Assembly (NCBI RefSeq): GCF_052324685.1
Contig: NW_027506908.1
Span: forward strand, 186,001 to 250,000
Direction: 5' to 3'
Origin: Brachyhypopomus gauderio
Taxonomy: Eukaryota; Chordata; Actinopteri; Gymnotiformes; Hypopomidae
DNA length: 64,000 nt
Shown here: positions 1 through 64,000 of the stretch, piece after piece
How positions within the stretch are numbered: position 1 is the first letter of the stretch
How the letters are laid out: every line of letters begins with the position of its first letter
The notes under the pieces: model-generated
The model's input: the letters and a program-made list of their open reading frames with translations, nothing else
Told to the model about the DNA's origin: nothing
Database searches by the model: none
Translations under genes and position numbers: made by a program

Positions 1-1674
1 CTGCTGTCCATTTGGAACAACCTGATGTGGACTCAAGCAGTAGGTGAAAAGAAAACTCTACATGACCAAACAGAATCTTACAGAATATTGCACACTAGTG
101 TCACACCAATTACTGTTTAATGCGGACAATTTATTATGTACACATGTTGTATTCAATGTGTCTTTGATTACCTTCATCTTCTAATGCTTGTTCTGTCCTC
201 TGCTGTTCCGTTCGAGTTGTGCTCAAAAGGTATGGGTGGAAAAATGAAAAAGACCAAGTCAGCCAAAACTCATAAAGAGTGAAAAATATAAAATGTCATT
301 GCATCAATCATGATTCAGTAATAAAAATGTTGGTGTCCTGTATCACACTCTCTTCAATGTCTTTACCTTTTAGATATGAAAAGGACTCTGCTGTCCATTT
401 GGAACAACCTGATGTGGACTCAAGCAGTAGGTGAAAAGAAAACTCTACATGACCAAACAGAATCTTACAGAATATTGCACACTAGTGTCACACCAATTAC
501 TGTTTAATGCAGACAATTTATTATGTACACATGTTGTATTCAATGTGTCTTTGATTACCTTCATCTTCTAATGCTTGTTCTGTCTTCTGCTGTTCTGTTC
601 GAGTTGTGCTCAAAAGGTATGGGTGGAAAAATGAAAAAGACCAAGTCAGCCAAAACTCAAAGAGTGAAAAATATAAAATGTCATTGCATCAATCATGATT
701 CAGTAATAAAAATGTTGGTGTCCTGTATCACACTCTCTTCAATGTCTTTACCTTTTAGATATGAAAAGGATTCTGCTGTCCATTTGGAACAACCTGATGT
801 GGACTCAAGCAGTAGGTGAAAAGAAAACTCTACATGACCAAACAGAATCTTACAGAATATTGCACACTAGTGTCACACCAATTACTGTTTAATGCGGACA
901 ATTTATTATGTACACATGTTGTATTCAATGTGTCTTTGATTACCTTCATCTTCTAATGCTTGTTCTGTCCTCTGCTGTTCCGTTCGAGTTGTGCTCAAAA
1001 GGTATGGGTGGAAAAATGAAAAAGACCAAGTCAGCCAAAACTCAAAGAGTGAAAAATATAAAATGTCATTGCATCAATTATGATTCAGTAATGAAAATGT
1101 TGGTGTCCTGTATCGAATTCTCTTCAATGTCTTTACCTATTAGATATGAAAAAGATTCTGCTGTCCATTTGGAAGAACCTGATGTGGACTCAAGCAGTAG
1201 GTGAATAGAAAACTCTACATGACCAAACAGAATCTTACAGAATATTGCACACTAGTGTCACACCAATTACTGTTTAATGCAGACAATTTATTATGTACAC
1301 ATGTATTCAATGTGTCTTTGATTACCTTCATCTTCTAATGCTTGTTCTGTCCTCTGCTGTTCCGTTCGAGTTGTGCTCAAAAGGTATGGGTGGAAAAATG
1401 AAAAAGACCAAGTCAGCCAAAACTCAAAGAGTGAAAAATATAAAATGTCATTGCATCAATCATGATTCAGTAATAAAAATGTTGGTGTCCTGTATCACAC
1501 TCTCTTCAATGTCTTTACCTTTTAGATATGAAAAGGATTCTGCTGTCCATTTGGAACAACCTGATGTGGACTCAAGCAGTAGGTGAAAAGAAAACTCTAC
1601 ATGACCAAACAGAATCTTACAGAATATTGCACACTAGTGTCACACCAATTACTGTTTAATGCGGACAATTTATT

Positions 1675-3990
1675 ATGTACACATGTTGTATTCAATGTGT
1701 CTTTGATTACCTTCATCTTCTAATGCTTGTTCTGTCCTCTGCTGTTCCGTTCGAGTTGTGCTCAAAAGGTATGGGTGGAAAAATGAAAAAGACCAAGTCA
1801 GCCAAAACTCAAAGAGTGAAAAATATAAAATGTCATTGCATCAATCATGATTCAGTAATAAAAATGTTGGTGTCCTGTATCACACTCTCTTCAATGTCTT
1901 TACCTTTTAGATATGAAAAGGACTCTGCTGTCCATTTGGAACAACCTGATGTGGACTCAAGCAGTAGGTGAAAAGAAAACTCTACATGACCAAACAGAAT
2001 CTTACAGAATATTGCACACTAGTGTCACACCAATTACTGTTTAATGCAGACAATTTATTATGTACACCTGTTGTATTCAATGTGTCTTTGATTACCTTCA
2101 TCTTCTAATGCTTGTTCTGTCCTCTGCTGTTCCGTTCGAGTTGTGCTCAAAAGGTATGGGTGGAAAAATGAAAAAGACCAAGTCATGCAAAACTCATAAA
2201 GAGTGAAAAATATAAAATGTAATTGCATCAATCATGATTCAGTAATAAAGATGTTGGTGTCCTGTATCAACCTCTCTTCAATGTCTTTACCTTTTAGATA
2301 TGAAAAGGACTCTGCTGTCCATTTGGAACAACCTGATGTGGACTCAAGCAGTAGGTGAAAAGAAAACTCTACATGACCAAACAGAATCTTACAGAATATT
2401 GCACACTAGTGTCACACCAATTACTGTTTAATGCTGACAATTTATTATGTACACATGTTGTATTCAATGTGTCTTTGATTACCTTCATCTTCTAATGCTT
2501 GTTCTGTCTTCTGCTGTTCTGAACGAGTTGTGCTCAAAAGGTATGGGTGGAAAAACGAAAAAGACCAAGTCAGCCAAAACTCATAAAGAGTGAAAAATAT
2601 AAAATGTCATTGCATCAATCATGATTCAGTAATAAAAATGTTGGTGTCCTGTATCACACTCTCTTCAATGTCTTTACCTTTTAGATATGAAAAGGATTCT
2701 GCTGTCCATTTGGAAGAACCTGATGTGGACTCAAGCAGTAGGTGAAAAGAAAACTCTACATGACCAAACAGAATCTTACAGAATATTGCACACTAGTGTC
2801 ACACCAATTACTGTTTAATGCGGACAATTTATTATGTACACATGTTGTATTCAATGTGTCTTTGATTACCTTCATCTTCTAATGCTTGTTCTGTCCTCTG
2901 CTGTTCCGTTCGAGTTGTGCTCAAAAGGTATGGGTGGAAAAATGAAAAAGACCAAGTCAGCCAAAACTCAAAGAGTGAAAAATATAAAATGTCATTGCAT
3001 CAATCATGATTCAGTAATAAAAATGTTGGTGTCCTGTATCACACTCTCTTCAATGTCTTTACCTTTTAGATATGAAAAGGACTCTGCTGTCCATTTGGAA
3101 CAACCTGATGTGGACTCAAGCAGTAGGTGAAAAGAAAACTCTACATGACCAAACAGAATCTTACAGAATATTGCACACTAGTGTCACACCAATTACTGTT
3201 TAATGCAGACAATTTATTATGTACACCTGTTGTATTCAATGTGTCTTTGATTACCTTCATCTTCTAATGCTTGTTCTGTCCTCTGCTGTTCCGTTCGAGT
3301 TGTGCTCAAAAGGTATGGGTGGAAAAATGAAAAAGACCAAGTCATGCAAAACTCATAAAGAGTGAAAAATATAAAATGTAATTGCATCAATCATGATTCA
3401 GTAATAAAGATGTTGGTGTCCTGTATCAACCTCTCTTCAATGTCTTTACCTTTTAGATATGAAAAGGACTCTGCTGTCCATTTGGAACAACCTGATGTGG
3501 ACTCAAGCAGTAGGTGAAAAGAAAACTCTACATGACCAAACAGAATCTTACAGAATATTGCACACTAGTGTCACACCAATTACTGTTTAATGCTGACAAT
3601 TTATTATGTACACATGTTGTATTCAATGTGTCTTTGATTACCTTCATCTTCTAATGCTTGTTCTGTCTTCTGCTGTTCTGAACGAGTTGTGCTCAAAAGG
3701 TATGGGTGGAAAAACGAAAAAGACCAAGTCAGCCAAAACTCATAAAGAGTGAAAAATATAAAATGTCATTGCATCAATCATGATTCAGTAATAAAAATGT
3801 TGGTGTCCTGTATCACACTCTCTTCAATGTCTTTACCTTTTAGATATGAAAAGGATTCTGCTGTCCATTTGGAAGAACCTGATGTGGACTCAAGCAGTAG
3901 GTGAAAAGAAAACTCTACATGACCAAACAGAATCTTACAGAATATTGCACACTAGTGTCACACCAATTACTGTTTAATGCAGACAATTTA
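1675..3990 (+). repeat. Tandem three-monomer (1,159-bp) higher-order repeat
   Basis: The three-monomer block beginning at 1,675 is repeated from 2,834, offset 1,159 bp. Shared rare variants are the ACACCTGTTG monomer (about 2,064 and 3,223), AATGTAATTGC with AATAAAGATG (2,218 and 3,377), and CTGAACGAG (about 2,519 and 3,678). Related variant orders appear again at 15,569-16,700, so this is one level of a nested repeat hierarchy. Confidence 0.8.
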
Positions 3991-6900
3991 TTATGTACAC
4001 ATGTTGTATTCAATGTGTCTTTGATTACCTTCATCTTCTAATGCTTGTTCTGTCTTCTGCTGTTCTGTTCGAGTTGTGCTCAAAAGGTATGGGTGGAAAA
4101 ACGAAAAAGACCAAGTCAGCCAAAACTCATAAAGAGTGAAAAATATAAAATGTCATTGCATCAATTATGATTCAGTAATGAAAATGTTGGTGTCCTGTAT
4201 CGAATTCTCTTCAATGTCTTTACCTTTTAGATATGAAAAAGATTCTGCTGTCCATTTGGAAGAACCTGATGTGGACTCAAGCAGTAGGTGAAAAGAAAAC
4301 TCTACATGACCAAACAGAATCTTACAGAATATTGCACACTAGTGTCACACCAATTACTGTTTAATGCGGACAATTTATTATGTACACATGTTGTATTCAA
4401 TGTGTCTTTGATTACCTTCATCTTCTAATGCTTGTTCTGTCCTCTGCTGTTCCGTTCGAGTTGTGCTCAAAAGGTATGGGTGGAAAAATGAAAAAGACCA
4501 AGTCAGCCAAAACTCAAAGAGTGAAAAATATAAAATGTCATTGCATCAATCATGATTCAGTAATAAAAATGTTGGTGTCCTGTATCACACTCTCTTCAAT
4601 GTCTTTACCTTTTAGATATGAAAAGGACTCTGCTGTCCATTTGGAACAACCTGATGTGGACTCAAGCAGTAGGTGAAAAGAAAACTCTACATGACCAAAC
4701 AGAATCTTACAGAATATTGCACACTAGTGTCACACCAATTACTGTTTAATGCAGACAATTTATTATGTACACCTGTTGTATTCAATGTGTCTTTGATTAC
4801 CTTCATCTTCTAATGCTTGTTCTGTCCTCTGCTGTTCCGTTCGAGTTGTGCTCAAAAGGTATGGGTGGAAAAATGAAAAAGACCAAGTCAGCCAAAACTC
4901 ATAAAGAGTGAAAAATATATAATGTCATTGCATCAATTATGATTCAGTAATGAAAATGTTGGTGTCCTGTATCGAATTCTCTTCAATGTCTTTACCTTTT
5001 AGATATGAAAAGGACTCTGCTGTCCATTTGGAAGAACCTGATGTGGACTCAAGCAGTAGGTGAAAAGAAAACTCTACATGACCAAACAGAATCTTACAGA
5101 ATATTGCACACTAGTGTCACACCAATTACTGTTTAATGCGGACAATTTATTATGTACACATGTTGTATTCAATGTGTCTTTGATTACCTTCATCTTCTAA
5201 TGCTTGTTCTGTCCTCTGCTGTTCCGTTCGAGGTGTCCTCAAAAGGTATGGGTGGAAAAATGAAAAAGACCAAGTCATCCAAAACTCATAAAGAGTGAAA
5301 AATATAAAATGTCATTGCATAAATCATGATTCAGTAATAAAAATATTGGTGTCCTGCATGACACTCTCTTCAATGTCTATACCTTTTAGATATGAAAAAG
5401 ATTCTGCTGTCCATTTGAAAGAACCTGATGTGGACTCAAGCAGTAGGTGAAAAGAAAACTCAACATGACCAAACAAAATCTTACAGAATATTGCACACTA
5501 GTGTCACACCAATTACTGTTTATTGCTGACAATTTATTATGTACACATGTTGTATTCAATGTGTCTTTGATTACCTTCATCTTCTAATGCTTGTTCTGTC
5601 CTCTGCTGTTCTGAACGAGTTGTGCTCAAAAGGTATGGGTGGAAAAACGAAAAAGACCAAGTCAGCCAAAACTCATAAAGAGTGAAAAATATAAAATGTC
5701 ATTGCATCAATCATGATTCAGTAATAAAAATGTTGGTGTCCTGTATCACACTCTCTTCAATGTCTTTACCTTTTAGATATGAAAAGGATTCTGCTGTGCA
5801 TTTGGAAGAACCTGATGTGGACTCAAGCAGTAGGTGAAAAGAAAACTCTACATGACCAAACAGAATCTTACAGAATATTGCACACTAGTGTCACACCAAT
5901 TACTGTTTAATGCGGACAATTTATTATGTACACATGTTGTATTCAATGTGTCTTTGATTACCTTCATCTTCTAATGCTTGTTCTGTCCTCTGCTGTTCCG
6001 TTCGAGTTGTGCTCAAAAGGTATGGGTGGAAAAATGAAAAAGACCAAGTCAGCCAAAACTCATAAAGAGTGAAAAATATATAATGTCATTGCATCAATTA
6101 TGATTCAGTAATGAAAATGTTGGTGTCCTGTATCGAATTCTCTTCAATGTCTTTACCTTTTAGATATGAAAAGGATTCTGCTGTCCATTTGGAAGAACCT
6201 GATGTGGACTCAAGCAGTAGGTGAAAAGAAAACTCTACATGACCAAACAGAATCTTACAGAATATTGCACACTAGTGTCACACCAATTACTGTTTAATGC
6301 GGACAATTTATTATGTACACATGTTGTATTCAATGTGTCTTTGATTACCTTCATCTTCTAATGCTTGTTCTGTCCTCTGCTGTTCCGTTCGAGGTGTCCT
6401 CAAAAGGTATGGGTGGAAAAATGAAAAAGACCAAGTCATCCAAAACTCATAAAGAGTGAAAAATATAAAATGTCATTGCATAAATCATGATTCAGTAATA
6501 AAAATATTGGTGTCCTGCATGACACTCTCTTCAATGTCTATACCTTTTAGATATGAAAAAGATTCTGCTGTCCATTTGAAAGAACCTGATGTGGACTCAA
6601 GCAGTAGGTGAAAAGAAAACTCAACATGACCAAACAAAATCTTACAGAATATTGCACACTAGTGTCACACCAATTACTGTTTATTGCTGACAATTTATTA
6701 TGTACACATGTTGTATTCAATGTGTCTTTGATTACCTTCATCTTCTAATGCTTGTTCTGTCCTCTGCTGTTCCGTTCGAGTTGTGCTCAAAAGGTATGGG
6801 TGGAAAAATGAAAAAGACCAAGTCATCCAAAACTCATAAAGAGTGAAAAATATAAAATGTCATTGCATAAATCATTAATCAGTAATGAAAATATTGGTGT

Positions 6901-7196
6901 CCTGCATCACACTCTCTTCAATGTCTATACCTTTTAGATATGAAAAGGATTCTGCTGTCCATTTGGAAGAACCTGGTGTGGACTCAAGCAGTAGGTGAAA
7001 AGAAAACTCTACATGACCAAACAGAATCTTACAGAATATTGCACACTAGTGTCACACCAATACTGTTTAATGCTGACAATTTATTATGTACAGATGTTGT
7101 ATTCAATGTGTCTTTGATTACCTTCATCTTCTAATGCTTGTTCTGTCCTCTGCTGTTCCGTTCGAGTTGTGCTCAAAAGGTATGGGTGGAAAAATG

Positions 7197-10100
7197 AAAA
7201 AGACCAAGTCATCCAAAACTCATAAAGAGTGAAAAATATAAAATGTCATTGCATCAATCATGATTCAGTAATAAAAATGTTGGTGTCCTGTATCACACTC
7301 TCTTCAATGTCTTTACCTTTTAGATATGAAAAAGATTCTGCTGTCCATTTGAAAGAACCTGATGTGGACTCAAGCAGTAGGTGAAAAGAAAACTCAACAT
7401 GACCAAACAAAATCTTACAGAATATTGCACACTAGTGTCACACCAATTACTGTTTATTGCTGACAATTTATTATGTACACATGTTGTATTCAATGTGTCT
7501 TTGATTACCTTCATCTTCTAATGCTTGTTCTGTCCTCTGCTGTTCCGTTCGAGTTGTGCTCAAAAGGTATGGGTGGAAAAATGAAAAAGACCAAGTCATC
7601 CAAAACTCATAAAGAGTGAAAAATATAAAATGTCATTGCATAAATCATTAATCAGTAATGAAAATATTGGTGTCCTGCATCACACTCTCTTCAATGTCTA
7701 TACCTTTTAGATATGAAAAGGATTCTGCTGTCCATTTGGAAGAACCTGGTGTGGACTCAAGCAGTAGGTGAAAAGAAAACTCTACATGACCAAACAGAAT
7801 CTTACAGAATATTGCACACTAGTGTCACACCAATACTGTTTAATGCTGACAATTTATTATGTACAGATGTTGTATTCAATGTGTCTTTGATTACCTTCAT
7901 CTTCTAATGCTTGTTCTGTCCTCTGCTGTTCCGTTCGAGTTGTGCTCAAAAGGTATGGGTGGAAAAATGAAAAAGACCAAGTCATCCAAAACTCATAAAG
8001 AGTGAAAAATATAAAATGTCATTGCATCAATCATGATTCAGTAATAAAAATGTTGGTGTCCTGTATCACACTCTCTTCAATGTCTTTACCTTTTAGATAT
8101 GAAAAGGATTCTGCTGTGCATTTGGAAGAACCTGATGTGGACTCAAGCAGTAGGTGAAAAGAAAACTCTACATGACCAAACAGAATCTTACAGAATATTG
8201 CACACTAGTGTCACACCAATTACTGTTTAATGCGGACAATTTATTATGTACACATGTTGTATTCAATGTGTCTTTGATTACCTTCATCTTCTAATGCTTG
8301 TTCTGTCCTCTGCTGTTCCGTTCGAGTTGTGCTCAAAAGGTATGGGTGGAAAAATGAAAAAGACCAAGTCAGCCAAAACTCATAAAGAGTGAAAAATATA
8401 AAATGTCATTGCATCAATCATGATTCAGTAATAAAAATGTTGGTGTCCTGTATCACACTCTCTTCAATGTCTTTACCTTTTAGATATGAAAAGGACTCTG
8501 CTGTCCATTTGGAACAACCTGATGTGGACTCAAGCAGTAGGTGAAAAGAAAACTCTACATGACCAAACAGAATCTTACAGAATATTGCACACTAGTGTCA
8601 CACCAATTACTGTTTAATGCAGACAATTTATTATGTACACATGTTGTATTCAATGTGTCTTTGATTACCTTCATCTTCTAATGCTTGTTCTGTCTTCTGC
8701 TGTTCTGTTCGAGTTGTGCTCAAAAGGTATGGGTGGAAAAACGAAAAAGACCAAGTCAGCCAAAACTCATAAAGAGTGAAAAATATAAAATGTCATTGCA
8801 TCAATTATGATTCAGTAATGAAAATGTTGGTGTCCTGTATCGAATTCTCTTCAATGTCTTTACCTTTTAGATATGAAAAAGATTCTGCTGTCCATTTGGA
8901 AGAACCTGATGTGGACTCAAGCAGTAGGTGAAAAGAAAACTCTACATGACCAAACAGAATCTTACAGAATATTGCACACTAGTGTCACACCAATTACTGT
9001 TTAATGCAGACAATTTATTATGTACACATGTATTCAATGTGTCTTTGATTACCTTCATCTTCTAATGCTTGTTCTGTCTTCTGCTGTTCTGAACGAGTTG
9101 TGCTCAAAAGGTATGGGTGGAAAAACGAAAAAGACCAAGTCAGCCAAAACTCATAAAGAGTGAAAAATATAAAATGTCATTGCATCAATCATGATTCAGT
9201 AATAAAAATGTTGGTGTCCTGTATCACACTCTCTTCAATGTCTTTACCTTTTAGATATGAAAAGGATTCTGCTGTGCATTTGGAAGAACCTGATGTGGAC
9301 TCAAGCAGTAGGTGAAAAGAAAACTCTACATGACCAAACAGAATCTTACAGAATATTGCACACTAGTGTCACACCAATTACTGTTTAATGCGGACAATTT
9401 ATTATGTACACATGTTGTATTCAATGTGTCTTTGATTACCTTCATCTTCTAATGCTTGTTCTGTCCTCTGCTGTTCCGTTCGAGTTGTGCTCAAAAGGTA
9501 TGGGTGGAAAAATGAAAAAGACCAAGTCAGCCAAAACTCATAAAGAGTGAAAAATATAAAATGTCATTGCATCAATCATGATTCAGTAATAAAAATGTTG
9601 GTGTCCTGTATCACACTCTCTTCAATGTCTTTACCTTTTAGATATGAAAAGGACTCTGCTGTCCATTTGGAACAACCTGATGTGGACTCAAGCAGTAGGT
9701 GAAAAGAAAACTCTACATGACCAAACAGAATCTTACAGAATATTGCACACTAGTGTCACACCAATTACTGTTTAATGCAGACAATTTATTATGTACACAT
9801 GTTGTATTCAATGTGTCTTTGATTACCTTCATCTTCTAATGCTTGTTCTGTCTTCTGCTGTTCTGTTCGAGTTGTGCTCAAAAGGTATGGGTGGAAAAAC
9901 GAAAAAGACCAAGTCAGCCAAAACTCATAAAGAGTGAAAAATATAAAATGTCATTGCATCAATTATGATTCAGTAATGAAAATGTTGGTGTCCTGTATCG
10001 AATTCTCTTCAATGTCTTTACCTTTTAGATATGAAAAAGATTCTGCTGTCCATTTGGAAGAACCTGATGTGGACTCAAGCAGTAGGTGAAAAGAAAACTC

Positions 10101-13100
10101 TACATGACCAAACAGAATCTTACAGAATATTGCACACTAGTGTCACACCAATTACTAATGCAGACAATTTATTATGTACACATGTATTCAATGTGTCTTT
10201 GATTACCTTCATCTTCTAATGCTTGTTCTGTCCTCTGCTGTTCCGTTCGAGTTGTGCTCAAAAGGTATGGGTGGAAAAATGAAAAAGACCAAGTCAGCCA
10301 AAACTCAAAGAGTGAAAAATATAAAATGTCATTGCATCAATCATGATTCAGTAATAAAAATGTTGGTGTCCTGTATCACACTCTCTTCAATGTCTTTACC
10401 TTTTAGATATGAAAAGGATTCTGCTGTCCATTTGGAACAACCTGATGTGGACTCAAGCAGTAGGTGAAAAGAAAACTCTACATGACCAAACAGAATCTTA
10501 CAGAATATTGCACACTAGTGTCACACCAATTACTGTTTAATGCGGACAATTTATTATGTACACATGTTGTATTCAATGTGTCTTTGATTACCTTCATCTT
10601 CTAATGCTTGTTCTGTCCTCTGCTGTTCCGTTCGAGTTGTGCTCAAAAGGTATGGGTGGAAAAACGAAAAAGACCAAGTCAGCCAAAACTCATAAAGAGT
10701 GAAAAATATAAAATGTCATTGCATCAATCATGATTCAGTAATAAAAATGTTGGTGTCCTGTATCACACTCTCTTCAATGTCTTTACCTTTTAGATATGAA
10801 AAGGATTCTGCTGTCCATTTGGAAGAACCTGATGTGGACTCAAGCAGTAGGTGAAAAGAAAACTCTACATGACCAAACAGAATCTTACAGAATATTGCAC
10901 ACTAGTGTCACACCAATTACTGTTTAATGCAGACAATTTATTATGTACACATGTTGTATTCAATGTGTCTTTGATTACCTTCATCTTCTAATGCTTGTTC
11001 TGTCTTCTGCTGTTCTGTTCGAGTTGTGCTCAAAAGGTATGGGTGGAAAAACGAAAAAGACCAAGTCATCCAAAACTCATAAAGAGTGAAAAATATAAAA
11101 TGTCATTGCATCAATCATGATTCAGTAATAAAAATGTTGGTGTCCTGTATCACACTCTCTTCAATGTCTTTACCTTTTAGATATGAAAAAGATTCTGCTG
11201 TCCATTTGAAAGAACCTGATGTGGACTCAAGCAGTAGGTGAAAAGAAAACTCAACATGACCAAACAAAATCTTACAGAATATTGCACACTAGTGTCACAC
11301 CAATTACTGTTTATTGCTGACAATTTATTATGTACACATGTTGTATTCAATGTGTCTTTGATTACCTTCATCTTCTAATGCTTGTTCTGTCCTCTGCTGT
11401 TCCGTTCGAGTTGTGCTCAAAAGGTATGGGTGGAAAAATGAAAAAGACCAAGTCATCCAAAACTCATAAAGAGTGAAAAATATAAAATGTCATTGCATAA
11501 ATCATTAATCAGTAATGAAAATATTGGTGTCCTGCATCACACTCTCTTCAATGTCTATACCTTTTAGATATGAAAAGGATTCTGCTGTCCATTTGGAAGA
11601 ACCTGGTGTGGACTCAAGCAGTAGGTGAAAAGAAAACTCTACATGACCAAACAGAATCTTACAGAATATTGCACACTAGTGTCACACCAATACTGTTTAA
11701 TGCTGACAATTTATTATGTACAGATGTTGTATTCAATGTGTCTTTGATTACCTTCATCTTCTAATGCTTGTTCTGTCCTCTGCTGTTCCGTTCGAGTTGT
11801 GCTCAAAAGGTATGGGTGGAAAAATGAAAAAGACCAAGTCATCCAAAACTCATAAAGAGTGAAAAATATAAAATGTCATTGCATCAATCATGATTCAGTA
11901 ATAAAAATGTTGGTGTCCTGTATCACACTCTCTTCAATGTCTTTACCTTTTAGATATGAAAAGGATTCTGCTGTGCATTTGGAAGAACCTGATGTGGACT
12001 CAAGCAGTAGGTGAAAAGAAAACTCTACATGACCAAACAGAATCTTACAGAATATTGCACACTAGTGTCACACCAATTACTGTTTAATGCGGACAATTTA
12101 TTATGTACACATGTTGTATTCAATGTGTCTTTGATTACCTTCATCTTCTAATGCTTGTTCTGTCCTCTGCTGTTCCGTTCGAGTTGTGCTCAAAAGGTAT
12201 GGGTGGAAAAATGAAAAAGACCAAGTCAGCCAAAACTCATAAAGAGTGAAAAATATAAAATGTCATTGCATCAATCATGATTCAGTAATAAAAATGTTGG
12301 TGTCCTGTATCACACTCTCTTCAATGTCTTTACCTTTTAGATATGAAAAGGACTCTGCTGTCCATTTGGAACAACCTGATGTGGACTCAAGCAGTAGGTG
12401 AAAAGAAAACTCTACATGACCAAACAGAATCTTACAGAATATTGCACACTAGTGTCACACCAATTACTGTTTAATGCAGACAATTTATTATGTACACATG
12501 TTGTATTCAATGTGTCTTTGATTACCTTCATCTTCTAATGCTTGTTCTGTCTTCTGCTGTTCTGTTCGAGTTGTGCTCAAAAGGTATGGGTGGAAAAACG
12601 AAAAAGACCAAGTCAGCCAAAACTCATAAAGAGTGAAAAATATAAAATGTCATTGCATCAATTATGATTCAGTAATGAAAATGTTGGTGTCCTGTATCGA
12701 ATTCTCTTCAATGTCTTTACCTTTTAGATATGAAAAAGATTCTGCTGTCCATTTGGAAGAACCTGATGTGGACTCAAGCAGTAGGTGAAAAGAAAACTCT
12801 ACATGACCAAACAGAATCTTACAGAATATTGCACACTAGTGTCACACCAATTACTGTTTAATGCAGACAATTTATTATGTACACATGTATTCAATGTGTC
12901 TTTGATTACCTTCATCTTCTAATGCTTGTTCTGTCTTCTGCTGTTCTGAACGAGTTGTGCTCAAAAGGTATGGGTGGAAAAACGAAAAAGACCAAGTCAG
13001 CCAAAACTCATAAAGAGTGAAAAATATAAAATGTCATTGCATCAATCATGATTCAGTAATAAAAATGTTGGTGTCCTGTATCACACTCTCTTCAATGTCT

Positions 13101-14910
13101 TTACCTTTTAGATATGAAAAGGATTCTGCTGTGCATTTGGAAGAACCTGATGTGGACTCAAGCAGTAGGTGAAAAGAAAACTCTACATGACCAAACAGAA
13201 TCTTACAGAATATTGCACACTAGTGTCACACCAATTACTGTTTAATGCGGACAATTTATTATGTACACATGTTGTATTCAATGTGTCTTTGATTACCTTC
13301 ATCTTCTAATGCTTGTTCTGTCCTCTGCTGTTCCGTTCGAGTTGTGCTCAAAAGGTATGGGTGGAAAAATGAAAAAGACCAAGTCAGCCAAAACTCATAA
13401 AGAGTGAAAAATATAAAATGTCATTGCATCAATCATGATTCAGTAATAAAAATGTTGGTGTCCTGTATCACACTCTCTTCAATGTCTTTACCTTTTAGAT
13501 ATGAAAAGGACTCTGCTGTCCATTTGGAACAACCTGATGTGGACTCAAGCAGTAGGTGAAAAGAAAACTCTACATGACCAAACAGAATCTTACAGAATAT
13601 TGCACACTAGTGTCACACCAATTACTGTTTAATGCAGACAATTTATTATGTACACATGTTGTATTCAATGTGTCTTTGATTACCTTCATCTTCTAATGCT
13701 TGTTCTGTCTTCTGCTGTTCTGTTCGAGTTGTGCTCAAAAGGTATGGGTGGAAAAACGAAAAAGACCAAGTCAGCCAAAACTCATAAAGAGTGAAAAATA
13801 TAAAATGTCATTGCATCAATTATGATTCAGTAATGAAAATGTTGGTGTCCTGTATCGAATTCTCTTCAATGTCTTTACCTTTTAGATATGAAAAAGATTC
13901 TGCTGTCCATTTGGAAGAACCTGATGTGGACTCAAGCAGTAGGTGAAAAGAAAACTCTACATGACCAAACAGAATCTTACAGAATATTGCACACTAGTGT
14001 CACACCAATTACTAATGCAGACAATTTATTATGTACACATGTATTCAATGTGTCTTTGATTACCTTCATCTTCTAATGCTTGTTCTGTCCTCTGCTGTTC
14101 CGTTCGAGTTGTGCTCAAAAGGTATGGGTGGAAAAATGAAAAAGACCAAGTCAGCCAAAACTCAAAGAGTGAAAAATATAAAATGTCATTGCATCAATCA
14201 TGATTCAGTAATAAAAATGTTGGTGTCCTGTATCACACTCTCTTCAATGTCTTTACCTTTTAGATATGAAAAGGATTCTGCTGTCCATTTGGAACAACCT
14301 GATGTGGACTCAAGCAGTAGGTGAAAAGAAAACTCTACATGACCAAACAGAATCTTACAGAATATTGCACACTAGTGTCACACCAATTACTGTTTAATGC
14401 GGACAATTTATTATGTACACATGTTGTATTCAATGTGTCTTTGATTACCTTCATCTTCTAATGCTTGTTCTGTCCTCTGCTGTTCCGTTCGAGTTGTGCT
14501 CAAAAGGTATGGGTGGAAAAACGAAAAAGACCAAGTCAGCCAAAACTCATAAAGAGTGAAAAATATAAAATGTCATTGCATCAATCATGATTCAGTAATA
14601 AAAATGTTGGTGTCCTGTATCACACTCTCTTCAATGTCTTTACCTTTTAGATATGAAAAGGATTCTGCTGTCCATTTGGAAGAACCTGATGTGGACTCAA
14701 GCAGTAGGTGAAAAGAAAACTCTACATGACCAAACAGAATCTTACAGAATATTGCACACTAGTGTCACACCAATTACTGTTTAATGCAGACAATTTATTA
14801 TGTACACATGTTGTATTCAATGTGTCTTTGATTACCTTCATCTTCTAATGCTTGTTCTGTCTTCTGCTGTTCTGTTCGAGTTGTGCTCAAAAGGTATGGG
14901 TGGAAAAACG
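7197..14910 (+). repeat. Two tandem copies of a 3,857-bp ten-monomer higher-order repeat
   Basis: Ten consecutive monomers (about 7,197-11,053) recur as a block at about 11,054-14,910. Diagnostic variants recur at a constant offset of 3,857 bp: the TTGAAAGAACC monomer at 7,349 and 11,206, the CAATACTGTTTAATG deletion monomer at 7,831 and 11,688, and the ATTACTAATGCAGAC deletion monomer at 10,152 and 14,009. The block edges fall inside a monomer near the GACCAAGTCATCC/GACCAAGTCAGCC variant, as unequal crossing-over would leave them. Blocks of this kind are commonly recent; identity looked essentially complete where I compared lines. Confidence 0.88.
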
Positions 14911-15100
14911 AAAAAGACCAAGTCAGCCAAAACTCATAAAGAGTGAAAAATATAAAATGTCATTGCATCAATTATGATTCAGTAATGAAAATGTTGGTGT
15001 CCTGTATCGAATTCTCTTCAATGTCTTTACCTTTTAGATATGAAAAAGATTCTGCTGTCCATTTGGAAGAACCTGATGTGGACTCAAGCAGTAGGTGAAA

Positions 15101-16705
15101 AGAAAACTCTACATGACCAAACAGAATCTTACAGAATATTGCACACTAGTGTCACACCAATTACTGTTTAATGCAGACAATTTATTATGTACACATGTAT
15201 TCAATGTGTCTTTGATTACCTTCATCTTCTAATGCTTGTTCTGTCCTCTGCTGTTCCGTTCGAGTTGTGCTCAAAAGGTATGGGTGGAAAAATGAAAAAG
15301 ACCAAGTCAGCCAAAACTCAAAGAGTGAAAAATATAAAATGTCATTGCATCAATCATGATTCAGTAATAAAAATGTTGGTGTCCTGTATCACACTCTCTT
15401 CAATGTCTTTACCTTTTAGATATGAAAAGGATTCTGCTGTCCATTTGGAACAACCTGATGTGGACTCAAGCAGTAGGTGAAAAGAAAACTCTACATGACC
15501 AAACAGAATCTTACAGAATATTGCACACTAGTGTCACACCAATTACTGTTTAATGCGGACAATTTATTATGTACACATGTTGTATTCAATGTGTCTTTGA
15601 TTACCTTCATCTTCTAATGCTTGTTCTGTCCTCTGCTGTTCCGTTCGAGTTGTGCTCAAAAGGTATGGGTGGAAAAATGAAAAAGACCAAGTCAGCCAAA
15701 ACTCAAAGAGTGAAAAATATAAAATGTCATTGCATCAATCATGATTCAGTAATAAAAATGTTGGTGTCCTGTATCACACTCTCTTCAATGTCTTTACCTT
15801 TTAGATATGAAAAGGACTCTGCTGTCCATTTGGAACAACCTGATGTGGACTCAAGCAGTAGGTGAAAAGAAAACTCTACATGACCAAACAGAATCTTACA
15901 GAATATTGCACACTAGTGTCACACCAATTACTGTTTAATGCAGACAATTTATTATGTACACCTGTTGTATTCAATGTGTCTTTGATTACCTTCATCTTCT
16001 AATGCTTGTTCTGTCCTCTGCTGTTCCGTTCGAGTTGTGCTCAAAAGGTATGGGTGGAAAAATGAAAAAGACCAAGTCATGCAAAACTCATAAAGAGTGA
16101 AAAATATAAAATGTAATTGCATCAATCATGATTCAGTAATAAAGATGTTGGTGTCCTGTATCAACCTCTCTTCAATGTCTTTACCTTTTAGATATGAAAA
16201 GGACTCTGCTGTCCATTTGGAACAACCTGATGTGGACTCAAGCAGTAGGTGAAAAGAAAACTCTACATGACCAAACAGAATCTTACAGAATATTGCACAC
16301 TAGTGTCACACCAATTACTGTTTAATGCTGACAATTTATTATGTACACATGTTGTATTCAATGTGTCTTTGATTACCTTCATCTTCTAATGCTTGTTCTG
16401 TCTTCTGCTGTTCTGAACGAGTTGTGCTCAAAAGGTATGGGTGGAAAAACGAAAAAGACCAAGTCAGCCAAAACTCATAAAGAGTGAAAAATATAAAATG
16501 TCATTGCATCAATCATGATTCAGTAATAAAAATGTTGGTGTCCTGTATCACACTCTCTTCAATGTCTTTACCTTTTAGATATGAAAAGGATTCTGCTGTC
16601 CATTTGGAAGAACCTGATGTGGACTCAAGCAGTAGGTGAAAAGAAAACTCTACATGACCAAACAGAATCTTACAGAATATTGCACACTAGTGTCACACCA
16701 ATTAC
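15101..16705 (+). repeat. Distant copy of the 1,207-2,811 satellite block
   Basis: A run of about four monomers here matches the run at about 1,207-2,811 at a constant offset of 13,894 bp (36 monomers). The same order of rare variants occurs in both: ACACATGTATTCAATG, then GCGGAC, then ACACCTGTTG, then CTGAACGAG. The match ends near 16,705, where GCAGAC replaces GCGGAC. This shows a long-range duplication or conversion within the array. Confidence 0.75.
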
Positions 16706-19700
16706 TGTTTAATGCAGACAATTTATTATGTACACATGTTGTATTCAATGTGTCTTTGATTACCTTCATCTTCTAATGCTTGTTCTGTCTTCTGCTGTTC
16801 TGTTCGAGTTGTGCTCAAAAGGTATGGGTGAAAAAACGAAAAAGACCAAGTCAGCCAAAACTCAAAGAGTGAAAAATATAAAATGTCATTGCATCAATCA
16901 TGATTCAGTAATAAAAATGTTGGTGTCCTGTATCACACTCTCTTCAATGTCTTTACCTTTTAGATATGAAAAGGATTCTGCTGTCCATTTGGAACAACCT
17001 GATGTGGACTCAAGCAGTAGGTGAAAAGAAAACTCTACATGACCAAACAGAATCTTACAGAATATTGCACACTAGTTTCACACCAATTACTGTTTAATGC
17101 GGACAATTTATTATGTACACATGTTGTATTCAATGTGTCTTTGATTACCTTCATCTTCTAATGCTTGTTCTGTCCTCTGCTGTTCCGTTCGAGTTGTGCT
17201 CAAAAGGTATGGGTGGAAAAATGAAAAAGACCAAGTCAGCCAAAACTCATAAAGAGTGAAAAATATAAAATGTCATTGCATCAATCATGATTCAGTAATA
17301 AAAATGTTGGTGTCCTGTATCACACTCTCTTCAATGTCTTTACCTTTTAGATATGAAAAGGATTCTGCTGTCCATTTGGAAGAACCTGATGTGGACTCAA
17401 GCAGTAGGTGAAAAGAAAACTCTACATGACCAAACAGAATCTTACAGAATATTGCACACTAGTGTCACACCAATTACTGTTTAATGCAGACAATTTATTA
17501 TGTACACCTGTTGTATTCAATGTGTCTTTGATTACCTTCATCTTCTAATGCTTGTTCTGTCCTCTGCTGTTCCGTTCGAGTTGTCCTCAAAAGGTATGGG
17601 TGGAAAAATGAAAAAGACCAAGTCAGCCAAAACTCATAAAGAGTGAAATTATAAAATGTCATTGCATAAATCATTAATCAGTAATGAAAATATTGGTGTC
17701 CTGCATCACACTCTCTTCAATGTCTATACCTTTTAGATATGAAAAGGATTCTGCTGTCCATTTGGAAGAACCTGGTGTGGACTCAAGCAGTAGGTGAAAA
17801 GAAAACTCTACATGACCAAACAGAATCTTACAGAATATTGCACACTAGTGTCACACCAATACTGTTTAATGCTGACAATTTATTATGTACAGATGTTGTA
17901 TTCAATGTGTCTTTGATTACCTTCATCTTCTAATGCTTGTTCTGTCCTCTGCTGTTCCGTTCGAGTTGTGCTCAAAAGGTATGGGTGGAAAAATGAAAAA
18001 GACCAAGTCATCCAAAACTCATAAAGAGTGAAAAATATAAAATGTCATTGCATAAATCATTAATCAGTAATGAAAATATTGGTGTCCTGCATCACACTCT
18101 CTTCAATGTCTATACCTTTTAGATATGAAAAGGATTCTGCTGTCCATTTGGAAGAACCTGGTGTGGACTCAAGCAGTAGGTGAAAAGAAAACTCTACATG
18201 ACCAAACAGAATCTTACAGAATATTGCACACTAGTGTCACACCAATACTGTTTAATGCTGACAATTTATTATGTACAGATGTTGTATTCAATGTGTCTTT
18301 GATTACCTTCATCTTCTAATGCTTGTTCTGTCCTCTGCTGTTCCGTTCGAGTTGTGCTCAAAAGGTATGGGTGGAAAAATGAAAAAGACCAAGTCATCCA
18401 AAACTCATAAAGAGTGAAAAATATAAAATGTCATTGCATCAATCATGATTCAGTAATAAAAATGTTGGTGTCCTGTATCACACTCTCTTCAATGTCTTTA
18501 CCTTTTAGATATGAAAAGGATTCTGCTGTCCATTTGGAAGAACCTGATGTGGACTCAAGCAGTAGGTGAAAAGAAAACTCTACATGACCAAACAGAATCT
18601 TACAGAATATTGCACACTAGTGTCACACCAATTACTGTTTAATGCGGACAATTTATTATGTACACATGTTGTATTCAATGTGTCTTTGATTACCTTCATC
18701 TTCTAATGCTTGTTCTGTCCTCTGCTGTTCCGTTCGAGTTGTGCTCAAAAGGTATGGGTGGAAAAATGAAAAAGACCAAGTCAGCCAAAACTCATAAAGA
18801 GTGAAAAATATAAAATGTCATTGCATCAATCATGATTCAGTAATAAAAATGTTGGTGTCCTGTATCACACTCTCTTCAATGTCTTTACCTTTTAGATATG
18901 AAAAGGATTCTGCTGTCCATTTGGAAGAACCTGATGTGGACTCAAGCAGTAGGTGAAAAGAAAACTCTACATGACCAAACAGAATCTTACAGAATATTGC
19001 ACACTAGTGTCACACCAATTACTGTTTAATGCGGACAATTTATTATGTACACATGTTGTATTCAATGTGTCTTTGATTACCTTCATCTTCTAATGCTTGT
19101 TCTGTCCTCTGCTGTTCCGTTCGAGTTGTGCTCAAAAGGTATGGGTGGAAAAATGAAAAAGACCAAGTCAGCCAAAACTCATAAAGAGTGAAAAATATAA
19201 AATGTCATTGCATCAATCATGATTCAGTAATGAAAATGTTGGTGTCCTGCATCACACTGTCTTCAATGTCTATACCTTTTAGATATGAAAAAGATTCTGC
19301 TGTCCATTTGGGAGAACCTGATGTGGACTCAAGCAGTAGGTGAAAAGAAAACTCTACATGACCAAACAGAATCTTACAGAAAATTGCACACTAGTGTCAC
19401 ACCAATTACTGTTTAATGCGGACAATTTATTATGTACACATGTTGTATTCAATGTGTCTTTGATTACCTTCATCTTCTAATGCTTGTTCTGTCCTCTGCT
19501 GTTCCGTTCGAGTTGTGCTCAAAAGGTATGGGTAGAAAAATGAAAAAGACCAAGTCAGCCAAAACTCATAAAGAGTGAAAAATATAAAATGTCATTGCAT
19601 AAATCATGATTCAGTAATGAAAATATTGGTGTCCTGCATGACACTCTCTTCAATGTCTATACCTTTTAGATATGAAAAAGATTCTGCTGTCCATTTGAAA

Positions 19701-20275
19701 GAACCTGATGTGGACTTAAACAGTAGGTGAAAAGAAAACTCTACATGACCAAACAGAATCTTACAGAATATTGCACATTAGTGTCACACCAATTACTGTT
19801 TAATGCTGACAATTTATTATGTACAGATGTTGTATTCAATGTGTCTTTGATTACCTTCATCTTCTAATGCTTGTTCTGTCCTCTGCTGTTCCGTTCGAGT
19901 TGTTCTCAAAAGGTATGGGTGGAAAAATGAAAAAGACCAAGTCATCCAAAACTCATAAAGAGTGAAAAATATAAAATGTCATTGCATCAATCATGATTCA
20001 GTAATAAAAATGTTGGTGTCCTGTATCACACTCTCTTCAATGTCTTTACCTTTTAGATATGACAAGGATTCTGCTGTCCATTTGGAACAACCTGATGTGG
20101 ACTCAAGCAGTAGGTGAAAAGAAAACTCTACATGACCAAACAGAATCTTACAGAATATTGCACACTAGTGTCACACCAATTACTGTTTAATGCGGACAAT
20201 TTATTATGTACACATGTTGTATTCAATGTCACATTGATTTCCTTTCTCTGCTGTTCCTTACGAGTTTTGCTCACA

Positions 20276-22770
20276 TATTATTTAACAGTATTAATTGAAT
20301 GTATTCATGCACAACACTGGAAACAAAGACAAGCAAAGCATAAGACCAAACACAGGGTATTTTAACATGGAAGTAAACTAGTCACACATAAAACCAATGA
20401 AGTTTGGAGTTATTACCAACAAGGGTGTGACACCTGAAATGAAAAAATAAAACACATGCAACACTAAAACTGGGATATGACTAATAGTTGGGGGCGGGCA
20501 AGGCTTAACATAGCGTTGCATTTCTTAAGTAATGGTCTACAAACCTCAAGATGATTGGCTCTAAAAACATATTCCAATGTCTATCCCACTTTGGCAACAG
20601 TGTTAAGTATGGTTTTAAAAAGTGACTGAATTGATATAGAATCTATTCACAGATGGAGAAATGTTACTAATCTAACCTTACTAATACTTTTTTGCTGTTG
20701 AATAGAAATAAAAACCTTTTTGTCATCATAAGGAAATTCAATGTTTGGTGAAACTCTTCAGAACATTAGAATATTACTTAAGAGAACATTACATAAACAT
20801 ACTCTTTCAAAAAATGCAGAACACTAAATGGCATTTATATTTTCTTTTCTTTCGTAGTCTGAATGACCATTCACTAAAGAGCATCTGTAATTAAAGCCCG
20901 TGGATTTTTATAGCGTTAATCAGCATTCATTCACTGCCATATTTTACTCACGTATTGTACTGCATTCAATGATTACCATTTTTTTGGTCTTCACAAGCTT
21001 CCTGCTTGCCGTACTGAGGCATTTTACTAGCGGTGGGCTCAAGCAGTCCGTGAAAACAAAATGATAACTAACCATTTTTAAAAAGCACATACCATAGGCT
21101 TCTCTAATTCTAACTACTTGACGATCATTTTAACTACTCGATTTAAACGACTCGAAAAGGCCGTCGATATCGTTTTGTGGCCGGTGTGCGATCGGTTTCA
21201 GATGTCGGTCGGTTTTCAGCATTCAAGAATTGTAAAGCGCGACGCCAACACAACATATCACAACATGTTGCTGTTTGAACCCAAACATTCTAGACATCTT
21301 CACCAGAGCCCAGTCGATCAGAACCACACACGTGTGATGTAGCTCGGGTATATAAAAACCCACATCTTCCCTCTGAGGTCTCCTGTTGATGTTTTTCGAT
21401 GGTTTTATTAATATCTCTTGGATAAGACATCGTAGCAACATGGTTCAAACATTTCCTGAGTCTATAAAACTCGCCCTTTAAATTTCGTCCAAAGTAGCAG
21501 TTACAAACCAATTAACATCCCTACACGTGATTGTAAATTCGTGTCATTAACTTTTAACATACAAACTCAAAAGAAGTGGTGGACATTTATTTTTTTATTA
21601 CAAAAAATAATGCTGTTGTATCACGTGTTGCCAGTGGCGAGTGAAATAATTATATTACTCGCAAATTAATATTTGTGGTCGCGATTGCGTCCATTTTAGT
21701 CGCAGTATGGAGCCCTGATAAACCGTTTCTTAGATGGTTCGTTAGTGCTACAACAAACTAACTAGCAATTTTCACGAGAGTGTTGTGAAAAATCTGCTAC
21801 CATCGATGTACCGTTGGCCAGTGATGGGACAAACGACACTGGTGTGTCAGCCATTGATCTACACTAATAATAGTAGTAATATACTATAGTATATATAGTA
21901 GTAATATATTAATAGTATTAATAATAATAGTAATATAGATCATTGGCGTCAGCACTGTCCGAGCGCACAAGAGTGAAACTTATTGGTGCGTGTATCGCTT
22001 TAAACACACGTGACCGATACAGGAAGTGTATCGTTTGGACGTGCAGCGCCAAATTGTGTTTATAAGGAAGCGAACTGTATCGCCATATCGCGGGTTTGTT
22101 GGATGGAGTTCAAAATACCTATGAGTGAAAATAGGTAAGCAAACTGATGACATTCACCTTGATAGTTTAGCTCGGTTGTATTCCTAACCAAATTGCACAG
22201 TAGCGGCGAGAACGAGTTTTTAAACCTGTTAATTACAAATCGTACGTGTGTTTATATGGATGCAGCCACGAAGTCGCCAGGTTTGCTTCATGGAAAATTC
22301 ATTTTTAAATACTAAATGTTGGCTTACATTTCAAATCTCATGTTTAGCTGAATAAACACGTTATCAACCCCTTTAAATGTACAGTAGGCTTACAAATTCA
22401 TGTTTGACTAAATATGCCCTCTTAAAGTATGTAGGCATACAGTACTATTTTCATGTTTAACTGAATAAACCTTTGAACACGTACATTTTATTGAGCTTTT
22501 TTTCTTTTCTTCAAGTATCAAAGTAGAACAGCTTCCTCAAGCAGTCATTGATGCAAATTGGAAACAGGAGATGAGCCCCTGGTCTAATGCACCCCCTGTA
22601 TTAAGAAACCCTATCTCAAAGACTGACTTTTAGTCATTACTTGGGTAGCACGCATATTCTGAATGAGCCATTTTAATCTAGATAAATTTCAAGATTTCAG
22701 TGAGATTAATCTAGTAAAAAAAATTTAATCTATGCCCACCCCTACTTTAAACCAAAGCAAAAATACTGAC
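20276..22770. other. Left-arm non-coding mosaic, no gene recognised
   Basis: No coding exon is recognisable here. Open frames near 21,118-21,511 overlap each other on both strands and show no family resemblance. Visible landmarks are: a satellite-like core at about 21,033-21,062 (CTCAAGCAGTCCGTGAAAAC); hAT-like terminal motifs (CCAGTGATGGGACAAACG near 21,820, and a GGAGCCCTGATAA end near 21,710); an AT-rich palindrome at 21,850-21,955; three diverged ~60-bp units carrying TCATGTTTAACTGAATAA-type motifs at about 22,310-22,480; and a block containing TAGATTAATCTCACTG in reverse near 22,690-22,745 of a type dispersed in fish genomes. It is probably a pile of decayed non-autonomous transposons. 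Confidence 0.6.
21850..21955. repeat. AT-rich near-palindrome (left arm)
   Basis: A roughly 100-bp tract of ACTAATAATAGTAGTAATA-type sequence with internal inverted symmetry around TATACTATAGTATATA. It is bounded by GCCATTGATCTA and the near inverse TAGATCATTGGC, so the strand can fold into a long AT hairpin. The mirrored copy is at about 56,635-56,735. Confidence 0.75.
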
Positions 22771-23015
22771 CAGGTCTTTCAGCTGCAGCATCCTGTGATG
22801 TTGAAGCTGCAGCTGAAGATGGATGCGATTCTCTGGAGATTACACTGGCACATTCAGAGGTGAGTCGTTTTATTGCTTCATCTGCCTTTGTTGGGCTAAA
22901 GAAACCAAGTGATTTGTACCTTGGGTCTAGTAGTGTTGCCAGTGACATAATGCTCATGCTTTGGATTTTGTCAAGCCTTTCCTTAAGGAGTCTGATGAGG
23001 TGCTCCCCCAGCTCC
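22771..23015 (-). pseudogene. hAT transposase 3' exon piece (left arm)
   Basis: Read on the minus strand this encodes a ZBED/hAT-type segment with ELGEHLIRLLKERLDKIQ, then LATLLDPRYKSLGFFSPTKA and a serine-rich stretch. The LLDPRYK motif and the preceding helix are typical of hAT transposases just before the C-terminal catalytic and dimerisation part. A donor-like GTCAGT follows the last codon. The final hATC dimerisation region was not found downstream, so the gene is truncated. The upstream hAT exons lie 8.5 kb away at 31,560-32,572, separated by a CACTA-like element whose CACTG terminus abuts this exon. Inactive. Confidence 0.8.
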
Positions 23016-23018
23016 CTA

Positions 23019-23820
23019 CACTGTAAAAAAATTTCAGGTTGGTTAAACTTACAAACTCAAGTTCACCTGCTGCCTTAAAAATGTGAGTAAACTCAACTTC
23101 ATTATAACCTTTGTTTCTACTCAGAATGGTAAGTTTTGGAAGTTGTTTAACTAATGATAAATTAGTTGTTTGAACTTGAAACAGAGAATTAGAATAACTT
23201 ACCATTTTACTGTAGTAATTCCCTACAATTGACTTTGTCTTGTCAAATATACACATAATTCCTCTTTATTTAGATTCATGCTTTCAAGTGAACTTAACTT
23301 CCAACTATATTCACAACTGCCATTTTAAAGTTAAGAACACTAATGCTTTTAAGTAGATTCTATTAAGATTTCTCATCTTGACTAAAAATGGCAAGTTTAC
23401 CAGTCAAATCCAGTGTTCACTTGTTTAGAAATATTAAATTTATTTGAATGAGGACATTACACATTACATAAAACGTGTATATTTCTAAACAATGCTTAGT
23501 GTTGACAATGCATTTCCTCCAAGTAAATGATTTGTGTTACTAAAACTTGAAGAACAATTGCATGCCATGTTTCTGCCTCTAAATCTCACGAGTTGCTCTG
23601 CACAAGCAAGCAGATTAACATCGACAAGGATTGAGAGCAAACAAATTAACAAAAATTTTAACGTCTCAACATTCAACAGTGCTTGCTTTTGATATGGTAA
23701 ATAAAAAGAATTTTGTACAGCAACAGTGTCCAACAGTGTGAGATGAAACAAAAATCTATTGTTTTCAACATTTTGTCAATATCACCCTCCCAGATGAGAC
23801 TTGGTGTGCAGCCAATCAAT
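23019..23820. other. 3' non-coding end of the CACTA-like element (left)
   Basis: This 800-bp stretch separates the SAMD3-like stop codon from the element terminus. It holds AT-rich sequence with subterminal repeats around TAAGTTTTGG/AACTTACC and no recognised protein. Two open frames of 88-100 codons are present but lack family resemblance and overlap the subterminal repeats. Confidence 0.55.
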
Positions 23821-25946
23821 CTATAAACAAAATCTCAGCAATTTATTTCTAAGTCCATGTACCCTTGCTGAACACTGGTCAGGGTTCATCTTCATGACGA
23901 CCTTCTGCAGGAATTCAGATGAGTACTTCATTTTGTGAGGGTACTGCAGATTAAGGCAGTAGATGGTGCCCATTAACATAGCAAAACCAGTGGGCACGTC
24001 TCTGATTTCATGAAGAACGACTGCCTCTTCTACCACCACAGCCACGTTGATAATTTCATGAAGGAAAGCATCATGCAGGACACCTTCATGTCCAATTAGA
24101 ATTCCAACACACTTTCCCTTCATGAGGACATCCAGGGTTTCACCATGAACCTAAAACAAATGCACAAATTTAGTTCTAATGTATCCTGACCTGCTACTTT
24201 ATTAAAACCACCTCCTTATTTCAGCTCCACTGATGTGTGCACTACTCTTTGACCATTTGAACATGGCTGTTTGTCATCTAACCAGACATACAACAGAAAT
24301 TTGACACAAAAACTTCAAAGTTTAAACACTGCCAACAACTATCCCAAACATTGCCAACTAGGGTTACTTGTTGGTTAAAATGCTTATAATGGAAGTACTT
24401 TTGAAGATAGTGATTAACTAGTCAGCTGAATTCTGAATGAATGCACCCATTATCTTAATGCATAAATATATTTTCTTACATCACACATCCTGATTATGTC
24501 AGAGGTGTCTTCTGACAAGAACAGTGGAAGACCAAGCAGGGCAGCCGTTCTTCTGTTCTGATTTGTGTCCTACATACAAAGAGAGACTGAGTAAATACAG
24601 TAATTAAACAAGATTCTTTAATGTAGTACATATTGTTAAGTACATTTTCATACGTACCTCCTTATTAAGGCACTGCATAACACTGCTAAGAGTCAACCTC
24701 CTGTTTGATGAGACAGCTGCTTTATAGAATTCCAAAAGACTTGACATCAAGGCATCCAGTCCATCCAGGAATGACTGGAGCAGGTCAGCAGTGACTATTC
24801 TACAGAACTCTGCCTTTATCTCAAACAGACGTATAAGACAGTAAACATGGGGTGATAAGAGTGTAAAAGTCTAGTAGAGTGTAAAGCAATAGCAAATGAA
24901 AATCTTACATATGAATTTACATATTAAAATTACATGTGATATTTTAACATTAACCAACAGATAATTTCTTTGTTCATCATCCTGTGGATGTATACTTACC
25001 TGTCTCTCATTAAACAATGCAGGCCATCTGTCCATAAGTTCAGAGATGAGTGGCTCATCCCCAATTATTTCCTTTCTTCGCTGAGATGATCACAGAAGAA
25101 GACCTCTAGAAGCATGGTCTTCTGTTTTTCCTCTGATATATCTGCACTTTGACCTTCAGGTGGATCTGGCAAGAAGTGAATCTCTCCCTTCTTTGACTTC
25201 TTGATTGCCTTGTGGTTGGTCTGCCCCTTCTTTCTCTTATTTACAAGAACCTCAGGGCATCCAGCTGCCATCAGTCTATGACGGTAATTGCCCATTTTGA
25301 ATTTCAAGCTGAATACCCAGCAATACCTTTGACAGAACCCGGCTCTCTGAGACTAGGGTGCTTTTCTACAAGAGCTGTGGCTACACTTTCATAGTGGTCT
25401 TTTCTTGGATAAGGAGTGATTTTGGAGATCATGTCAGCTAGTTTGTCAAGTATTTCACTCTTAACACTCTTGGAGATGGCCATCACTGTGCCATCTTTGG
25501 CACAGGCATCATTTGCTGCACTGAGCTGAAGTTCAACATCATGGGAGGAATCAGGAATAAGAAAAGGGTCAGGCCATTCCACTGAGGAAGCACTACTTGG
25601 GGAACTCAAGCTTGCAGTATCTAGTGTTGAGTCAGATACAGAACCAGAAAAAGTGAACAAAATTTTCAGTGTTGCTCGATCATTTGGTAGATCTTTGATA
25701 TCCGTCAAATTGCAGAGCTCATTTCCAAAGTCTGGATCTTCAAACTGTAAAATGAAGTTTCCTCGCAAAGCCCATATTTGTACGCAGTGCTTCACATAGG
25801 TCCTTTACCGAGTCAGGTACACTCTCTAGGGTGACACGCCTGATCTCTTGAGGTGAAACAATGACTCGAAGAAGCATCATGGAGGCACCAACAGCTATAA
25901 CAGTGTGACACAAAAGGAGAAAAAGTTGAAAATCTGTAACCAGCAT
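23821..25946 (-). pseudogene. SAMD3-like transposon-associated gene, broken (left)
   Basis: Multi-exon minus-strand gene resembling the large fish family annotated as sterile alpha motif domain-containing protein 3-like. In order: a PB1-like N-terminal part (about 25,700-25,900, LRVIVSPQEIRRVTLE then FEDPDFGNELCNLTDI), a linker, a conserved central block (25,065-25,500, with ITPYPRKDHYESVATAL and GNYRHRLMAAGCPEVL), a short exon near 25,020-25,080 (MDRWPALFNE), an exon near 24,655-24,830, one near 24,490-24,570, and a C-terminal exon at 23,821-24,150 (KGKCVGILIGHEGVLHDA). Both arms share frameshifts, for example in the PB1-like part and between TVMAIS and GNYRH, so the gene was broken before the inversion. 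The molecular function of this family is not established; its repeated association with transposase suggests cargo. Confidence 0.75.
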
Positions 25947-26076
25947 AAAATTAAACTATCATGAGTGAAGTGCATGGTCTTTAGTTAATATGGTGTATGA
26001 TTGTATTAGACCACCTGTGAGTTAAAACACACACAAAATTAATAATAATAAAAAGCAAGGATCTTTTTTCTGTACC

Positions 26077-27996
26077 TTACTGTATTATAAACGTCCTTGG
26101 AGTGACGAGCACCTTTCCATCAACAAGATATGCAGCAAGGGGGGTGTAGTCATTCAGCTGGTCAGGATCAACAACCACAGTTACTGCAGGAACTTTGATG
26201 TTGAGCTGGTAACACCTTAGATGCTCAACAAAGCCAGCTTCAAACATTTCAACAATGAAAAATATGTGGCCATCCACTAAACAGATCTCAAGCACTCTCC
26301 CAAGATCTGGTATTCCGCTTGTGTAGCCAACAGAGAGCACCTTTGGAATATTTTGTCCCACTTAAATAAGCTGTTGAGGTGAGTGAAACAGAGTCCAGGG
26401 CTTTAAACTTGTTTGAAATAGCCACGCTGATTGTAGCATCCAAGATGTTCACAGGTACAACAGATACTCGTCCCGTTTCGATGCTTGGTTTAAAAAGAGT
26501 TGGCATCTCCAAATATGCTAACATTAGTTGATGTCTTGTAGCCAAAGTGTGAAGAATATTTTTGAAGTTACCAGAATCACGAACCACCTTTTTAAAGAAA
26601 CAGTGTTTAGCCTCAAATCTCATAGTCCAAAATTCAATTAAGGGACCACATTTTTTTTTATTAGCATAGGGTAATGTTCCAAATAATGATGTTTAGCGTG
26701 CAATTTAGTACAAGGAAAAACTTCTAAAAGCAACTGTCGGTGGTCAGAAAATTTGGCTTGAAGGTAGCACAGGGTTTCTGTTGTGAACGAGGGGCTGCTT
26801 AACAACTCAACAATGTCTTTCAATTCAAGAATTAAATGCCAAGCCTTTTCACTTTCTGGAATGAGATGACCAACTAACAGTGGAAGAAATCTCAGAAGTG
26901 TCCAATTCTCATGTCCATTGCCACATATTGTTCCATTTTTTTGAAAGTTTGTTTGTATTGTCTGAGGTCTGTTAGTTTTGTCACAGAACTGAAAGGGGAA
27001 TGTTGTTATTCTGCAATTAAGATCATTCAATGTAAAATACCTCTTTGAAATCAGATGCCAGAGGCATATACAGAGTTCCACAGGTACAATTCCTTCTAAT
27101 GCATCATGAAGAAAATCAGGTGGAAATCCTTTTGTAGCATGAAAGTGTGTCAGTCTGTTTAAAGGACAGTCCTTCTTCACTCCATCAAAAGAAGTCAGAT
27201 CACTTTGTTTAAGCACCTTAACAGCTTCATCAAATGATTCTGGTGTTCTCAAGGTAAAAGCCCCACTTCTAACATCATAATGCTGAATATCAGCACGATT
27301 TGCCAAACAAAATCGGCACAACTTATCAACATTGAAAGACTCTTGAAATCCAGCAAGCGAGTGTACCCCCAGATTATCGGCAGATATGTACACAACAGTC
27401 CCTTTGACATGAGAGCCAACACTTTGAACACACACACCTTCTCTCTCAAGGAGCTTAAGATCCCTAATTAAGGGCTCTAAAACCTTGCTGTAACCATATT
27501 GTTTTATGTGTATGTTTTTGCACAATACAGCTAGATAAATTGATGATGTTGAGCGTAGTCTAATAGGTAAATTTGCAATCACCCAATATATAGCACAAAC
27601 TTTGTGCTTCTTTTTTGAAGTACCTAATGGATTACAAAGCTCAAAATCATCAATATATAGTCCAAGAGCTACACCTAATTCCTCAGAGAGAATTCTGTTT
27701 TCTTTAAAGTATTCTCCATCTTTAACTGAACAGTAATTGCCTTCTTGTTCACTGGATCTCTCAAGTGCCTTATTTCTCATTTCTTTCCAACAGTTTACTG
27801 AGCAAATCTAAAATAGGAACATAAACAAAAGTGTGCTTTTTTTCCTGTACATTTAACACATACTCGACTGGTTCAATAACAGTAAAATTCTTCCTATAAA
27901 ATGTCTGTCTTTTGCACTCTGTGCCAAGAGGACCCTGCCTTGAAAGCAATTTTAAGGGGTTCAAAGTTTGTAATTGTTCAATGATGCTACAACAGA
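26077..27996 (-). pseudogene. CACTA-like transposase, C-terminal two thirds, frameshifted (left)
   Basis: The longest frame is 26,638-27,780 (380 codons). It contains YISADNLGVHSLAGF near residues 131-145 (candidate catalytic Asp at 135), a CxxC pair at 155-158, and PDFLHDALEGIVPVELC at 221-237, which resembles the conserved D-H-E box of Tnp2/Transposase_21 type proteins. The frame is lost at a run of nine A (sense strand) near 26,650; the homologous protein continues out of frame at 26,288-26,623 and again at 26,077-26,361. Upstream sequence continues at 27,770-27,996 and, beyond the Tc1 insertion, at 29,325. In this arm the seven-A run near 26,940 is in frame, unlike the right arm. The Tc1 insertion alone would abolish function. 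Confidence 0.72.
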
Positions 27997-28033
27997 GGTG
28001 TCAGCTATGCAATTACTGTCTCTCAAAACGTTA

Positions 28034-29322
28034 CAGTGGGGAAAATAAGTATTTAGTCAGTCACCAATTGTGCAAGTTCTCCCACTTAAAAATATGAGAG
28101 GCCGGTAATTGACATCATAGGTAGACTATGAGAGACAAAATGTGAAAAAAAAAAATTGAGAAAATCATTTTGTCTGACGTTTAAAGAATTTATTTGCAAA
28201 TAATGGTGGAAAATAAGTATTTGGTCAATAACAAAAGTTCATCTCAATACTTTGTTGTATATCCTCTGTTGGCAATGACAGAGGTCAAATGTTTTCTGTA
28301 AGTCTTCACAAGGTTGGCACACACTGTTGCTGGTATGTTGGCCCATTCCTCCATGCAGATCTCCTCTAGAGCAGTGATGTTTTGGGGCTGTCGGCGGGCA
28401 ACACGGACTTTTAACTCCCTCCAAAGGTTTTCGATGGATGCAACTCAGCATTCACTGTCCTCCAAACACGACGAGTTATGTTTTTACCAAATAGTTCTAC
28501 TTTGGTTTCATCTGACCATATGACATTCTCCCAATACTCTTCTGGAACATCCAAATGCTCTCTAGCAAACTTCAGACGTGCCTGGATATGGACTGGCTTA
28601 AGCAGGGGGACACGTCTGGCACTGCAAGATCTGAGTCCCTGGCGTCGTAGTGTGTTGCTGATGGTAGCCTTTGTAACGTTGGTCCCAGCTTTCTGCAGGT
28701 CATTCACTAGATCCCCCCTTGTGGTTCTGGGATTTTTCCTCACCGTTCTTGTGATCATTTTGACCCCACGGGCTGAGATCTTGCGTGGAGCCCCAGATCG
28801 AGGGAGATTGGTAGTGGTCTTGTAGGTCTTCCATTTTCTGATTATTGCTCCCACAGTAGATTTCTTCACACCAAGCTGCTTGCCTATTGCAGATTCAGTC
28901 TTCCCAGCCTGGTGCAGGTCTACAATTCGGTTTGTAGAATTCTTTCGTCTTCACCATAGTGGAGTTTGGAGTGTGACTGTTTGAGGTTGTGGGCAGGTGT
29001 CTTTTATACTGTTAACAACTTCAAACAGGTGCCATTAATACAGGTAATGAGTGGGGGAAAGAGGAGCCTCTTAAAAAAGAAGTTACAGGTCTGTGACAGC
29101 CAGAAATCTTGCTTGTTTGTAGGTGACCAAATACTTATTTTCCACCATTATTTGCAAATAAAGTCTTTAAAAGTCAGACAAAATGATTTTCTCAATTTTT
29201 TTTCACATTTTGTCTCTCATAGTTGAGGTCTACCTATGATGTCAATTACAGGCCTCTCTCATCTTTTTAAGTGGGAGAACTTGCACAATTGGTGACTGAC
29301 CAAATACTTATTTTCCCCACTG
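28034..29322 (-). mobile_element. Tc1/mariner element with complete IR/DR ends (left)
   Basis: The 1,289-bp element starts CAGTGGGGAAAATAAGTA and ends with its inverse, flanked by TA on both sides (28,032-28,033 and 29,323-29,324). The terminal repeats are about 190 bp long, and each carries the motif GGAAAATAAGTATTTGGTC twice, once at the tip and once internally. This is the IR/DR arrangement of salmonid-type Tc1 elements. It interrupts the transposase gene of the CACTA-like element. The internal transposase is deleted, so it could move only in trans. Confidence 0.93.
28260..28957 (-). pseudogene. Tc1 transposase, internally deleted and N-terminally frameshifted (left)
   Basis: Start codon at 28,955-28,957 (MVKTKE). 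An indel right after codon 6 (AAAGAATTCTAC in place of a longer segment kept in the right arm) shifts the frame, leaving an open frame at 28,411-28,869 that begins inside the first helix-turn-helix. It retains the paired-like DNA-binding region and the first catalytic aspartate in [12 protein letters not shown]. After AELHP, about a third of the protein is missing: the second catalytic aspartate segment is gone and the sequence jumps to [15 protein letters not shown], out of frame. Full-length Tc1 transposases are about 340 residues. Non-functional. Confidence 0.9.
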
Positions 29323-29324
29323 TA

Positions 29325-29986
29325 TGTACAACAGTTTTAATATTTTGTTGGGTAAATTCTCCAATATCAATAATTTCTTGTATTGCTGAATTTGATACAT
29401 GCAAAATTGTTTGCATGCGAAGAAATAAACTTCCCAACTGATGCTCAATTACCTTTCCATTTTCAAGTCCATTCTCAATCTCTGCTGCAGAATCAAATGC
29501 AGTGTCAGTGTCGGAAACAAAATCCTCTTCTATTAAAGGCACAGGATGAATATTCTGTGCCAATAGCTCTGGTATGAAATTTTCTAAGGTGGAGAACTTC
29601 TATGTGCAGTAAAAGTCGACAGCACACTAGACTTAAAAGAACTCCCTGCAAACGGACATCTAACAACTTCTCTGTTTCTCAAATGAGTCTTCAGATGAGT
29701 GAAGTATTTGTTAATGTTGCTAGGCTCTGAGAATTTACACAAATCACAGGATAATTTGGCTACAGTCTTCTGTGATTCTATTGTATGTTCTTTCAAATGA
29801 ATTTTAAGTTCTGCTTGGGTCTGAAATGTTTTCAAACAGTCTGCATGAATACAGATGAAGCCTGAACACCTTCGGTAATGTCTGTGATGCTCTTTTTGTA
29901 GTGCTGTAGTATTCTTCCTTGACCATTAGTAGAGATTGCACAAAACTTACATTTCCACTTCATGAATGGGACATGCCTGAAAAAAT
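29325..29986 (-). pseudogene. C2H2-type N-terminal exon of the CACTA-like transposase (left)
   Basis: Acceptor-like TTGACAG precedes the exon start at 29,986. The first finger-like segment is KWKCKFC. A frameshift shared with the right arm then splits CSGLICIHADCLKTF from it. Two further C2H2-like units follow (LSCDLCKFSEPSNINKYF and VRCPFAGSSF). An acidic region (IEEDFVSDTDTAFDSAAE) leads into the transposase, where Tc1 interrupts it at 29,323. This arm keeps TTTTAAGTCTAGTGTGCTG in frame but lacks 13 bp, present in the right arm, after the last finger. N-terminal zinc fingers followed by this transposase type are common in fish repeat proteins; DNA or target recognition is inferred. Confidence 0.65.
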
Positions 29987-31559
29987 CTGTCAAGGAAAAA
30001 AAAAAGATTTTAAGTAATTGCCGTTTGCTAGCTAGCCAATGTATTCTCACAGACCATTCCGAGTTATTTTCATTCTTATGGGATAAGAAAAAGAGAAAAG
30101 AGCTGCATCAGTTTTAATGTAAAATGGCTAGTTAGCTAGCATTAACTAGTGAGATAACCTAGCTAGCCAAGTTGTCAGTTCACCAGTTAGCTAAACGAGC
30201 TAGCTAACTAGTTAGCTAAGCGTGCAGTCCACTAGTCATCGTTCTCTAGATAGAGCGTCTAAAGAATCGGTTTGATAAGGTTCCACGACGGTTAAAATAG
30301 ATGGTAAAAAATGGAAACGTTTTACTGTTCCAGACAAGACATGACAATTAAAACAGTTAAAGACAGCTGCCTATAGTGTCATTGAGCAGTAATTAAAGTA
30401 ACCCCGCCCGCACACAGCGAGCAAGTAGCTTAGCAAACGGACCGTTTGCTCAGCTAGTTGCTCGCTGTGTGCGGGGGGGGGGGGGCTTAAGACACATTCT
30501 CAGGCTGATAATACAAAGGGTTCAAAAATTCTCTCCTCTTTGAATATTAAAAATCATCGGTTCATTTTCATGTCGGGTCTGAAATAGATTAAAACGTTTC
30601 TGTTGAAAAACTACCTCACCTTAGAAAGAACCGTCTATAACTCGAGCTCCGTTAAGGAAAAAAGCGGGAATCCAATTTGTTCGCCTTCTGGAACTTTCCA
30701 CAGTACTTTATCCGCCTCTAATTGTAGTCCGTAGTGAGGGGTGTCCCTCCGCCACTGGAAGAAGTCCACTATTGTTTTCAACAGTGTAAACGTTGTGATT
30801 ACCTCTGTCGCAAATAAATAAAAAACATACATAACTGTAAAGGGAAGTTGAAATTGGTTAATCAAACAGATTACCTTTATGAGTTTGGTGCCTCATTAAA
30901 CGCAGCACCGCATCATAAATTAAAACAAGGCACTGGCGACTAATAAACAAAATTTTTTAAAGCAGATCTGCTGTATCTGATGTATTAAAGGCTATCAGGC
31001 TGATAAACAGCACGAATTAACCAGTTTTCATTTCTAATTTTTAATAGATTTATTTTATCATGTCACGACTAATACAGACTTGTCTGTGGTAAAACTCCCT
31101 CACCTCAGAACGAACCGTACAGATGTCTGCCTTTGGTAATGTGTTGACTATAGGGCAGAAAAGACTTACATTCTAGCAGTTTCCACACATAATAATTCTA
31201 CAACAATCACTCTGCCTCTAATTGTAGTCCGTAATCAGTTAAATATTTCGCTAGAATATTATGGCTTAACTGCCGTGAAAAGCCGGATCATACTTATTGT
31301 TTTGTCCAGCTCCAAAATGGCGCCAATCCCCCCTCTCCACACACCGTATTATCAGCATTTCTCCACCTCCACCCTCCTTTTTTAATGATAAACGTCAGTT
31401 AAATGAACTCTAACAACCCAGACAAAACTCTCAAATAGTCAAGACAATGGATTACCGTAAGTTTAATTTTGGAAAACTTATAAACCTGAGTTCATTATTC
31501 AAAACTTGTTATGGCATGTGAAGTTCAAGAGAAAAAATGAGTTCACACAATTAAATGGA
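29987..31559. other. 5' non-coding region of the CACTA-like element (left)
   Basis: No exon is recognised. On the element's sense strand it contains a GCTAGCTA/TTAGCTAACTAG-rich stretch (30,120-30,225), a hairpin-bearing segment private to this arm, and an internal diverged duplication. The duplicated sequence shares CGGACTACAATTAGAGGC and TGAGGTGAGGNAGTTTT motifs between about 30,600-30,735 and 31,090-31,230. Donor-like GGTAAT and GGTGAGG sites suggest untranslated first exons and a promoter area, but this is not demonstrated. Confidence 0.5.
30253..30484. repeat. ~220-bp segment with 32-bp hairpin, present only in left arm
   Basis: Between TAGATAGAGCG and the G-run before CTTAAG this arm has about 220 bp that the right arm lacks. 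It includes a near-perfect hairpin: 30,409-30,440 pairs with 30,442-30,473 with two mismatches and a one-base loop, and is followed by twelve G. In the right arm the flanks are joined directly at a shared GCG. Confidence 0.88.
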
Positions 31560-32572
31560 GCTGAAATTGGGACTGTTGCCTTTGCTGCCACTTCCTGGAG
31601 CATCTTTTCAACCATTTTCAATAATGGCACCACTTTGGAGCCAGATACCTTTTTCTCCTCCGACAGCTCTATAGTAGCCTCATGAAAAGGACAGTATAGA
31701 CAGGCATGCACAGATATTATTGTAATCATCAGAGGTCAGCGCAGGAATGTCAGTTTGTAAGGCAGCCAAAGCTGCCCCCACAGGCTCCCCGAGTTCTGCT
31801 ACTCGCTCCAGCATTTGAAATGTGCTGTTCCATCTTGTTTCAACCTCCTGAATCAGTTTCTTTTTTGGTTTTCTCATGTGCTCTTGAACAAGGTCCAGCT
31901 TCTCCTTTAAAGAAAAAAAGAAAGTGTTAAGTGATAAAATGTGTTACATATGTAGCAATACAAAATGTGTAAACAATATGAAAATAAAAGTTACTGACGT
32001 TGGCAGTTGTGCTGCTCCTAAAATAGCCCACCAGCTTCCTTGCCTTTGTACGAATGGTGGACAGCACTGGGGTCAGTTCAAGAGCCTTTTTAACAACTAG
32101 ATTCAGGGTGTGAGCAATGCAGACTGCATGACGCAGCTTAAGGTTCTTGCCACAGGCAGATGCGCCATCAGTAACCAGACATGTGACTTTTGATTTTATT
32201 CCCCATTCTTCCATGAGGGAGGATTTCACACATGCCAAATTTTCAGCTGTATGTGCCTGTGGGAATTTCAAATATGCATCCATATTGAGAGATGTCCACA
32301 TGTCTGCAGTCAAACTCACTGCAGGGACTTTCAGGACCTCAGCTTTGGCCTTCTCCTTCTCTTGCTGGTATTTGGCCTCAGCCATGGCCTTTACAGCCTA
32401 AAGGGAAGGTAGAAAATAATGATTATTTCAGTACTACTTTAGTAGTACTAAAGTATTTCAGTACTTTTTCCATGTCATCACACATACCTTCCTAGTTGGG
32501 AGAACATAAGTTGGATCCAATGTAGCTACAAAGTCCCTGAGAACCTGTCTCATCCCCATTACTGCAAAGACT
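31560..32572 (-). pseudogene. hAT (ZBED-type) transposase 5' exons (left)
   Basis: Three minus-strand exons with consensus splice sites. 32,488-32,572 encodes VFAVMGMRQVLRDFVATLD. 31,999-32,397 (133 codons) contains SLTADMWTSLNMDAYL, which carries the first catalytic Asp of hAT enzymes, and then TCLVTDGASACGKN and CIAHTLNLVVKKALE. The third, from 31,904, holds VETRWNSTFQMLERV, the conserved RW box. Between DAYL and FPQAHT about 20 codons usual for the family appear missing. A frameshift after CLSIL near 31,680 moves the continuation (PFHEATIELSEEKKV) to another frame in both arms. Coding stops near 31,560, where the CACTA-like element begins; the remainder is at 22,771-23,015. The BED finger was not found. 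Confidence 0.85.
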
Positions 32573-32839
32573 CTATGATTTGATTATTTACTGTTATCAT
32601 ATGCTTTATGAATCATGTTGTGAAAGGGGAAATGTATGTGCACTTGGGAAATGTATACTTACCTGTGTTGGGGAAATGCAAGGGAGTGCGGTCGCCTCTC
32701 AGTGCTTCATTTATGCAGGCCAGAAGAGCCCATGGTCATATAGCATAGAGGGGGAGCAGCTGAAGCATCCTGGGAAAAGAATACACAAAGGTAAAAGATA
32801 CAAAGGGATATCCATGTAAATATTGTTTGAAGGTACCTA

Positions 32840-33330
32840 TGTTGTGTATGTGTTATTATTTGTCATATTATGTATGTGTTTATGTTAGAGTATTCTATTG
32901 CATATCCCTGTGAACGCACCCCAGTCAATAATTGGTTTGGTCCAATTAGACAGAGGGCGGGGTTATGGGTTTATAGGGACATGAGAGTGCAGTGAGGAAT
33001 GAGAGGTTTGTTTGGTTTCTAGAGTGTGTGAAACTGGTGGGGTGAGTCGTCATTGGGACAATTCCATTTCCTTACTGGTTGCAGTAAGCCGGTAACAGAG
33101 AGGTTGCTTTAACCTGCTATGGTGCAGTTGAATCTCTGTTGGTAACCCCAGAATTTTAACTTTCATTTGTTTTCTCTTTATACAAGTTTTTCTTTTCCTT
33201 TTTTCCACGTGTGCTGTGAATAAATGTACCAATCAGGATTTAAAATATATCCTTCGAGCCCTGCCTGATCTCTCTCCAACACGAACTCGGCGCTCCGATT
33301 AGGAAACGCTATGACCAAAAGTGTGGTATT
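32840..33330 (+). mobile_element. LTR-like block (left)
   Basis: An approximately 490-bp stretch looks like a retroviral-type LTR in plus orientation: a TGTTATTATTTG start region, AATAAA within GTGAATAAATGTACC, followed by GAACTCGGCGCTCCGATTAG, which resembles U5 sequence. I could not fix both ends, see no target duplication, and find no internal coding sequence, so a solo LTR or an unrelated non-coding block are both possible. It lies between the hAT exons and the TG-linked minisatellite in both arms. Confidence 0.35.
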
Positions 33331-33334
33331 TGGA

Positions 33335-33368
33335 CACAAGGGACCTGAGGGCGACCGGTGCACCCCCT

Positions 33369-33400
<32 letters not shown>

Positions 33401-33432
33401 AAGGGGACCTGAGGGCGACCGGTGCACCCCCT

Positions 33433-33492
<60 letters not shown>

Positions 33493-33726
33493 GGGGACCT
33501 GAGAGCGACCGGTGCACCCCCTCACCTGTATATCTGTGTGTGTGTGTGTGTGTGTGCGTGTGAAGGGGACCTGAGAGCGACCGGTGCATCCCCTCACCTG
33601 TATATCAGTGTGTGTGTGTGAAGGGGACCTGAGAGCGACCGGTGCATCCCCTCACCTGTATATTTGTGTGTGTGTGTGTGTGTGAAGGGGACCTGAGGGC
33701 GACCGGTGCACCCCCTCACCTGTATA

Positions 33727-33782
<56 letters not shown>

Positions 33783-34060
33783 GGGGACCTGAGGGCGACC
33801 GGTGCACCCCCTCACCTGTATATCTGTGTGTGTGTGTGTGTGTGTGCGTGTGAAGGGGACCTGAGAGCGACCGGTGCATCCCCTCACCTGTATATCAGTG
33901 TGTGTGTGTGAAGGGGACCTGAGAGCGACCGGTGCACCCCCTCACCTGTATATTTGTGTGTGTGTGTGAAGGGGACCTGAGAGCGACCGGTGCACCCCCT
34001 CACCTGTATATTTGTGTGTGTGTGTGTGAAGGGGACCTGAGAGTGACCGGTGCACCCCCT

Positions 34061-34098
<38 letters not shown>

Positions 34099-34188
34099 AA
34101 GGGGACCTGAGAGCGACCGGTGCACCCCCTCACCTGTATATTTGTGTGTGTGTGTGAAGGGGACCTGAGAGTGACCGGTGCACCCCCT

Positions 34189-34226
<38 letters not shown>

Positions 34227-34452
34227 AAGGGGACCTGAGAGCGACCGGTGCACCCCCTCACCTGTATATCAGTGTGTGTGTGTGTGTGTGAAGGGGACCT
34301 GAGAGCGACCGGTGCACCCCCTCACCTGTATATCAGTGTGTGTGTGTGTGTGTGTGAAGGGGACCTGAGAGCGGCCGGTGCACCCCCTCACCTGTATATT
34401 TGTGTGTGTGTGTGAAGGGGACCTGAGAGTGACCGGTGCACCCCCTCACCCG
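33335..34452. repeat. TG-linked minisatellite, 17 units (left)
   Basis: Seventeen copies of a ~38-bp core (AAGGGGACCTGAGAGCGACC then GGTGCACCCCCTCACCTG), mostly followed by TATAT and (TG) runs of variable length. Positional variants are GAGGGCG/GAGAGCG/GAGAGTG. On the minus strand every unit presents CAGGTGAGGGG, a consensus 5' splice site. The last unit ends at CACCCGATGACAACG. Open frames through this region are translated dinucleotide repeat and not genes. The right arm has 13 units. Confidence 0.95.
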
Positions 34453-34656
34453 ATGACAACGATATAAAAGAAAAGAATCTATAACCTGTAATAAAACAAA
34501 CGTCATACTGTGGGACTCTGTGGACTTTTGTTTGCAGTTTCCTGTCACCACACAGTGACTCAAAGTATGTTGGTCATTACAGCACTGAAGAACATGTATA
34601 AAGTGTCCCGAACGCAGCTGGTGAAATGCACACGCACGCACTCACGCACACTGTAC

Positions 34657-34762
34657 CTTCATGATGATGTAGAAGGCAAAGTATAATAGCAGCTTACAGA
34701 TAGCAATAGCCAGCAGGTAGGAGGCAAAGTCATTGGGCCTTTTAATGAGACCATATGCAGCC
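34657..34762 (-). pseudogene. SIDT2: SIDT2-like exon, crosses the palindrome's inner edge
   Basis: Minus-strand exon encoding [20 protein letters not shown] and then [12 protein letters not shown] before a good donor (AAG|GTACAG). It matches a pair of transmembrane helices near the C-terminal half of SIDT2, a multi-pass lysosomal protein implicated in nucleic-acid transport. The expected acceptor AG before GGCTGCATATGG is absent (ACATGGCTGC), a probable splice-site loss. The last part of this exon (34,657-34,688) is duplicated in the right arm at 43,664-43,696. I find none of the exons that should follow, so the gene is interrupted here by the minisatellite and transposon block. Confidence 0.85.
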
Positions 34763-34901
34763 ATGTGTGCACAGACACAAAACAGACACACACAGTGCAA
34801 AAACCATTTAAATGCATGTTTATACCACATGGGCAATCCAGGGCAATCATAGACAATCATCCAGTGTGTGTGTGAGAGAGGGAGAGAGAGTAAACACTTA
34901 C

Positions 34902-34948
34902 AGTGACCAGTTAACTATGTTTCCCATTACAAACAGCACCATGCGGTC
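34902..34948 (-). pseudogene. SIDT2: SIDT2-like 47-bp exon
   Basis: Flanked by TCTGTTAG and GTAAGT, this short exon encodes [16 protein letters not shown], which fits between the neighbouring SIDT2-like exons in sequence and phase. It is undamaged in itself. The gene reads on the minus strand, opposite to the adjacent CEP164-like exons. Confidence 0.85.
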
Positions 34949-35068
34949 CTAACAGAAGAGACAGATGTGTGAGAGTGTACAGTGTGAGTGTTCAGTGTGT
35001 GTGAGAGTGTACAGTGGTGCTCTGGGGTAGAAAGGAACACAGAGTGTGTTAAGGCACGCTGTACTTAC

Positions 35069-35145
35069 TATATACATGGGCCCGCTGCACTGCCGAATAC
35101 AATCAGTGTAGATGACCTAGAGCATCCTGCGTAATCTACCAGAGT
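35069..35145 (-). pseudogene. SIDT2: SIDT2-like exon with in-frame stop
   Basis: A 77-bp exon with TTTCAG acceptor and GTAAGT donor encodes DSGRLRRML, a TAG stop (35,117-35,119), then VIYTDCIRQCSGPMYI. The flanking residues match the SIDT family on both sides of the stop, where family members have an ordinary residue, so this is a nonsense lesion and not a misread frame. It supports pseudogene status for this copy. Confidence 0.88.
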
Positions 35146-35264
35146 CTGAAACACACACACACCAACACTTTAAAAGTCTATTGTCACTTGTTCCCATAGC
35201 CATGCAGTGTTGCTCAGGATCTGTGCTGCTTGTAAAATTGTTTGGCATATTTGTGCATGTCTGT

Positions 35265-35267
<3 letters not shown>

Positions 35268-35304
<37 letters not shown>

Positions 35305-35316
35305 TCACCCAGTCTC

Positions 35317-35349
<33 letters not shown>

Positions 35350-35552
35350 TCCTCACCCAGTCTCCAGTGTGTGTGTGTGTGTGTGAGTCCTCACCCAGTC
35401 TCCTGTGTGTGTGTGAGTCCTCACCCAGTCTCCAGTGTGTGTGTGTGTGTGTGTGTGTGTGTCCTCACCCAGTCTCCAGTGTGTGTGAGTGTGTGTGAGT
35501 CCTCACCCAGTCTCCAGTGTGTGTGAGTGTGTGTGAGTCTTCACCCAGTCTC

Positions 35553-35597
<45 letters not shown>

Positions 35598-36012
35598 TCC
35601 TCACCCAGTCTCCAGTGTGTGTGTGTGTGTGTGAGTCCTCACCCAGTCTCCAGTGTGTGTGAGTGTGTGTGAGTCCTCACCCAGTCTCCAGTGTGTGTGA
35701 GTGTGTGTGAGTCTTCACCCAGTCTCCAGTGTGTGTGTGTGTGTGTGTGAGTCCTCACCCAGTCTCCAGTGTGTGTGTGTGTGTGTGTGAGTCCTCACCC
35801 AGTCTCCAGTGTGTGTGAGTGTGTGTGAGTCTTCACCCAGTCTCCAGTGTGTGTGTGTGTATGTGTGTGTGAGTCCTCACCCAGTCTCCAGTGTGTGTGT
35901 GTGTGAGTGTGTGTGAGTCTTCACCCAGTCTCCAGTGTGTGTGTGAGTGTGTGTGAGTCCTCACCCAGTCTCCAGTGTGTGTGTGTGTGTGTGTGAGTCC
36001 TCACCCAGTCTC

Positions 36013-36049
<37 letters not shown>

Positions 36050-36064
36050 TCCTCACCCAGTCTC

Positions 36065-36111
<47 letters not shown>

Positions 36112-36128
36112 TCCTCACCCAGTCTCCA
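35268..36128. repeat. Minisatellite amplified from a SIDT2-like exon/donor boundary
   Basis: About 20 copies of a core GTCCTCACCCAGTCTCCAG separated by (TG) tracts of varying length. The copy at 36,110-36,130 is the real 3' end and splice-donor region of the adjacent SIDT2-like exon: on the minus strand CTGGAGACTGGGTGAGGACT. The others are the same sequence repeated downstream in the intron. TG spacer length varies from about 8 to 40 bp, and one group carries GAGTCTTCACCC in place of GAGTCCTCACCC. Confidence 0.93.
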
Positions 36129-36228
36129 GCGCCACCACGTAATAGAGCTGGGTGCTCAGCAGCTTAGTAGCCACTACATGAATGACCGAGAATACAATCC
36201 AGAATACTCTGTTACCCTTCCCAAATAC
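36115..36228 (-). pseudogene. SIDT2: SIDT2-like transmembrane exon
   Basis: After an acceptor CTCTCAG at 36,229-36,231 the minus strand encodes [20 protein letters not shown] and then [17 protein letters not shown], two hydrophobic stretches typical of the SIDT family. The 3' boundary overlaps the first unit of the minisatellite, where GGGTGAGG offers donor sites. Joining to the next exon in frame needs a non-GT position, so a one-base lesion at this boundary is possible. Exons expected between this and 36,734 (about 100 residues) were not found, which indicates an internal deletion. Confidence 0.82.
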
Positions 36229-36733
36229 CTGAGAGATAGAGGGTGAGAGAGGGAGGGATGTAGAGGAAGAGAAGGATGGAGAGAGAGAGGGAGGGGGGAT
36301 GTGAAAGAATGAGGGAGATTGTGAGTGAGAGGTCCAGGTTCTCTTACTGCTGTTGTCACTGTAGCTACTATAAAGGTTACATGTTTACATGTCATTTCCA
36401 AGTCAGAATGTATATTTGAGTAATCTTCTGTATTCTTATTTGATGCTATTTTGTTAACTATTTTGTCTCTTATTTTGTCACTTCCGCTGAGACGCCGTTT
36501 ATGTCCGGAAAGCGTAAAATGAGTTATTTTCCTTTTTGTTAGCTGGTCCCGTCAGGTGCAGAATAAAGAGATGCTCATATTAAGTTAAAGATCAGCCATA
36601 AACTACCTTTGGAAGAAGGTCAATTAATGTTTATTGGTACATACAAAATTAAGAAGACTCCAAGATGCTCATTATAAAACAGGTGGTTTAATGTAACAAA
36701 GGTGGATCTTAAAGTAGCAGATTTCTTTCATAC
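36229..36733. other. Intronic sequence with deleted SIDT2 exons
   Basis: It contains a GA/CT-rich tract (36,230-36,310) and AT-rich sequence, with no recognisable exon. The SIDT2 residues that should be encoded here are absent, so the segment is a shortened intron or deletion scar. Confidence 0.5.
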
Positions 36734-36807
36734 CTCAGAGCCCCTAGTGGGTGGGCACAGAGGAAGTTGTAGTAGCAGATGTCTTGGTTACCCGTCACAT
36801 TTACAAC
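36734..36807 (-). pseudogene. SIDT2: SIDT2-like exon
   Basis: A 74-bp minus-strand exon with acceptor TTATTAG and donor GTATGA encodes [20 protein letters not shown] and then LGALR. The [14 protein letters not shown] segment is characteristic of SIDT1/SIDT2. It joins in frame to the exon at 37,181-37,247 (ending YQT). Confidence 0.87.
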
Positions 36808-36967
36808 CTAATAAACACACAAAAGAGAATAACAGAGTGGGGTCAGCACTCATCTTCAAAACATCGTGTCTGGACTGTGATGCCATGTTTACATCTGATG
36901 CTACTCTGATGCTGTAATTACCAAGGTCCTAATGTCACAGTCCAAATGTCTAAGGAGAGGAAAACCT

Positions 36968-37085
36968 GTTCCTGTACATCCTCTCAGTACCTCTCAGAAC
37001 CTCTCAGTACCTCTCAGCTCCTCTCAGTACCTCTCAGAACCTCTCAGCTCCTCTCAGAACCTCTCAGCTCTTCTCAGCACATTTG
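36968..37085. repeat. Short minisatellite, ~10-bp CCTCTCAGNA units
   Basis: About twelve copies of ACCTCTCAGT/ACCTCTCAGA/TCCTCTCAGC in tandem, in the intron between two SIDT2-like exons. On the minus strand it reads CTGAGAGG. Confidence 0.9.
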
Positions 37086-37180
37086 TCTGACTGTAGACTG
37101 TGTTATACAGATGGGAGGCGGAAGGCATGACCGACAAACACTAGAGCTGCGGATGACAGTGTACAGTGGAGAACACACAC

Positions 37181-37247
37181 TGTCTGATACATGATGACCA
37201 GCTGGATCACTGGCAGGGCGTAGAACACGGCAATAGTGGCAATGTTC
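37181..37247 (-). pseudogene. SIDT2: SIDT2-like exon, most 5' one present
   Basis: Acceptor CCCTGCAG precedes [20 protein letters not shown] and QT, a hydrophobic segment matching SIDT2, then a GTGTGT donor. Only 30-40 bp of CA repeat separates the upstream side of this exon from a CEP164-like exon on the opposite strand (37,286). No earlier SIDT2 exons are found beyond it. The intron is therefore cut by a rearrangement at the CA tract. Assignment to SIDT2 over SIDT1 rests on residue similarity and on the CEP164 neighbour, since the two genes are near each other in human 11q23. Confidence 0.85.
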
Positions 37248-37259
37248 CTGCAGGGGAGA

Positions 37260-37285
<26 letters not shown>

Positions 37286-37293
<8 letters not shown>

Positions 37294-37513
37294 CTTCTCC
37301 ACGGGCCAGTCCACCTGGGACCACCCCTGTGATGAGCACTACCGCCAACTAGTGGCCCAGGAGCGGGAGCGTGTTCAGACATGCCACGGCCGGACTGCCT
37401 CTGCCATCTCAGGCTCCGCCTCCACAGGAACCAGAAAGAACAAGGAGAAGAAGAAGAAAGAGAAGAAGAAGGAGAAAATAAACAAGGAATCAGAGGGACT
37501 GAAGGCCCCAGGA
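37286..37513 (+). pseudogene. CEP164: CEP164-like exon, WW domain and basic region
   Basis: Encodes [20 protein letters not shown], the second half of the CEP164 WW domain including its second Trp, then VAQERERV and a lysine-rich run ([12 protein letters not shown]). It ends KAPG before GTGAGT. CEP164 is a centriole distal-appendage protein needed for cilium assembly; its WW region binds the kinase TTBK2. The 5' part of the domain is missing because the exon begins inside a CA repeat that directly abuts SIDT2-like sequence in opposite orientation. Confidence 0.88.
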
Positions 37514-37639
37514 GTGAGTTTGGATCTTCACTATTGGATTTTCACTATTACCTGATTGTGATTTTTAAATTTCTTTTAAACCCACTTTGCATATTTTTAT
37601 GAATTGTCCTTATTTGTGATCTTTATCACTTCCAATCAG

Positions 37640-37717
37640 GTGGGTTTCATCTCCAAATTTTCGGACCACATTCTCGACCCGGTGGACCTCTCCCCAGCAG
37701 AACCCTTCGCAGGGCTG
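37640..37717 (+). pseudogene. CEP164: CEP164-like exon following the WW exon
   Basis: A 78-bp exon (26 codons) between CCAATCAG and GTGAGT encodes VGFISKFSDHILDPVDLSPA and EPFAGL. It is in phase with the preceding exon and fits the proline/leucine-rich linker after the CEP164 WW domain. The many exons that should follow before the coiled coil are absent from the next 2.6 kb. Confidence 0.7.
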
Positions 37718-38395
37718 GTGAGTCCCGGGCCCCCTCACCCTCCAGCAGGTGTAGGCACCCCCCCCAGGACACATGCCCACACACACCTGTCCAGGAGGCA
37801 CCTTACACACACATCTACACACACATAGTCCAGCAACACTTGGGTAGCTCGATCATCTGTTTGCCATTTAGAAATCGTATTTAGAAATAACAATGGCTAC
37901 TTTACAGACAGGGTTAACTACAGACATTGGCTACTTTACAGACAGGGTTAACTACAGACATTGGCTACTTTACAGACAGGGTTAACTACAGACAATGGCT
38001 ACTTTACATTACTTTACTTTAATTTTCCAGTTACCTTGTGTTGTACATGGTTTCTGTGATGCATTTGGATAGCCAACCTGACCAGATCCTACACAAATCC
38101 AATACATGTGCATGAGGAATGAATTTGTCTCACCAGTATCATGGGATGTTGAGTGTGTGGATGTACTAAACACTTTTACACATCCTTCCCTTTGGCAGGA
38201 TTAGAAAGATGGAAAGAGAGAGGAAGATGAGAAGATGAGACCACAAGTGGCAGAGAGGTTGGTCTCACTAATGCTGTTGATACCAGAATGTGGTCAACAC
38301 ACGCACACACATGCATATACACACACAGCTTTTGATAATTCAACTTCAATTCAGTTAAAAATTTGAGAAAAAGACACACAAATAAACAAACTCAG

Positions 38396-38447
<52 letters not shown>

Positions 38448-38744
38448 CAAACGACAGCAGCTTAGGGAGCAGACATGGACAGAAAGTGAAACACAAATAA
38501 ACAAACACACACCAAACTATAGAAGTACAAAGTACAGGGACTGAGAGATTTGTAATGTGGGGAATGACTCAGTGACACCTGCAATAGGGATGCTGCAAAT
38601 ACCTGTAACAGTCTTTACTGGAGAAGACTAGACAAGTTAGATCGCTTGGCTCAAAGCTTTTGATGAAGTGTATATGCAGTTGTTTTTGGTAGGATTCAAA
38701 ACCTACCAGGTACATCCGACACTCACCTTCTGTGTTTTCGAAGG
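37718..38744. other. Intron-like region with small tandem repeats
   Basis: No exon is recognised. It contains a 34-bp tandem repeat (37,890-38,007), a CA tract of about 46 bp (38,398-38,444), and other CA-rich stretches. It replaces the middle exons of CEP164. Confidence 0.6.
37890..38007. repeat. 34-bp tandem repeat, about 3.3 copies
   Basis: The unit contains TGGCTACTTTACAGACAGGG and TTAACTACAGACA; the last copy is partial and ends GGCTACTTTACATTAC. Confidence 0.95.
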
Positions 38745-38752
38745 CATTAGAG

Positions 38753-40091
38753 CACATATGTCAAAGTCAAGGCCCGCGGGCCAGATCCGGCCCGCAAATT
38801 GATTATCTATGGCCCCCTGGATGATATTTAATTACTATTAGAACCGGCCCGCAGGCCACAGCCGCCCGACGTGTAGTGTTTTGCACGCACAAACACTACA
38901 TTCCCCACAATGCAACGGTAGCCCGCGAAGTCACTGCAGCGCACACAAGCGGTGAGGGTCTGCGCAGCGAAAATGACGTAATCGCAGTGGCTCCGCCCGT
39001 GCCCGAGGGCGTCGCACACTGTCGATTCGCAAGGTCGTGCACCTCTCGAATTTGCGCGCACCAGTTAAACTTAATTAAGTTAAATATTTATACATATATC
39101 AAAGTTTAGTCAAAGTTTATTTGTATAGCACTTTTAACAACTCAAGTTGTCGCAAAGCAGCTTTACAGGATTTACAAGGTTAACAATACTATGGGTCCAG
39201 AACCCTAATGAGCAAGCCAAAGGCGACAGTGGCGAGGAAAAACTCCCTATGATGGTGGGGAATAGGAAGAAACCTCGGGAGAACCAAGACTCAAAAGGGA
39301 ACCCATCCTCCATTGGGCGGCCCGTTAACACACAAATACACAAGTCACACATAATTCACACAATCAGACTAGGTAAAAGGTAGAATTGAAAGTTCTGGGT
39401 TTTGATATTGTCACTGTAAATGTCTGTTGATGAATGCCAGGCTTTCATTCCTTGTCGGAGCAGTGATGCTGGTATTGTAGGCTCCGACTGCAGTGTTACT
39501 CCCCAGGTGAACCCCGGTATCAGCACATCCACCGGCAGCCAGACCATCCCCCAGGTGCCTATATATATTCGAAATTATTCGAAATAATTTTTTATTCACA
39601 TTATTTAATGGTTTATTTTCAAAACGCCCAATATTAACGTCTTCACGTTCTCTCATGTTTCGTCCTGGAATTGCAAGAGGCTCGTATTTGTTAACGTAAT
39701 ACAGGAACTGTTCAGTCAGACAGCTGTTTGTTGGGAAACGAAGTCGTTACAATTTCAAGCATTTTCAAGTACTTTAGCCTAAATTGCAGCACTTTTCAAA
39801 CCTTTATTACTTTATTCATTTAATGTACAGGACACGTTTTCTTTGAAGGAAGTTTGTTTTTATCTGTTTGCTTGTTGAAAAATGTTTTCACTTGAAATTA
39901 CTGACAGATCCATAAGAAAATATTGCTTTATTCATTTAAGCATTAAATAATATACACTGTGTTAGGTCTTGGTTCAATAGGCCATGTGCAATCATTTCAA
40001 TATGTTTTAATAAACATTGAACCAGTACGGCCCTCGGCTTGTAGCAAATTTGGTTTTTTGGCCCTCGGTGTATTTGACTTTGACATCCCTG
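38753..40091. mobile_element. hAT (Charlie-like) non-autonomous element with 8-bp TSD
   Basis: The ends are CACATATGTCAAAGTCAAGG and, inverted, CAGGGATGTCAAAGTCAAAT. An exact 8-bp direct repeat CATTAGAG flanks it at 38,745-38,752 and 40,092-40,099. The GGCCCGCGGGCC-rich terminal part is typical of hAT elements of this kind. No transposase remains. A separate dispersed repeat is nested inside at about 39,107-39,557. It sits in an intron of the CEP164-like fragment. Confidence 0.92.
39107..39557 (+). repeat. Dispersed fish repeat nested in the hAT element
   Basis: Contains AAGTTTATTTGTATAGCACT, CGCAAAGCAGCTTTACAG, GGCGAGGAAAAACTCCCT and GGAAGAAACCTCGGGAGAAC, a set of motifs widely dispersed in fish genomes. 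I cannot assign its class (SINE or other) from sequence alone. The reading frames inside are shadows. Confidence 0.7.
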
Positions 40092-40315
40092 CATTAGAGC
40101 TACTGTAAAATCCAACGGGAAAACCACTGCCACTAGCTTGGAGCTAAACCTATCCTGAAATCCCATAACCGTGCCAACAGAAATTAGCATTACTATACAT
40201 TGAACAGCAACACTTGCTTACTAAGTGAGCTTCATGATTTCAGCGTTAAATCCCGCTGTGTAATGATCCAAACGCACTGAAACACAATGACACGTGTGTA
40301 TGTGTGAGCTTATAG

Positions 40316-40499
40316 GGAGGAGAATGAGGCCAGGTCGAGAGAGATGCACTCTGAACTGGAAGCAGAGCGAGAGAGACTGCAGGCGCAGAGGAGGCGGGAC
40401 CTGGACAAGTTAAAGGCGGAGTCAGAGGAGGAGCTTAACGCTGAGAGGAAACGGCTTCAGGAGAGGAAAGAGGAACAGTTAGCTTCACTCAAACTAGAG
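40316..40499 (+). pseudogene. CEP164: CEP164-like coiled-coil exon 1
   Basis: Between TTATAG and GTTAGA the sequence encodes EENEARSREMHSELEAERER and continues as a charged coiled coil (DLDKLKAESEEELNAERKR). The frame is intact. Similarity to CEP164 is in composition and register, and the assignment is strengthened by the WW exon upstream. Exons linking it to 37,717 are missing. Confidence 0.68.
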
Positions 40500-40726
40500 G
40501 TTAGACAGTGAGCGTGCATGGGGAAAATTAATTAATTTTGTTAAGACCTGCCAAAATCTTCATTTAGTTGTTTCGAACTAAATTATTAACTCCAAATTTA
40601 GGTTCAAAGTGGAACTATCTTTGATTCCACATATTTTTAAGCTTTCTGGTACACTTTCATCTTGAAGGAATGGTTCATTTCAGTTGTTTAAGGTGTGTGT
40701 GTCTATTTGTGTGTGTTTGTGGCCAG

Positions 40727-40849
40727 CTGTCTGGTCTGCTGCAGGAGGTGAGGGAGGAGGTGCAGAGGGAGCACAGCAGGAAGCTGGAGCAGCTGTCGCA
40801 GGAGCACCAGGAGCAGCTCCTCACCCTCAGACACGAGCACCTGGAGGAG
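40727..40849 (+). pseudogene. CEP164: CEP164-like coiled-coil exon 2
   Basis: A 123-bp exon (41 codons) following GTGGCCAG and ending at GAG|GTGCGG encodes LSGLLQEVREEVQREHSRKL and then EQLSQEHQEQLLTLRHEHLEE, continuous coiled coil without stops. Splice phase agrees with its neighbours. Confidence 0.7.
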
Positions 40850-40937
40850 GTGCGGCAGGGAGAATTCATTTACTCACAGCTCAGTGATCACCTGAGAGAC
40901 CGAGCCAATGTGTGTTCATCACACGGTGTGTGTGCAG

Positions 40938-41081
40938 GAGAGCGTGGAGAGGGAACGCTTGTTGAGGGCTCATCTGGAGGAGAGGGAGAGGATGCAGGCT
41001 TCACACACATCCCAGCTGGATCAGCTCAGATTACAGCTCGACTCTCAGCTTCAACACACCCACAAAATACACAAGCAGAAA
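40938..41081 (+). pseudogene. CEP164: CEP164-like coiled-coil exon 3
   Basis: A 144-bp exon (48 codons) with a GTGTGCAG acceptor and GTAAGA donor encodes ESVERERLLRAHLEERERMQ and SQLDQLRLQLDSQLQHTHK. The frame is intact and the exon length is a multiple of three. Confidence 0.7.
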
Positions 41082-41211
41082 GTAAGATCCCACACCCACA
41101 CGATACGCACGCGCAAAAACGCCTCTTCTGCCGTACCCAGTCGGGTGTTTATGTGTATAAAGACGGTGAGAGTTGTTTGTATTTGTTTGTTTTTCTTGTG
41201 TGTGTGTTTAG

Positions 41212-41295
41212 GAGTTAGAAGTGCAGAAGATGATGGAGCAACTGGACATGAAAACCAAAGAGCTCAAAACTCAGCAACTGCTACTCCAAACTCAG
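41212..41295 (+). pseudogene. CEP164: CEP164-like coiled-coil exon 4
   Basis: An 84-bp exon (28 codons) after GTGTTTAG encodes ELEVQKMMEQLDMKTKELKT and QQLLLQTQ, ending CAG|GTACTT. The 3' end of this exon and its donor are repeated downstream as a minisatellite. No later CEP164 exon occurs in the window, so the gene is truncated by the repeats, satellite and inverted arm that follow. Confidence 0.72.
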
Positions 41296-41497
41296 GTACT
41301 TTACCTGCGTTATTTGAGTGTGTGGGTGTGTGTAGGTGTGTGTGTGCTACTCCAAACTCAGGTACTTTACCTGCTTTATTTGAGTGTGTGTAGGTGTGTG
41401 TGTGCTACTCCAAACTCAGGTACTATACCTACTTTATTTGAGTGCGTGTAGGTGTGTGTGTGCTACTCCAAACTCAGGTACTTTACCTGCTTTATTT

Positions 41498-41552
<55 letters not shown>

Positions 41553-41705
41553 TGTGTGTGTGTGTGTGTGTGTTACTCCAAACTCAGGTACTTTACCTGC
41601 GTTATTTGAGTGTGTGTAGGTGTGTGTGTGCTACTCCATGCTCAGGTACTTTACCTGCTTTATTTGAGTGTGTGTAGGTGTGTGTGCTACTCCAAACTCT
41701 TTAGC
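41281..41705 (+). repeat. Minisatellite amplified from a CEP164-like exon/donor boundary
   Basis: Seven copies of CTACTCCAAACTCAGGTACT starting at 41,281 (the exon itself), 41,347, 41,404, 41,463, 41,573, 41,630 and 41,688, joined by TTTACCTGCTTTATTTGAG and (TG) runs. One spacer includes a GA tract (41,536-41,552). The sixth copy has CCATGCTC and the last is cut after CTACTCCAAACTC. Confidence 0.94.
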
Positions 41706-42074
41706 CAGAGGTGGGACCAAGTCAGTGTTTTGCAAGTCTCAAGTAAGTCCAAGTCTTTATCCTCAAGTCCCGAGTCAAGTCTCAAGCAAAGACAGTCAAG
41801 TCAAGTCTCGAGTCAAGACAGGCAACAGTCAAGTCAAGTCCCAAGTCTGAAACTTGGAATTTCAAGTCCTTTCGACTTATATTTATATTTTAAATGTAAA
41901 TAATAGACATGTGTTCTTTTTTAAATCTGTATTCTCCTCAAATCTTGATAAAACATGTGCAACTGAAAACACGAAGTATAAAAAAAATTTAAATTACACC
42001 TCTTTATTGCACAGTTCAATTTGTTAAAATTAGCTGCAAAAATATTCATACTTTAAACTACAATTTTCCAGAAA
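41706..42074 (+). mobile_element. AAGTC-rich non-autonomous repeat
   Basis: It begins CAGAGGTGGGACCAAGTCA, a start seen in dispersed fish MITE-like repeats, and continues with many CAAGTC/TCAAGTCAAGTC units to about 41,870. AT-rich sequence follows. The 3' end is not identified; the boundary given is the next element's TA. Confidence 0.6.
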
Positions 42075-42076
42075 TA

Positions 42077-42465
42077 CAGTTGTGATCAAATTTATTCAAC
42101 CCCCAATGCTGCGAAGGGTTTTATGGAATTCAGTGCACATTTGTAATTGTGTTCATAATGAAATCTTACAAGGACTTGTTAAAGAACTAAATGCAACTAA
42201 AGATAGCATCAATTTTTTTTGTCATATAGTATTAAATGGCCTTTTTGTGATTTCTTCATTGACACAATTATTCAACCCCTTTACGACTACCACTCCTAAG
42301 AACAGAGGTTCATTCCAGTGTTTTCCATCAGGTATTGAAAACATCTGTGGATGTCAACGAGCAGCAATCAAGCATGATAAGCACCAATTAGGCAGATTTA
42401 AAAGGACTGTGATACTCAGCTCCTTCTAGACATCTACTGGTGTGTTTCCAAGCATGGTGAAGGCA
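42077..42465 (+). mobile_element. 5' fragment of a second Tc1-like element
   Basis: Starts at a TA (42,075-42,076) with CAGTTGTGATCAAATTTATT, a Tc1-type terminal repeat, with the related motif CAATTATTCAACCCC near 42,267. It ends at AGCATGGTGAAGGCA, which is the likely transposase start (Met-Val-Lys-Ala). It is then replaced by satellite sequence, so everything after about four codons is lost. Confidence 0.75.
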
Positions 42466-43663
42466 TGTTTAATGCAGACAATTTATTATGTACACATGTT
42501 GTATTCAATGTGTCTTTGATTACCTTCATCTTCTAATGCTTGTTCTGTCTTCTGCTGTTCTGTTCGAGTTGTGCTCAAAAGGTATGGGTGGAAAAACGAA
42601 AAAGACCAAGTCAGCCAAAACTCATAAAGAGTGAAAAATATAAAATGTCATTGCATCAATCATGATTCAGTAATGAAAATGTTGGTGTCCTGCATCACAC
42701 TCTCTTCAATGTCTATACCTTTTAGATATGAAAAAGATTCTGCTGTCCATTTGGGAGAACCTGATGTGGACTCAAGCAGTAGGTGAAAAGAAAACTCTAC
42801 ATGACCAAACAGAATCTTACAGAAAATTGCACACTAGTGTCACACCAATTACTGTTTAATGCAGACAATTTATTATGTACACATGTTGTATTCAATGTGT
42901 CTTTGATTACCTTCATCTTCTAATGCTTGTTCTGTCTTCTGCTGTTCTCTTCGAGTTGTGCTCAAAAGGTATGGGTGGAAAAATGAAAAAGACCAAGTCA
43001 GCCAAAACTCATAAAGAGTGAAAAATATAAAATGTCATTGCATCAATCATGATTCAGTAATAAAAATGTTGGTGTCCTGTATCGAATTCTCTTCAATGTC
43101 TTTACCTTTTAGATATGAAAAGGATTCTGCTGTCCATTTGGAAGAACCTGATGTGGACTCAAGCAGTAGGTGAAAAGAAAACTACATGACCAAACAGAAT
43201 CTTACAGAATATTGCACACTAGTGTCACACCAATTACTGTTTAATGCTGACAATTTATTATGTACACATGTTGTATTCAATGTGTCTTTGATTACCTTCA
43301 TCTTCTAATGCTTGTTCTGTCCTCTGCTGTTCCGTTCGAGTTGTGCTCAAAAGGTATGGGTGGAAAAACGAAAAAGACCAAGTAAGCCAAAACTCATAAA
43401 GAGTGAAAAATATAAAATGTCATTGCATCAATTATGATTCAGTAATGAAAATGTTGGTGTCCTGTATCGAATTCTCTTCAATGTCTTTACCTTTTAGATA
43501 TGAAAAAGATTCTGCTGTCCATTTGGAAGAACTTGATGTGGACTCAAGCAGTAGGTGAAAAGAAAACTCTACATGACCAAACAGAATCTTACAGAATATT
43601 GCACACTAGTGTCACACCAATTACTGTTTAATGCTGACAATTTATTATGTACACATGTACATG
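42466..43663 (+). repeat. Three satellite monomers in the spacer at the right-arm junction
   Basis: About 3.1 monomers of the 386-bp satellite in the same orientation as the left array, although adjacent to the right arm, whose own flanking array is inverted. They begin inside the Tc1-like fragment and end at GTACACATGTACATG, where a SIDT2-like exon fragment starts. Variants such as TTTGGGAGAACC and CAGAAAATTGC link them to monomers near 19,300-19,390. Confidence 0.97.
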
Positions 43664-43696
43664 TATTATACTTTGCCTTCTACATCATCATGAAGG
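43664..43696 (+). pseudogene. SIDT2: SIDT2-like exon tail duplicated in the right arm
   Basis: Encodes the end of the exon at 34,657-34,762 (YFAFYIIMK) followed by the same GTACAG donor and intron. The 5' three quarters of the exon is missing and satellite sequence abuts it, so this is a duplication breakpoint inside an exon. Confidence 0.92.
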
Positions 43697-43894
43697 TACA
43701 GTGTGCATGAGTGCGTGCGTGTGCATTTCACCAGCTGCGTTCGGGACACTTTATACATGTTCTTCAGTGCTGTAATGACCAACATACTTTGAGTCACTGT
43801 GTGGTGACAGGAAACTGCAAACAAAAGTCCACAGAGTCCCACAGTATGACGTTTGTTTTATTACAGGTTATAGATTCTTTTCTTTTATATCGTT

Positions 43895-44295
43895 GTCATC
43901 GGGTGAGGGGGTGCACCGGTCACTCTCAGGTCCCCTTCACACACACACACAAATATACAGGTGAGGGGGTGCACCGGCCGCTCTCAGGTCCCCTTCACAC
44001 ACACACACACACTGATATACAGGTGAGGGGGTGCACCGGTCGCTCTCAGGTCCCCTTCACACACACACACACACTGATATACAGGTGAGGGGGTGCACCG
44101 GTCACTCTCAGGTCCCCTTCACACACACACACAAATATACAGGTGAGGGGGTGCACCGGTCACTCTCAGGTCCCCTTCACACACACACACAAATATACAG
44201 GTGAGGGGGTGCACCGGCCGCCCTCAGGTCCCCTACACACACACACACACACAAATATACAGGTGAGGGGGTGCACCGGTCGCTCTCAGGTCCCC

Positions 44296-44329
<34 letters not shown>

Positions 44330-44369
44330 TATACAGGTGAGGGGGTGCACCGGCCGCTCTCAGGTCCCC

Positions 44370-44423
<54 letters not shown>

Positions 44424-44655
44424 TATACAGGTGAGGGGGTGCACCGGCCGCTCTCAGGTCCCCTTCACACACACACACACACACTGATATACAGGTGAGG
44501 GGGTGCACCGGTCACTCTCAGGTCCCCTTCACACACACACACACACACAAATATACAGGTGAGGGGGTGCACCGGTCGCTCTCAGGTCCCCTTCACACAC
44601 ACACACACACACAGATATACAGGTGAGGGGGTGCACCGGTCGCCCTCAGGTCCCC

Positions 44656-44711
<56 letters not shown>

Positions 44712-44750
44712 AGGGGGTGCACCGGTCGCCCTCAGGTCCCTTGTGTCCGA
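43895..44750. repeat. TG-linked minisatellite, 13 units (right)
   Basis: Mirror of the 33,335-34,452 array, read here as CAGGTGAGGGGGTGCACCGG, TCGCTCTCAGGTCCCCTTC and (CA) runs. It has 13 units against 17 in the left arm, and one unit has CCCTACAC in place of CCCTTCAC. The flanking sequence on both sides is the same in the two arms. Confidence 0.95.
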
Positions 44751-44759
44751 ATACCACAC

Positions 44760-45260
44760 TTTTGGTCATAGCGTTTCCTAATCGGAGCGCTGAGTTCGTG
44801 TTGGAGAGAGATCAGGCAGGGCTCGAAGGATATATTTTAAATCCTGATTGGTACATTTATTCACAGCACACGTGGAAAAAAGGAAAAGAAAAACTTGTAT
44901 AAAGAGAAAACAAATGAAAGTTAAAATTCTGGGGTTACCAACAGAGATTCAACTGCACCATAGCAGGTTAAAGCAACCTCTCTGTTACCGGCTTACTGCA
45001 ACCAGTAAGGAAATGGAATTGTCCCAATGACTACTCACCCCACCAGTTTCACACACTCTAGAAACCAAACAAACCTCTCATTCCTCACTGCACTCTCATG
45101 TCCCTATAAACCCATAACCCCGCCCTCTGTCTAATTGGACCAAACCAATTATTGACTGGGGTGCGTTCACAGGGATATGCAATAGAATACTCTAACATAA
45201 ACACATACATAATATGACAAATAATAACACATACACAACATAGGTACCTTCAAACAATAT
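44760..45260 (-). mobile_element. LTR-like block (right)
   Basis: Mirror of 32,840-33,330 with few differences, for example GCGCTGAG against GCGCCGAG. The ends are unresolved, as in the left arm. The 45,260-45,506 remainder up to the first hAT exon shows no recognisable exon. Confidence 0.35.
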
Positions 45261-45506
45261 TTACATGGATATCCCTTTGTATCTTTTACCTTTGTGTATT
45301 CTTTTCCCAGGATGCTTCAGCTGCCCCCCTCTATGCTATATGACCATGGGCTCTTCTGGCCTGCATAAAGGAAGCACTGAGAGGCACCCGCACTCCCTTG
45401 CATTTCCCCAACACAGGTAAGTATACATTTCCCAAGTGCACATACATTTCCCCTTTCACAACATGATTCATAAAGCATATGATAACAGTAAATAATCAAA
45501 TCATAG

Positions 45507-46525
45507 AGTCTTTGCAGTAATGGGGATGAGACAGGTTCTCAGGGACTTTGTAGCTACATTGGATCCAACTTATGTTCTCCCAACTAGGAAGGTATGTGTG
45601 ATGACATGGAAAAAGTACTGAAATACTTTAGTACTACTAAAGTAGTACTGAAATAATCATTATTTTCTACCTTCCCTTTAGGCTGTAAAGGCCATGGCTG
45701 AGGCCAAATACCAGCAAGAGAAGGAGAAGGCCAAAGCTGAGGTCCTGAAAGTCCCTGCAGTGAGTTTGACTGCAGACATGTGGACATCTCTCAATATGGA
45801 TGCATATTTGAAATTCCCACAGGCACATACAGCTGAAAATTTGGCATGTGTGAAATCCTCCCTCATGGAAGAATGGGGAATAAAATCAAAAGTCACATGT
45901 CTGGTTACTGATGGCGCATCTGCCTGTGGCAAGAACCTTAAGCTGCGTCATGCAGTCTGCATTGCTCACACCCTGAATCTAGTTGTTAAAAAGGCTCTTG
46001 AACTGACCCCAGTGCTGTCCACCATTCGTACAAAGGCAAGGAAGCTGGTGGGCTATTTTAGGAGCAGCACAACTGCCAACGTCAGTAACTTTTATTTTCA
46101 TATTGTTTACACATTTTGTATTGCTACATATGTAACACATTTTATCACTTAACACTTTCTTTTTATCTTTAAAGGAGAAGCTGGACCTTGTTCAAGAGCA
46201 CATGAGAAAACCAAAAAAGAAACTGATTCAGGAGGTTGAAACAAGATGGAACAGCACATTTCAAATGCTGGAGCGAGTAGCAGAACTCGGGGAGCCTGTG
46301 GGGGCAGCTTTGGCTGCCTTACAAACTGACATTCCTGCACTGACCTCTGATGATTACAATAATATCTGTGCATGCCTGTCTATACTGTCCTTTTCATGAG
46401 GCTACTATAGAGCTGTCGGAGGAGAAAAAGGTATCTGGCTCCAAAGTGGTGCCATCATTGAAAATGGTTGAAAAGATGCTCCAGGAAGTGGCAGCAAAGG
46501 CAACAGTCCCAATTTCAGCTCCATT
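45507..46525 (+). pseudogene. hAT (ZBED-type) transposase 5' exons (right)
   Basis: Exons 45,507-45,591, 45,682-46,080 and 46,175 to about 46,525, with the same splice sites, internal deletion and frameshift after CLSIL as the left copy. The sequence differs from the left by a handful of substitutions, such as a Lys-Met-Val block preceded by PS in place of PL. Key motifs are SLTADMWTS, VTDGASACGKN, IAHTLNLVVKKALE and VETRWNSTFQ. Coding ends where the CACTA-like element begins; the remaining exon is at 55,571-55,815. Confidence 0.85.
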
Positions 46526-46682
46526 TAATTATGTGAACTCATTTTTTCTCTTGAACTTCACATGCCATAACAAGTTTTGAATAATGAACTCAGGTTTATA
46601 AGTTTTCCAAAATTAAACTTACGGTAATCCATTGTCTTGACTATTTGAGAGTTTTGTCTGGGTTGTTAGAGTTCATTTAACT

Positions 46683-47473
46683 CAGTGGTTCCCAAACTTT
46701 TTCTGCCGTGCCCCCCTTTAGTAGATGAGAATATTTTTGCGCCCCCCCCCCCCCCCCCCCCCCCCATATTGACTAGGGATGTGTTGAAAACTTACAAAAA
46801 CAATAGGTTCACAACTTTGGTCAAACATGAAAAAAATTAACTGCAAGAAACATTTTAAATGGTTCAAGAATTCTAAATGTAATTTAAAATAAATAAGGAG
46901 ATGAAATAAGAGAAACAGCAATACATATGCGGCTAGTTTGCAAGCGCAGACATCACGCAGAGCACAAAGCATGTAACGGCCAGAAATATGTGTACTGTCT
47001 CTTTAAGGGAGCGAGTTGAGCGTGCGTATGGAATATTGTTTTTTTAGCTTTCCGCCGTAGACCGAGTCAGACCACTGCTCTTTAATTTATTTCTGTAAGT
47101 AACGCATTAAATGAGCTTTGGACAACTCACCAGTTCATGTATGAACAGTGAAGTATTGCTGGAGCCCAGGTTTATTTTGGTCAACCAGCAAATAAACGGA
47201 CTAAGTGGAATACCACCAGCGCGAGTATTAGGGTTGAACTAACTCCGAAAAGCAAGCAATACAAGCATATAATTAGAGTGAATAGATCTGTTTTTATGGT
47301 TCGGTCACATTGTCCCCGATACCCGATCTAGAATTTTTTCAGATATTAATATCGGAATCGGTGCATCCCTAATATTGACACATGTGCACGTTTTACTTTC
47401 AAGCTCCGCGCCCCCCCCTGCAATAGCTCCGCGCCCCACCTAGGGGGCGCGCCCCCCACTTTGGGAACCACTG
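46683..47473. mobile_element. hAT MITE with 8-bp TSD, private to the right arm
   Basis: A 791-bp insertion with ends CAGTGGTTCCCAAACTTTTT and CACTTTGGGAACCACTG and an exact 8-bp duplication ATTTAACT at 46,675-46,682 and 47,474-47,481. The left arm at about 31,391-31,400 has a single uninterrupted copy of the target. It contains a run of about 25 C (46,741-46,765) and no transposase. Confidence 0.97.
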
Positions 47474-47481
47474 ATTTAACT

Positions 47482-48683
47482 GACGTTTATCATTAAAAAA
47501 GGAGGGTGGAGGTGGAGAAATGCTGATAATACGGTGTGTGGAGAGGGGGGATTGGCGCCATTTTGGAGCTGGACAAAACAATAAGTATGATCTGGCTTTT
47601 CACGGCAGTTAAGCCATAATATTCTAGCGAAATATTTAACTGATTACGGACTACAATTAGAGGCAGAGTGATTGTTGTAGAATTATTATGTGTGGAAACT
47701 GCTAGAATGTAAGTCTTTTCTGCCCTATAGTCAACACATTACCAAAGGCAGACATCTGTACGGTTCGTTCTGAGGTGAGGGAGTTTTACCACAGACAAGT
47801 CTGTATTAGTCGTGACATGATAAAATAAATCTATTAAAAATTAGAAATGAAAACTGGTTAATTCGTGCTGTTTATCAGCCTGATAGCCTTTAATACATCA
47901 GATACAGCAGATCTGCTTTAAAAAATTTTGTTTATTAGTCGCCAGTGCCTTGTTTTAATTTTCCTTTCCATGTTAAATGGTGCGGTGCTGCGTTTAATGA
48001 GGCACCAAACTCATAAAGGTAATCTGTTTGATTAACCAATTTCAACTTCCCTTTACAGTTATGTATGTTTTTTATTTATTTGCGACAGAGGTAATCACAA
48101 CGTTTACACTGTTGAAAACAATAGTGGACTTCTTCCAGTGGCGGAGGGACACCCCTCACTACGGACTACAATTAGAGGCGGATAAAGTACTGTGGAAAGT
48201 TCCAGAAGGCGAACAAATTGGATTCCCGCTTTTTTCCTTAACGGAGCTCGAGTTATAGACGGTTCTCTCTAAGGTGAGGTAGTTTTTCAACGGAAACGTT
48301 TTAATCCATTTCAGACCAGACATGAAAATGAACCGATGATTTTTAATATTCAAAGAGAAGAGAATTTTTGAACCCTTTGTATTATCAGCCTGAGAATGTG
48401 TCTTAAGCCCCCCGCTCTATCTAGAGAACGATGACGAGTGGACTGCACGCTTAGCTAACTAGTTAGCTAGCTCGTTTAGCTAACTGGTGAACTGACAACT
48501 TGGCTAGCTAGGTTATCTCACTAGTTAATGCTAGCTAACTAGCCATTTTACATTAAAACTGATCCAGCTCTTTTCTCTTTTTCTTATCCCATAAGAATGA
48601 AAATAACTTGGAATGGTCTGTGAGAATACATTGGCTAGCTAGCAAACGGCAATTACTTAAAATCTTTTTTTTTTCCTTGACAG
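47482..48683. other. 5' non-coding region of the CACTA-like element (right)
   Basis: Same content as the left: a diverged internal duplication (CGGACTACAATTAGAGGC at about 47,646 and 48,162; GAGGTGAGG at 47,771 and 48,271) and a GCTAGCTA-rich stretch at 48,448-48,545. At 48,408-48,416 the CTTAAGCCCCCCGCTCTATC junction lacks the hairpin segment. No exon is recognised; the 76-codon frame at 48,028 has no family resemblance. Confidence 0.5.
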
Positions 48684-49353
48684 ATTTTTTCAGGCATGTC
48701 CCATTCATGAAGTGGAAATGTAAGTTTTGTGCAATCTCTACTAATGGTCAAGGAAGAATACTACAGCACTACAAAAAGAGCATCACAGACATTACCGAAG
48801 GTGTTCAGGCCTCATCTGTATTCATGCAGACTGTTTGAAAACATTTCAAACCCAAGCAGAACTTAAAATTCATTTGAAAGAACATACAATAGAATCACAG
48901 AAGACTGTAGCCAAATTATCCTGTGATTTGTGTAAATTCTCAGAGCCTAGCAACATTAACAAATACTTCACTCATCTGAAGACTCATTTGAGAAACAGAG
49001 AAGTTGTTAGATGTCCATTTGCAGGGAGTTCTTTTAAGTGTGCTGTCGACTTTTACTGCACATAGAAGTCGTAATCATAAGTTCTCCACCTTAGAAAATT
49101 TCATACCGGAGCTATTGGCACAGAATATTCATCCTGTGCCTTTAATAGAAGAGGATTTTGTTTCCGACACTGACACTGCATTTGATTCTGCAGCAGAGAT
49201 TGAGAATGGACTTGAAAATGGAAAGGTAATTGAGCATCAGTTGGGAAGTTTATTTCTTCGCATGCAAACAATTTTGCATGTATCAAATTCAGCAATACAA
49301 GAAATTATTGATATTGGAGAATTTACCCAACAAAATATTAAAACTGTTGTACA
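48684..49353 (+). pseudogene. C2H2-type N-terminal exon of the CACTA-like transposase (right)
   Basis: Starts after TTGACAG with FFRHVPFMKWKCKFC, is frameshifted after LQHYK, resumes with CIHADCLKTFQTQAELKIHL in another frame, and keeps LSCDLCKFSEPSNINKYF. It has lost five bases in the last finger (TTTTAAGTGTGCTG), which frameshifts it, but retains 13 bases (CGTAATCATAAGT region) missing in the left arm. It ends in an acidic stretch at the Tc1 insertion. Confidence 0.65.
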
Positions 49354-49355
49354 TA

Positions 49356-50590
49356 CAGTGGGCAAAATAAGTATTTGGTCAGTCACCAATTGTGCAAGTT
49401 CTCCCACTTAAAAAGATGAGAGAGGCCTGTAATTGACATCATAGGTAGACTATGAGAGACAAAATGTGAAAAAAAATTGAGAAAATCATTTTGTCTGACT
49501 TTTAAAGACTTTATTTGCAAATAATGGTGGAAAATAAGTATTTGGTCACCTACAAACAAGCAAGATTTCTGGCTGTCACAGACCTGTAACTTCTTTTTTA
49601 AGAGGCTCCTCTTTCCCCCACTCATTACCTGTATTAATGGCACCTGTTTGAAGTCGTTAACAGTATAAAAGACACCTGCCCACAACCTCAAACAGTCACA
49701 CTCCAAACTCCACTATGGTGAAGACGAAAGAGCTGTCGGAGGACACCAGAAACCGAATTGTAGACCTGCACCAGGCTGGGAAGACTGAATCTGCAATAGG
49801 CAAGCAGCTTGGTGTGAAGAAATCTACTGTGAGAGCAATAATCAGAAAATGGAAGACCTACAAGACCACTACCAATCTCCCTCGATCTGGGGCTCCACGC
49901 AAGATCTCAGCCCGTGGGGTCAAAATGATCACAAGAACGGTGAGGAAAAATCCCAGAACCACAAGGGGGGATCTAGTGAATGACCTGCAGAAAGCTGGGA
50001 CCAACGTTACAAAGGCTACCATCAGCAACACACTACGACGCCAGGGACTCAGATCTTGCAGTGCCAGACGTGTCCCCCTGCTTAAGCCAGTCCATATCCA
50101 GGCACGTCTGAAGTTTGCTAGAGAGCATTTGGATGTTCCAGAAGAGTATTGGGAGAATGTCATATGGTCAGATGAAACCAAAGTAGAACTATTTGGTAAA
50201 AACATAACTCGTTGTGTTTGGAGGACAGTGAATGCTGAGTTGCATCCATCGAAAACCTTTGGAGGGAGTTAAAAGTCCGTGTTGCCCGCCGACAGCCCCA
50301 AAACATCACTGCTCTAGAGGAGATCTGCATGGAGGAATGGGCCAACATACCAGCAACAGTGTGTGCCAACCTTGTGAAGACTTACAGAAAACATTTGACC
50401 TCTGTCATTGCCAACAGAGGATATACAACAAAGTATTGAGATGAACTTTTGTTATTGACCAAATACTTATTTTCCACCATTATTTGCAAATAAATTCTTT
50501 AAACGTCAGACAAAATGATTTTCTCAATTTTTTTTTTTTTTCCACATTTTGTCTCTCATAGTCTACCTATGATGTCAATTACCGGCCTCT
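49356..50590 (+). mobile_element. Tc1/mariner element lacking its 3' tip (right)
   Basis: The 5' TIR begins CAGTGGGCAAAATAAGTATT after TA at 49,354-49,355. The inner IR/DR motif is present at both ends, but the outer 3' repeat is cut at CCGGCCTCT, where host sequence GTTGTAGCATC resumes. 103 bp seen in the left arm, including the outer DR, are missing, so this copy cannot be mobilised normally. Confidence 0.93.
49715..50440 (+). pseudogene. Tc1 transposase with internal deletion (right)
   Basis: ATG at 49,715. The first 185 codons are open: [20 protein letters not shown] begins the paired-like helix-turn-helix region, a GRPR-like linker is represented by [10 protein letters not shown], and the first catalytic Asp is at about residue 153 in [11 protein letters not shown]. 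After AELHP a deletion removes the central catalytic part with the second Asp. The C-terminal part ([19 protein letters not shown] to RGYTTKY) persists in another frame, including the Glu of the DDE triad. The N-terminus is intact here, unlike in the left copy. Confidence 0.92.
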
Positions 50591-52509
50591 GTTGTAGCAT
50601 CATTGAACAATTACAAACTTTGAACCCCTTAAAATTGCTTTCAAGGCAGGGTCCTCTTGGCACAGAGTGCAAAAGACAGACATTTTATAGGAAGAATTTT
50701 ACTGTTATTGAACCAGTCGAGTATGTGTTAAATGTACAGGAAAAAAAGCACACTTTTGTTTATGTTCCTATTTTAGATTTGCTCAGTAAACTGTTGGAAA
50801 GAAATGAGAAATAAGGCACTTGAGAGATCCAGTGAACAAGAAGGCAATTACTGTTCAGTTAAAGATGGAGAATACTTTAAAGAAAACAGAATTCTCGCTG
50901 AGGAATTAGGTGTAGCTCTTGGACTATATATTGATGATTTTGAGCTTTGTAATCCATTAGGTACTTCAAAAAAGAAGCACAAAGTTTGTGCTATATATTG
51001 GGTGATTGCAAATTTACCTATTAGACTACGCTCAACATTATCATCAATTTATCTAGCTGTATTGTGCAAAAACATACACATAAAACAATATGGTTACAGC
51101 AAGGTTTTAGAGCCCTTAATTAGGGATCTTAAGCTCCTTGAGAGAGAAGGTGTGTGTGTTCAAAGTGTTGGCTCTCATGTCAAAGGGACTGTTTTGTACA
51201 TATCTGCCGATAATCTGGGGGTACACTCGCTTGCTGGATTTCAAGAGTCTTTCAATGTTGATAAGTTGTGCCAATTTTGTTTGACAAATCGTGCTGATAT
51301 TCAGCATTATGATGTTAGAAGTGGGGCTTTTACCTTGAGAACACCAGAATCATTTGATGAAGCTGTTAAGGTGCTTAAACAAAGTGATCTGACTTCTTTT
51401 GATGGAGTGAAGAAGGACTGTCCTTTAAACAGACTGACACACTTTCATGCTACAAAAGGATTTCCACCTGATTTTCTTCATGATGCATTAGAAGGAATTG
51501 TACCTGTGGAACTCTGTATATGCCTCTCGCATCTGATTTCAAAGAGGTATTTTACATTGAATGATCTTAATTGCAGAATAACAACATTCCCCTTTCAGTT
51601 CTGTGACAAAACTAACAGACCTCAGACAATACAAACAAACTTTCAAAAAAAATGGAACAATAGGTGGCAATGGACATGAGAATTGGACACTTCTGAGATT
51701 TCTTCCACTGTTAGTTGGTCATCTCATTCCAGAAAGTGAAAAGGCTTGGCATTTAATTCTTGAATTGAAAGACATTGTTGAGTTGTTAAGCAGCCCCTCG
51801 TTCACAACAGAAACCCTGTGCTACCTTCAAGCCAAATTTTCTGACCACCGACAGTTGCTTTTAGAAGTTTTTCCTTGTACTAAATTGCACCCTAAACATC
51901 ATTATTTGGAACATTACCCTATGCTAATAAAAAAATGTGGTCCCTTAATTGAATTTTGGACTATGAGATTTGAGGCTAAACACTGTTTCTTTAAAAAGGT
52001 GGTTCGTGATTCTGGTAACTTCAAAAATATTCTTCACACTTTGGCTACAAGACATCAACTAATGTTAGCATATTTGGAGATGCCAACTCTTTTTAAACCA
52101 AGCATCGAAACGGGACGAGTATCTGTTGTACCTGTGAACATCTTGGATGCTACAATCAGCGTGGCTATTTCAAACAAGTTTAAAGCCCTGGACTCTGTTT
52201 CACTCACCTCAACAGCTTATTTAAGTGGGACAAAATATTCCAAAGGTGCTCTCTGTTGGCTACACAAGCGGAATACCAGATCTTGGGAGAGTGCTTGAGA
52301 TCTGTTTAGTGGATGGCCACATATTTTTCATTGTTGAAATGTTTGAAGCTGGCTTTGTTGAGCATCTAAGGTGTTACCAGCTCAACATCAAAGTTCCTGC
52401 AGTAACTGTGGTTGTTGATCCTGACCAGCTGAATGACTACACCCCCCTTGCTGCATATCTTGTTGATGGAAAGGTGCTCGTCACTCCAAGGACGTTTATA
52501 ATACAGTAA
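50591..52509 (+). pseudogene. CACTA-like transposase, C-terminal two thirds, frameshifted (right)
   Basis: The coding sequence resumes after Tc1 with LNPLKLLSRQGPLGTECKRQ. A second open block, 50,804-51,679 (291 codons), carries ISADNLGVHSLAGF and DFLHDALEGIVPVELC. An eight-A run near 51,645 (seven in the left arm) breaks the frame; it continues in 51,603-52,298, which reads through the seven-A run that is nine A on the left. The last part (VLSVGYTSGIPDLGRVLEI to VTPRTFIIQ, ending 52,506) is in yet another frame in both arms. Confidence 0.72.
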
Positions 52510-52639
52510 GGTACAGAAAAAAGATCCTTGCTTTTTATTATTATTAATTTTGTGTGTGTTTTAACTCACAGGTGGTCTAATACAATCATACACCATATTA
52601 ACTAAAGACCATGCACTTCACTCATGATAGTTTAATTTT

Positions 52640-54765
52640 ATGCTGGTTACAGATTTTCAACTTTTTCTCCTTTTGTGTCACACTGTTATAGCTGTTGGTG
52701 CCTCCATGATGCTTCTTCGAGTCATTGTTTCACCTCAAGAGATCAGGCGTGTCACCCTAGAGAGTGTACCTGACTCGGTAAAGGACCTATGTGAAGCACT
52801 GCGTACAAATATGGGCTTTGCGAGGAAACTTCATTTTACAGTTTGAAGATCCAGACTTTGGAAATGAGCTCTGCAATTTGACGGATATCAAAGATCTACC
52901 AAATGATCGAGCAACACTGAAAATTTTGTTCACTTTTTCTGGTTCTGTATCTGACTCAACACTAGATACTGCAAGCTTGAGTTCCCCAAGTAGTGCTTCC
53001 TCAGTGGAATGGCCTGACCCTTTTCTTATTCCTGATTCCTCCCATGATGTTGAACTTCAGCTCAGTGCAGCAAATGATGCCTGTGCCAAAGATGGCACAG
53101 TGATGGCCATCTCCAAGAGTGTTAAGAGTGAAATACTTGACAAACTAGCTGACATGATCTCCAAAATCACTCCTTATCCAAGAAAAGACCACTATGAAAG
53201 TGTAGCCACAGCTCTTGTAGAAAAGCACCCTAGTCTCAGAGAGCCGGGTTCTGTCAAAGGTATTGCTGGGTATTCAGCTTGAAATTCAAAATGGGCAATT
53301 ACCATCATAGACTGATGGTAGCTGGATGCCCTGAGGTTCTTGTAAATAAGAGAAAGAAGGGGCAGACCAACCACAAGGCAATCAAGAAGTCAAAGAAGGG
53401 AGAGATTCACTTCTTGCCAGATCCACCTGAAGGTCAAAGTGCAGATATATCAGAGGAAAAACAGAAGACCATGCTTCTAGAGGTCTTCTTCTGTGATCAT
53501 CTCAGCGAAGAAAGGAAATAATTGGGGATGAGCCACTCATCTCTGAACTTATGGACAGATGGCCTGCATTGTTTAATGAGAGACAGGTAAGTATACATCC
53601 ACAGGATGATGAACAAAGAAATTATCTGTTGGTTAATGTTAAAAGATCACATGTAATTTTAATATGTAAATTCATATGTAAGATTTTCATTTGCTATTGC
53701 TTTACACTCTACTAGACTTTTACACTCTTATCACCCCATGTTTACTGTCTTATACGTCTGTTTGAGATAAAGGCAGAGTTCTGTAGAATAGTCACTGCTG
53801 ACCTGCTCCAGTCATTCCTGGATGGACTGGATGCCTTGATGTCAAGTCTTTTGGAATTCTATAAAGCAGCTGTCTCATCAAACAGGAGGTTGACTCTTAG
53901 CAGTGTTATGCAGTGCCTTAATAAGGAGGTACGTATGAAAATGTACTTAACAATATGTACTACATTAAAGAATCTTGTTTAATTACTGTATTTACTCAGT
54001 CTCTCTTTGTATGTAGGACACAAATCAGAACAGAAGAACGGCTGCCCTGCTTGGTCTTCCACTGTTCTTGTCAGAAGACACCTCTGACATAATCAGGATG
54101 TGTGATGTAAGAAAATATATTTATGCATTAAGATAATGGGTGCATTCATTCAGAATTCAGCTGACTAGTTAATCACTATCTTCAAAAGTACTTCCATTAT
54201 AAGCATTTTAACCAACAAGTAACCCTAGTTGGCAATGTTTGGGATAGTTGTTGGCAGTGTTTAAACTTTGAAGTTTTTGTGTCAAATTTCTGTTGTATGT
54301 CTGGTTAGATGACAAACAGCCATGTTCAAATGGTCAAAGAGTAGTGCACACATCAGTGGAGCTGAAATAAGGAGGTGGTTTTAATAAAGTAGCAGGTCAG
54401 GATACATTAGAACTAAATTTGTGCATTTGTTTTAGGTTCATGGTGAAACCCTGGATGTCCTCATGAAGGGAAAGTGTGTTGGAATTCTAATTGGACATGA
54501 AGGTGTCCTGCATGATGCTTTCCTTCATGAAATTATCAACGTGGCTGTGGTGGTAGAAGAGGCAGTCGTTCTTCATGAAATCAGAGACGTGCCCACTGGT
54601 TTTGCTATGTTAATGGGCACCATCTACTGCCTTAATCTGCAGTACCCTCACAAAATGAAGTACTCATCTGAATTCCTGCAGAAGGTCGTCATGAAGATGA
54701 ACCCTGACCAGTGTTCAGCAAGGGTACATGGACTTAGAAATAAATTGCTGAGATTTTGTTTATAG
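52640..54765 (+). pseudogene. SAMD3-like transposon-associated gene, broken (right)
   Basis: Mirror of the left copy. The PB1-like part is at 52,693-52,930. The central block spans 52,791-53,282 (SVKSEILDKLADMISKITPY) and 53,279-53,521 (RLMVAGCPEVLVNKRKKGQT). Further exons are at about 53,755-53,930 (IKAEFCRIVTADLLQSFLDG), 54,017-54,108 and 54,436-54,765 (RDVPTGFAMLMGTIYCLNLQ). A few substitutions distinguish it from the left (for example HHRLMV against RHRLMA). Shared frameshifts show that it was inactive before duplication. Confidence 0.75.
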
Positions 54766-55567
54766 ATTGATTGGCTGCACACCAAGTCTCATCTGGGAGG
54801 GTGATATTGACAAAATGTTGAAAACAATAGATTTTTGTTTCATCTCACACTGTTGGACACTGTTGCTGTACAAAATTCTTTTTATTTACCATATCAAAAG
54901 CAAGCACTGTTGAATGTTGAGACGTTAAAATTTTTGTTAATTTGTTTGCTCTCAATCCTTGTCGATGTTAATCTGCTTGCTTGTGCAGAGCAACTCGTGA
55001 GATTTAGAGGCAGAAACATGGCATGCAATTGTTCTTCAAGTTTTAGTAACACAAATCATTTACTTGGAGGAAATGCATTGTCAACACTAAGCATTGTTTA
55101 GAAATATACACGTTTTATGTAATGTGTAATGTCCTCATTCAAATAAATTTAATATTTCTAAACAAGTGAACACTGGATTTGACTGGTAAACTTGCCATTT
55201 TTAGTCAAGATGAGAAATCTTAATAGAATCTACTTAAAAGCATTAGTGTTCTTAACTTTAAAATGGCAGTTGTGAATATAGTTGGAAGTTAAGTTCACTT
55301 GAAAGCATGAATCTAAATAAAGAGGAATTATGTGTATATTTGACAAGACAAAGTCAATTGTAGGGAATTACTACAGTAAAATGGTAAGTTATTCTAATTC
55401 TCTGTTTCAAGTTCAAACAACTAATTTATCATTAGTTAAACAACTTCCAAAACTTACCATTCTGAGTAGAAACAAAGGTTATAATGAAGTTGAGTTTACT
55501 CACATTTTTAAGGCAGCAGGTGAACTTGAGTTTGTAAGTTTAACCAACCTGAAATTTTTTTACAGTG
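54766..55567. other. 3' non-coding end of the CACTA-like element (right)
   Basis: AT-rich sequence between the SAMD3-like stop and the terminal ACAGTG. The inverted motifs AATGGTAAGTT (about 55,380) and AACTTACCATT (about 55,452) are subterminal repeats. Open frames at 54,835 and 55,330 have no family resemblance. Confidence 0.55.
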
Positions 55568-55570
55568 TAG

Positions 55571-55815
55571 GGAGCTGGGGGAGCACCTCATCAGACTCCT
55601 TAAGGAAAGGCTTGACAAAATCCAAAGCATGAGCATTATGTCACTGGCAACACTACTAGACCCAAGGTACAAATCACTTGGTTTCTTTAGCCCAACAAAG
55701 GCAGATGAAGCAATAAAACGACTCACCTCTGAATGTGCCAGTGTAATCTCCAGAGAATCGCATCCATCTTCAGCTGCAGCTTCAACATCACAGGATGCTG
55801 CAGCTGAAAGACCTG
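55571..55815 (+). pseudogene. hAT transposase 3' exon piece (right)
   Basis: Encodes ELGEHLIRLLKERLDKIQ and LATLLDPRYKSLGF, followed by a serine/alanine-rich tail and a GTCAGT donor. It is the continuation of the hAT gene interrupted at about 46,525. No hATC domain follows; the next sequence is an unrelated dispersed repeat starting TAGGGGTGGGCATAGATT. Confidence 0.8.
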
Positions 55816-58355
55816 GTCAGTATTTTTGCTTTGGTTTAAAGTAGGGGTGGGCATAGATTAAATTTTTTTTACTAGATTAATCTCACTGAAATCTTGAAAT
55901 TTATCTAGATTAAAATGGCTCATTCAGAATATGCGTGCTACCCAAGTAATGACTAAAAGTCAGTCTTTGAGATAGGGTTTCTTAATACAGGGGGTGCATT
56001 AGACCAGGGGCTCATCTCCTGTTTCCAATTTGCATCAATGACTGCTTGAGGAAGCTGTTCTACTTTGATACTTGAAGAAAAGAAAAAAAGCTCAATAAAA
56101 TGTACGTGTTCAAAGGTTTATTCAGTTAAACATGAAAATAGTACTGTATGCCTACATACTTTAAGAGGGCATATTTAGTCAAACATGAATTTGTAAGCCT
56201 ACTGTACATTTAAAGGGGTTGATAACGTGTTTATTCAGCTAAACATGAGATTTGAAATGTAAGCCAACATTTAGTATTTAAAAATGAATTTTCCATGAAG
56301 CAAACCTGGCGACTTCGTGGCTGCATCCATATAAACACACGTACGATTTGTAATTAACAGGTTTAAAAACTCGTTCTCGCCGCTACTGTGCAATTTGGTT
56401 AGGAATACAACCGAGCTAAACTATCAAGGTGAATGTCATCAGTTTGCTTACCTATTTTCACTCATAGGTATTTTGAACTCCATCCAACAAACCCGCGATA
56501 TGGCGATACAGTTCGCTTCCTTATAAACACAATTTGGCGCTGCACGTCCAAACGATACACTTCCTGTATCGGTCACGTGTGTTTAAAGCGATACACGCAC
56601 CAATAAGTTTCACTCTTGTGCGCTCGGACAGTGCTGACGCCAATGATCTATATTACTATTATTATTAATACTATTAATATATTACTACTATATATACTAT
56701 AGTATATTACTACTATTATTAGTGTAGATCAATGGCTGACACACCAGTGTCGTTTGTCCCATCACTGGCCAACGGTACATCGATGGTAGCAGATTTTTCA
56801 CAACACTCTCGTGAAAATTGCTAGTTAGTTTGTTGTAGCACTAACGAACCATCTAAGAAACGGTTTATCAGGGCTCCATACTGCGACTAAAATGGACGCA
56901 ATCGCGACCACAAATATTAATTTGCGAGTAATATAATTATTTCACTCGCCACTGGCAACACGTGATACAACAGCATTATTTTTTGTAATAAAAAAATAAA
57001 TGTCCACCACTTCTTTTGAGTTTGTATGTTAAAAGTTAATGACACGAATTTACAATCACGTGTAGGGATGTTAATTGGTTTGTAACTGCTACTTTGGACG
57101 AAATTTAAAGGGCGAGTTTTATAGACTCAGGAAATGTTTGAACCATGTTGCTACGATGTCTTATCCAAGAGATATTAATAAAACCATCGAAAAACATCAA
57201 CAGGAGACCTCAGAGGGAAGATGTGGGTTTTTATATACCCGAGCTACATCACACGTGTGTGGTTCTGATCGACTGGGCTCTGGTGAAGATGTCTAGAATG
57301 TTTGGGTTCAAACAGCAACATGTTGTGATATGTTGTGTTGGCGTCGCGCTTTACAATTCTTGAATGCTGAAAACCGACCGACATCTGAAACCGATCGCAC
57401 ACCGGCCACAAAACGATATCGACGGCCTTTTCGAGTCGTTTAAATCGAGTAGTTAAAATGATCGTCAAGTAGTTAGAATTAGAGAAGCCTATGGTATGTG
57501 CTTTTTAAAAATGGTTAGTTATCATTTTGTTTTCACGGACTGCTTGAGCCCACCGCTAGTAAAATGCCTCAGTACGGCAAGCAGGAAGCTTGTGAAGACC
57601 AAAAAAATGGTAATCATTGAATGCAGTACAATACGTGAGTAAAATATGGCAGTGAATGAATGCTGATTAACGCTATAAAAATCCACGGGCTTTAATTACA
57701 GATGCTCTTTAGTGAATGGTCATTCAGACTACGAAAGAAAAGAAAATATAAATGCCATTTACTGTTCTGCATTTTTTGAAAGAGTATGTTATGTAATGTT
57801 CTCTTAAGTAATATTCTAATGTTCTGAAGAGTTTCACCAAACATTGAATTTCCTTATGATGACAAAAAGGTTTTTATTTCTATTCAACAGCAAAAAAGTA
57901 TTAGTAAGGTTAGATTAGTAACATTTCTCCATCTGTGAATAGATTCTATATCAATTCAGTCACTTTTTAAAACCATACTTAACACTGTTGCCAAAGTGGG
58001 ATAGACATTGGAATATGTTTTTAGAGCCAATCATCTTGAGGTTTGTAGACCATTACTTAAGAAATGCAACGCTATGTTAAGCCTTGCCCGCCCCCAACTA
58101 TTAGTCATATCCCAGTTTTAGTGTTGCATGTGTTTTATTTTTTCATTTCAGGTGTCACACCCTTGTTGGTAATAACTCCAAACTTCATTGGTTTTATGTG
58201 TGACTAGTTTACTTCCATGTTAAAATACCCTGTGTTTGGTCTTATGCTTTGCTTGTCTTTGTTTCCAGTGTTGTGCATGAATACATTCAATTAATACTGT
58301 TAAATAATATGTGAGCAAAACTCGTAAGGAACAGCAGAGAAAGGAAATCAATGTG
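55816..58355. other. Right-arm non-coding mosaic
   Basis: Mirror of 20,231-22,770. Landmarks in order: GGGGTGGGCATAGATTAA repeat (55,850), three diverged TTATTCAGNTAAACATGA units (56,110-56,260), the AT palindrome (56,635-56,735), hAT-like ends TTGTCCCATCACTGG (56,755) and CAGGGCTCCATACTGCGAC (56,868), and the satellite-like core GTTTTCACGGACTGCTTGAG (57,530). No gene is recognised. Confidence 0.6.
56635..56735. repeat. AT-rich near-palindrome (right arm)
   Basis: Mirror of the left-arm tract, with TATATACTATAGTATATTAC at its centre. It appears unchanged between arms as far as I can compare. Confidence 0.75.
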
Positions 58356-61300
58356 ACATTGAATACAACATGTGTACATAATAAATTGTCCGCATTAAAC
58401 AGTAATTGGTGTGACACTAGTGTGCAATATTCTGTAAGATTCTGTTTGGTCATGTAGAGTTTTCTTTTCACCTACTGCTTGAGTCCACATCAGGTTCTTA
58501 CAAATGGACAGCAGAATCCTTGTCATATCTAAAAGGTACAGACATTGAAGAGAGTGTGATGCAGGACACCAACATTTTCATTACTGAATCATGATTGATG
58601 CAATGACAATTTATATTTTTCACTCTTTATGAGTTTTGGCTGACTTGGTCTTTTTAATTTTTCCACCCATACCTTTTGAGCACAATTCGAACGGAACAGC
58701 AGAGAACAGAACAAGCATTAGAAGATGAAGGTAATCAAAGACACATTGAATACAACATGTGTACATAATAAATTGTCCGCATTAAACAGTAATTGGTGTG
58801 ACACTAGTGTGCAATATTCTGTAAGATTCTGTTTGGTCATGTAGAGTTTTCTTTTCACCTACTGCTTGAGTCCACATCAGGTTCTTACAAATGGACAGCA
58901 GAATCCTTGTCATATCTAAAAGGTACAGACATTGAAGAGAGTGTGATGCAGGACACCAACATTTTCATTACTGAATCATGATTGATGCAATGACATTTTA
59001 TATTTTTCACTCTTTATGAGTTTTGGCTGACTTGGTCTTTTTCATTTTTCCACCCATACCTTTTGAGCACAACTCGAACGGAACAGCAGAGGACAGAACA
59101 AGCATTAGAAGATGAAGGTAATCAAAGACACATTGAATACAACATGTGTACATAATAAATTGTCTGCATTAAACAGTAATTGGTGTGACACTAGTGTGCA
59201 AAATTCTGTAAGATTCTGTTTGGTCATGTAGAGTTTTCTTTTCACCTACTGCTTGAGTCCACATCAGGTTCTTCCAAATGGACAGCAGAATCTTTTTCAT
59301 ATCTAAAAGGTACAGACATTGAAGGGAGTGTGATGCAGGACACCAACATTTTCATTACTGAATCATGATTGATGCAATGACAATTTATATTTTTCAGTCT
59401 TCATGAGTTTTGGCTGACTTGGTCTTTTTAATTTTTCCACCCATACCTTTTGAGCACAATTCGAACGGAACAGCAGAAGACAGAACAAGCATTAGAAGAT
59501 GAAGGTAATCAAAGACACATTGAATACAACATGTGTACATAATAAATTGTCCGCATTAAACAGTAATTGGTGTGACACTAGTGTGCAATATTCTGTAAGA
59601 TTCTGTTTGGTCATGTAGCGTTTTCTTTTCACCTACTGCTTGAGTCCACATCAGGTTCTTACAAATGGACAGCAGAATCCTTGTCATATCTAAAAGGTAA
59701 AGACATTGAAGAGAATTCGATACAGGACACCAACATTTTTATTACTTAATCATGATTGATGCAATGACATTTTATATTTTTCAGTCTTCATGAGTTTTGG
59801 CTGACTTGGTCTTTTTAATTTTTCCACCCATACCTTTTGAGCACAATTCGAACGGAACAGCAGAGGACAGAACAAGCATTAGAAGATGAAGGTAATCAAA
59901 GACACATTGAATACAACATGTGTACATAATAAATTGTCCGCATTAAACAGTAATTGGTGTGACACTAGTGTGCAATATTCTGTAAGATTCTGTTTGGTCA
60001 TGTAGAGTTTTCTTTTCACCTACTGCTTGAGTCCACATCAGGTTCTTACAAATGGACAGCAGAATCCTTGTCATATCTAAAAGGTACAGTCATTGAAGAG
60101 AGTGTGATGCAGGACACCAACATTTTCATTACTGAATCATGATTGATGCAATGACATTTTATATTTTTCACTCTTTATGAGTTTTGGCTGACTTGGTCTT
60201 TTTCATTTTTCCACCCATACCTTTTGAGCACAACTCGAACGGAACAGCAGAGGACAGAACAAGCATTAGAAGATGAAGGTAATCAAAGACACATTGAATA
60301 CAACATGTGTACATAATAAATTGTCTGCATTAAACAGTAATTGGTGTGACACTAGTGTGCAAAATTCTGTAAGATTCTGTTTGGTCATGTAGAGTTTTCT
60401 TTTCACCTACTGCTTGAGTCCACATCAGGTTCTTCCAAATGGACAGCAGAATCTTTTTCATATCTAAAAGGTAAAGACATTGAAGAGAGTGTGATGCAGG
60501 ACACCAACATTTTCATTACTGAATCATGATTGATGCAATGACAATTTATATTTTTCACTCTTTATGAGTTTTGGCTGACTTGGTCTTTTTAATTTTTCCA
60601 CCCATACCTTTTGAGCACAATTCGAACGGAACAGCAGAGAACAGAACAAGCATTAGAAGATGAAGGTAATCAAAGACACATTGAATACAACATGTGTACA
60701 TAATAAATTGTCCGCATTAAACAGTAATTGGTGTGACACTAGTGTGCAATATTCTGTAAGATTCTGTTTGGTCATGTAGAGTTTTCTTTTCACCTACTGC
60801 TTGAGTCCACATCAGGTTGTTCCAAATGGACAGCAGAATCCTTGTCATATCTAAAAGGTAAAGACATTGAAGAGAATTCGATACAGGACACCAACATTTT
60901 TATTACTGAATCATGATTGATGCAATGACATTTTATATTTTTCACTCTTTATGAGTTTTGGCTGACTTGGTCTTTTTCATTTTTCCACCCATACCTTTTG
61001 AGCACAACTCGAACGGAACAGCAGAAGACAGAACAAGCATTAGAAGATGAAGGTAATCAAAGACACTTTGAATACAACATGTGTACATAATAAATTGTCT
61101 GCATTAAACAGTAATTGGTGTGACACTAGTGTGCAATATTCTGTAAGATTCTGTTTGGTCATGTAGAGTTTTCTTTTCACCTACTGCTTGAGTCCACATC
61201 AGGTTCTTACAAATGGACAGCAGAATCCTTTTCATATCTAAAAGGTAAAGACATTGAAGAGAATTCGATACAGGACACCAACATTTTTATTACTGAATCA

Positions 61301-64000
61301 TGATTGATGCAATGACATTTTATATTTTTCACTCTTTATGAGTTTTGGCTGACTTGGTCTTTTTAATTTTTCCACCCATACCTTTTGAGCACAATTCGAA
61401 CGGAACAGCAGAGAACAGAACAAGCATTAGAAGATGAAGGTAATCAAAGACACATTGAATACAACATGTGTACATAATAAATTGTCCGCATTAAACAGTA
61501 ATTGGTGTGACACTAGTGTGCAATATTCTGTAAGATTCTGTTTGGTCATGTAGAGTTTTCTTTTCACCTACTGCTTGAGTCCACATCAGGTTCTTCCAAA
61601 TGGACAGCAGAATCCTTGTCATATCTAAAAGGTAAAGACATTGAAGAGAGTGTGATACAGGACACCAACATTTTCATTACAGAGTGTGATACAGGACACC
61701 AACATTTTCATTACTGAATCATGATTGATGCAATGACATTTTATATTTTTCACTCTTTATGAGTTTTGGCTGACTTGGTCTTTTTCATTTTTCCACCCAT
61801 ACCTTTTGAGCACAACTCGAACGGAACAGCAGAAGACAGAACAAGCATTAGAAGATGAAGGTAATCAAAGACACTTTGAATACAACATGTGTACATAATA
61901 AATTGTCTGCATTAAACAGTAATTGGTGTGACACTAGTGTGCAATATTCTGTAAGATTCTGTTTGGTCATGTAGAGTTTTCTTTTCACCTACTGCTTGAG
62001 TCCACATCAGGTTCTTACAAATGGACAGCAGAATCCTTTTCATATCTAAAAGGTAAAGACATTGAAGAGAATTCGATACAGGACACCAACATTTTTATTA
62101 CTGAATCATGATTGATGCAATGACATTTTATATTTTTCACTCTTTATGAGTTTTGGCTGACTTGGTCTTTTTCATTTTTCCACCCATACCTTTTGAGCAC
62201 AACTCGAACGGAACAGCAGAGGACAGAACAAGCATTAGAAGATGAAGGTAATCAAAGACACATTGAATACAACATGTGTACATAATAAATTGTCTGCATT
62301 AAACAGTAATTGGTGTGACACTAGTGTGCAATATTCTGTAAGATTCTGTTTGGTCATGTAGAGTTTTCTTTTCACCTACTGCTTGAGTCCACATCAGGTT
62401 CTTACAAATGGACAGCAGAATCCTTGTCATATCTAAAAGGTACAGACATTGAAGAGAGTGTGATGCAGGACACCAACATTTTCATTACTGAATCATGATT
62501 GATGCAATGACATTTTATATTTTTCACTCTTTATGAGTTTTGGCTGACTTGGTCTTTTTCATTTTTCCACCCATACCTTTTGAGCACAACTCGAACGGAA
62601 CAGCAGAGGACAGAACAAGCATTAGAAGATGAAGGTAATCAAAGACACATTGAATACAACATGTGTACATAATAAATTGTCAGCATTAAACAGTAATTGG
62701 TGTGACACTAGTGTGCAAAATTCTGTAAGATTCTGTTTGGTCATGTAGAGTTTTCTTTTCACCTACTGCTTGAGTCCACATCAGGTTCTTCCAAATGGAC
62801 AGCAGAATCTTTTTCATATCTAAAAGGTACAGACATTGAAGGGAGTGTGATGCAGGACACCAACATTTTCATTACAGAGTGTGATACAGGACACCAACAT
62901 TTTCATTACTGAATCATGATTGATGCAATGACATTTTATATTTTTCACTCTTTATGAGTTTTGGCTGACTTGGTCTTTTTCATTTTTCCACCCATACCTT
63001 TTGAGCACAACTCGAACGGAACAGCAGAAGACAGAACAAGCATTAGAAGATGAAGGTAATCAAAGACACTTTGAATACAACATGTGTACATAATAAATTG
63101 TCTGCATTAAACAGTAATTGGTGTGACACTAGTGTGCAATATTCTGTAAGATTCTGTTTGGTCATGTAGAGTTTTCTTTTCACCTACTGCTTGAGTCCAC
63201 ATCAGGTTCTTACAAATGGACAGCAGAATCCTTTTCATATCTAAAAGGTAAAGACATTGAAGAGAATTCGATACAGGACACCAACATTTTTATTACTGAA
63301 TCATGATTGATGCAATGACATTTTATATTTTTCACTCTTTATGAGTTTTGGCTGACTTGGTCTTTTTCATTTTTCCACCCATACCTTTTGAGCACAACTC
63401 GAACGGAACAGCAGAGGACAGAACAAGCATTAGAAGATGAAGGTAATCAAAGACACATTGAATACAACATGTGTACATAATAAATTGTCTGCATTAAACA
63501 GTAATTGGTGTGACACTAGTGTGCAATATTCTGTAAGATTCTGTTTGGTCATGTAGAGTTTTCTTTTCACCTACTGCTTGAGTCCACATCAGGTTCTTAC
63601 AAATGGACAGCAGAATCCTTGTCATATCTAAAAGGTACAGACATTGAAGAGAGTGTGATGCAGGACACCAACATTTTCATTACTGAATCATGATTGATGC
63701 AATGACATTTTATATTTTTCACTCTTTATGAGTTTTGGCTGACTTGGTCTTTTTCATTTTTCCACCCATACCTTTTGAGCACAACTCGAACGGAACAGCA
63801 GAGGACAGAACAAGCATTAGAAGATGAAGGTAATCAAAGACACATTGAATACAACATGTGTACATAATAAATTGTCTGCATTAAACAGTAATTGGTGTGA
63901 CACTAGTGTGCAAAATTCTGTAAGATTCTGTTTGGTCATGTAGAGTTTTCTTTTCACCTACTGCTTGAGTCCACATCAGGTTCTTCCAAATGGACAGCAG
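58356..64000 (-). repeat. Satellite array, inverted orientation (right array)
   Basis: About 14-15 monomers of the same ~386-bp satellite, reverse-complemented, running to the window end. Most monomers here carry the GACAAGG form (read as CCTTGTCATATC) and TTCTTACAAATGG, which are rare or absent in the left array, so the two arrays have homogenised separately. AGAATTCGATACAGG variants alternate with AGAGTGTGATGCAGG. Confidence 0.97.
61647..62909 (-). repeat. 34-bp internal duplication marking a higher-order unit in the right array
   Basis: AGAGTGTGATACAGGACACC plus 14 further bases is tandemly duplicated at 61,647-61,714. A similar duplication, with the first copy reading GGAGTGTGATGCAGG, is at 62,842-62,909. 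The spacing of 1,195 bp equals three monomers plus the 34 bp, so a three-monomer unit has been repeated. Confidence 0.82.

Follow-up and report, generated by a model that had tools for sequence, protein, structure and literature searches.

Satellite arrays that switch orientation have been described in several genomes, and the join itself is hard to read where both of its sides consist of the same repeat. In Tribolium, changes of monomer orientation give satellite arrays a mirror symmetry on the kb scale, and the available text on these macro-dyad symmetries describes inversion sites conserved between copies along with varying side lengths (PMC13081366), as we find at the present locus from the knifefish Brachyhypopomus gauderio. 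The two systems also differ: ours is a vertebrate case with one satellite, its axis is a truncated cassette of host-gene and transposon pieces where Tribolium has diverged monomers, and two copies of the junction stand against thousands (PMC13081366). The Tribolium type as described there further has (peri)centromeric chromatin among its criteria (PMC13081366). Primate alpha-satellite arrays likewise contain large orientation changes, with reoriented monomers at the breakpoints in the accessible part of that study, whereas the breakpoint described here interrupts a gene exon carried by a cassette within the satellite (PMC11062924). Ampliconic palindromes of apes are defined, in the section available, by arms of at least 8 kb, at least 98% identity, a spacer of at most 500 kb and less than 80% repetitive content (PMC11168930).

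At the knifefish locus a host-gene exon allows the breakpoint to be placed with single-base precision. Two probable descendants of one join are open to comparison, and from the arms it can be seen where copies did and did not exchange sequence. The origin and spread of satellite mirror symmetry is thereby made testable in a vertebrate. No satellite study of the species was among the literature matches listed for B. gauderio, for Brachyhypopomus with satellite (8 of 378 matches), or for sidt2 with cep164, and nothing related was found in the literature on a 387-bp fish satellite.

Anatomy of the palindrome and its satellite flanks

The window, that is the whole stretch of 64,000 nucleotides analysed (contig C64:186001-250000), was read as assembled with the assembly taken on trust, and the genome searched comprised 796.5 Mb. 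BLAST and alignment recovered the two inverted, near-identical arms reported by the first-pass annotation and confirmed its figure of 8,975 bp for the spacer (Table 1). Aligned to each other, the arms show 74 substitutions over 13,853 aligned positions; of their 25 gaps, the largest measure 799, 223 and 103 bp, and two lie at ends of aligned stretches. The match is too long to be due to chance. Identity by BLAST is 99.77% in the outer 7.76 kb of the arms, and 97.5%, 97.7% and 94% in the inner pieces with gaps counted. If identity is taken over aligned bases, arms and spacer fall within the ape-type limits on arm length, identity and spacer; with gaps counted, the inner BLAST pieces reach only 94-97.7%, against the 98% demanded.

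Both arms run outward into one common satellite in opposite orientations, as had been described, the period measured by TRF being 387 bp instead of 386 bp. The spacer was thought to be unique, which does not hold throughout: one part is 3.1 satellite units in the orientation of the left array, and a probe of 1.2 kb taken from the other 7.8 kb finds six full-length matches in the genome. The symmetric unit had also been taken as open-ended, and this had to be given up. Monomer pairs in mirror register beyond the arms have a mean identity of 96.90% (11 pairs, the register being strict only for the first 7) against 96.86% (SD 1.08) for all 429 left by right pairs, monomers outside 380-390 bp having been dropped (6 of 45 intervals on the left, 2 of 13 on the right). 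A mirror comparison in fixed steps into the satellites gave 88.8-98.2% over 11 steps. With in-register identity equal to background, mirror symmetry continuing into the satellites is ruled out, and beyond the arms the mirroring is one of orientation only.

The earlier view of a palindrome with satellite borders, made of transposon remnants and gene fragments, was supported. Its arm is one end of a cassette of ~22 kb, in which transposon remnants are found along with broken sidt2 and cep164 pieces and which is embedded in satellite on contigs C64 and C7. We denote the outer part of the cassette A and the non-satellite part of the spacer U; arm homology stops at 34688, inside a sidt2 exon. Two exons were matched to PDB chains (SIDT2 and CEP164), the cep164 exon presumably being the WW-region, and the remaining exon pieces of U we take, from their reading frames, to be sidt2 and cep164. 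The transposase-like ORF of the left arm had no Pfam match of its own and 217 protein matches; the best 120 of these are mostly unnamed, with the named ones mostly from fishes, and include one with PF02992 and four with PF18759. The search for RNA genes gave no Rfam family at gathering score and no tRNA.

Table 1. Features of the window, in window positions
Feature	Position	Strand	Evidence or remark
387-bp satellite array, called (+)	1..20230	+	TRF row 1-20244: period 387, 52.4 copies, 96% matches
Left palindrome arm, outer part (A) of full cassette A-U	20231..34688	+	BLAST, arm alignment
Transposase-like ORF, left arm	26638..27780	-	Mirror pieces 50804-51679, 51603-52298
Tc1-type transposase remnant, left arm	28411..28869	-	Pfam HTH_Tnp_Tc3_2, E=1.9e-24; mirror ORF 49715-50272
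ORF with sidt2 exon	34642..34914	-	SIDT2 chains in PDB, best E=8.3e-15
U, non-satellite part of spacer; sidt2 exon pieces (-), cep164 exon pieces (+)	34689..42465	.	Probe 38600-39800
ORF with cep164 exon	37157..37552	+	CEP164 chains in PDB, best E=6.2e-10
3.1 satellite units between full and truncated cassettes	42466..43663	+	TRF, BLAST
Inner junction, satellite(+) / truncated A(-)	43385..44012	+	Breakpoint 43663/43664; 628 bp identical at second C64 site
Right palindrome arm: A(-), a truncated and inverted copy of the cassette	43664..58355	-	BLAST, arm alignment
387-bp satellite, opposite orientation, with 421-bp variant units	58356..64000	-	TRF, monomer comparison

The inner junction at two sites

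In the right arm, the cassette copy has been cut within the sidt2 exon and joined to satellite of the opposite orientation. Searched with up to 2 mismatches allowed, a 45-mer of this junction has two sites in the genome, both exact (C64:229642 and C64:1138287) and ~0.9 Mb apart. The identical sequence across the junction extends over 628 bp at both, 279 bp of them satellite. At each site U is absent from the truncated cassette copy, and the left-hand satellite is (+), the right-hand satellite (-). Full and truncated cassettes are 1.2 kb apart in the window and ~60.5 kb apart at the other site. In the genome we see a satellite array that switches polarity, and the window looks palindromic because its full cassette lies so close to a truncated inverted copy. 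In one reading by eye the join has 4 bp of microhomology (TATT) and 3 extra bases. An inverted copy has thus been joined without long homology and with the adjoining segment lost, in keeping with the fold-back type.

We consider it probable that the axis of the array is an inverted junction of fold-back type, later duplicated and resized. The cassette A-U would have been embedded once in the satellite and then copied with the array, after which a fold-back type event may have joined satellite(+) to the middle of the sidt2 exon of an inverted cassette copy, with satellite(+) - A-U - satellite(+) / A(-) - satellite(-) as its product. The junction would later have been duplicated along with its neighbours, unequal exchange may have resized the satellite between full and truncated cassettes to the two lengths now seen, and the outer ~6 kb of both arms would have been homogenised, most simply by gene conversion.

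The join might instead have been made by the assembly, as a fold-back or a haplotype-switch misjoin within the repeat, since C64 is a contig of 1.27 Mb, repeat-rich in the samples taken, and parts of it match C7 as if allelic. The arms, however, differ by the substitutions and gaps counted above, and the identical junction recurs on the contig with a different spacing. This weakens the worry about a fold-back artefact, and we regard a misjoin as unlikely.

Opposite satellite orientations face each other across the axis in the window, at the second C64 site and on C7, as in a macro-dyad. Three (+) to (-) switches were located, all with cassette pieces: two on C64, which have a conserved inversion site in common, and one in the interval 28.388-28.512 Mb of C7. 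The 45-mer search did not find the junction on C7, where the polarity change sits in a stretch read in part; the C7 axis therefore arose otherwise or lost the junction. Neither of the two (-) to (+) changes that were bracketed on C64 had a match to the arm or spacer probe. It seems doubtful that the cassette is a nucleation site for the mirror symmetry of the array. If it were, a dyad axis born once could spread across a vertebrate satellite block via copying of the junction, and arm-to-arm exchange would preserve the likeness of the arms; this would parallel the conserved inversion sites of Tribolium satellites.

Mosaic arms and other cassette copies

Left and right arm differ at 4 of 6269 positions over 20,231-26,500 (0.06%) and at 36 of 6160 over 26,501-33,000 (0.58%). 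Using 29 informative sites in 5 complete copies, a permutation of the mosaic breakpoint with all borders scanned gave p=0.0046; a Fisher test gave p=0.0007 with its border at 26,500 set after the sites had been seen. Sites beyond 33,000 (a variable tandem repeat) were left out, as was the partial copy at C64:1249 kb, the latter from the informative-site test only and kept in the pairwise counts. A 2.6-kb end alignment of one copy was not used, its differences being inflated relative to the full alignment. All 15 copy pairs are less different outside than inside, and the two window arms have the lowest outer/inner ratio among them. The inner part of the left arm is nearest a C7 copy (17/6479), and that of the right arm (26,501-33,000) is closest to the C64:1249-kb copy (19/4819); the truncated copy with the same junction differs from the latter arm at 47/6179, and three further copies are also nearer. 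As the inner parts differ in their nearest relatives, the present arms are probably not simple products of one event. Shared descent is visible only at the junction and close around it, so that we have to assume later exchange among copies. The mosaic pattern suggests arm-to-arm conversion. Just outside the arms, the first satellite monomer is not homogenised between them (97.2% identity).

In the available text, ape X and Y palindromes too have long, highly identical inverted arms that bear signs of gene conversion (PMC11168930), and the locus could be an ampliconic sex-chromosome palindrome in which conversion between the arms protects their genes. In arm length, substitution identity and spacer it conforms to the ape definition in that text (PMC11168930), the mosaic arms suggest conversion, and B. 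gauderio has X1X1X2X2/X1X2Y sex chromosomes according to the accessible part of PMC3833772. Set against the ape palindromes as described there, though, the gene content recognised here consists of pieces only, namely exon pieces and transposase remnants, and satellite forms the flanks (PMC11168930); moreover, this layout recurs at the second site, where ~60.5 kb of satellite separates the cassettes. We hold a sex-chromosome palindrome of this kind to be very unlikely.

For the outer 1 kb of the arm, 9 matches with a rounded identity of 100% were listed, on C64 and C7, and at the outer cassette edges seen the satellite has one orientation relative to A in nine of nine cases. In view of these edges, and of the identical truncated end at two sites, we reject the idea that the arm is a mobile element in its own right, inserted both ways. 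The full-length matches of the spacer probe all have an A partner in matching orientation (6/6), and hence U was never seen as an orphan; in this test, 40 out of 6827 candidates were scored. In one split C7 cassette the U tail (window 40150-41260; C7:28,394,209) lies ~100 kb from the rest, and there is a separate sidt2 piece at C7:28,011,504-28,012,378 with 95-96% identity.

A polarity switch and a truncated cassette would also result if part of the array had undergone a balanced inversion, one breakpoint falling in a cassette and nothing being duplicated, and the two C7 pieces just named are indeed U pieces apart from A. Such an inversion nevertheless predicts an orphan U at its reciprocal breakpoint, whereas every full-length probe match has its A; the split tail supplies the end that a C7 cassette lacks, and the sidt2 piece, diverged by 4-5%, is too different to be the reciprocal end, given the identity of the junction over 628 bp. 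We regard a balanced inversion as very unlikely. Two A-only copies are claimed. A third candidate, at C7 28,388,796, was dropped, as the arm match covers the first 1.67 of the 2.66 kb read and the next 13 kb were unread. Two C64 cassette edges match two on C7 at 99.5-100% over three satellite monomers, so some copies may be alleles.

The host-gene part of the cassette would most likely have come from the sidt2/cep164 neighbourhood on contig C16. A relative lies there at C16:11,993,466-11,996,032, with three pieces of 91-92% and one short piece of 85% identity, at a distance of 14.5 kb from cep164-like copies.

The palindrome and its cassette

The genome searched comprised 796.5 Mb in 840 contigs, with the window at C64:186001-250000. 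The two arms are mutually inverted copies, separated by a spacer that consists of a non-satellite part (U, 7.8 kb) and a short satellite stretch. The outer 7.76 kb of the arms are 99.77% identical, while the inner pieces reach 97.5%, 97.7% and 94% with gaps counted. Over 13,853 aligned positions they show 74 mismatches. The alignment also holds 25 gaps, of which two are end effects and the largest measure 799, 223 and 103 bp. In arm length, substitution identity and spacer the structure agrees with the definition of ape palindromes in the available text of PMC11168930.

Features of the palindrome, its satellite and related loci; (+) is the orientation of the left satellite array, (-) the opposite, and A the arm part of the cassette
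Feature	Location	Detail
Left array	window 1-20,230	387-bp period, 52.4 units
Left arm	window 20,231-34,688
U	window 34,689-42,465
cep164-like exon piece	window ~40,700-41,260	within U
Spacer satellite	window 42,466-43,663	3.1 units, (+)
Right arm	window 43,664-58,355
Junction, window	C64:229,642	exact
Junction, second site	C64:1,138,287	exact
Insertions (three)	C64:1,119,215-1,134,061	~1.07 kb each
Non-satellite samples	C64 1, 30 and 90 kb
Satellite(-)	C64 60.6-61 kb
Satellite(+)	C64 120-206 kb	then window palindrome
Satellite(-)	C64 to at least 270 kb	after window palindrome
Satellite(+)	C64 from 776 kb	then second site, then satellite(-) up to contig end
Satellite(+)	C7 28.02-28.3886 Mb	one non-satellite sample (28.28)
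Polarity change	C7 28.388-28.512 Mb	read in part; 1.67-kb A piece, U tail, cassette end
Satellite(-)	C7 from 28.512 Mb	non-satellite samples 28.62, 28.72, 28.82; satellite(-) 28.92 to at least 29.20
~790-bp tandem repeat	C7:28,404,000-28,413,999; C64 390-510 kb (samples)	between satellite blocks
sidt2 relative	C16:11,993,466-11,996,032	three pieces 91-92%, fourth short piece 85%
sidt2 relative	C7:28,011,504-28,012,378	95-96%
cep164-like copies	C16:11,785,797-11,978,969	spacing 25.4-25.5 kb over five copies, thereafter 27-33 kb
cep164-like copies	C141:18,405-64,602	spacing ~15.2 kb
cep164-like copies	C22:110,835-2,272,182	two such proteins named uncharacterized
Outlying 387-bp satellite	C1:48,998,130-49,061,267	small cluster, 22 motif matches, another large contig

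The right array runs opposite to the left one, and some of its units measure 421 bp. Outside the arms, 11 monomer pairs in mirror register average 96.90% identity (units outside 380-390 bp dropped, register strict for the first seven pairs), against a mean of 96.86% (SD 1.08) for all 429 left by right monomer pairs. A fixed-step mirror comparison gave 88.8-98.2%, and the first monomer outside the arms is 97.2% identical between the sides, without homogenisation. The first-pass annotation had left the symmetric unit open-ended; mirror symmetry stops at the arm ends, and beyond them orientation alone is mirrored. Within the left array a higher-order shift of about 10 units (3,857 bp) is visible, and 26 of 741 monomer pairs are identical. 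A conserved 42-mer of the satellite had 2655 exact matches; the listed ones, which run as far as part of C7, lie on C1 (22), C2 (1) and C7. With permissive scoring, the outer arm edge gave weak satellite matches at 20231-20273 and 20910-21074 (28 bp, 89%; 167 bp, 59%); this border of the cassette may thus consist of degenerate satellite.

Nine matches to the outermost 1 kb of the arm are listed as 100% (five on C64, four on C7), along with seven weaker ones; at one of the nine, C7:28,388,796, the arm match is limited to the first 1.67 kb in the part read. The spacer probe had six full-length matches, three on each of the same contigs (40 of 6827 candidates scored), and beside all six lies an arm partner in matching orientation, hence the basic unit is a cassette of about 22 kb, A-U, inside satellite. 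Satellite orientation relative to A is constant at all nine outer edges seen. A contains a Tc1-type remnant and a transposase-like ORF with fish relatives, and U a sidt2 exon (SIDT2 match, best E=8.3e-15), a cep164 exon (CEP164 match, best E=6.2e-10) and further putative exon pieces, named from their reading frames.

The host-gene part of the cassette is likely to come from C16. The sidt2 piece has relatives there and on C7 (40 of 71 candidates scored), the latter about 8 kb outside the first C7 satellite motif. The cep164-like copies on C16 (96%; 40 of 74 candidates scored) reach to 14.5 kb from the sidt2 relative. The cep164-like exon piece is also amplified elsewhere at 96-97% (the same 40 of 74).

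Inner junction and second site

The cassette copy that forms the right arm breaks off within the sidt2 exon, where it is fused to satellite of opposite orientation; by eye, one reading of the join is 4-bp microhomology with three extra bases. The junction 45-mer, allowing up to two mismatches in the searchable genome, was found in two places, and identity spanning the junction at both is 628 bp, of which 279 are satellite. The second site repeats the order of the window: satellite(+), A-U, satellite(+), A(-), satellite(-). The satellite between A-U and A(-), the inverted truncated copy, is about 60.5 kb including the three insertions, and the satellite(-) extends 75.6 kb to a full inverted cassette. 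The insertions are near-identical, with inverted ends of about 350 bp and the same position in the satellite unit, like a MITE carried along during array duplication.

Probable exchange among copies

Among five complete copies, 29 informative sites lie below 33,000. The left arm equals the right at seven of nine in 20,231-26,500 and at two of 20 in 26,501-33,000, which places a mosaic break between 25,059 and 26,697 (p=0.0046 by permutation across all borders; a Fisher test with the border chosen after the sites were seen gives p=0.0007). The arms differ at 4/6269 positions outside and 36/6160 inside. All 15 copy pairs differ less outside than inside, the ratio being lowest for the left/right pair. 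For the inside part, the copy closest to the left arm is one on C7 (17/6479); for the right arm it is the copy at 1249 kb of C64 (19/4819), not the junction-sharing copy (47/6179). From these sequences we read the mosaic as probable arm-to-arm conversion combined with older exchange among copies; exchange with an unsampled copy is a possible alternative.

Known systems and contig layout

The inverted junction in this fish satellite block is real, recurrent and unusual in its base-level readability, and the window structure is a variant within a type already described. Closest to it is the macro-dyad symmetry described for satellites of Tribolium, where inversion sites are conserved; according to its authors, in the available text, this symmetry had been documented in Tribolium alone (PMC13081366). 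A later paper on Edessa bugs also uses the term. Inversions are known in primate alpha-satellite arrays as well (PMC11062924, available text). B. gauderio carries X1X1X2X2/X1X2Y sex chromosomes, and heterochromatin near all centromeres with some interstitial and telomeric blocks (PMC3833772, whose available text places neither C7 nor C64); heterochromatin is listed as centromeric in PMC5867350, which likewise does not place them.

The layout of C64 and C7 was based on 25 and 15 samples, respectively, along with stretches read directly. Satellite was absent from 12 samples at 310-750 kb of C64. In the C7 stretch that contains the polarity change, one cassette is split, with about 100 kb between its U tail and the remainder. 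Two C64 cassette edges match two C7 edges at 99.5-100% across three satellite monomers, as would be expected of alleles or recent duplicates; should C64 represent a second haplotype, the palindrome in the window may be confined to that haplotype.
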